Virus record (IMG/VR): IMGVR_UViG_3300033145_000798
Span: 1 to 26,958 of that record
Reading direction: 5' to 3' (one strand)
DNA from: a virus
DNA: 26,958 nucleotides
Shown here: piece by piece, positions 1 to 26,958 of the stretch
Numbering within the stretch: the stretch's first letter is position 1
Layout: each line of letters opens with the position of its first letter
Notes under the pieces: model-generated
What the model saw: the letters and a program-made list of their open reading frames with translations, nothing else
Databases searched by the model: none
What the model was told of the DNA's origin: nothing
Translations under genes and position numbers: made by a program

Positions 1-537
1 GAGAGTAAGATAACGCCTAATTCTGCTGCCAAGTTTATCAAGAAAATTAAGAAGATGGGTCATTACTCTGTTCTTGAACATGCTTCAGCGAGCTTTGGAT
101 TTGTATGTGATAGGGGTGTGACTCACGAAATGGTTAGACATCGTCTAGCGGCATATAGTCAAGAGAGCACGCGCTATTGCAATTATGGCAAGAATAAGTT
201 TGACGGCCAAGTTAGATTTATTGAGCCTCCGCTACAATCTGAAGATGGGGCAATAGTTTGGAAAACCGCATGTGAGCAGGCAGAAGCCGCTTATTTGATG
301 TTGCTTCAAATTGGCGAGTTGCCACAAGTTGCTAGGTCAGTTTTGCCGAACTGCCTTAAAGCCGAAATAGTAATGACGTGTAACTTTCGAGAATGGTTGC
401 ATGTTTTTTCTCTTCGCACAGACGAGAATCCTAGAGCCCACCCGCAAATTCAAGAGATAATGAATCCGGCGCAAGATATATTGGCGGCTCATTGTCCAGT
501 AGTGTTTTGTAGCAATATTCACAAAGATATAATTTAG
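1..537 (+). CDS. thyX: Flavin-dependent thymidylate synthase ThyX (5' end cut by window edge)
   Basis: Makes dTMP from dUMP using FAD, NADPH and methylene-tetrahydrofolate. The ThyX signature RHR-x7-S is visible (RHRLAAYSQES, about nt 136-168), preceded by a GHYSVLEHASASF block typical of the family, and followed by the 'LPNCLKAEIVMTCNFREWLHVF' type region (R/N-rich substrate-binding part). The reading frame is open from base 1 (ESKITPNSAAKF...), so the first ATG at 55 is internal and the true start lies to the left of the window. About 178 codons are present; complete ThyX proteins are usually 210-250 residues, so only some 40-60 N-terminal residues are missing. With dut and tdk further on, it forms a phage thymidylate supply set. 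Confidence 0.95.
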   Translation, partial: ESKITPNSAAKFIKKIKKMGHYSVLEHASASFGFVCDRGVTHEMVRHRLAAYSQESTRYCNYGKNKFDGQVRFIEPPLQSEDGAIVWKTACEQAEAAYLMLLQIGELPQVARSVLPNCLKAEIVMTCNFREWLHVFSLRTDENPRAHPQIQEIMNPAQDILAAHCPVVFCSNIHKDII

Positions 538-573
538 CACAATCGGGACCTAGAAGGATAGATTAGGAGAAAC

Positions 574-771
574 ATGACTTTAGAAGAAGCTATTAGATGG
601 GCGAAGAATCATTGTGCAATAATTGATTTTTTCCCAACAGAGCGTACTATTACTTGTAGTAAGATTACAGTAAGAATGAAATCTTATGTGAGTTGGACTC
701 CGGATTCTTTTATCTCTGCTATAGAAGAGATAAAACGTAGAACGGAATATAACGAACAGGTGGATATATAA
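574..771 (+). CDS. Small hypothetical protein (65 aa)
   Basis: I do not recognise this protein. It is 65 residues, soluble-looking, with no membrane segment or cysteine pair motif. The start is supported by a good Shine-Dalgarno sequence (aggaga, about 7 nt upstream of ATG 574). Its TAA stop shares a base with the ATG of the following nuclease gene (TAATG), so the two are probably translationally coupled. It may be an accessory to the nuclease, but this rests on position only. Confidence 0.65.
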   Translation: MTLEEAIRWAKNHCAIIDFFPTERTITCSKITVRMKSYVSWTPDSFISAIEEIKRRTEYNEQVDI

Positions 772-1859
772 TGGATATGTCAGCGGCAAGTGCCTCAAGA
801 ATTAAGACAAATAAGCAATGTGAGATGAAGTATTTTCTTGAGTACCATCTTAAAATTCCAGAAACAAAAAAGGGTAATATTTACACACATAAGGGCTCGG
901 CGGTTCATGATGCGCTTGAGCAGTGGGTAAATGCAGTCATTGGAGAAGAAGAGAATGCCGAAATTGATTACGTAAAAACGCTACGTGATTATTACGTAAA
1001 GCATCGTCTTTGGCTCCAGGATATTCGTAAGCCTGATAAAGGAGGAGACCCTTATCCACAAACTAAGAACTGTTCGCTTTGTTCGCATATGTCAAAAGCT
1101 GGTGCATGTTCTATTCTATCTGTTCCGGCACTACTTGTTGATGGCTGCCCACGCATAAATTATGAGCAAGACCTTGGCCTAATTAGAGGTGCAATAAAGT
1201 CGCAAGATTATCCAGTCTTGGCGCTTAATGAAGATGGTGAGCTTAAGAAGAAGGTAATTGGCGTAGAGCTTAAGTTCGATGGAGAAGTAGATGGGGTGCC
1301 GCTACGGGCTTTTCTTGACCTAGTAGTTGAGGAGGACTCCGATACAATTGAAATCATTGATTATAAAACCGGAAACTCTATGAGTTATGCAGCAGCATGC
1401 AAGGACCCACAAGTTCTACTGTATGGAAAGATTATTTCTCAGATGTTTCCTCAGTATAAGTACGTTCTAGTTACGCTATGGTTTTTGAAGAAAAATCCAG
1501 TTACAGTTCCGATTACAGCCGAGATGAACGAACTAACAGTTAAAAGTCTCAAGAAGCACTGGAATCAAATCACAGAAAACGTAAGTCCTTACAGGGGCTA
1601 TAGTTGGCTTTGTAAGTATTGCGTGGGGTACGACGTGTGTGGAATGATTCGAAATAAATTCGTCGTTGACGGACAATTCCGTCTGCCTACTATCTCATGT
1701 AGGATGGCAGACTCAGAGACTCAATGCTGGGGAAGCCTGCGTGTGGAAAATCCAGACGAAGTCACGATGGCGGATGTTGATAAAATGACCTACGCTTGCA
1801 GGGGGCACAGTGGAAAAAGTGGTAAATACGTATCCGAGATACCTCTTCAGGCTGACTAA
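771..1859 (+). CDS. Cas4/RecB-like PD-(D/E)XK exonuclease with Fe-S cysteine signature
   Basis: Predicted DNA nuclease of the PD-(D/E)XK superfamily, Cas4/AddB-RecB type, probably acting in phage recombination or DNA end processing. Visible motifs: GSAVH (His46), Asp183 in FLDLV, and IIDYKTG (Asp197, Lys199) as the D-[D/E]xK core. One cysteine near the N-terminus (C17) and a C-terminal C-x2-C-x5-C (C281, C284, C290) match the four-cysteine arrangement that binds a 4Fe-4S cluster in Cas4 and AddB. A second cysteine group lies between residues 101 and 126 (C101, C104, C113, C126) and is not part of the usual pattern. About 70 residues follow the last Fe-S cysteine, with no family I recognise. 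The protein is 362 aa, longer than typical Cas4 (about 200). No CRISPR genes are nearby, so I read it as a phage recombination nuclease. Confidence 0.85.
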   Translation: MDMSAASASRIKTNKQCEMKYFLEYHLKIPETKKGNIYTHKGSAVHDALEQWVNAVIGEEENAEIDYVKTLRDYYVKHRLWLQDIRKPDKGGDPYPQTKNCSLCSHMSKAGACSILSVPALLVDGCPRINYEQDLGLIRGAIKSQDYPVLALNEDGELKKKVIGVELKFDGEVDGVPLRAFLDLVVEEDSDTIEIIDYKTGNSMSYAAACKDPQVLLYGKIISQMFPQYKYVLVTLWFLKKNPVTVPITAEMNELTVKSLKKHWNQITENVSPYRGYSWLCKYCVGYDVCGMIRNKFVVDGQFRLPTISCRMADSETQCWGSLRVENPDEVTMADVDKMTYACRGHSGKSGKYVSEIPLQAD

Positions 1860-2040
1860 TGAATGGCAGAACGTCTGGGTGTATGCAAATGCAGCCAGGC
1901 GAATACTTAATGGATATAAGTTAATTGGTGTAACTTATGGTAATTGTTTAGAACCTCCAGCGTGGCACACAGAGCCACTATATTTAGATGACTCAGAAAT
2001 AGAAGTGAGATTTAAGGTGTTGAAAAATGAAAAAGGTTGA
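1810..2040 (+). CDS. Small hypothetical protein (76 aa)
   Basis: Unrecognised protein with a GTG start at 1810, preceded by a purine-rich aggggg that can serve as Shine-Dalgarno. It overlaps the nuclease gene by 50 nt and the polymerase gene by 14 nt. No ATG occurs early in this frame. The long double overlap makes the exact start uncertain, but the frame fills the gap between two real genes. The sequence is moderately aromatic (WQNVWVYANAARRI) with no catalytic motif I recognise. Confidence 0.55.
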   Translation: MEKVVNTYPRYLFRLTNEWQNVWVYANAARRILNGYKLIGVTYGNCLEPPAWHTEPLYLDDSEIEVRFKVLKNEKG

Positions 2041-5000
2041 AATGGTTCATTTGCATGTTCATAGTACTTATAGTGAACTTGATGCAATAGCCAAAATTCC
2101 TCAGTTAGTAAAGCGAGCAATTGAATTTGGTCATAAGGCAATCACTTTAACAGACCATGGTACCATAGCCGGTGTTCCTGAATTTTATGCGGAATGCAAA
2201 AGGCAAGGTATTAAGTCAATACTTGGTTCAGAGTTTTATATGGTTGCTGATGCAGAGAAATCTCGTGCCGAGAAGAAAAGGCTTGCGCACCACCTAGTCC
2301 TACTGGCGATGAATGATGAGGGCTGGACTAATATTAAGAAGCTAACAACAAAGGCGAATGAGAAGTTTTACTACGTTCCTCGTATTGACTATAAGGACCT
2401 AGTTGCGCATTCAGATGGAATTATCTGTATGACTGCGTGCCTCAAGGGGATTGTTCCTTATTATCTTATGGAAAAAGACTTCGATGAGGCAACGAAGAAC
2501 CTTATTGTATTGCATGGAATCTTTGGTAATAGACTCTATCTAGAAATTCAAGATGGAGGGCTGGATGTTCAGGTTGATATAAACCAGGCTTTGCGCAGAA
2601 TGGCAGCAAATATGCAACTAAAGTGTGTTGCTACTGTAGACTCCCATTACATCGACAAAGATGATGTAGAGGCCCATGAGGGACTTTGGGCAATTAGGAC
2701 TGGTCACACATTTGATGTTCCTATTGGATATGGCAAGGGACGGGGCTTTCGTCCATATTATTCTACTAGAGAATACTGGTTGAAGGATGCATGTCACATT
2801 CTTGGCGAACCATTAACTACTGAGAATGACGAACAAAGAATGTCTACGGTTCTACAAGGTGAGCTGGAAGCAACTCTTGAGGTTGTCGACAGAATTGGAG
2901 ATGTGAAGTTTGAGAAAAAAATACATTTGCCAAAATATGGATTCATTCCAGACATTAGGTCCAATTCATTTCAGTATCTAGAGAAACTAGTAGAGGATGG
3001 ATATGAAACTCTATTCGGACATAGACTTGAAGATGCGGAGGAAATATACAAGGCTCGCATCGCCAAGGAAATGGCGGATATCAAAGATGCGAACCTCGCA
3101 GATTATTTTCTCATTGTTTGGGATATTGTTAGTTGGGCTCGCAGCGAGGGGATTCCGGTGGGACCAGGTAGAGGCTGTCTTAGCGATAGTTCTTATGTAT
3201 GGACTTTAGAAGGGTATAAAAGAATAAAAGATATTCTGGTTAATTATGACAAAGTAGTAAATGCAAATGGGAAATTAGTTAAAGTTGTTGGCAAATCAGA
3301 ATTTGATGTAAATGAGGATATACTAGAAATCAAATCATATTATGATTTTTGGTCATCTTCAGAATTTACAAAGGACCATAAGATATTAATTAAACGTGGA
3401 GAAAAAAAGAATAAGCAACAACAGACTTTATTTCCTTCGAATAAAGATAATAAGTGGAGCAGGGCAGACGAAGTAAAAATTGGAGATTATGTTTGTATTC
3501 CTAAAATGAATTATTTTGAACGAGGTACGGTTTCATATTGGAAAAATCATCCTGATGAGTTATGTGATGTTGATGGAAATATTATTATTGAGAAGACACG
3601 AATTAATAAGTTTTACTACGGGTCTATAAGACATATGTCAGAAATGACTGGCTTAACTAGAGGTTGTTTAAAAAACATTGTTGATAATGGAACTAAAAAA
3701 TGTAGGCCAGATACTATTAGAAAACTAGAGGCTTATATTGTTGAAAAACTTGGAATGCGAACTATTGCAAATTGGCGTAGGTATGTGAAATACAATAAGT
3801 ATAAATATTCAAATATTCCTAAGCAGATATCTATAGATAGAGATTTTGCCAAATTTATTGGATTATGGATTGGAGATGGCTGTTATAAGTTCGAAACTGG
3901 TGTTTCAATATTTTTGGGACCAAATGATACAGATGCTCTTAATTTCTTAAGAAAATATCTCGTTAGTCTTGGTATAAGATTTCGAGAATATTCTCCTAAG
4001 AATAAGCAGTCTTTAATAGTTTTTGATATTCAAAGCAGAATTATTTACAGAATGTTTTATACTCTATTTGGAAAAGTGCATAGTTCTACCAAGTTTATCC
4101 CAGATTCATTTACATATTCTAGAGAATTAGCGGAAGGGATTTTGGTCGGTCTTATTTGGTCCGATGGTTCACTATCTGGCGGGAGAGTTAGTTTTGATAC
4201 TACTAGTAACAAATTAGCCTTTGATATAAGAACATTGGCCTATTATTTAGATACTCCTAGCTCAGTAAATAAAAGAGTTTACAAAAATTCGACTAATAAA
4301 GACTCTTATAAATTAAGGTTTGCTAGAAGTGAAACAATTTGTAGACTTTTTGGAATTAATGCTAAAAAACAGAATTATTTCTTTGAAGATGACAAATATA
4401 TGTATTGTGCAGTTCGAGAAATCAATAAAAAAGAATTCTCTGGCAAGGTATATGATTTAGAAGTGGAAGGAAATAGTCCATCGTTTTTATCTGGAGGATA
4501 TATTGTTCATAATTCTGCTGCTGGTTCTTTGGTGTCTTATTGTTTAACCATAACGGAGATTGAACCTATTAAATTCGGCTTAATCTGGGAGAGGTTCTAC
4601 AATGCTGGCCGCAAGGGCTCTCTTGCTGATATTGACATAGACTTTTCAAAGAGGAAACGTGGCAGGGTAATCAAATACATCCGTGAGCGATTTGGTAGCG
4701 ATAGAGTTGCACAAATGGTGACATTCAATCGCTTAATGCCAAAGGCTGTTTTGAAAGATGTGGCAAAAATTCTTGGTAAACGAGGAATGAGTTTTGATGA
4801 CGCCAATGTAATGACACGTCTTATTGGACTTAAGGCAAAGACTATAGAAAAGGCACTAGAGGCATCTGAGAGATTACAGGAGTATGAGAAGAAAAATCCA
4901 AAGCTATTTGAGCTTGCGAAGAAGCTCCAGGGCTGTCAGAAGAGTCGTGGCAAACATGCCGCTGGTTTAATTATTTCTGATGAGCCATTTAGTGAAGGAG

Positions 5001-5200
5001 GAGTTCCTTTAGGTTGGGATACGAAAGAAAAGACACAAATCACCGCATGGGATGGTGAAACTCTTGATAATATGGGATTTTTGAAAGTAGATATTTTGGG
5101 ATTAAAAACAATGGATGTCTTAGGAGACATGGAAGAGGAAATCAATGGAGCTGCCAATCGTAAAAGTAAAACTAGAGGGCGGAAGACTACCAAAGTATAA
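2027..5200 (+). CDS. dnaE: DNA polymerase III alpha subunit, N-terminal half (PHP + palm), interrupted by intein 1
   Basis: First part of a split replicative polymerase. Residues 1-270 are a PHP domain with metal-binding residues that appear intact by pattern (H8, H10, D43, H44, E69, H88/89, C138, D205, H207), so PHP-type proofreading is possible. The polymerase core has the GPGRG/SAAGS motif, interrupted after GPGRG by a 446-residue intein. It also has DIDIDF with the catalytic aspartates (D870, D872 in precursor numbering) and KVDILGLKT with the third catalytic Asp (D1022). Without the intein the product is about 611 aa. It ends shortly after the third Asp, where E. coli DnaE passes from palm to fingers. 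The remaining domains are encoded at 7221-9689. The last 19 codons are the start of dut read in another frame, which looks like an insertion scar. ATG 2027 overlaps the preceding gene by 14 nt. Confidence 0.93.
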   Translation: MKKVEMVHLHVHSTYSELDAIAKIPQLVKRAIEFGHKAITLTDHGTIAGVPEFYAECKRQGIKSILGSEFYMVADAEKSRAEKKRLAHHLVLLAMNDEGWTNIKKLTTKANEKFYYVPRIDYKDLVAHSDGIICMTACLKGIVPYYLMEKDFDEATKNLIVLHGIFGNRLYLEIQDGGLDVQVDINQALRRMAANMQLKCVATVDSHYIDKDDVEAHEGLWAIRTGHTFDVPIGYGKGRGFRPYYSTREYWLKDACHILGEPLTTENDEQRMSTVLQGELEATLEVVDRIGDVKFEKKIHLPKYGFIPDIRSNSFQYLEKLVEDGYETLFGHRLEDAEEIYKARIAKEMADIKDANLADYFLIVWDIVSWARSEGIPVGPGRGCLSDSSYVWTLEGYKRIKDILVNYDKVVNANGKLVKVVGKSEFDVNEDILEIKSYYDFWSSSEFTKDHKILIKRGEKKNKQQQTLFPSNKDNKWSRADEVKIGDYVCIPKMNYFERGTVSYWKNHPDELCDVDGNIIIEKTRINKFYYGSIRHMSEMTGLTRGCLKNIVDNGTKKCRPDTIRKLEAYIVEKLGMRTIANWRRYVKYNKYKYSNIPKQISIDRDFAKFIGLWIGDGCYKFETGVSIFLGPNDTDALNFLRKYLVSLGIRFREYSPKNKQSLIVFDIQSRIIYRMFYTLFGKVHSSTKFIPDSFTYSRELAEGILVGLIWSDGSLSGGRVSFDTTSNKLAFDIRTLAYYLDTPSSVNKRVYKNSTNKDSYKLRFARSETICRLFGINAKKQNYFFEDDKYMYCAVREINKKEFSGKVYDLEVEGNSPSFLSGGYIVHNSAAGSLVSYCLTITEIEPIKFGLIWERFYNAGRKGSLADIDIDFSKRKRGRVIKYIRERFGSDRVAQMVTFNRLMPKAVLKDVAKILGKRGMSFDDANVMTRLIGLKAKTIEKALEASERLQEYEKKNPKLFELAKKLQGCQKSRGKHAAGLIISDEPFSEGGVPLGWDTKEKTQITAWDGETLDNMGFLKVDILGLKTMDVLGDMEEEINGAANRKSKTRGRKTTKV
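3176..4513 (+). mobile_element. Intein 1 in DnaE-N with LAGLIDADG homing endonuclease motifs
   Basis: In-frame intein of 446 residues inserted between GPGRG and SAAGS of DnaE. Splicing residues: Cys1 (tgt at 3176), block B TKDH, C-terminal His-Asn (cat-aat ending at 4513), and Ser as first C-extein residue. Two LAGLIDADG-type motifs are visible: FIGLWIGDG (3854-3880) and ILVGLIWSDG (4139-4168). Between block B and the first endonuclease motif lies a helix-turn-helix-like stretch (MSEMTGLTRGCLKNIVDNG) that could aid DNA recognition. The segment is visibly more AT-rich than the flanking extein. It interrupts an essential nucleotide-binding motif, so the polymerase should be inactive until it is spliced. 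Confidence 0.93.
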
Positions 5201-5579
5201 GCATGAGGGAGACGCCGGAGCAGATGTTTGCATGGCCGGGCCCGGTTATTATACATTAAAGCCAGGAGAAACAAGAAAGTTTGGCCTGGGTTTTCGCATG
5301 GCAATACTACCTGGCTGGGAAGTCCAAGTTCGCTCTAGGAGTGGGTTGGCCAGCAAGGGTATTGTTGTAGCGAATTCTCCAGGAACGATAGATTCCGGTT
5401 ATCGTGGTCCATGCATGGTGTTATTGCATAATCAAAGCGATAAACCTTATGCTGTAGCCGCTGGAGACAGGATTGCACAGTTTGTTTTAAAGAAGGCTCC
5501 ACAGGCAATGTATTGTACTGTAGATGACCTTGATGAAACTCTTCGTGGTGATGGAGGGTTCGGAAGCACAGGTGTCTAG
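5145..5579 (+). CDS. dut: dUTP diphosphatase (dUTPase)
   Basis: Trimeric-type dUTPase that converts dUTP to dUMP, keeping uracil out of DNA and feeding ThyX. All five family motifs are present in order: DAGADV, RSRSGLASKG, GTIDSGYRG, GDRIAQFV and the C-terminal RGDGGFGSTG. The length of 144 aa is normal for the family. The ATG at 5145 lies inside the 3' end of the dnaE N-half gene in a different frame (56 nt overlap). The overlapping dnaE tail is not DnaE-like, which suggests the dut cassette was inserted into dnaE. Confidence 0.97.
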   Translation: MELPIVKVKLEGGRLPKYKHEGDAGADVCMAGPGYYTLKPGETRKFGLGFRMAILPGWEVQVRSRSGLASKGIVVANSPGTIDSGYRGPCMVLLHNQSDKPYAVAAGDRIAQFVLKKAPQAMYCTVDDLDETLRGDGGFGSTGV

Positions 5580-5788
5580 TGAATCTTGATTTTAATTGTG
5601 GAGAATGTAATCAAAAGTATCCATTAGTTATTGGTTCTGGTTTTCCGCTTGTCTATGTAGCTAAGAAGGTCCATGATTCTATGGATGATTGTTGTAAACA
5701 TTTGCATCGTAAATGGGCGGCGAGACGACATGATGAATGGTATAATGGTAGAATATTTGAAAATAATCCTAATTTCATTTGGAGGTAA
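5579..5788 (+). CDS. Small CxxC-containing hypothetical protein (69 aa)
   Basis: Unrecognised 69-residue protein with a GTG start that shares its first base with the dut stop codon (TAGTG). It contains CGEC near the N-terminus and a CCKHLH segment in the middle; these could together bind a metal such as zinc. The C-terminal end is rich in Trp, Asn and Arg. The ribosome binding site is weak, so translation may depend on coupling to dut. Confidence 0.5.
   Translation: MNLDFNCGECNQKYPLVIGSGFPLVYVAKKVHDSMDDCCKHLHRKWAARRHDEWYNGRIFENNPNFIWR
5781..5785 (+). promoter_or_regulatory. Shine-Dalgarno deciding the start of the next gene
   Basis: GGAGG located 5 nt before ATG 5791. It decides for that ATG over the in-frame TTG at 5779, which overlaps the ribosome binding site itself. 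Confidence 0.8.
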
Positions 5789-5790
5789 AT

Positions 5791-6273
5791 ATGGCGAACT
5801 ATTCATTTAGAAAAGACTTGGCACTATCCCAAGAAGCAGTAGAATTAGTAATGAATCACCTTATAGATAATGATATTTCGTGTCACGAACTTGAAGGAAA
5901 AGAAGAACAAAAATATGGGGACATCAGGTCATATCCTAATGGTCTTGAGGAGCCTGTGGATATAGAGGTAAAGTTTGATATTATGGCTGAGAAAACTGGC
6001 AATCTTTGTTTCGAACTTTCTAATGGCAAAAAACTCACTGGGATGTTAGGAACAAAGGCAAGCGAAGTTTACTATGTTGTACCCGAGGGCTCTTTACGTA
6101 AAATCTTCAAGTTTCGACTAGACAAACTAAGAGACTATATTCTCGAGCCAGCCAATGTTATTATGAAGAAGGGTGGAGATAGTAGGAAGTTCCATCTTGC
6201 TCTGGTTAAGGCCGACAAGATTATCGAGGATGATGTAGCCTTCGATATAGTGGTGGTGGACAATGAAGATTGA
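5791..6273 (+). CDS. PD-(D/E)XK nuclease-like protein (160 aa)
   Basis: Probable small nuclease or nuclease-fold protein. It has KYGDI (Asp44), then VDIEVK (Glu59, Lys61), giving D-x14-E-x-K, the core spacing of the PD-(D/E)XK fold. This is followed by TGNLCFEL and GTKASEVYYVV, a pattern (TGN-x-FE ... TKA-x-x-YYV) I associate with small phage PD-(D/E)XK endonucleases. The start is ATG 5791, placed by a strong GGAGG. A longer version from TTG 5779 is unlikely. It sits in the cassette between the two dnaE halves. The role could be DNA repair, junction processing or host DNA degradation; I cannot tell which. Confidence 0.6.
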   Translation: MANYSFRKDLALSQEAVELVMNHLIDNDISCHELEGKEEQKYGDIRSYPNGLEEPVDIEVKFDIMAEKTGNLCFELSNGKKLTGMLGTKASEVYYVVPEGSLRKIFKFRLDKLRDYILEPANVIMKKGGDSRKFHLALVKADKIIEDDVAFDIVVVDNED

Positions 6274-6448
6274 AATGAAAAACAGAGATGTCTACAAATT
6301 GGTTCGAGTAGATATGGATGACCTTAAACAGGGGGATTTGTTTTGTTTGAATGATAGGGGTGATGGACACGAAAAAATGCAGCACATTTATCGTTGTATG
6401 AAAAATCCTGTTGTATGCGTAGAGGTGGAGTTCTTTAATTATGCCTAA
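6263..6448 (+). CDS. Small hypothetical protein (61 aa)
   Basis: Unrecognised 61-residue protein that starts 11 nt inside the preceding gene and ends 8 nt inside the following one. ATG 6275 is an alternative start, giving 57 residues. It contains a 'DDLKQGDLFCLND' stretch that resembles small beta-barrel phage proteins, but there is no firm family assignment. Confidence 0.5.
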   Translation: MKIEMKNRDVYKLVRVDMDDLKQGDLFCLNDRGDGHEKMQHIYRCMKNPVVCVEVEFFNYA

Positions 6449-6656
6449 TTATGTATACAAATGTAAAAAGTGTAAAGCAAAATATAACTTGTCATTACCA
6501 ATGGGCTATAATCCAACATTACAATATGCATGTCAAGATGATAATTGCAATGGGCTCTGTAGTAGAATAATAGCGCCAGGGGCTACTTTTAGTATTCCAA
6601 AAGTTAGGGCAGCGGCCTGGTTTAAGAAAACATATGGCAAAGAGCTAGGAGAATAG
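6441..6656 (+). CDS. FmdB-like zinc ribbon protein (71 aa)
   Basis: Small zinc-ribbon protein. The N-terminus MPNYVYKCKKCKAKY matches the start of FmdB-type putative regulators (MPxYxYxCxxC), and later cysteines (C-x4-C, then C) could complete the metal site. The C-terminal part (KVRAAAWFKKTYGKELGE) is basic and helical. The role is unknown. Proteins of this family occur widely in bacteria and phages, often beside nucleotide or DNA metabolism genes. It lies just upstream of tdk. Confidence 0.65.
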   Translation: MPNYVYKCKKCKAKYNLSLPMGYNPTLQYACQDDNCNGLCSRIIAPGATFSIPKVRAAAWFKKTYGKELGE

Positions 6657-6657
6657 T

Positions 6658-7224
6658 ATGTTAACTGTTATTAATGGGCCAATGTTTGCCGGTAAGACTT
6701 CTAGGCTAATTTCGTTGGCTTTTGCTAATGTTATTGCTGGTAAAAATGTCGTTGGATTTAAGCCATCAAATGATACGAGACATAGTAAGTCTAATGGTCT
6801 TATTATTACGCACGACAAACATCAGTTTCCAGCACATATATTGAATAAGGATGCACCAGATAGATGTTTTGATGTTATTTTCAAAATTACGCCACGCCCA
6901 GATGTTATCATCTTTGACGAAGCACAGTTCTTTGATGTAAAGAAATTTGAAACTTTGATAGAAAGAATGATATATGCGTGGGGCTACGAGGTTATTTGCG
7001 CTGGTTTGTCACAAGACTCTGAAGGACGTATATTTGGCCCAATGCCATATCTCCTAGCAGTAGCGGATAATATAATAAATCTTAAGGCCGTATGCGCCGA
7101 ATGTAAGACACTTCATGCTGCCACTAGGACATTTAGAAAAGATGGAAGTACCGAGCAGGTAGCCGTTGGTGGTGCAGAATTGTATGAACCAAGGTGTTTC
7201 GGATGTTGGGAGGAAGATAAATGA
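6658..7224 (+). CDS. tdk: Thymidine kinase (type II)
   Basis: Phosphorylates thymidine to dTMP with ATP (salvage). Features of the type II family: Walker A GPMFAGKT (residues 7-14), DEAQFF with the catalytic Glu88, and the zinc-binding pairs C146/C149 and C180/C183. The lasso/thymidine-binding region is VAVGGAELYEPRC. The length of 188 aa is normal. An AGGAGA sequence precedes ATG 6658, and the TGA stop overlaps the ATG of the second dnaE gene (ATGA). Together with thyX and dut it gives both de novo and salvage routes to dTTP. Confidence 0.97.
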   Translation: MLTVINGPMFAGKTSRLISLAFANVIAGKNVVGFKPSNDTRHSKSNGLIITHDKHQFPAHILNKDAPDRCFDVIFKITPRPDVIIFDEAQFFDVKKFETLIERMIYAWGYEVICAGLSQDSEGRIFGPMPYLLAVADNIINLKAVCAECKTLHAATRTFRKDGSTEQVAVGGAELYEPRCFGCWEEDK

Positions 7225-9689
7225 AAACTAATGAAGCAACAGTTAGGGCTATTGCTAATTATGTAAAAGTTGAGCCAGTAGAAGGTATGACACCGGAGTC
7301 TGTTTTAAGAGCTAGAAAAATAATGGCTTTGAAAGTTAAGAAAACAGAATTAGATTTTGCTGATATTCCACTTGATGATGGTCCTACCTGGGACCTAATA
7401 GGTACGGGGTATACGAGAGGAGTTTTTCAGCTTGAGGGAACCCTTGGGAAGAGATATGCTAAGGAGATAAAGCCCAGAAATATAGAGGAGCTTAGTGACG
7501 TTGTGTCACTTATCAGACCTGGGTGTCTTGAAGCACAATTTAGAGAAAAGCCAGATAAGCCTGGGGAGTTTTCTTCTATCACCAACACCTACATCAAGAT
7601 TAAGAATGGAGAATGGGAGCCAGAATATATTCATCCAGTACTTGAGGATATTTTTAAGGATACCAATAGTGTTCCTGTTTATCAGGAACAAATCATGCGC
7701 ATTTGCACAGATTTTGCCGGATTCACATTGAAAGAAGCTGATGTAGCTAGAAAGGCTGTGGGTAAGAAAAAAGAAGATGTGATGGCTATAGTAAAGGAAA
7801 AATTCCTTGCCGGTGCTGCAGCCAATGGCCATAATGCTGATATTGCCGATACTATCTTTGGATGGATATCAAAATTTAGTGGCTACGGATTTAATAAGTG
7901 CGCGGGTGGTAATACTCTACTTAATAGAGGTATGGTTAATCAGCATTCTGATGGATTATATACCATAGGTCATTTATATAAACTTGTTAATGATAGAAAA
8001 TATGCAGTAAAACATAAACAGATTTCTTTACGTAAAAAACTTAGACGTGTTGGTTATGGGAATTGTATGGCTGTATGTGCTGATGGACGTATTCGTCCTA
8101 TGCCAATTAAGACTATCCATTTTAATGGAAAGAAAAGGTTAGTTAGAGTAACTGATAATGGTGGTCGTGGTATTACATGTACTATTGACCATAAATTTAT
8201 GATTCCAGATGGAACAATGAAGTCTATTGAAGAAATTGGTGTTGGTGGTAAGGTAGTTTGTCATATTGATTGTTATGATGATGAATATATTTATGATTAC
8301 TCTGTTCATAAAAACAAGAAACGTAAACCTGGACAAGGTATGAGTAATTTTTCTGGTGGAAAAGCTGGTAATTTTATTGATGGAAACTGGTCTGCCTTTA
8401 AAAGAATAAAAGACCTTAATCTAAATATTGACTATTGCCAGACTTGTTTTAAGAAGCCAAAAAGATTAGAGTGGCACCATATTGATGGAAATAGGTCTAA
8501 TAATGTTGAAGATAATCTAATTAAATTATGTGTTTCTTGTCATAAAAAAGAAGATTATAAACTTGGTAGAAACAAGAGATTTGATAAGGGACATAAGACT
8601 GGTGTTGCGACAATTATAAGTATTGAGGAATTTACTGAAGAATATGATACTTATGATGTTGAAATGGATACCCCAGAACATAATTGGATTGCCGATGGTT
8701 TTGTCGTGTCTAATTCTCACGGCGTATCATATGCAATGATTGGTTACAAGACCGCATATGCAAAGTGTCACTATCCACTACATTTTTTCAAGGCTATGCT
8801 AACGAATTCTGACAGTAAACAAGATAGGCTTGACGAGATTCAGGGACTTGTACATGAAGCAAGACTATTCAATATTATTGTGCAACCTCCATGTTTAAAG
8901 AAACTTAACCACAACTTTGATATTGTTGATGATAAAACCATTGCATTTGGTCTTGGTCATATAAAGGGTGTTGGTAAGAGTGCGTTGAAGGTGTTGGTTA
9001 AAATTGCTGGCGCTACAGGGGACCATGATTTTTTGGCTAAAGCCTTTGGCGATGACACTAAGGTAAACAAAGGAGTAGTTGTTGCACTGATTAAATCTGG
9101 TGCGTTAGACTATATAACCTCTCATCGTGTAAAACTGTTATCGTGGTATAAAGTTTTCGGAATATTGACGAAGCGTGAACGCGAATTTATGTTCGCTCAT
9201 CTAGCTGCAGGGTCTACTTTAAACGAAGCCCTTAATGACCTTTTGGATTCGAAAGTTCCAAACAAGTCAAGAAAACCAAGAATTAATGAGGCAATTCAGG
9301 AGATTGCTCGAGAGCTTGGTGGAAATCCAAAGAAAATGTGTATAGCGTGGGAGAAATACTATCTTGGTATTCCGCTATCTGGTAGCTTAGTAGATTTGCA
9401 TTATAACCCAAGAGTTAATATAAAATTGAAAAATATGGGTAGATTACAGAATAAGACCGATGGATGCATTGGTGTTGTAATTGAAAAAATTCACAAAATC
9501 AAGGACAAAAACCATAATGAGATGTGTTTTCTCACTGTATCTGATGATACTTATATGGTTGATTCGATAGTTGTGTTTTCTAGTATCTATAATCGCGTTG
9601 GTTGGATTATTGAAGAAGGCAAGCCTGTGTTAATAACCGGAAAGAAGGACCGGGATAGTTTTTTGGTTAGAGGTATTTACCACCTTTAA
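7221..9689 (+). CDS. dnaE: DNA polymerase III alpha subunit, C-terminal half (fingers to OB), interrupted by intein 2
   Basis: Second part of the split DnaE. After about 50 residues not obviously DnaE-like, it picks up at ADIPLDDGPTW, then GVFQLEG, LIRPG and VYQEQIMRI, the DnaE fingers sequence directly downstream of the third catalytic Asp in an ordinary enzyme. SGYGFNK is followed by a 272-residue intein (precursor residues 227-498), and the extein resumes with SHGVSYAMIGYKTAY. Further on are a helix-hairpin-helix (GLGHIKGVGKSAL) and a C-terminal OB-fold-like region (DGCIGVVIEKI... to the end). The spliced product is about 550 aa. No split-intein sequences are seen at its N-terminus, so the halves probably act as two separate polypeptides that assemble non-covalently. 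The start overlaps the tdk stop (ATGA). Confidence 0.92.
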   Translation: MKTNEATVRAIANYVKVEPVEGMTPESVLRARKIMALKVKKTELDFADIPLDDGPTWDLIGTGYTRGVFQLEGTLGKRYAKEIKPRNIEELSDVVSLIRPGCLEAQFREKPDKPGEFSSITNTYIKIKNGEWEPEYIHPVLEDIFKDTNSVPVYQEQIMRICTDFAGFTLKEADVARKAVGKKKEDVMAIVKEKFLAGAAANGHNADIADTIFGWISKFSGYGFNKCAGGNTLLNRGMVNQHSDGLYTIGHLYKLVNDRKYAVKHKQISLRKKLRRVGYGNCMAVCADGRIRPMPIKTIHFNGKKRLVRVTDNGGRGITCTIDHKFMIPDGTMKSIEEIGVGGKVVCHIDCYDDEYIYDYSVHKNKKRKPGQGMSNFSGGKAGNFIDGNWSAFKRIKDLNLNIDYCQTCFKKPKRLEWHHIDGNRSNNVEDNLIKLCVSCHKKEDYKLGRNKRFDKGHKTGVATIISIEEFTEEYDTYDVEMDTPEHNWIADGFVVSNSHGVSYAMIGYKTAYAKCHYPLHFFKAMLTNSDSKQDRLDEIQGLVHEARLFNIIVQPPCLKKLNHNFDIVDDKTIAFGLGHIKGVGKSALKVLVKIAGATGDHDFLAKAFGDDTKVNKGVVVALIKSGALDYITSHRVKLLSWYKVFGILTKREREFMFAHLAAGSTLNEALNDLLDSKVPNKSRKPRINEAIQEIARELGGNPKKMCIAWEKYYLGIPLSGSLVDLHYNPRVNIKLKNMGRLQNKTDGCIGVVIEKIHKIKDKNHNEMCFLTVSDDTYMVDSIVVFSSIYNRVGWIIEEGKPVLITGKKDRDSFLVRGIYHL
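7899..8714 (+). mobile_element. Intein 2 in DnaE-C with HNH homing endonuclease
   Basis: In-frame intein of 272 residues inserted between GYGFNK and SHGVSYA of DnaE. Splicing residues: Cys1 (tgc at 7899), block B TIDHKF, C-terminal Asn (aat at 8712) and Ser as first C-extein residue. The penultimate residue is Ser (GFVVSN), not the usual His. An HNH nuclease module lies at about 8436-8543: CQTC, WHHIDGNRSNN, then LCVSCH, that is two CxxC pairs around an HH...N core. The segment is AT-rich relative to the exteins. The FNK/SH site lies three residues downstream of the cyanobacterial split DnaE intein site. Confidence 0.92.
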
Positions 9690-9696
9690 TTTGGAC

Positions 9697-9724
9697 TTTA
9701 CTTTGAAATTTAACGGCCTATAGT
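9697..9724 (+). promoter_or_regulatory. Possible sigma-70-type promoter for ssb
   Basis: TTTACT (9697-9702, 4/6 match to the -35 consensus), a 16 bp spacer, then TATAGT (9719-9724, 5/6 match to -10). It lies in the largest non-coding gap of the window, just upstream of ssb. The match is by eye only, and AT-rich DNA gives chance hits. Confidence 0.35.
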
Positions 9725-9735
9725 CAAATCACACA

Positions 9736-9751
9736 GAACCATAGTTGGTTC
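9736..9751 (+). promoter_or_regulatory. Inverted repeat in the ssb leader
   Basis: Perfect 6 bp inverted repeat GAACCA / TGGTTC around a TAGT loop, 9 nt before the ssb Shine-Dalgarno. In RNA it would form a small hairpin; in DNA it could be an operator half-site pair. It may serve control of ssb expression. Confidence 0.4.
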
Positions 9752-9760
9752 AACTTGTAA

Positions 9761-9765
9761 GGAGA
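9761..9765 (+). promoter_or_regulatory. Shine-Dalgarno deciding the ssb start
   Basis: GGAGA (within AAGGAGAAG) stands 6 nt before ATG 9772. It supports that start over the in-frame TTG at 9745, which would place the ribosome binding site inside the coding region. Confidence 0.8.
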
Positions 9766-9771
9766 AGTGTA

Positions 9772-10200
9772 ATGTTTTACCTTAATGAAATTCGGTTTCT
9801 AGGGCGTTCAGTCAAGGACGCAGAATTGAAAAATGTTGGAGAATCTCGTGTAGCTACGTTTAGACTTGTTTCTAATAGGAGAATCAAGAAGCGTGATGGC
9901 ACCTATGATGAAAAAGCCACCTATATTGACTGTGAGGTTTGGAATCAAAGAGCTGATTATGCATCTTCGTATGTCAAGAAGGGTACTCCGGTTTTGGTCA
10001 GAGGCCAACTAGAGACTGATGAGTGGACTTCTAAGGAAGGCCAAAAAAGAAGTAAGCTGAAGATTTATGCCAGTGAAATTCAGGCAGAGCGTCCACGTCA
10101 GGATAAACCTGTAGAAGACGCTGACCAGCAGGGTAGTCAGACTCAGTCAGCACCGGCATCAACTCCAGCAGCTACAGAATCTCCTGGCCTACCGTTCTGA
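9772..10200 (+). CDS. ssb: Single-stranded DNA-binding protein
   Basis: Bacterial-type SSB that coats single-stranded DNA during replication and recombination. Residues 1 to about 105 form the OB fold, with the recognisable blocks FLGRSVKDAEL, ATFRLVSNRR, YIDCEVWNQRADYASSYVKKGTPVLVRGQL and the WTSKEGQKRSKLKIYASEI strand. A low-complexity Gln/Ser/Pro/Ala tail ends in GLPF, which resembles the hydrophobic tip (IPF) used to recruit partners, though the acidic residues are placed further upstream (VEDAD). The ATG at 9772 is chosen by its Shine-Dalgarno. The gene has its own possible promoter and leader hairpin and is followed by a stem-loop, so it may be a separately regulated transcript. Confidence 0.96.
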   Translation: MFYLNEIRFLGRSVKDAELKNVGESRVATFRLVSNRRIKKRDGTYDEKATYIDCEVWNQRADYASSYVKKGTPVLVRGQLETDEWTSKEGQKRSKLKIYASEIQAERPRQDKPVEDADQQGSQTQSAPASTPAATESPGLPF

Positions 10201-10209
10201 GAAACAGCT

Positions 10210-10242
10210 AGAAGTAGGGGTAGCTTCGGCTGCCCCTCTTCT
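10210..10242 (+). terminator. Stem-loop with UUCG tetraloop after ssb (probable terminator)
   Basis: AGAAG-T-AGGGGTAGC, TTCG loop, GCTGCCCCT-CTTCT. The arms pair over 14 positions with one G-U pair and one bulged T. It begins 10 nt after the ssb stop. The tract after it is T-containing but not a clean T-run, so termination may be partial, or the structure may protect the mRNA 3' end. Confidence 0.6.
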
Positions 10243-10252
10243 ACTAAATATT

Positions 10253-10615
10253 ATGAACCATGAGGATATTATCAATGTGGCCATTAGACACATTCCTGAA
10301 GAATTTAGAGATGATGCCAGGCAAGCTGGTTATATCGGATTACTTAGTGGTCTTAAAAATAAAGATGCAGTAAGAAGTAATTTGAGAGGATATTTGTATA
10401 AGTGCATAACTAATGAGATGATTCGTGAAATGGCCAAACTTTATAGACCATTTGCATTAAAATCTAAAATATTCAATTTACTACTTAAATACAAAAAACT
10501 AAAAGGGCTCGGTAAGGAAAAACTTCTTGGCTGCGATAAAACCACTATTGCAGAACTTGAGGAGTTGTTAAGAATTAGGCAATGGAGTTACGATAAGCAT
10601 GACAAAATCTATTAA
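10253..10615 (+). CDS. Sigma-70 region 2-like small protein (120 aa)
   Basis: Possible phage sigma factor or sigma-like transcription regulator. Residues about 4-62 follow the sigma region 2 pattern: a helix, then FRDDARQAGYIGLLSGL (compare the usual 'eDLxQeGxiGLxxA'), then LRGYLYKCITNEMIREM. The C-terminal half is basic with a possible helical region (TTIAELEELLRI) but no clear region 4 helix-turn-helix. At 120 aa it is shorter than complete sigma factors. No Shine-Dalgarno is visible before ATG 10253, which lies only 11 nt after the preceding stem-loop, so expression may be unusual. It heads the glycosyltransferase operon and overlaps the next gene by 17 nt. Confidence 0.5.
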   Translation: MNHEDIINVAIRHIPEEFRDDARQAGYIGLLSGLKNKDAVRSNLRGYLYKCITNEMIREMAKLYRPFALKSKIFNLLLKYKKLKGLGKEKLLGCDKTTIAELEELLRIRQWSYDKHDKIY

Positions 10616-12320
10616 GAAGAGAATTCTTATATCTGGAGAAGCTAGTTTTCTTTCAACTGGATTTGCTAATTTTAATAGTGAACTTTTAAAAAGATTACAT
10701 AAAACTGGGAAATATATATTAGCAGAGGTTGGTTCGTCTGCTCCTCCAAACTGTCCTGAAAGCAAACAGTTACCCTGGTCATTTTATGGAATAATGCCAA
10801 TTAATGAGCATGAAAAAAAGATTTATGATAGTCATCCTCAAAATCCTTTTGGAAAATACAAAATTGACGCAATATTAGCGGATTTCCAACCTGATATTGT
10901 TTTTGACCCTAGAGACCCATGGATGATGGAGCATTTGCAGGCTTCAAGATTTCGTAGTAATTACAAGCTGTTTTTAATGCCCACTGTTGATTCCGCCCCA
11001 CAAAAGAAGCAGTGGATAAAGGGTCTTTTCAAGAAGGCAGATGTGGTAACCACATATAGTCGCTACGGAAAACGAGTTTTAGAAGCCGAAGGTGTAAAAG
11101 TTTTTGACATCACATCTCCAGGTGTTGACCTAAATATTTGGCGCCCATTACCTCATATAGAAATTCGTGATAAATTCATCTTAAAAAAGACGCTGCTTAT
11201 CTTTGGAACAGTGATGAGGAACCAGAAGCGCAAGCTCTATCCTGACCTGTTTGAGGCATATGTGCGTCTTCGTAAGAAGTGGATTACACCACAAAAAATC
11301 GCTAAAATTAAAAAGAAAGTAATTGCCGGCCGAAAATTGACGGAAGATGAAAGAAAAGCGATGAGAATTCAGCACAGTGCTCTGTTTTGCCATACAAGTT
11401 GGCCAGATATGGGTTGGAATATTCCTCACCTCGTAGAGCGCTTTAATTTGCAAAGACATATACTCTTCACCTATAAGTGTGATTCATGTGGGTATGTTTA
11501 TGTTCATTGGTTTAGCCCATCTACCGCACAAGGAATTACAACCTGTCGTAAGTGTGGAAAGGCGGCTGCTCATATGCCAGGAACCCACAGTGGAGTATCA
11601 GAAAAAGACCTTATTGAGTTGTTTAATCTTATCGATATTTATGTTCATCCAGCTATTTGTGAAGGTTGGGGCCTTCCGATTATGGAGTCAAAGGCTTGTG
11701 GTGTTGCAGGATTGTATCAGAATTATTCTGCCATGGAAGACCATGTAGAAAATGGTGGTGGTTTGCCTATTAAGGTTCAAAGACTATATCATGAAGCAGA
11801 AACAGAGGCAATCAGGTCTATGCCTGACATTTCTGATATGATGAAAAAGATGGAACTACTTGCTTTTAATGAGAATAAGCGTAATAAACTTGCAAAACAA
11901 GCAAGAGCTTGTGCTGAAAGGATGCATTCTTTGGATTTAACCGCCAATAAGATTGAATGTATTTTGGACGAATTGGAAATTTTAAACAGGGATTCAACTT
12001 GGGATAAATTACCTAGGTTTGAAACAGTTACGGCAGAAAGACCAGGTAACAATATATCAGACGAGACATTTGTTAGGTGGTGTTATACAAATATTCTTGC
12101 ACGAGAACCAGAAGATAAAGGCTTTACTGACTGGATGGCGAGTTTAAAGAAGGGAACTTCTAGAGATAATGTTGAGGCGTTTTTTCGTGACCAGGTGGAT
12201 GGCAGAAATAAATTTGAAGAAGCAAGGTGGAAGAAGAGTTTGGCAATTAGAGGTATAGAAATAGATATTTCACCAGCAGGTATGGCTATTTCGAATATTA
12301 TGCCAGGGATGTTAATATGA
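10599..12320 (+). CDS. GT-B (GT4-like) glycosyltransferase with zinc ribbon insert and DUF4214-like C-terminus
   Basis: Predicted retaining glycosyltransferase transferring a sugar from a nucleotide donor. The N-terminal Rossmann domain includes GFANFNSELLKRL. The donor domain starts near FGTVMRNQKRK (about 202-212) and ends with CEGWGLPIMESKACG, where Glu355 and Glu363 form the GT4 E-x7-E motif. Inserted in the donor domain is a four-cysteine zinc ribbon (C294, C297, C316, C319), unusual for GT4 enzymes. Residues about 487-545 (FVRWCYTNILAREPEDKGFTDW...FF) resemble DUF4214, a helical module found at the ends of secreted and glycan-related proteins. At 573 aa it is longer than a plain GT4 (about 370). 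The stop overlaps the next gene's ATG. Confidence 0.85.
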   Translation: MTKSIKKRILISGEASFLSTGFANFNSELLKRLHKTGKYILAEVGSSAPPNCPESKQLPWSFYGIMPINEHEKKIYDSHPQNPFGKYKIDAILADFQPDIVFDPRDPWMMEHLQASRFRSNYKLFLMPTVDSAPQKKQWIKGLFKKADVVTTYSRYGKRVLEAEGVKVFDITSPGVDLNIWRPLPHIEIRDKFILKKTLLIFGTVMRNQKRKLYPDLFEAYVRLRKKWITPQKIAKIKKKVIAGRKLTEDERKAMRIQHSALFCHTSWPDMGWNIPHLVERFNLQRHILFTYKCDSCGYVYVHWFSPSTAQGITTCRKCGKAAAHMPGTHSGVSEKDLIELFNLIDIYVHPAICEGWGLPIMESKACGVAGLYQNYSAMEDHVENGGGLPIKVQRLYHEAETEAIRSMPDISDMMKKMELLAFNENKRNKLAKQARACAERMHSLDLTANKIECILDELEILNRDSTWDKLPRFETVTAERPGNNISDETFVRWCYTNILAREPEDKGFTDWMASLKKGTSRDNVEAFFRDQVDGRNKFEEARWKKSLAIRGIEIDISPAGMAISNIMPGMLI

Positions 12321-13465
12321 TGCCAAAAGTTTTATATGTTGCCCCACTGAATGATTTTAGTGGATATGCAGAAGTTGCTAGAAATTATGTTAGGGCTTTA
12401 GATTTGGCAGGAGTGAATCTTGTAACAAGAGACCTCAAGTATGATAGTGGAGAATACAAGAAGAGCGAGCGAGAGAAGGAGTTGGCTACAAGGGATATAC
12501 AAGATGTAGACATCATTATTCAGCAAACTACGCCAAATGAAACAGAATACAAGGATGGAGTATTCAATATAAATGCATTTTGTTGGGAGACTGATAGGAT
12601 TCCAAAACAATGGGCCGACATGCTAAATAAGATGGACCTCATTTTGGTTCCTATCGAACAAAATAGAATTGCCGCACAAAAAAGTGGAGTTGTAAAGCCG
12701 ATAGTTGTTGTTCCATATTCCTTTAATATTGAACGATATAAAAGAAAGATTGATTCACTTGTAATTCCTGGAGCTGATAACAGTTTTAAATTTTTGTCAA
12801 TTTTGCAGTATTCCAAAAAGAAAGGAATGGACCCTCTTCTTAAGGCATATTTTACGGAGTTTACAAGAGAAGACCCAGTCATCCTTATACTAAAAGTATA
12901 TATTGGACCTAACGATGGGATTCAGGAGCGTAACCGAATTTTATCTATAATCAATGCAATGAAGGGAATATTACGTTTAAACAATTATCCGCCAATTAAG
13001 CTGATTCATGAAGTAATGTCTCATGACCAGATAGAGAAGTTATATGTATCATCGGATTGTTATATTTTGCCATCTAGAGGTGAGGGCTGGGGTGTGCCTC
13101 ACTTTGACGCGCTAGGCTGGGGACTTCCTACTATTGCAACAAAGGGAACTGGTCCAGAGGCATTTATAACTGATGAGTGTGGTTGGTTAGTTGATTCTCA
13201 TCTAAGTCCAGTCTGTGACATGCCACATCCACACAATTTTATGTATACAGGAAAAGACAATTGGCGAGAGCCCCACGTTTGTGATTTAAAAACATGTATG
13301 AGAAATGCATTCACATTCTGGAGAAAGAAAGACGCTTTTGACTTATGGTCTATCCGCCAAAAGGCAGCAAGGGAAAGAGTTAAAGACTTTAGTAATGAAG
13401 TTATCGGTCCGCAATTAAGAGATGTGATTATGAAATACTACACACAATGGAAGAAAGTGAACTAA
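12317..13465 (+). CDS. GT-B (GT4-like) glycosyltransferase
   Basis: Predicted GT4-type glycosyltransferase of 382 aa. The N-terminal glycine-rich loop (NDFSGYAEVARNYVRAL) is followed by the donor domain starting at FKFLSILQYSKKKGMDPLL (about 157-176) and by ILPSRGEGWGVPHFDALGWGLP. The E-x7-E motif appears as E256-x7-D264, a conservative Glu-to-Asp change in the second acidic residue. CNQ-type sugar specificity cannot be read from sequence. It overlaps both neighbours: ATGATG at the 5' end, and the endonuclease gene start at its stop. Confidence 0.87.
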   Translation: MMPKVLYVAPLNDFSGYAEVARNYVRALDLAGVNLVTRDLKYDSGEYKKSEREKELATRDIQDVDIIIQQTTPNETEYKDGVFNINAFCWETDRIPKQWADMLNKMDLILVPIEQNRIAAQKSGVVKPIVVVPYSFNIERYKRKIDSLVIPGADNSFKFLSILQYSKKKGMDPLLKAYFTEFTREDPVILILKVYIGPNDGIQERNRILSIINAMKGILRLNNYPPIKLIHEVMSHDQIEKLYVSSDCYILPSRGEGWGVPHFDALGWGLPTIATKGTGPEAFITDECGWLVDSHLSPVCDMPHPHNFMYTGKDNWREPHVCDLKTCMRNAFTFWRKKDAFDLWSIRQKAARERVKDFSNEVIGPQLRDVIMKYYTQWKKVN

Positions 13466-14064
13466 TGTTGTTGCCATCCAATAAATGTGGTATTTATTAT
13501 TTAAAGTGTAATTCGAATAAAAAATTATATATAGGAAGTTCTATTAAAATTAGAAAACGTTTACTTCGACATATTGGAGAATTGCAAACAAATAGACATT
13601 GCAATCCTATTCTACAAAATATATGGAATAAATATGGAGAAAATAGTTTTTGTTGTGGTGTTTTAGAAATAGTTAAAGACAGAAACATTTTGAATTTATG
13701 TGAAAAGTTCTGGATTGACAATAATATTGACCGTGTAGTTAATATCATATTAGACCCACGAAATTTACAAGGCAAGAATAATCCATTTTTTGGCAAAATT
13801 CATACAGATGAGACTCGTAAGAAAATGTCTAATAATCATTGTAATTTTAATGGAATAAATAATCCGTTTAGTGGCAAAAGTCACAGTCCTAGTTCTTTGG
13901 CAAAAATGTCATTATCAAAAGGGAGTTTATCTCGTGATGATATTTTAAGAATCAGAATATTAGCAAAAACTAATACTATATCTAAAACAGCCGATATAGC
14001 TGGTATTAGTTATGAATTAGCCAGACTAATTGTAAGAGGAAAGTGTTATCAACATGTTCGTTAA
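13465..14064 (+). CDS. GIY-YIG homing endonuclease 1
   Basis: Free-standing homing endonuclease of about 199 aa. The GIY-YIG signature is CGIYYLKC ... KLYIGSS, followed by the conserved HRHIGEL / HCNPILQNIWNKYGENSF region and the catalytic-type Glu (CEKFWID). Two NUMOD3-type DNA-binding repeats follow (NPFFGKIHTDETRKKMS and NPFSGKSHSPSSLAKMS), then a C-terminal helix-turn-helix-like part (ISKTADIAGISYELARLIVRG). I chose ATG 13465, which overlaps the TAA of the preceding glycosyltransferase (TAATG); ATG 13447 is an in-frame alternative. The stop lies inside the start of the next glycosyltransferase gene. The sequence is strongly AT-rich compared with its neighbours. Confidence 0.93.
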   Translation: MLLPSNKCGIYYLKCNSNKKLYIGSSIKIRKRLLRHIGELQTNRHCNPILQNIWNKYGENSFCCGVLEIVKDRNILNLCEKFWIDNNIDRVVNIILDPRNLQGKNNPFFGKIHTDETRKKMSNNHCNFNGINNPFSGKSHSPSSLAKMSLSKGSLSRDDILRIRILAKTNTISKTADIAGISYELARLIVRGKCYQHVR

Positions 14065-15130
14065 TTTAATTGCTCCAATCTCGGCACTCGGTTATGGGGT
14101 CGTAGGGTACAATGTGTTAAAACATCTGTATAACGTAGGACATACTGTATCATATTGGCCAATAGGTAAGTCAGAATGGAGTGGAGACCCTCAAGCACAA
14201 ACTGTAATTAAAGAGACTATAAAAAATGCACAGATGTATAATTCGGCTGCACCGTCAATTCGTATTTGGCACCAGAATCAGCTTGATATGTTTCCTGGAA
14301 AGGGTCCGCGCATTGGTTGGCCAATTTTTGAGCTTGATACTTTCAATGAAGTAGAACAACATCAATTGAAAAATCTCGATATAGTTTTTGTCTGTTCTAA
14401 GTGGGCAAAGAATATTGTAGAGGCAATAGTAGATGCACCGGTTTATGTAGTTCCTCTAGGAGTTGACCCAACAGTATTTTATAGGGACGAGGAAGTTCGC
14501 AAGCATCGTCCGTATTGGACACAAGATTCGACTGTGTTTATTAACGTTGGAAAGTGGGAAAAGCGAAAGGGACACGAAGAGTTGCTAAAGGCTTTCAACG
14601 CTGCGTTTGAGCCTAATGACGATGTTGAACTTTGGATGTTAAACGACAATCCATTTTTGCGTGAATCTGGTGGGAATGAAGAATGGAAGAGGAAGTATAT
14701 TTCATCGAAGATGGGAGGAAAGATTAAGATTCTTTCGAGAATGAATACCCAGGCTGAATTAAGGGCGCTCTTTAATCAGGTCGATTGTTTAGTTGTACCA
14801 TCAAAAGCAGAAGGTTGGAATTTAGAAATACTTGAATGTATGGCTTGCGGAGTTGATGTTATAGCAACAAATTATTCTGGACATACTGAATATCTTAATA
14901 ATCAAAATGCATACTTAATTGAACCAAATGGTTTAGAAAAAGCAAATGATGGAATATGGTTTCATGGTAATGGTAATTGGTGTACATTTGATATTGATGA
15001 GTTAATAGAATTGATGAGATACTATTATAATAATAAACAGAACAATGCTTTAAAATCTAAAGAACTTCAAAAAACAGTTGATTTATATTCATGGGAAAAT
15101 ACAATTAAAAAAATTGAGATGGCAATTTGA
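14054..15130 (+). CDS. GT-B (GT4-like) glycosyltransferase
   Basis: Predicted GT4-type glycosyltransferase of 358 aa. Visible parts: N-terminal loop ALGYGVVGYNVLKHL, the linker VVPLGVDPTVFY, the donor-domain start INVGKWEKRKGHEELL (about 163-178), and VVPSKAEGWNLEILECMACG with Glu253 and Glu261 as the E-x7-E pair. From about base 14865 to the end the coding sequence becomes markedly more AT-rich, matching the endonuclease gene that follows. This could be a co-conversion tract or a recombined 3' end. It is flanked on both sides by GIY-YIG genes. Confidence 0.88.
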   Translation: MFVNLIAPISALGYGVVGYNVLKHLYNVGHTVSYWPIGKSEWSGDPQAQTVIKETIKNAQMYNSAAPSIRIWHQNQLDMFPGKGPRIGWPIFELDTFNEVEQHQLKNLDIVFVCSKWAKNIVEAIVDAPVYVVPLGVDPTVFYRDEEVRKHRPYWTQDSTVFINVGKWEKRKGHEELLKAFNAAFEPNDDVELWMLNDNPFLRESGGNEEWKRKYISSKMGGKIKILSRMNTQAELRALFNQVDCLVVPSKAEGWNLEILECMACGVDVIATNYSGHTEYLNNQNAYLIEPNGLEKANDGIWFHGNGNWCTFDIDELIELMRYYYNNKQNNALKSKELQKTVDLYSWENTIKKIEMAI

Positions 15131-15765
15131 TAAATTGTGGTATTTATATAATTAGAAATATAATAGATAATAAAGTTTATATAGGTAGTTCTAATAGAAT
15201 AAAGTCTAGAATTAGTTATCATAAGTATTGTCTTAAAATAAATAAGCATTGTAATCAACATTTACAAAATGCATGGAATAAGTATAGAGAAATTAGTTTT
15301 ATATTTGGTACAATTGAGCGATGTAATAAGTGTAATTTGTTAATTCGTGAAGAATTCTATATAGAGAAGTTTGAGTCTTGGAAAAGAAGTTGTGGATATA
15401 ATCTTCAAAGATGTCCATCAAGACCAGTAATGTCAGAGGAAACTAAAAGAAAAATATCTGAATATTGGAAGAATCATATACATCCATGTATAGGCAAAAA
15501 GCGCAGTTTAGAAATAAGAAAAAAAATTTCTGATGGATTACCAGATATGGGTGGTAAAAATAATAGTATGTATGGCAGAAGGCAAACTAAAGAATCTATT
15601 AGAAAAAATTGTTTATCAAATAGTGAATTTTCCAAGAGCGATATATTAGAAATTAGAGAATTGAGTAAAATAATGACTGCAAAAGAAATATCTATATTAA
15701 AGAATATGAAATATAAAAGGATATGGAGGATATTATCAAATAGAACCCATAAGGATATATTATGA
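15127..15765 (+). CDS. GIY-YIG homing endonuclease 2
   Basis: GIY-YIG homing endonuclease of 212 aa with a TTG start that overlaps the stop of the preceding glycosyltransferase (TTGA). Signature: CGIYIIRN ... KVYIGSS, then HCNQHLQNAWNKYREISF, closely similar to endonucleases 1 and 3. The catalytic-type Glu lies in REEFYIEKF. Middle NUMOD3-like segments (MSEETKRKISEYW, GKKRSLEIRKKISDG, MYGRRQTKESIRKN) and a C-terminal helix-turn-helix-like region (KEISILKNMKYKRIWRILSN) should contact DNA. Very AT-rich. Its stop overlaps the next start by 4 nt. Confidence 0.92.
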   Translation: MINCGIYIIRNIIDNKVYIGSSNRIKSRISYHKYCLKINKHCNQHLQNAWNKYREISFIFGTIERCNKCNLLIREEFYIEKFESWKRSCGYNLQRCPSRPVMSEETKRKISEYWKNHIHPCIGKKRSLEIRKKISDGLPDMGGKNNSMYGRRQTKESIRKNCLSNSEFSKSDILEIRELSKIMTAKEISILKNMKYKRIWRILSNRTHKDIL

Positions 15766-16217
15766 AACTATTAAGTCAAACTATTTATAGGACAGATTGT
15801 TTAAATAAAGGCTCCGAGATTAATTGCGAAATTACTAAACTTAAAGGTGTAGGCTTAGTAGAAATAGCCGCAACAATATATGTTCCAACTATAAACCTTA
15901 AAGGTGGCGCCAAGCTACATCGTTCACATTATTCAAACATAAAGCAGTCTTATGCAATATTTCAATATATTGGAAATCCCAAAGAATTGGAAAAATCCAT
16001 AATTAGAGAAACTTGTTATGGAGATTTTATATCTATAGGAAGTACAGATGGCGGCGTAATAGAAAACTGTATAGAAAAATTGATTAATGGAGCCTGGGTA
16101 GTTCTATCTGGTAAAAAATACATTATCGATGATATAGTTAATATTGTAAAGTCAACCAAGTGTATTTGTGACTATTATGACGTAATTAATAGTGGCTGTA
16201 AATGTGGGGGTTCTTAA
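15762..16217 (+). CDS. Hypothetical protein with Cys-rich C-terminus (151 aa)
   Basis: I do not recognise this protein. It seems soluble and beta-rich, with a C-terminal group of cysteines (CICDYYDVINSGCKCGG) that might bind metal. It starts with an ATGA-type overlap with the endonuclease stop and ends directly before the next glycosyltransferase start. Its AT content resembles the adjacent GIY-YIG gene more than the glycosyltransferases, so it may have arrived in the same transfer. Confidence 0.6.
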   Translation: MKLLSQTIYRTDCLNKGSEINCEITKLKGVGLVEIAATIYVPTINLKGGAKLHRSHYSNIKQSYAIFQYIGNPKELEKSIIRETCYGDFISIGSTDGGVIENCIEKLINGAWVVLSGKKYIIDDIVNIVKSTKCICDYYDVINSGCKCGGS

Positions 16218-17228
16218 ATGAATCAAGTTAAACAAATGACACAAATTTTCAGCATGGTCAATACACCTAAGTATAAGCCGATACTAGTTAAATGTCTTGC
16301 TGTTCATAATGAAGAAGAATGGATAGAGGCAAACTTAAGGAATAACTATGACGAATACGACAAGATACGTATCGTGGAGGGTGCTGTGGAAGGAAGGCCT
16401 GGTAGCACGCCTGAGGGTCATTCCACGGATGACACCCTTTCTATCATCAGAGGATTCCCAGACCCAGACGGCAAGCTCGAGTTATACATTGGAGAGCGAC
16501 ACTTCAAAAGTTTAGAGGAACAAAAACAGACATTTCTAGACCATGCTAAAGAAGGTGAATGGCTATTTATCGTTGATTGTGATGAGTTCTATCATGAAGG
16601 GGAAATTACTAGAGTTCGCAAAGCTATAGAAACTCAGCTTGGAGCGTCAGAGATTATTCCTACATTCCTTCATTTTTATAGAGACATTAGACACGTAAAG
16701 GCTCCTCATCCAGAGTGGCAGCCACAACATCAGCGAATTATTCGCTATCAGTCCGGAATGCGTTATCATACACATCCAGTTGCTACAGCACCAGATGGGA
16801 AATGCACATACTTTGATACAAGTTATCAACCAAAACGATTTACTATGCCCGATTTATTTATATATCACTATGGACATGCTAAAGGTAAGGAATTCCATAA
16901 GATGAAACAAGAGTTCTATACAAAAGAGCTTGAGAAGTTCCGTCTTGAAGATGGAACAAGTGCATCTGACAAATTTGATGAGAAGTTTGTTGAATTTATG
17001 GAGCATACCGAAGACCGAAATACAATTCTATCGTATCTTGGATTACACCCTTGTCCAGTTGAAAAACTTCCAATCTATGATGAAAACGAAGAAACATACG
17101 AAGGAGTGGAGTTTACAGATTGGAAAGCTAACTTTGTATATGCAGAACATGCGCTTCCTACAATAGCATTATTTATGATGGGTCCATGGCAAAAAATAAA
17201 ACCATTCTTAAACGTAATTGAGGCGTGA
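16218..17228 (+). CDS. GT-A-type glycosyltransferase (336 aa)
   Basis: Predicted GT-A (GT2-like) glycosyltransferase. The N-terminal ILVKCLAVHNEEEWIEANL resembles the nucleotide-binding start of GT2 enzymes, followed by a GHSTDDTLSII segment (DDxT-type) and WLFIVDCDEFY, where Asp120-Cys-Asp122 is the DxD-type metal/donor motif. Histidine-rich stretches follow (HRIIRY-like, YHYGHAKGKEFHKM). A C-terminal region of about 110 residues is not assigned. The start follows directly after the preceding TAA (TAAATG). The acceptor is unknown. Confidence 0.75.
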   Translation: MNQVKQMTQIFSMVNTPKYKPILVKCLAVHNEEEWIEANLRNNYDEYDKIRIVEGAVEGRPGSTPEGHSTDDTLSIIRGFPDPDGKLELYIGERHFKSLEEQKQTFLDHAKEGEWLFIVDCDEFYHEGEITRVRKAIETQLGASEIIPTFLHFYRDIRHVKAPHPEWQPQHQRIIRYQSGMRYHTHPVATAPDGKCTYFDTSYQPKRFTMPDLFIYHYGHAKGKEFHKMKQEFYTKELEKFRLEDGTSASDKFDEKFVEFMEHTEDRNTILSYLGLHPCPVEKLPIYDENEETYEGVEFTDWKANFVYAEHALPTIALFMMGPWQKIKPFLNVIEA

Positions 17229-17229
17229 T

Positions 17230-17961
17230 ATGAAAATAATAGAGCTAGACAAAGAATATCCTCTTGTAAGTATTGTAGTTCCGGTGTATAACGGAGAAAA
17301 GTTTCTCAGTCAAGCGTTAAATAGTCTAATAACTCAGATATTTAAGGGTATTGAGATTATTGTTGTAGATGATGGTAGCACTGATAATACAAAAAAGGTA
17401 GTTGACCATTTCTCGTTTTTTCGCAACCTACGTTATTTTAAAAAGGAAAATGCCGGAACTGGTAGTGCATTGAATTATGGTCATGAACGTGCTCGTGGAA
17501 AATATGTCACTTGGTGTTCAGATGATAATATCTACTTCCCACACTTTATCGCAACTCTAGTAGATGCAATACAAACGTTGGAAAATAAAACAGAAGAATC
17601 TATTGAGCTTGTTTATGGTGATTTTTGTTTTATGCGCGAGGATGGTATGAAACTGAGAGACGTTATACATAAGCAGCCACAGACAGGTAAAGACCTTATA
17701 GAGGGGTATGATGTAGGAATGGCGTTCCTGTATACAAAAGCGCTGTGGGATAATACTGGTTTATATTGGGATAGGATTTGCGAAGACTTTAATTGGGTTG
17801 TTAGAGCTGCACAATATACGAAATTTGCAGTTGTTAATGGACCGATTCTAGCAGCATTTAGAGTTCATGGAGGGCAGCTTACCGGAAGTAGAGTAGAGGA
17901 AGAAAAGGCTGCAGCGAATGACTGTAAGATTTTGGCGCGAAAATTATTTGGAGACAAATGA
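17230..17961 (+). CDS. GT2 family glycosyltransferase
   Basis: Clear inverting GT2-type enzyme of 243 aa. PLVSIVVPVYNGEKFLSQAL is the family's N-terminal signature, VVDDGSTDNT (residues 45-54) binds nucleotide, and WCSDDN (about 95-100) is the DxD equivalent. RICEDFNWVVRAAQY is the region with the catalytic base (ED motif). I start it at ATG 17230, which has GAGG 6 nt upstream, rather than the in-frame TTG at 17218. The stop overlaps the next ATG. Confidence 0.92.
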   Translation: MKIIELDKEYPLVSIVVPVYNGEKFLSQALNSLITQIFKGIEIIVVDDGSTDNTKKVVDHFSFFRNLRYFKKENAGTGSALNYGHERARGKYVTWCSDDNIYFPHFIATLVDAIQTLENKTEESIELVYGDFCFMREDGMKLRDVIHKQPQTGKDLIEGYDVGMAFLYTKALWDNTGLYWDRICEDFNWVVRAAQYTKFAVVNGPILAAFRVHGGQLTGSRVEEEKAAANDCKILARKLFGDK

Positions 17962-18887
17962 AAATTAATATAGTTACTGTAAAATCAGGTTGGATATTAC
18001 AGAAGATAGCTGAACGTATAGCTAAAGCTGGAAATAAACAAGACCTTTATACCAGAAGTCCCGATGGAACTATTAAGAGTAAGATTACATGGACATTGTC
18101 ACATACTCCTAGAATGGACTGTGTAGCAAATTATTATGTTGATATACAAAACTGTTATCATTATTCCACTAGCACTTTAGATATTGGTTACTTTACTCAT
18201 CTTCACGAAAATTCCACAAAACATATTCGGCCACATTGGCTAATGATAGACTTTATTGTTCATATGTCCTCTAGATATTTAGAAGCATTTAAACCTTTCT
18301 ATCCTGCTGACAAAATGGACCTTATATATCCTGGTGAGATTCCAGAGGGTTTTTATTTAAAGAAACCAACTATTGGAATTTTTCAGCGTGGTAAATACGA
18401 AGGCAAAGGCTTTCATTTTATGCTTAAGATGATAGAGCGATATTCATCTATTATGGAGCAGTTTAAATGGCGATTTGTTGGTAATGATTGGTATCCTGTT
18501 GTTCATGAATTGCGAAATCTCAATATAGAAGCAATAGATATTGAAGATAAGAGCTTGTCGTATCCAAGTGGCTATGCAGACGAGTATGATAAAATTGATT
18601 ATTTGTTAATTCCTTCCTTGTGGGAAGGCGGTCCAATGAGCGTAATAGAAGCAAACGCCAAAGGTATTCCTATTATTGCCGCAGATGTAGGTTGGTGTGG
18701 TAAAGACCTTATGGTCGACTATATATTTCCGCCAAATGATACGCATAGATTAGCAGAAATACTTCTTAAGGATATTCTCGCCCCTATAATGGCAAGGAAC
18801 GCCCGCGTAGGCTTTCTCTCCTATGAGTTCTACAGTCGTAAATTACTTAAGATTATTGGTAAATTAAGTGGAGAAGAAATAAGATGA
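17958..18887 (+). CDS. GT-B (GT4-like) glycosyltransferase (309 aa)
   Basis: Predicted GT4-like transferase, shorter than usual. The N-terminal domain appears reduced. The donor domain starts near PTIGIFQRGKYEGKGFHFML (about 137-156) and includes LLIPSLWEGGPMSVIEANAKGIP, with Glu223 and Glu231 as the E-x7-E pair. Overlaps of 4 nt with both neighbours suggest tight coupling in the glycosyltransferase series. Confidence 0.82.
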   Translation: MKINIVTVKSGWILQKIAERIAKAGNKQDLYTRSPDGTIKSKITWTLSHTPRMDCVANYYVDIQNCYHYSTSTLDIGYFTHLHENSTKHIRPHWLMIDFIVHMSSRYLEAFKPFYPADKMDLIYPGEIPEGFYLKKPTIGIFQRGKYEGKGFHFMLKMIERYSSIMEQFKWRFVGNDWYPVVHELRNLNIEAIDIEDKSLSYPSGYADEYDKIDYLLIPSLWEGGPMSVIEANAKGIPIIAADVGWCGKDLMVDYIFPPNDTHRLAEILLKDILAPIMARNARVGFLSYEFYSRKLLKIIGKLSGEEIR

Positions 18888-19651
18888 AAATTACGGCGAT
18901 GTTGCAAATGTTTGACGAGATGAAATTTGGCAATCTAAAGCGTTATATGGAATCTGTGTCAAAGTATTGTGACGCTCTAGTAGTTTACGATGATGCATCT
19001 ACAGATGGTAGTGTTGATTATTTACGTGAATGGGATAATAATATAGAAATTCATTTAATTCGTAGCAGAAGCAATGATTATGCTGCTGAAGTTGCTCATA
19101 AAGCCATGTTAGTAAATAGAGCTATTGAGATTGGCTCTGATTGGATTTTTCGTATTGATGCTGATGAAGTAATTGAAAAGCGAGGGGAAGATGGGCGGAT
19201 AAGAGAGCTGTGTATTGAGGGAGATAAGACTGGTGTAGATTCGTGGGCATTCAAAAATGCGAATTTTTGGCGTTCTCCTGCATTTTGTAGAGTTGACAAT
19301 TTGTTTGATAAGTTCATATCTTGCAGACTGTGGAAGAATAACGGGAATTTGAAGTATAATAAAATAAAACATGGATTACATCAACGGGCAGTTCCAGACG
19401 GTCTTGTAAATGAGTCGTGGGCAGACATTATTACGTTACATTATGGATTTGCAAGTGACGAGGCCATATTACATAAGTACTACATGTATCGCAACCATGG
19501 ACAGACTGGTTGGGAACTTGATAGACTGGTAGATGAGAGAACACTTAGAGTTGCTATGTCTGACCCAGGATGGTTTAATTCTCCTCCAATAGAAGTTGAG
19601 CCTATGACGTTTTTTAGTGGCAGAAAACCACTTAGAGCATTGGTGCAATGA
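18884..19651 (+). CDS. GT2-like glycosyltransferase (255 aa)
   Basis: Predicted GT-A glycosyltransferase. ALVVYDDASTDGS (residues 31-43) is the nucleotide-binding segment and WIFRIDADEVIEKR (DAD at 92-94) the metal-binding DxD motif. NKIKHGLHQRAVPDG and ITLHYGFAS resemble the region after DxD in GT2 relatives that carry His residues near the active site. No membrane segments are seen, so it should act in the cytoplasm. Four-base overlaps with neighbours. Confidence 0.82.
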   Translation: MKITAMLQMFDEMKFGNLKRYMESVSKYCDALVVYDDASTDGSVDYLREWDNNIEIHLIRSRSNDYAAEVAHKAMLVNRAIEIGSDWIFRIDADEVIEKRGEDGRIRELCIEGDKTGVDSWAFKNANFWRSPAFCRVDNLFDKFISCRLWKNNGNLKYNKIKHGLHQRAVPDGLVNESWADIITLHYGFASDEAILHKYYMYRNHGQTGWELDRLVDERTLRVAMSDPGWFNSPPIEVEPMTFFSGRKPLRALVQ

Positions 19652-20481
19652 AAAGAGTTTATGTATCATCTATAATAAGAAATCACGACTATGGTTTTGG
19701 TAGATTATATGTTATTGACTATGATACAATGAAAATCGTATATAAAAAACACATAGATAATAATCAATATAGAATAAGAGGGATGGCTTTTCATAATGGC
19801 GAACTATTTATGGTCAATGCCATTAATGGACTTATGATATTTGACAGAAGTAATTTAAGGTTTGGGCCAATTACTAGATATAAACAAATAGAGCATGCTC
19901 ATTTATTGTATAGTTACATGGGTCAATTATGGATAACTAGCACTGGTAATGATAGAATTGTTAAAATAAGAGACTTCAAATTAGATGATGTAGTTTATGT
20001 TGGTAATCATAAATATATGAATAAAGACACGCGGCATTTGAATTCTATAACATGGAATAATGGAAATGAGTATCATGTATACAATAAAACAAGGAGTGTA
20101 TTCAATTATACTACTAAAGAAGTTGTTGTAAAGGGTTTGTGGGGATTGCACGACATTGCATTTGTAAATGATAATATGTTCATTGTCAATGCTTCCAGGG
20201 AAAATCGCTCTTGTCTTTGTGATATTAATCAAGGTAAGGTAATAAAAGATATACTTGTTACGGAAACTGTTAAAAACAGTCCACCGGAGGCCCAATTGGG
20301 TTTTGTTAGAGGATTAGCAATTAGTAAAAGATATAAGAAAATATTTATTGGAAGTGCGCCGGCCAATATTCACATTTTTGATATTGATACTCTAAATAAA
20401 GTCAATTGTTTTGAAATAAGCAATGATAACGAGTATGAAAGCATATATGACATATGTTTAGATGAGGATGATTGGAAATGA
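19648..20481 (+). CDS. Beta-propeller-like protein (277 aa)
   Basis: No catalytic family recognised. A repeated pattern of about 40-50 residues is visible: IRGMAFHNGELFMVNA...IFDRSN, LLYSYMGQLWITSTGNDRIVKI, LNSITWNNGNEYHVYN, LHDIAFVNDNMFIVNA...LCDIN, VRGLAISKRYKKIFIGSA...IFDID. This is typical of five- or six-bladed propellers related to NHL or DUF4915-type proteins. There is no signal peptide. It may be a binding scaffold or a sugar-modifying enzyme of the propeller class. Its position between glycosyltransferases and the membrane protease suggests a role in the same pathway. Confidence 0.65.
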   Translation: MKRVYVSSIIRNHDYGFGRLYVIDYDTMKIVYKKHIDNNQYRIRGMAFHNGELFMVNAINGLMIFDRSNLRFGPITRYKQIEHAHLLYSYMGQLWITSTGNDRIVKIRDFKLDDVVYVGNHKYMNKDTRHLNSITWNNGNEYHVYNKTRSVFNYTTKEVVVKGLWGLHDIAFVNDNMFIVNASRENRSCLCDINQGKVIKDILVTETVKNSPPEAQLGFVRGLAISKRYKKIFIGSAPANIHIFDIDTLNKVNCFEISNDNEYESIYDICLDEDDWK

Positions 20482-20510
20482 ACATTAAACTAACAGTTAG
20501 TAAGGCTTAG
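20478..20510 (+). CDS. Possible 10-codon leader ORF before the protease gene
   Basis: An ATG overlapping the preceding stop (ATGA) opens a 10-codon frame (MNIKLTVSKA) that ends in TAG, 4 nt before the protease ATG. It could pass ribosomes on to the protease by reinitiation. It may equally be chance. Confidence 0.2.
   Translation: MNIKLTVSKA
20489..20501. repeat. 13 bp palindrome upstream of protease gene
   Basis: ACTAAC-A-GTTAGT, a perfect inverted repeat with one central base, in the short gap before the protease gene. It could be a protein-binding operator. It is too short to be a terminator. Confidence 0.35.
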
Positions 20511-20514
20511 GAAT

Positions 20515-21390
20515 ATGAGAAAAAAAGTTTTAATGTCCGTATTATTTACCGTTTTGATAGGATGGTTAATTGCCGCATTGATAATATTTCGTCCCGCACA
20601 GCCCCCAGATGTTGGTATAAGTGATACAGTTTGGAATTCGTATCATTCAACATGTCGTATAACCATGAATCATTCAAGTGGAAAATTCACGGGAACAGGA
20701 GTGACACTGCATACTGGATATATCCTTACGGCAGCCCATATTATTGACGTAAACAATAATAAGAAGTTAGACTTGGACGAACATAATCTCGATGTGGAAT
20801 TTTTTGGCGCAGTGGCAGACATTCAGTCCGCAACCGTAGTGTTTTGTGGGGACTATGAGGGTTATGATATTGCAGTCTTGCAGGTGCAAAAGCCACCAAA
20901 AACAAATATTCATCTAGTAGATATTGACTTTGGAGAGAGAGTTTTTACCATTGGATGCACAAAGGGTGCAGACCCCAACATCTCAGAAGGAGTTGCTTCT
21001 TCTAATCATGATGGACTTGCTAGAGCTGGCATGGCGGTGTGGAGGGGAAATAGTGGTGGTGGGATATGGACCCAAGGAGAAGGTCTTGCTGGTATTGTGA
21101 CTCGACTTGGCTTAGGAAGCATGAGGTCAAATATTAGACTTATGATTCCAACGAATGGTGGAATGATGATGATTCGCGTAAGACATAATACTAGATTTCC
21201 ACTAGCAAATTGGTGTGAGTATATTCCGGCTGTAGATATTAGAGATGTGTTGGATGATAAGGGACTAGGGTTTGTTTATGATATACATGATGAGCCAATT
21301 CATATCAATCCATATTATTTTCTTATGTTTTTTGAGATATTTGGAGTATTGATTTGTGGATGGTACTTTAAGAAACACCTCATGGGTTAG
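20515..21390 (+). CDS. Membrane-anchored trypsin-like serine protease with EF-hand-like loop
   Basis: Chymotrypsin-fold serine protease of 291 aa. The catalytic triad can be read: His75 in LTAAHIID, Asp118 in GYDIAVLQV, Ser180 in RGNSGGGIW. Residues about 5-25 form an N-terminal hydrophobic segment after MRKK (membrane anchor or signal), and residues about 267-284 a second one (YYFLMFFEIFGVLICGWYF), followed by KKH. The catalytic domain therefore probably lies outside the cytoplasm, held by two anchors. Directly after the catalytic His, D78-x-N80-x-N82-x-x-L-D86-x-x-E89 matches a 12-residue EF-hand calcium loop. No PDZ domain is seen. Neighbouring genes make glycans or modify them, so a surface or envelope target is plausible but not shown. 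Confidence 0.9.
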   Translation: MRKKVLMSVLFTVLIGWLIAALIIFRPAQPPDVGISDTVWNSYHSTCRITMNHSSGKFTGTGVTLHTGYILTAAHIIDVNNNKKLDLDEHNLDVEFFGAVADIQSATVVFCGDYEGYDIAVLQVQKPPKTNIHLVDIDFGERVFTIGCTKGADPNISEGVASSNHDGLARAGMAVWRGNSGGGIWTQGEGLAGIVTRLGLGSMRSNIRLMIPTNGGMMMIRVRHNTRFPLANWCEYIPAVDIRDVLDDKGLGFVYDIHDEPIHINPYYFLMFFEIFGVLICGWYFKKHLMG

Positions 21391-21559
21391 ACAGTGTGCT
21401 AATTGTAAAGAAACAATGCCACTGAGGGAGCTGGTTTGCTATTGTGGTGGACCCGTATGTACAAAGTTGTCAAATAAGGATTATAAAACAATAAATGATT
21501 ATTATCGTAGAAGAACACTATATTTTCTGCGAAATACAGGGGTGAAAGATGGAAACTAG
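21356..21559 (+). CDS. Small Cys-rich zinc-ribbon-like protein (67 aa)
   Basis: Unrecognised 67-residue frame with a GTG start, overlapping the protease gene by 35 nt and the radical SAM gene by 11 nt. It has C-x2-C (CANC) and CYCGGPVC, which together suit a zinc-binding knuckle. The rest is basic and Tyr/Arg-rich. The start is uncertain because no good Shine-Dalgarno or ATG is available upstream of the cysteines. Confidence 0.5.
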   Translation: MDGTLRNTSWVRQCANCKETMPLRELVCYCGGPVCTKLSNKDYKTINDYYRRRTLYFLRNTGVKDGN

Positions 21560-22511
21560 TTTTACATCAGCAAGTGCATTTCCGGCAAAATTACTTATAC
21601 AAAAGGTAATTGATTCTAGAGGCAAAATTATGCCTGTACATTTACAGATGAGTCTAACAAACAAGTGTACCTTAAATTGTTCATTTTGTTCTTGTAGCGC
21701 AAGAGATAAGAAACTTGAGCTTAGTCTTGATAATATCAAAAGAATAATTGGCAGGGCTAGGTTTGTTGGAACAAAGGCTGTCACTATTACTGGTGGTGGC
21801 GAACCACTATGCCATCCGCAGATTAAGGAAATACTGAGGTATATAAATAGATTAGGAATTAAAATTGGACTTGTTACAAATGGGACTGTATTACATTTGT
21901 TAGATGCCGAAGATTGGTCTAGGATATCCTGGTGTAGAATTTCAAGTGCTGATTTTCGCAAATGGACAGAAAAGTACGAACAAAAACTTTCAAATGCTAT
22001 TAAATTAGGTCCCGCAGTAGATTGGGCATTCAGTCATGTTTTAGGGGCAAGTCCTAATATATCCATTATTACATCAATAATTAAATTTGCTAATGAAAAC
22101 AATTTTACGCACATAAGGATAGTTTCTGACCTTTTGGACCTTGATAATGTCCCGTCTATGAGTAGTATTAAAGGAGCCTTGTCTGCCGTAATTGATGATA
22201 GTAAAGTTATTTATCAGGAACGCAAGGACTCAGTTTGTGGTGTTAAAAAATGTCTCATTAGTTTATTAAAGCCAGTCGTAGGAACAAATGGACGACTTTA
22301 TCCATGTTGCGGTACCCAATACGCCCAAGCAACTCCTAGTAGAGATTTTGGTAAAGATGATATGAGTATGGGTGAGGCTCAAGATTTAACTGATATTTTC
22401 CATAAACAAATCCCATTTGATGGTTCAAAATGTAAAACATGTTATTACTCAAATTATAATTCGGCCTTAGATATACTAACATCTGATGTCCAACATAAAG
22501 AATGGGTGTAA
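21549..22511 (+). CDS. Radical SAM enzyme
   Basis: Radical SAM protein of 320 aa. The 4Fe-4S motif is C40-x3-C44-x2-C47 (CTLNCSFC). TGGGEPL (81-87) is the SAM-binding GGE motif, and GIKIGLVTNGT is a conserved barrel strand. The C-terminal region (VGTNGRLYPCCG... then CKTCYY) resembles a reduced SPASM or Twitch auxiliary cluster domain. Such enzymes modify peptides, sugars or nucleotides, and members occur in glycan and peptide modification clusters. Here the substrate is unknown. The gene overlaps both neighbours. Confidence 0.9.
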   Translation: METSFTSASAFPAKLLIQKVIDSRGKIMPVHLQMSLTNKCTLNCSFCSCSARDKKLELSLDNIKRIIGRARFVGTKAVTITGGGEPLCHPQIKEILRYINRLGIKIGLVTNGTVLHLLDAEDWSRISWCRISSADFRKWTEKYEQKLSNAIKLGPAVDWAFSHVLGASPNISIITSIIKFANENNFTHIRIVSDLLDLDNVPSMSSIKGALSAVIDDSKVIYQERKDSVCGVKKCLISLLKPVVGTNGRLYPCCGTQYAQATPSRDFGKDDMSMGEAQDLTDIFHKQIPFDGSKCKTCYYSNYNSALDILTSDVQHKEWV

Positions 22512-22518
22512 GTATACC

Positions 22519-23298
22519 ATGTTAACTATGGACTATTATACAATCATTGGTAGAGACCCAAAATTATTCCAGGGTCACGTAGATAATGTATTACGAAATG
22601 CTGGAGCACCGCGAGATTTATGGACGTTTAATGTAATCGTGTATCATAATGACCGCATACCACAGGCAACAACTGATGAAATTGTTGCAATTTGTGAAGA
22701 GCATGACATCAATTATCACCTACATTACGAAGACCCTACAAAAAGTTTTATTCAGAGACTTTATGATTGTTGGAATTTAGGCTATACGCTTGGTAAACAT
22801 CCTCTTGTTTTTAGAGGTGGAAGTGACCAAACTTGGTATCCTGGCTCATTTGATGTAATACTGGATTGCTATAATGGATTGCCGGGAGACGCAATCTTGC
22901 AAGCACAAACGATTGAGTCGATGTTTAGTCATCCTGGGTCAAGACACTTTTGTCGTGATTTTGGACTAACATACGAGACCTATAAGGAAGATGAATTTAT
23001 TGAGTTTTGCAAAGAAATAATTAAACCTGGTCCATATACGATTCTAGAAGCATTAGAACACTGGAAGAAACCTACTAGAATGATTAATGGGCCACCAAGA
23101 ACCGATGGATGTAGCTGGTTACAGCCTAGAAAATTCTGGGAGAAATATGGACCTATGCCAACAATTATAGGTGGTGTAACTGGTGACGTTATTGTTCATG
23201 ATAGATATCAAGCTGCAGGAATTCCAAATTATCTCGTGGGAGATTGTATCACATACCATTTTGTGATGGGGGAAAGACGAAGTAACGGTTTATTGTGA
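22519..23298 (+). CDS. Glycosyltransferase-like protein, GT-A type (about 260 aa)
   Basis: Tentative glycosyltransferase. The order of elements is GT-A-like: an N-terminal strand and helix region (YYTIIGRDPKLFQGHVDNVLR), a strand-rich middle (FNVIVYHNDR), HPLVFRGGSDQTWYPGSFDVIL with SDQ in the place of a DxD motif, and a late NGPPRTDGCSWLQPRKFWEKYGP stretch reminiscent of acceptor-binding loops (FWEKYG). I start it at ATG 22519. ATG 22486 is possible but would overlap the radical SAM gene by 26 nt. It is followed by a GIY-YIG gene with a GTGA overlap, as other glycosyltransferases here are. Confidence 0.55.
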   Translation: MLTMDYYTIIGRDPKLFQGHVDNVLRNAGAPRDLWTFNVIVYHNDRIPQATTDEIVAICEEHDINYHLHYEDPTKSFIQRLYDCWNLGYTLGKHPLVFRGGSDQTWYPGSFDVILDCYNGLPGDAILQAQTIESMFSHPGSRHFCRDFGLTYETYKEDEFIEFCKEIIKPGPYTILEALEHWKKPTRMINGPPRTDGCSWLQPRKFWEKYGPMPTIIGGVTGDVIVHDRYQAAGIPNYLVGDCITYHFVMGERRSNGLL

Positions 23299-23948
23299 TT
23301 GGTGTCTATATGATTAGATGTTTACCAACAAACAAAGTGTATATTGGTTCTTCTAAAAATATTGAATATAGACTTAATTTTCATAAGCGCAGATTAAAAA
23401 ATGGTAAGCATAGAAATCCTTATCTACAAAACGCTTGGTCAAAGTACAACGAAAAACAGTTTAAGTTTGATATTTTAGAAGAGTGTTATTTGGATGTTAT
23501 TCTAGACAGAGAGAAACATTATATAGAAGAATATGATGCTTGTAATCGGAAGTGTGGATTTAACATTGTGCGTGACCCCAATAGACCTACTCATACACAA
23601 GAAATTAAGGATAAAATATCAGCAACATTAAATGGTAGAATTATAGGTAAAGAGTGGAGAAATAAGATGTCTTTATCTAGGATTGGTAGTAAAAATCCTA
23701 ATCATAAGAGCAATCTTAGTGATGAAAGAAAGCTATGGATGTCGAAAAGGATTTCCGGAGAAAAGAACTATAATGCAATTTTAATGGAATCTCAAGTTAG
23801 AGTTATTAAATACGCCTTATCTCTTAAGAGAATTAAGCCAACTATTAAACAACTTGCTACACTTTTTGGTGTTAGTTATAATACGATATGGCATATTCGT
23901 AAAGGAGATAGGTGGGGTTTTGTTAGAATTAAAGGAGCGGGAGGATAG
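23295..23948 (+). CDS. GIY-YIG homing endonuclease 3
   Basis: GIY-YIG homing endonuclease of 217 aa with a GTG start overlapping the preceding stop (GTGA). The signature appears as IGVYMIRC ... KVYIGSS, followed by HRNPYLQNAWSKYNEKQF, clearly related to the other two. The catalytic-type Glu lies in DREKHYIEEY. NUMOD3-like segments follow (THTQEIKDKISATLNG, MSLSRIGSKNPNHKS), and a C-terminal helix-turn-helix of the IENR1 type (IKQLATLFGVSYNTIWHIRKGDRWGFV). Confidence 0.93.
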   Translation: MIGVYMIRCLPTNKVYIGSSKNIEYRLNFHKRRLKNGKHRNPYLQNAWSKYNEKQFKFDILEECYLDVILDREKHYIEEYDACNRKCGFNIVRDPNRPTHTQEIKDKISATLNGRIIGKEWRNKMSLSRIGSKNPNHKSNLSDERKLWMSKRISGEKNYNAILMESQVRVIKYALSLKRIKPTIKQLATLFGVSYNTIWHIRKGDRWGFVRIKGAGG

Positions 23949-23950
23949 AA

Positions 23951-24286
23951 ATGTGTGATAGGTTTTATACGGCAGAAAATGTATTAGATTTAGTTCAACG
24001 GGTTTTTAACGTTGTAGTTGTAGGTCACAAAGATAAGACGGAATGGATTTCTAATGTAGCTTTTCCTGTAAAAAATGGAATGTTTACCATGGCAAATAGT
24101 GGTAAAGGCAAAGACCATTATGATGGATTATATATGTTGTTATATCAAATAGCCAAATTCAAAGATGAAGGTAAGATGCCTGAGAGAGTTATGCTGATGC
24201 GTGAAGGAGAAAGTCATCCAATGGATGTTGCAATAGAACTTTTAGAGGAAAAGCGTAGAATAAAAGAATCAGGAATTAATGATTAA
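23951..24286 (+). CDS. Hypothetical protein (111 aa)
   Basis: I do not recognise this protein. It is soluble, with a mixed alpha/beta N-terminal part (VFNVVVVGHKDKTEWISNVAF), a Gly/Lys-rich loop (ANSGKGKDHYDG) and a charged C-terminal helix (ELLEEKRRIKESG). It starts 2 nt after the endonuclease stop and overlaps the following gene by 8 nt. The context gives no specific role. Confidence 0.6.
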   Translation: MCDRFYTAENVLDLVQRVFNVVVVGHKDKTEWISNVAFPVKNGMFTMANSGKGKDHYDGLYMLLYQIAKFKDEGKMPERVMLMREGESHPMDVAIELLEEKRRIKESGIND

Positions 24287-24965
24287 GTATATCCAGATAT
24301 TTGGATTACAATGCAGTGGAACGAATGTATTACAAAACTTGTGTAATATTAATTTTGATGTATCACTAGGTAATAGATATGGTGGGAAACATGGTAAGAA
24401 TTTACGTTTTGCAAGAGATAAGGATTTCAGTGATACGTTGTTCTTGTATATACAAAAAAATATTTGGGCCTGGGTATGTTCTATGAAAGATACTACGCAT
24501 GGAGTAATGAAACTGGGTCTTCCAATTAGTCGGGCCATGAAAGAGCCTTGGGCGGATGGTGATTTTAAATTTGATAACATAATAGAAATGCGCAATTATG
24601 TATTAGGCATGTTTAGAAATTTTGAAAACATAGTACCAAATTGGGTAAATATTAATCATGATATGATGGTATTTAATCCGCAAGTGGTTTTACAGAATAT
24701 TACTAATAGATATGATATATTATCGTATGATGCTCCAATTAATGTAGAAATAGCAAAGCGTTATAAGGGCGATATGAAATGTGGCCCATTTAATAGAAAG
24801 CAATATTATAGAACTAAAGCATATATGGACAGATTATCAAAGTCAGATATTGAATTTATTCGTGATAATTATGATATGTCTTTTGAAAAGTGCAATTGGC
24901 TAAAGATGTTTGATGACTATAGTCCATATGATGAAAATGGAGAGTTTAATGACAGTGGAACATAA
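24279..24965 (+). CDS. Sulfotransferase-like P-loop protein (228 aa)
   Basis: Predicted sulfotransferase. The N-terminal IQIFGLQCSGTNVLQNLC looks like the 5'-phosphosulfate-binding loop (G-x3-SGT) of PAPS-dependent sulfotransferases. A second region (NIWAWVCSM ... WVNINHDMMV) may hold the 3'-phosphate-binding part, but I cannot place its Arg/Ser residues with certainty. The next gene encodes an APS kinase, which makes PAPS, the donor for this reaction. That context strengthens the call. No membrane segment is seen, so a cytoplasmic acceptor is likely. Confidence 0.65.
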   Translation: MIKYIQIFGLQCSGTNVLQNLCNINFDVSLGNRYGGKHGKNLRFARDKDFSDTLFLYIQKNIWAWVCSMKDTTHGVMKLGLPISRAMKEPWADGDFKFDNIIEMRNYVLGMFRNFENIVPNWVNINHDMMVFNPQVVLQNITNRYDILSYDAPINVEIAKRYKGDMKCGPFNRKQYYRTKAYMDRLSKSDIEFIRDNYDMSFEKCNWLKMFDDYSPYDENGEFNDSGT

Positions 24966-25470
24966 AGGTGCGGTTATTTTATTTACGGGATTTAGCGGTA
25001 GTGGAAAAAGCACAATTGCAACTGCTGTTAAAAACCGTATAAGTAATTGTGTTATTTTGGATGGTGATGTTGGCCGCAAGACTTATTCAAAAGATTTGGG
25101 CTTTTCAATTAAAGATAGAATACTTAATAATGAGCGAGCCGCCGCCATAGCTTCATACCTAGAAGCAGAAGGATATATAGTATTAGTTAGTTATATCTCT
25201 CCTGCGGAGAGAATAAGAAGTATATATCGTAAGCTGTGTAATAACTATATTGAGATTTATGTAAAATGTCCAATTGAAATTTGTGAACGTCGTGACCCTA
25301 AAGGGTTATATAAGCAAGTTCGTGATGGAAAAATAAAATCATTTACTGGTATTCATAGTGATGCACCATATGAAGAACCGCAATCTCCAGATATTACTGT
25401 AAATACCGAGATTAAATCGATTACTGGCTGTGTTAATTTAATTATTAAAGTATTGAAAGAAATGTTATGA
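24949..25470 (+). CDS. cysC: Adenylylsulfate (APS) kinase
   Basis: Phosphorylates APS to PAPS, the universal sulfate donor. P-loop GFSGSGKST (residues 14-22), LDGD (37-40), KDLGFSIKDRILNNERAA (48-65), the RDPKGLYKQVRDGKIKSFTGI stretch (115-135) and SDAPYEEP (137-144) match the APS kinase family through its length. I choose ATG 24949, preceded by GGAGAG at 24939-24944, giving 173 aa. The ATG at 24910 would add 13 residues that overlap the sulfotransferase gene. Two sulfotransferase-like genes flank it closely. No ATP sulfurylase is visible, so APS would come from the host. Confidence 0.9.
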   Translation: MTVEHKGAVILFTGFSGSGKSTIATAVKNRISNCVILDGDVGRKTYSKDLGFSIKDRILNNERAAAIASYLEAEGYIVLVSYISPAERIRSIYRKLCNNYIEIYVKCPIEICERRDPKGLYKQVRDGKIKSFTGIHSDAPYEEPQSPDITVNTEIKSITGCVNLIIKVLKEML

Positions 25471-26345
25471 AATATTCAGAAGAATTCCATAAGCCCGATT
25501 ATACTAAAGGTCCATATCCAAAACATCATAGTGTAGGTGGAGAATCCATCATAGATAAACCACATGCACAACCTCGAATGACTGGAGATGTATTAAAGAC
25601 CGATAGAGATAAACTTGCTATTGGGTTAAGTTATAATAAAAATGGAAGTAAAAGTGGTGATTTTGGTCCATATATTCAAAGATGTGGAGAAGGACTTCCT
25701 AATTCGTTTAATTTAGATTTTTTAAATAATATGAAATTTTGTGCCGGAAATATTCATCCACATACTGGATTGATACTTTTTTCGCTTGCACTAAATTTGC
25801 GACCTAAAGTAATTATAGAAACTGGTACATATTATGGATATTCGACATTATTTTTAGCAAAAGTATGTGAGATTTGGAAAGAAGGTATGGTATATACAAT
25901 AGATACTAAGCCTAAACAAATTGATAATATAGTTAGGTCTCATCCGTATATTGAATGTGTCAATGGCAATAGTACGAAAGTGTTACCAGAATTATTAAAA
26001 AAGGTAAATGAAGTGCAGTTTGCATTTTTAGATTCGTGGAAACGTATTGCTTTTTCTGAATTTAAACTTGTAGACCCATATTTGGCCGAAGGTGGTATAG
26101 TTGTTTTTCATGATACTCAATTTCTAAATACAGGAAAGACCTTATATCATAAAATATTGAAAGAATACAAGGGTAGATATGATGTAATGCTATTTACTGG
26201 TTTTCCACATAAAGATAATGGACATAAATTCCTTGGTAATGCAGATGACCGTGGTTTGCTTGTTTTAAGAAAATGCTTTACAAAAGACCCGTTTATAAAT
26301 GCCGCAGACTACAATACTAAGGCATTTGGTGCAAGACTAATATAA
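25467..26345 (+). CDS. Class I SAM-dependent methyltransferase (292 aa)
   Basis: Predicted methyltransferase of the Methyltransf_24 / O-methyltransferase type. VIIETGTYYGYSTLFLA (about 115-131) is the SAM-binding motif I (E-x-G-x-x-x-G), VYTIDTKPKQ the acidic strand 2, and QFAFLDSWKRIAFSEFKLVDPYL followed by GGIVVFHDT the motif IV to VI region. The N-terminal 90 residues, rich in Lys, His and Pro, are not part of the core. It follows APS kinase with a 4 nt overlap and precedes a second sulfotransferase-like gene, so methylation and sulfation may act on the same molecule. Confidence 0.85.
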   Translation: MKYSEEFHKPDYTKGPYPKHHSVGGESIIDKPHAQPRMTGDVLKTDRDKLAIGLSYNKNGSKSGDFGPYIQRCGEGLPNSFNLDFLNNMKFCAGNIHPHTGLILFSLALNLRPKVIIETGTYYGYSTLFLAKVCEIWKEGMVYTIDTKPKQIDNIVRSHPYIECVNGNSTKVLPELLKKVNEVQFAFLDSWKRIAFSEFKLVDPYLAEGGIVVFHDTQFLNTGKTLYHKILKEYKGRYDVMLFTGFPHKDNGHKFLGNADDRGLLVLRKCFTKDPFINAADYNTKAFGARLI

Positions 26346-26958
26346 TGGATAATACATCTGCTGTAGATATGAAAAAGTTTATTGTCGTGTGTGGGCCGGG
26401 GAGAAGTGGGACATCGCTTGCCTGTGAGCTTGTAAAGACATGTGGGTACAGCTTTGGTATCTGTAATCCTCTACAAAAGTTTGGATTACGTAGCGGCTAT
26501 AATGAAAATCCGCTTACCAATTGTCAAGGCAAAGCCATCGACCCAGCAATAAATAAGTTGGAGAAGCAAGGTGCGAATGCTGTTAAATTAATTCATCTAT
26601 ATGCTCAATGGATTCCAATATTAATTAAGCGTGGCTATGATGTTCATATTATCATCACTAGTAGAGACCCAGACGAGGCCATTACCAGTGGTAATAAACT
26701 ATATACAGGATGGAAACCAGAAGCAATTCCTGCTATTTGTGGAACATTTAAGCGAATACAGAACGAAACACAGAGATACCTCAAGTCTTCAAGATATAAT
26801 GCTTATTCTCTTCCATTTCAAAAGGTAATTGAAAAAGACCATGAGACACTTTCGGGTTTAGTAGATTTTTTATGTGCTGATAGATGTAATATACTTTCAC
26901 ACTTAAGACAAATAATAAATCCTGACATTGTTCAAAATGCCGTTAATAATCCATTAAG
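26345..26958 (+). CDS. Second sulfotransferase-like P-loop protein (3' end cut by window edge)
   Basis: The frame is open from ATG 26345 to the right edge, at least 204 codons without stop. Residues about 13-27 (IVVCGPGRSGTSLAC) form a P-loop like that of sulfotransferases (G-x-x-RSGTS), and VHIIITSRDPDEAI is a strand followed by the Arg-Asp-Pro typical of the 3'-phosphate-binding region in sulfotransferases. The start shares one base with the preceding methyltransferase TAA (TAATG). The gene's codon use is less AT-rich at its 5' end than the preceding genes. It lies two genes after APS kinase. Confidence 0.7.
   Translation, partial: MDNTSAVDMKKFIVVCGPGRSGTSLACELVKTCGYSFGICNPLQKFGLRSGYNENPLTNCQGKAIDPAINKLEKQGANAVKLIHLYAQWIPILIKRGYDVHIIITSRDPDEAITSGNKLYTGWKPEAIPAICGTFKRIQNETQRYLKSSRYNAYSLPFQKVIEKDHETLSGLVDFLCADRCNILSHLRQIINPDIVQNAVNNPL

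What the first reader, a model, noticed from the sequence alone, without database searches (positions are those of the whole stretch)
2027..9689. Replicative polymerase split into two genes at the palm/fingers boundary by a six-gene nucleotide cassette
The PHP and catalytic palm (all three Asp) are encoded at 2027-5200, and the fingers, HhH and OB-like parts at 7221-9689. Between them lie dut, a small CxxC protein, a PD-(D/E)XK protein, a small unknown, an FmdB-like protein and tdk. Spliced halves total about 611 + 550 = 1161 residues, as for a normal DnaE. No split-intein sequence appears at the break, unlike the cyanobacterial case, so the enzyme would have to assemble as two chains.
Basis: partly seen in the sequence, partly recalled or inferred. 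Interest (0 to 1): 0.8.

Follow-up and report, generated by a model that had tools for sequence, protein, structure and literature searches.

The report
Two-chain split phage DNA polymerase III
A group of uncultured viruses of bacteria makes its only detected DNA-copying enzyme (a bacterial-type DnaE polymerase) as two separate proteins cut at a flexible joint between two domains; the cut is old, conserved and arose at least twice, so a two-part working enzyme is the likely product, although nobody has yet shown the two parts joining.

Summary
2027-5200 encodes PHP, palm and thumb with all three catalytic Asp; 7221-9689 encodes fingers, HhH and OB. Without their two cis-inteins the halves are 611 and 550 residues, and together cover DnaE with only a linker of about 6 residues (E. 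coli 574-579) missing. It is not an assembly error: relatives in ten other viral contigs are cut at the same linker (one ends before its C half), three more distant phage lineages are too, and cultured Rossellomorea phage phiT1 has an independent split there (single origin rejected, p-AU 0.0005). All three Asp are invariant, dN/dS is about 0.04-0.05, and the 167-kb and 177-kb relatives carry one DnaE palm, one fingers domain and no PolA or PolB. No split intein, known intron RNA or joined frame was found at the break. Best reading: an obligate non-covalent two-chain DnaE, as with split gp43A/gp43B of Aeromonas phage 25; association itself is untested. The cause is probably insertion of foreign genes into an interdomain linker: L065 has a single PD-(D/E)XK-like gene there, others have homing endonucleases. 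Only dut, PD-(D/E)XK and FmdB-like genes are constant in the close clade; tdk is missing in one member. New variant of a known kind.

The parts
2027..5200 (+). DnaE N chain: PHP + palm + thumb, 1057 aa (611 aa after intein removal)
   Evidence: PHP ligands H8 H10 D19 H44 E69 H89 C134 D205 H207 present and invariant in close relatives
2048..2554 (+). PHP domain (Pfam PF02811, residues 8-176)
   Evidence: E 4e-44
3176..4513 (+). cis-intein in the N chain with LAGLIDADG endonuclease, between GPGRG and SAAGS of the palm; Cys1, TKDH block B, His-Asn end, Ser+1
   Evidence: absent in L003, L004, L005, L006, L008; L028 also carries an insert at this place
4628..4636 (+). first two catalytic Asp codons (ADIDIDF, residues 868 and 870)
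   Evidence: invariant
5090..5092 (+). third catalytic Asp codon (KVDILGLK, residue 1022)
   Evidence: invariant
5145..5579 (+). dut (dUTPase), start overlaps the end of the N chain
   Evidence: PF00692 E 5e-22; present between the halves in all close relatives with sequence there
5579..5788 (+). small CxxC protein, 69 aa, not conserved in most relatives
   Evidence: no family; no hit in the relatives
5791..6273 (+). PD-(D/E)XK-like protein, 160 aa; its homologue is the only gene between the halves in L065
   Evidence: D44, E59, K61 invariant in 11 sequences; nine members match phrog_13596 of unknown function (best E 1e-13)
6263..6448 (+). small unknown protein, 61 aa
   Evidence: no family
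6441..6656 (+). FmdB-like Zn-ribbon protein, 71 aa
   Evidence: PF09723 E 9e-4, below gathering score
6658..7224 (+). tdk (thymidine kinase); last 4 bases overlap the start of the C chain (ATGA)
   Evidence: PF00265 E 4e-35
7221..9689 (+). DnaE C chain: fingers + HhH + OB, 822 aa (550 aa after intein removal), with its own Shine-Dalgarno (gggagg) upstream
7332..7829 (+). fingers domain (PF17657, residues 38-203)
   Evidence: E 8e-42
7899..8714 (+). cis-intein in the C chain with HNH motif, between GYGFNK and SHG; Cys1, TIDH block B, Asn end, Ser+1
   Evidence: also in L003 and L004, absent in L005, L006, L008
8874..9134 (+). helix-hairpin-helix (PF14579)
   Evidence: E 2e-10
9489..9647 (+). 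OB-fold-like C-terminal part
   Evidence: PF01336 E 4e-4, below gathering; strands in the model of the L005 C chain
9772..10200 (+). single-strand DNA-binding protein just downstream, also downstream of the C half in L065, L070, L120

Best explanation
The phage's family C (DnaE) replicative polymerase is encoded as two separate proteins that fold independently and bind each other non-covalently into a DnaE-like enzyme. The N chain carries PHP, palm and thumb with the catalytic Asp triad; the C chain carries fingers, HhH and OB. The cut lies in the short variable loop between the last palm helix and the fingers, so no conserved residue is lost. In this window each chain must also excise its own cis-intein, so a working enzyme needs two protein-splicing events and one assembly step. 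The two genes are on one strand in a row of overlapping genes and are probably co-expressed. The cut probably arose by insertion of foreign genes (a PD-(D/E)XK-like gene or a homing endonuclease) into the linker coding sequence, after which nucleotide-metabolism genes accumulated. Shown: architecture, conservation, selection, absence of another detected polymerase in long relatives, at least two independent origins. Inferred: physical association, polymerase activity, route of origin.
For: Same cut in the window and 10 other contigs of its close clade (L058 ends before its C half), in L065, L070, L120/L124 and in L010. N chains end at E. coli DnaE residue 573 and C chains start at 580. Catalytic Asp invariant in 12 split N chains. 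dN/dS 0.037-0.052 for N and 0.051 for C (L005/L006), lower than for the cassette genes. No PolA or PolB and one DnaE palm plus one finger in the 167-kb and 177-kb relatives. N and C distances correlate in the 9-member clade (r 0.65, permutation p 0.002). The L005 C chain alone is modelled well (pLDDT 83.6) and matches Pol III alpha structures. Precedent: split gp43A/gp43B of Aeromonas phage 25 co-purify and have polymerase activity (PMC2988022).
Against: No direct evidence that the chains meet; no complex could be modelled, and the N-chain model was of low confidence (pLDDT 54.6, six sequences). The correlation of N and C distances is expected from shared ancestry too. Completeness of the long contigs is not stated, so a polymerase gene outside them, or of a family not searched, is possible. 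Insertion as the cause is inferred from present neighbours.
Confidence: 0.85

Rival explanations
1. The two parts are joined into one chain after or during expression: split-intein trans-splicing, RNA trans- or cis-splicing across the cassette, or translational bypass.
For: Both halves carry inteins elsewhere, and fractured DnaE genes joined by a split intein exist in cyanobacteria (own knowledge); L010 is cut in its N part around an HNH gene with intein-like ends.
Against: Residues outside the conserved DnaE ends at the break are few and variable: 0 on the N side and 1 on the C side in L065; 16 and about 44 in the window, too few for intein fragments. No Rfam intron in the window. Each half has its own stop or start, the genes overlap (dut with the N end, tdk with the C start), and the contents between differ between lineages.
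Confidence: 0.05
2. The halves are relics or work apart (for example the N chain as a PHP nuclease) and the phage uses a host or other polymerase.
For: Separate genes could in principle diverge in function; the PHP metal ligands are complete.
Against: All Asp conserved, strong purifying selection on both halves, inteins at active-site motifs, no other PolA/PolB/DnaE found in the long relatives.
Confidence: 0.06
3. The split is an assembly or sequencing artefact.
For: L178, a bacterial MAG contig, shows how an apparent cut can come from overlapping frames.
Against: The same cut with genes between in many independent contigs and in the complete phiT1 genome.
Confidence: 0.005

Closest known systems
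Split gene 43 (43A/43B) of Aeromonas phages 25 and 44RR (family B polymerase)
   Same: Phage replicative polymerase encoded as two chains without a split intein, with a mobile or untranslated element at the break; the phage 25 chains co-purify and polymerise (PMC2988022).
   Different: Family B, not family C; short insertion, not a multi-gene metabolic cassette.
Split minimal Pol III alpha of group 2.2 jumbo phages (Iyer et al. 2021, PMC7824862)
   Same: Family C polymerase of a phage in separate proteins predicted to reconstitute an enzyme.
   Different: There a minimal enzyme without the other Pol III domains, described as cut between an NTP-binding and a Mg/template-binding part, in distant genes, beside a family B polymerase; here a complete PHP-DnaE cut between palm and fingers, nearby genes, and no PolB detected.
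Cyanobacterial split DnaE
   Same: DnaE in two genes.
   Different: Joined by a split intein at a conserved site inside the C part (own knowledge: a few residues from where this window's cis C-intein sits); here the break is at the palm/fingers linker and has no intein.
Two-CDS DnaE of actinophages (Papyrusvirus Rope, Krampusvirus NarutoRun, Terapinvirus Djokovic)
   Same: Phage DnaE in two CDS, in Rope and Djokovic with a small gene between.
   Different: The first CDS is about 310-345 aa (PHP size), so the cut lies before the palm, not after it.
NrdA split by the homing endonuclease mobE in phage Aeh1
   Same: Insertion of a mobile gene cuts an essential enzyme gene and the parts still work (PMC2988022).
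   Different: Different enzyme; single endonuclease gene.
DnaE of Rossellomorea phage phiT1 (PV767480)
   Same: Cut at the same palm/fingers linker, 573 + 469 aa.
   Different: Independent origin, one 49-aa ORF between, no inteins; annotated only as two 'DNA polymerase III subunit alpha' genes.

Membership tests
Family C DNA polymerase, DnaE type | PHP, palm (three Asp), thumb, fingers, HhH and OB in order | tested here: met
   spread over two genes; the OB match is below its gathering score
Family C DNA polymerase, DnaE type | Single polypeptide | tested here: not met
   separate genes in all close relatives (usual, not strictly defining: cyanobacterial DnaE is also made from two genes)
Family C DNA polymerase, DnaE type | Polymerase activity | not testable with these tools
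   needs purified chains
Intein-fractured DnaE (cyanobacterial type) | Split intein halves at the break | tested here: not met
   few and variable residues at the break (0 and 1 in L065), no intein blocks
Phage polymerase assembled from two chains (gp43A/gp43B type of working) | Replicative polymerase gene cut into two co-oriented genes with conserved catalytic residues | tested here: met
Phage polymerase assembled from two chains (gp43A/gp43B type of working) | Chains co-purify and polymerise | not testable with these tools
   bench test needed
Split minimal Pol III alpha of jumbo phages | Minimal enzyme lacking PHP and beside a family B polymerase | tested here: not met
   PHP present; no PolB in 15 viral records plus phiT1

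The most novel reading that the evidence does not exclude
The palm/fingers linker of DnaE is a repeatedly used natural breakpoint: phages have turned the single-chain family C polymerase into an obligate heterodimer at least twice, perhaps three times with L010, with possible re-fusion in L064, and in this window its activity is gated by two protein-splicing events and one assembly step.
Probability: 0.35. Interest if true: 0.72.

Novelty: new variant of a known kind. Interest (0 to 1): 0.58.

Why it matters
Family C polymerases are taught as single catalytic chains, apart from the intein-joined cyanobacterial case. A conserved full-length DnaE that works as two chains would show that the palm-fingers contact alone can hold a replicative polymerase together, would give a natural split point for engineered polymerases, and is a clean case of an essential gene tolerating a multi-gene insertion. 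In gene-by-gene annotation such phages look as if they had two partial polymerases.

Tried and rejected
AlphaFold of the N chain from a shallow alignment was of low confidence and is not used; a complex could not be modelled with a single-chain tool. Rfam found nothing in the window. A PDB search with the PD-(D/E)XK alignment found nothing credible. Bacteria as a source: 78 of 80 best bacterial DnaE loci are intact; L145 is cut off by the contig start and L178 looks like a frame error. Phage G DnaE is broken elsewhere, inside the N part around homing endonuclease gp330 (an intron is reported in PMC7824862). Considered and not claimed: L064 as a proven re-fusion, because a tree with all 12 split rows as one clade without it is not rejected (p-AU 0.163). 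L010 as a third independent origin is likely but its branch is long and unplaced. Literature searches for a split phage DnaE at this place found none in the open library, but subscription papers are missing; the paper on fractured genes (Dassa 2009) was not held.

Full report
The window is a complete IMG/VR virus record of 26,958 bases, that is, a fragment of a phage genome. All strong genes lie on the + strand. The first open frame in question (2027-5200) holds a PHP domain, the family C palm and thumb, and an intein with a LAGLIDADG endonuclease; the second (7221-9689) holds the fingers, the HhH domain, a weak OB match and a second intein with an HNH motif. Taking out the inteins (3176-4513 and 7899-8714) leaves 611 and 550 residues. 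All three catalytic Asp (868, 870, 1022) are in the first chain, as are the nine metal-ligand positions of an active-type PHP domain (the ligand set is from own knowledge). Against solved structures the first chain of the relative L005 ends at residue 573 and the second starts at residue 580 of E. coli DnaE.

The split is not a peculiarity of this contig. Scans of viral contigs with both halves and a frame-by-frame classification show the same cut in L003, L004, L005, L006, L007, L008, L028, L029, L030 and L031, in L058 as far as it reaches, in the more distant L065, L070 and L120/L124, and in the far L010. About 98 other phage loci carry one continuous gene (some are duplicate records), as do 78 of 80 bacterial loci. 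Printed side by side, the N chains end at LGLKTxDVLxDIExxING and the C chains begin at or before LDFxxIPLDD; intact enzymes bridge this with about ten variable residues. The extra residues at the break are 0 and 1 in L065 and at most 16 and about 55 elsewhere, unconserved, so no split intein is present. The cultured Rossellomorea phage phiT1 has the same cut with one 49-aa frame between, annotated simply as two alpha subunit genes.

A maximum-likelihood tree of 51 polymerases puts 12 split members and one fused one (L064) in one supported clade and phiT1 elsewhere among fused enzymes. Holding all 13 split members together is rejected (p-AU 0.0005), holding the 12 together without L064 is not (p-AU 0.163). 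Hence at least two independent fissions at one linker; whether L064 is a re-fusion is open, although several C chains of the window's clade and of L070 and L120 share a short CGC-containing start that hints at one old fission.

Both parts look functional. The Asp are invariant over 12 split N chains. Between close relatives dN/dS is 0.037-0.052 for the N part and 0.051 for the C part, lower than for the genes between (the window pairs of the C part are saturated at synonymous sites). The 167-kb and 177-kb relatives L004 and L005 hold one DnaE palm, one fingers domain and no PolA or PolB; none of the 16 records searched has PolA or PolB. Distances in the N and C parts correlate, though common descent alone would give this. 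The L005 C chain is predicted as a confident fold by itself and matches Pol III alpha structures. The two inteins come and go independently of the split: L005, L006 and L008 have neither, L003 and L004 only the second, L028 has an insert in the N part.

What lies between the halves varies. In the close clade it is dut, the PD-(D/E)XK-like gene and an FmdB-like gene, with tdk in all but L004; the window's other two small genes are not general. L065 has only the PD-(D/E)XK-like gene; L070 has an HNH-looking gene without a Pfam match, a DnaQ-like exonuclease and small genes; L120 has other genes. L008 has a GIY-YIG homing endonuclease directly behind the N half and L003 a LAGLIDADG one inside the cassette. 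A Cas4-like gene upstream and ssb downstream are kept in L065, L070 and L120, and the Cas4-like and sigma-like genes also flank the fused dnaE of L064. I infer that mobile or cargo genes entered the linker of a dnaE sitting in an older replication operon.

How it works: the most economical reading is co-expression of two chains and non-covalent assembly. The C chain of the window has its own Shine-Dalgarno sequence and its start codon overlaps the stop of tdk. Phage precedents exist: gp43A and gp43B of Aeromonas phage 25 co-purify and polymerise, and the split NrdA of Aeh1 is fully active (PMC2988022). In family C, a split minimal enzyme has been described in jumbo phages beside a family B polymerase (PMC7824862), and actinophages are annotated with a DnaE in two CDS whose first part is of PHP size. 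A full-length DnaE cut between palm and fingers was not found in the open literature. I file it as a new variant of a known kind. Physical association and activity remain to be shown.

Noticed in passing
window 13447-14064, 15127-15765, 23295-23948: Three free-standing GIY-YIG/NUMOD3 homing endonuclease genes lie between glycosyltransferase and other genes downstream.
   Followed up: no
window 20515-21390: Trypsin-like serine protease with an N-terminal and a C-terminal hydrophobic stretch, unusual for a phage.
   Followed up: no
window 10599-26345: A long run of glycosyltransferase-like genes, a radical SAM protein, an APS kinase and a CmcI-like O-methyltransferase, suggesting glycan or surface modification.
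   Followed up: no
L010 1-12334 (201-kb contig): DnaE in at least four open frames: three in the palm/thumb part, with an HNH gene and intein-like ends between, and a C half about 8 kb downstream that carries a cis-intein.
   Followed up: partly
L003, L008, L030, L031, L070, L120: C-half starts: Several split C chains begin with a short CGC motif (such as MKFKCGCEF, MGKLIYNCGCQF) not seen in the fused enzymes printed; it might be half of a metal site or a trace of the fission.
   Followed up: partly
L004 8133-9232: Two dUTPase-like genes in tandem between the polymerase halves; the second looks diverged.
   Followed up: no

Follow-up and report, generated by a model that had tools for sequence, protein, structure and literature searches.

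Described systems of comparable gene content

The closest parallel to the locus analyzed here, as far as the account in PMC10117803 goes, is found in the Megavirinae: besides glycosyltransferases (GTs) and nucleotide-sugar enzymes, the fibril-glycosylation clusters of Moumouvirus australiensis (ma457-ma468) and Cotonvirus japonicus encode an adenylyl-sulfate kinase and a sulfotransferase. That account presents sulfation of the virion sugars as proposed and unproven, and describes the Tupanviruses as having no sulfotransferase, so this part is variable there too (PMC10117803). The likeness to the phage is one of gene make-up: the Megavirinae are eukaryotic giant viruses, their kinase is a bifunctional sulfate adenylyltransferase/APS kinase, and they have one sulfotransferase (PMC10117803), versus six candidates in a phage relative of our locus. 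Mycobacteriophages encoding GTs are described as bearing glycans on capsid and tail-tube subunits (PMC12619734). The GTs are phage-encoded there as here. The mycobacteriophage virion glycosylation described by Freeman et al. in 2023 reportedly involves few GTs and no sulfation genes. Phage-encoded sulfotransferases are on record from OM43 phages (PMC10580990), where their function in phage genomes is called unclear, glacier viruses (PMC8290583), a coral phage (PMC11309003) and an underground estuary (PMC10829341); as these reports describe them, they are single genes or co-occurrences, and not a pathway with an APS kinase inside a GT cluster. Bacterial O-antigen and capsule loci such as E. coli K-12 rfb likewise group GTs with nucleotide-sugar enzymes in a single operon, but also have flippase and polymerase genes, none of which were found on the phage contigs.

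A sequence-only reading of the locus had stated that no described phage system combines these functions. In the literature searched this stood for the full combination in phages; single phage sulfotransferases are nevertheless published, and, as that report presents it, the Megavirinae cluster has the same make-up (PMC10117803). What appears to be new is a predicted sulfation pathway with an APS kinase inside a phage GT cluster, the kind itself being known from giant viruses. Our preferred reading, to which we would give roughly even chances, is that a phage of an uncultivated clade synthesizes a glycan of its own within the host cytoplasm and sulfates it by means of an accessory module, with structural proteins as the likeliest acceptor.

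Gene organization of the window

The window, that is, the whole stretch of DNA analyzed, is a 26,958-bp IMG/VR phage fragment. Its phage origin, as the sequence-only reading had assumed, follows from a syntenic 177-kb relative (G001) that carries terminase, portal, major head protein, DnaB and RNR. The glycan cluster, whose genes are all co-directional, lies downstream of DnaE, SSB and a sigma-like gene; between SSB and the window end, 20 of the 21 junctions have a spacing of at most 52 bases, the majority overlapping. The GTs, a radical SAM enzyme, an APS kinase, an O-methyltransferase and two P-loop sulfotransferase-like proteins occupy 10599-26958 on the + strand. Coordinates and profile matches bear out the gene set and single direction named earlier, including a Pfam match each for the radical SAM enzyme, APS kinase and methyltransferase. 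The features are as follows, with protein identities to relatives in brackets:

2027..10615, +, conserved neighbour block: split DnaE, dUTPase, thymidine kinase, SSB, sigma-like gene
2027-5200 and 7221-9689, +, DnaE N half and C half, an intein-like insert in each
10599..12320, +, GT4a, GT-B, zinc-ribbon-like insert, DUF4214 at the C-terminus; a core gene in this phage clade (PF00534 E 2.2e-10; PF13946 E 7.2e-10; phrog_2170 E 8.5e-22; 79% to G001)
12317..13465, +, GT4b, GT-B, 4-base overlap with GT4a (PF00534 E 8.2e-11; phrog_2170 E 8.5e-25)
13447..14064, +, GIY-YIG/NUMOD3 homing endonuclease (PF07460 E 3.1e-15; PF01541 E 6.1e-8; no G001 match)
14054..15130, +, GT4c, GT-B (PF00534 E 1.9e-19; 73% to G001)
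15127..15765, +, GIY-YIG/NUMOD3 homing endonuclease (absent from G001)
15762..16217, +, 151-aa protein without family (no Pfam match, no G001 match)
16218..17228, +, GT2a, GT-A (PF00535 E 4.4e-4, 20.7 vs 23.3 bits, below the Pfam cut-off; 81% to G001)
17218..17961, +, GT2b, GT-A (PF00535 E 8.7e-28; 61% to G009, no G001 match)
17958..18887, +, GT4d, GT-B (PF13692 E 1.5e-10; 72% to G001)
18884..19651, +, GT2c, GT-A (PF13704 E 4e-9; phrog_13126 E 3.9e-9)
19648..20481, +, propeller-like protein (WD40/propeller matches, all sub-cut-off)
20515..21390, +, trypsin-like serine protease with N-terminal membrane segment, hydrophobic 6-24 (PF13365 E 9.6e-10)
21549..22511, +, radical SAM enzyme, CxxxCxxC at 40-47, SPASM-like tail (PF04055 E 8.4e-17; phrog_21308 E 1e-13)
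22486..23298, +, GT-A-like protein, conserved in the cluster (84% to G001; G001 copy 51% to G009)
23295..23948, +, GIY-YIG homing endonuclease (PF01541 E 1.6e-11; no G001 match)
23951..24286, +, 111-aa protein without family (no G001 match)
24279..24965, +, ST1, P-loop sulfotransferase-like (GLQCSGTN; KNIWAWVCS; 55% to G001 72432-73121)
24910..25470, +, APS kinase (adenylyl-sulfate kinase, CysC) (PF01583 E 4.4e-46, 157.1 vs 21.1 bits)
25467..26345, +, O-methyltransferase, rhamnosyl O-methyltransferase/CmcI-like (PF13578 E 2.3e-14, above cut-off; PF04989 39.6 vs 23.2 bits cut-off)
26345..26956, +, ST2, P-loop sulfotransferase-like, cut by the window end (GPGRSGTS; RDPDEAITS; 76% to G001 69138-69773)

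Where about eight GTs had been claimed, seven have profile support: the four GT4 proteins (10599, 12317, 14054, 17958) score above the Pfam cut-off, and the GT-A proteins at 17218 and 18884 are also above a cut-off. The eighth, at 22486, is a probable GT recognized by eye, with no match in Pfam, NCBIfam or PHROG. Three homing endonucleases, the trypsin-like protease and the propeller-like protein, which the sequence-only reading did not mention, lie in the same gene run.

Predicted sulfate activation and sulfotransferase candidates

The window kinase is, by its sequence, a canonical APS kinase: it also exceeds the NCBIfam cut-off for TIGR00455 (178.3 vs 138.7 bits), a profile of the window and G001 kinases hits solved APS kinases at E values down to 7e-46, and it has in common with the solved enzyme 5cb6 the motifs GFSGSGKST (27), DGD (51), ISP (96), KGLY (131), FTG (145) and YEEP (154). 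This renders plausible the previously suggested route from APS through PAPS to the sulfotransferases, as a predicted activity. ATP sulfurylase (PF01747) and PAPS reductase/CysD (PF01507) were found in none of the seven records searched, and PAPS is therefore not expected to be reduced by phage enzymes.

PAPS-dependent sulfotransferases are characterized by a 5' phosphosulfate loop close to the N-terminus and an R-x7-S motif for the 3' phosphate. Both motifs, whose presence is not proof, occur in ST2 and, with K for R in the second, in ST1. The two window proteins have no match of their own in Pfam or NCBIfam, match neither each other in profile comparison nor solved sulfotransferases by sequence, and a genome-scale PF13469 search at E 0.001 gave 0/7; the G001 homologue of ST1 passes PF13469 (27.4 vs a cut-off of 27 bits), while that of ST2 scores 13.6 against the same cut-off. 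The ST1 model is unusable (pLDDT 33.7). The low-confidence ST2 model (pLDDT 55.1, pTM 0.60) gave no Foldseek match in the PDB at E 0.001, the top 4 all being sulfotransferases and the best being tyrosylprotein sulfotransferases (E 2.9e-3); in the VIA comparison the first 21 matches were sulfotransferases (Z 9.8-8.7, tyrosylprotein sulfotransferases at 9.8), followed by adenylate kinase at Z 8.7. Taken together, the ST1 homologue in G001, the motifs and the ST2 model back the earlier description of two sulfotransferase-like proteins, and sulfotransferase activity of the predicted ST1 and ST2 products is supported, not proven.

The relative G001 has six sulfotransferase candidates, of which one matches PF03567 (22.2 vs 22 bits), one PF13469 (27.4 vs 27) and one NKWYS/PF10364 (44.1 vs 25.1), the other three resting on motif or homology. 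In five of these six the N-terminus resembles a phosphosulfate loop and is accompanied by an R/K-x7-S motif at normal spacing.

Conservation and modularity across the clade

Cluster genes shared by the window and G001 stand in the same order with 48-84% protein identity, and pN/pS is 0.11-0.33 in the genes tested; on these two grounds chance is excluded as the source of the cluster. In G001 the cluster is extended by a GDP-mannose dehydratase, RmlD, an RmlC/FdtA-like protein, a UDP-GlcNAc 2-epimerase, a nucleotidyltransferase and further methyltransferases, besides the six sulfotransferase candidates. The split DnaE is followed by GT4a in 12 of the 13 clade contigs examined, and the clade comprises at least 587 candidate contigs; a GT locked behind the split replicative polymerase across the clade suggests that glycosylation is part of its basic biology.

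In a sister phage, G009, the GT and nucleotide-sugar genes retain their order, but at three separate loci with retained flanking genes it has neither the APS kinase nor any of the six sulfotransferase candidates. Gene content thus marks sulfation as an accessory to a glycan pathway that is itself conserved. The cassette with the APS kinase was seen in two records of this clade, the window and G001, and clade records with a sulfotransferase match are mostly without the kinase (five of the six PF03567-positive ones); both points count against the preferred reading.

Probable site of glycan assembly and alternative functions

The sequence-only reading had noted the absence of an export gene, and scans of the window and its long relatives likewise turned up none. 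No flippase, polymerase, polyprenyl-phosphate GT or oligosaccharyltransferase was detected there, and no ORF with at least three predicted membrane segments was present in the window (35 ORFs), G001 (280), G004 (148), G003 (57) or G040 (237), in a scan that ORFs cut at stretch ends could escape. G009 and G007 gave 3-segment ORFs only, of 79-114 aa. As a positive control, the scan assigned 9 segments to RfbX and 6 to WbbH of E. coli K-12 rfb. The initiating polyprenyl-phosphate sugar transferase PF02397 was found in 0/5 contigs, the control being matched in 9/14 genomes. Because none of these export components or multi-spanning proteins was found, glycan synthesis is probably completed in the cytoplasm, and a cytoplasmic acceptor is most likely; the earlier reading had named virion proteins, phage DNA or a host precursor as candidates. 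Under the pathway that we propose, the conserved GT4 and GT2 run, with the nucleotide-sugar and methyl-transfer enzymes seen in G001, would build an oligosaccharide, the phage APS kinase would convert host APS to PAPS, and the P-loop sulfotransferases would move sulfate from PAPS onto the glycan.

Phage enzymes might instead make or alter a lipid-linked host precursor of LPS or capsule and sulfate it, leaving export to the host flippase and polymerase, for instance as a superinfection block. RmlD, GDP-mannose-type enzymes and NKWYS, which carries the annotation 'putative capsular polysaccharide synthesis protein', typically belong to surface polysaccharide pathways, a phage exporter would be unneeded if the host's were used, and a bacterial-looking record (Y4, L056) groups an APS kinase and GTs with an ABC transporter. 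We hold such surface remodelling to be unlikely: the PF02397 result stands against it, the lack of multi-spanning proteins leaves no GtrA/GtrC-like membrane proteins, the cluster adjoins replication genes, and the scanned proteins included no convincing integrase (one weak match, E 0.0096) and therefore no sign of lysogenic conversion. DNA-modifying genes adjoin replication genes in some phages, and modified phage DNA typically involves one or few GTs. The position of GT4a behind DnaE would also suit glycosylation of phage bases, with the sugars then methylated and sulfated against restriction, and one paper, with reference to Iyer 2013, states that modification of phage nucleotides by GTs and sulfotransferases has been reported. 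This we rate as slightly less likely still, as eight GTs and several deoxysugar enzymes exceed what such modification involves, and ThyA-like PF00303 had no match in G000, G001, G003 or G004, G007 being the only match of the five searched; the 0/7 for Tet/JBP PF12851 weighs little, since the control was silent too.

The sulfotransferases could also act on a non-glycan acceptor, such as a small molecule or tyrosine residues in proteins of the virion or the host, and stand among the GTs only incidentally. The tyrosylprotein sulfotransferases at the head of the ST2 matches and the occurrence of sulfotransferase genes away from GTs, next to portal and TerL, would fit this. We regard it as improbable, because heparan sulfate 3-O-sulfotransferases match the same low-confidence model within 1 Z, the module is embedded in the glycan cluster, flanked by the GT-A-like gene and the UDP-sugar dehydrogenase, and G003, from another lineage, groups an APS-kinase-like protein, a radical SAM enzyme and two Sulfotransfer_2 proteins with GTs and epimerases. 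That the kinase is an ordinary auxiliary sulfur-metabolism gene with no tie to glycans appears very improbable. Several metagenome papers on viral auxiliary genes reportedly name cysC, and in some phages (LR756500, L026/L027) the kinase stands alone with no recognisable sulfotransferase neighbour; here, in contrast, its gene overlaps the ST1 gene by 56 bases, the sulfurylase and reductase families are missing from the seven records, and in G009 it is missing together with all six candidates.

Virion proteins as candidate acceptors

Returning to the preferred reading, we infer that the sulfated acceptor is a glycan seated on the virion, virion proteins being our best guess as target. The NKWYS sulfotransferase of G001 sits between portal and the gene preceding the head protein, and an ST2 paralogue lies near TerL; in G004 the distance to TerL is 2-5 kb for a Sulfotransfer_2 gene and a GDP-mannose dehydratase. 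In the G005/G007 phage, of another lineage, methyltransferases, a nucleotidyltransferase, an APS kinase, a Sulfotransfer_2 protein and a GT4 directly follow the portal. Such loci are rare in the clade, with a sulfotransferase in 4 of 80 head modules, the four coming from two lineages and all being represented in the search profiles used, and a GT in 0/80. The glycan cluster itself adjoins replication genes, an observation that counts against a virion target.

More tentatively, tailed phages of this abundant clade might coat their particles with glycans built wholly in the cytoplasm, to which the cassette of one lineage, with its PAPS supply and up to six sulfotransferases, would lend a negative, sulfated character. 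A coat of this kind, if true, would give bacterial viruses an equivalent of the glycan coats suggested for giant viruses, and sulfated glycans on virions would matter for how particles adsorb, how stable they are in the environment and how immune systems recognize them. Phage sulfotransferases recur in metagenomes, and here they fall in a defined candidate pathway with its own PAPS supply, the function of which is made testable by the sister phage G009 that is without the module.

Gene organization of the window

The window is an IMG/VR virus record (G000; 26,958 bases) classed as linear, and is thus a fragment. In the left third lie ThyX, a PD-(D/E)XK exonuclease, two DnaE halves (the N-terminal one first) that enclose dUTPase and thymidine kinase, SSB and a sigma-like gene, and from 10599 to the end the window is occupied by a single co-directional run of mostly overlapping ORFs. 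Seven of the about eight glycosyltransferases proposed by the sequence-only reading have support from Pfam and NCBIfam profiles, namely four GT-B enzymes and three GT-A enzymes, one of the latter below cut-off, but the protein at 22486, though GT-A-like in look, has no match in Pfam, NCBIfam or PHROG. The same profiles, together with the ORF layout, bear out the radical SAM enzyme, APS kinase and O-methyltransferase that this reading placed in the one-direction run. One phage family, phrog_21308, is hit by both the radical SAM protein (E 1e-13) and the GT-B enzyme GT4c (E 4.1e-4). This suggests a link between the two functions elsewhere, and modification of a sugar is a possible role of the radical SAM enzyme.

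The run also contains genes beyond those previously listed: a propeller-like protein, a trypsin-like protease and three GIY-YIG homing endonucleases. The endonucleases are interspersed among the glycan genes, in most cases with an overlap of a few bases with the adjacent gene, and none of the three has a counterpart in G001, a syntenic relative from the same clade:

13447-14064, GIY-YIG/NUMOD3 homing endonuclease
15127-15765, GIY-YIG/NUMOD3 homing endonuclease
23295-23948, GIY-YIG/NUMOD3 homing endonuclease

The protease (20515-21390), which has a membrane segment, has a counterpart in G001 (66%) and a weak one in the sister phage G009. A literature search found no paper tying DUF4214 to glycosyltransferases.

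The long relative G001 and the candidate sulfotransferases

G001 (177,375 bp) was found by a search with ST2, was the only match in the search with ST1, and shares the gene order of the window from ThyX through ST2; an exact search found no contig overlapping the right end of the window. Judged by gene content it is a tailed phage, encoding a terminase (E 5.4e-29), a portal, a tape-measure-like protein, DnaB, RNR and a major head protein (E 1.5e-6). Its cluster includes NAD epimerases, RmlC/FdtA-like and RmlD proteins, UDP-GlcNAc 2-epimerase, GDP-mannose 4,6-dehydratase, a mannose-6-phosphate isomerase-type cupin, a nucleotidyltransferase, a UDP-glucose/GDP-mannose dehydrogenase-like protein and methyltransferases, and its APS kinase is fused to DUF2061. 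A glutamine synthetase gene (PF03951 and PF00120) is also found within the cluster, at 63875-64864 (L011:6875-7864). The sulfotransferase candidates of G001 fall at three loci:

73072, 72432, 71030 and 69138, four candidates in the cluster
134775, candidate NKWYS, on the head side of the portal gene (PF10364, 44.1 bits)
141981, ST2 paralogue, near TerL

The two proteins of the window taken to be sulfotransferase-like, ST1 and ST2, have no profile match themselves, but the G001 homologue of ST1 matches PF13469 barely over the cut-off (27.4 vs 27 bits), that of ST2 matches it under the cut-off (13.6 bits), and each protein has a phosphosulfate-loop-like N-terminus and an R/K-x7-S motif. For the predicted model of ST2, of low confidence (pLDDT 55.1), the four best Foldseek matches (E 2.9e-3 to 9.8e-3) and the first 21 rows of VIA-align (Z 9.8 to 8.7) are all sulfotransferases, followed in VIA-align by adenylate kinase (8.7); the model of ST1 was of unusable quality. 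On the other side, ST1 and ST2 profiles run against PDB sequences recovered only unrelated or designed proteins and no sulfotransferase, and comparison of the two proteins as profiles gave no match. At genome scale, PF13469 matched none of seven records at E 0.001. Because of the homologues, the motifs and, for ST2 only, the fold, both proteins are likely to be sulfotransferases.

The values of pN/pS between window and G001, which are rough because synonymous sites are mostly saturated, are 0.18 for ST2, 0.33 for ST1, 0.33 for APS kinase, 0.14 for SSB and 0.11-0.25 for the four glycosyltransferase or glycosyltransferase-like genes tested; by this sequence comparison the shared genes are under purifying selection.

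Joint absence of the putative sulfation genes from G009

A head-protein search gave at least 587 candidate contigs, of which 80 were kept. In G009 (167,041 bp; head protein 75%) the same cluster is found in the same order:

First part: SSB, sigma-like, GT4a, GT4b, GT4c, GT2a, GT2b, GT4d, two GT2c-like, protease
Second part: epimerase, RmlC, RmlD, GlcNAc 2-epimerase, GT-A-like, UDP-sugar dehydrogenase, epimerase
Last part: nucleotidyltransferase, HAD, cupin, GDP-mannose dehydratase

The interval from the GT-A-like gene to the dehydrogenase holds nine genes in G001, among them the candidates ST3, ST1, ST4 and ST2, APS kinase and a TylF-like methyltransferase, and two different ones in G009. Searches of the whole G009 contig by tblastn (E 1e-3) recovered the flanking genes, none of the six candidates and no kinase, and neither PF03567 nor PF01583 matched. 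Hence, across this genome pair, which is one comparison and no statistical test, the kinase and the six candidates, spread over three loci, are either all there or all lacking. Downstream of the major head protein of G001 (126574-131164) lies a run of proteins common to another virus contig, G008, and mostly unmatched in G009; these are possible glycan carriers.

Distribution within the clade

The clade sample comprised 13 contigs, five examined by BLAST (the window, G001, G009, G004 and G040) and eight by profile. A split DnaE followed by GT4a is found in 12 of these; the sole miss is G013, of whose 122 kb the 120 kb examined gave no DnaE. SSB stands between DnaE and GT4a in 11 of the 12 (the exception being G031), and GT4b comes next in 11/13 by label, with a weaker GT4 match in G032. 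PF03567 was matched in six of 36 records searched from the 80 kept (G001, G023, G038, G040, G041 and G042; four over cut-off), G040 and G041 being near-copies, and G033 has a weaker sulfotransferase match by a profile built in this analysis. APS kinase was found in one of the 36, G001, which rules it out as a clade trait. By these counts the glycosyltransferase core is a trait of the clade and the sulfotransferases are patchy. APS kinase is so far known in this clade from the window and G001 only.

An artefact or bacterial contamination is ruled out by the recurrence of the DnaE-GT4a order, with phage head genes, in G001, G009, G004, G040 and seven of the eight further contigs. Placement in the head module is likewise ruled out as a general rule, a sulfotransferase lying within the fetched flanks at 4/80 head loci. 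Host assignment from GTDB was rejected, as the six MAG contigs belong to five discordant taxa (Alphaproteobacteria, SAR202, two Flavobacteriales, Chitinophagia and Gemmataceae). The clade member represented by G040 (L162-L170) and G041 has five Sulfotransfer_2 matches and a DUF1559 protein (PF07596, E 2e-40), a planctomycete-rich family; other proteins of these contigs resemble planctomycete DUF1501 and cytochrome-type families. This is only a hint of a planctomycete host.

Export genes, proposed mechanism and known systems

The sequence-only reading had also noted that no flippase, polymerase or export gene is present, and none was found in the long relatives. In a hydropathy scan, which left aside ORFs across stretch ends (e.g. 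G001 112,987-118,611), three or more membrane segments were predicted in none of the 35 ORFs of the window, 280 of G001, 148 of G004, 57 of G003, 237 of G040 and 28 of G008; two such ORFs occur in G007 (79 and 114 aa) and one in G009 (100 aa). None of 1,710 ORFs in eight further contigs has four or more, and PF02397 matched none of five contigs. The same scan of an E. coli K-12 control region recovered RfbX (nine segments) and WbbH (six).

APS kinase produces PAPS, which is used by sulfotransferases. In all seven records searched, the families of ATP sulfurylase and of CysD/PAPS reductase are missing, so APS must be supplied by the host and no phage enzyme reduces PAPS. Alongside the observed gene content, gene order, kinase identity and co-absence, we propose that the sulfate acceptor would be the glycosyltransferase product, that the glycan would be attached in the cytoplasm, and that structural proteins would be its likeliest carrier.

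As the earlier reading supposed, no phage sulfation-glycosylation system was found in the open-licence PMC literature; the phage reports found there describe single sulfotransferases of unclear function. An analogue exists in Megavirinae, where a cluster likewise combines SAT/APS kinase, a sulfotransferase, glycosyltransferases and sugar-nucleotide enzymes, and sugar sulfation is a proposal for which the authors call for experimental validation (PMC10117803).

Occurrences outside the clade or the cluster

The virus contig G003 (L004) combines tail or Hoc-like proteins, a sialyltransferase-like protein, GT2, a capsule-type glycosyltransferase and epimerases with radical SAM, a TylF-like methyltransferase, two Sulfotransfer_2 proteins and an APS-kinase-like protein whose match covers only 98/152 profile positions. 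After the portal gene, G005/G007 encode a glycerophosphotransferase-like protein, a methyltransferase, a nucleotidyltransferase-GNAT protein, an aminotransferase, a methyltransferase, a nucleotidyltransferase-APS kinase fusion (187.6 bits), Sulfotransfer_2 and GT4; the G007 contig starts within the kinase gene, a point covered by G005. G004 has a Sulfotransfer_2 gene and a GDP-mannose dehydratase 2-5 kb from TerL. Against generality speak the small share of head loci with a sulfotransferase in the fetched flanks (4/80) and the cases of LR756500 and L026/L027, where APS kinase lacks neighbours of this kind. Matches to APS kinase in the "phage" records Y4, MT838634 and MT839805 were not counted as phage, their neighbours looking bacterial. 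The unverified Y4 record (Pseudomonas phage; OQ572406, L056) resembles a bacterial locus for surface polysaccharide, with APS kinase, glycosyltransferases and an ABC-transporter-like ATPase.

The split DnaE

Separate N- and C-terminal halves of DnaE are found in 12/13 clade contigs, with ~35% identity in the distant ones. In the window the two genes enclose dUTPase, small ORFs and thymidine kinase, and both halves bear intein-like inserts, one with LAGLIDADG and the other with HNH, which are absent from G001:

2027-5200, DnaE N-terminal half, insert at residues about 385-828
7221-9689, DnaE C-terminal half, insert at residues about 226-498

The virus contig G021 (L218-L228) has two sets of DnaE halves, SSB, GT4a and GT4b, near 52 kb and 198 kb, reflecting either an assembly join of two phages or a true duplication.
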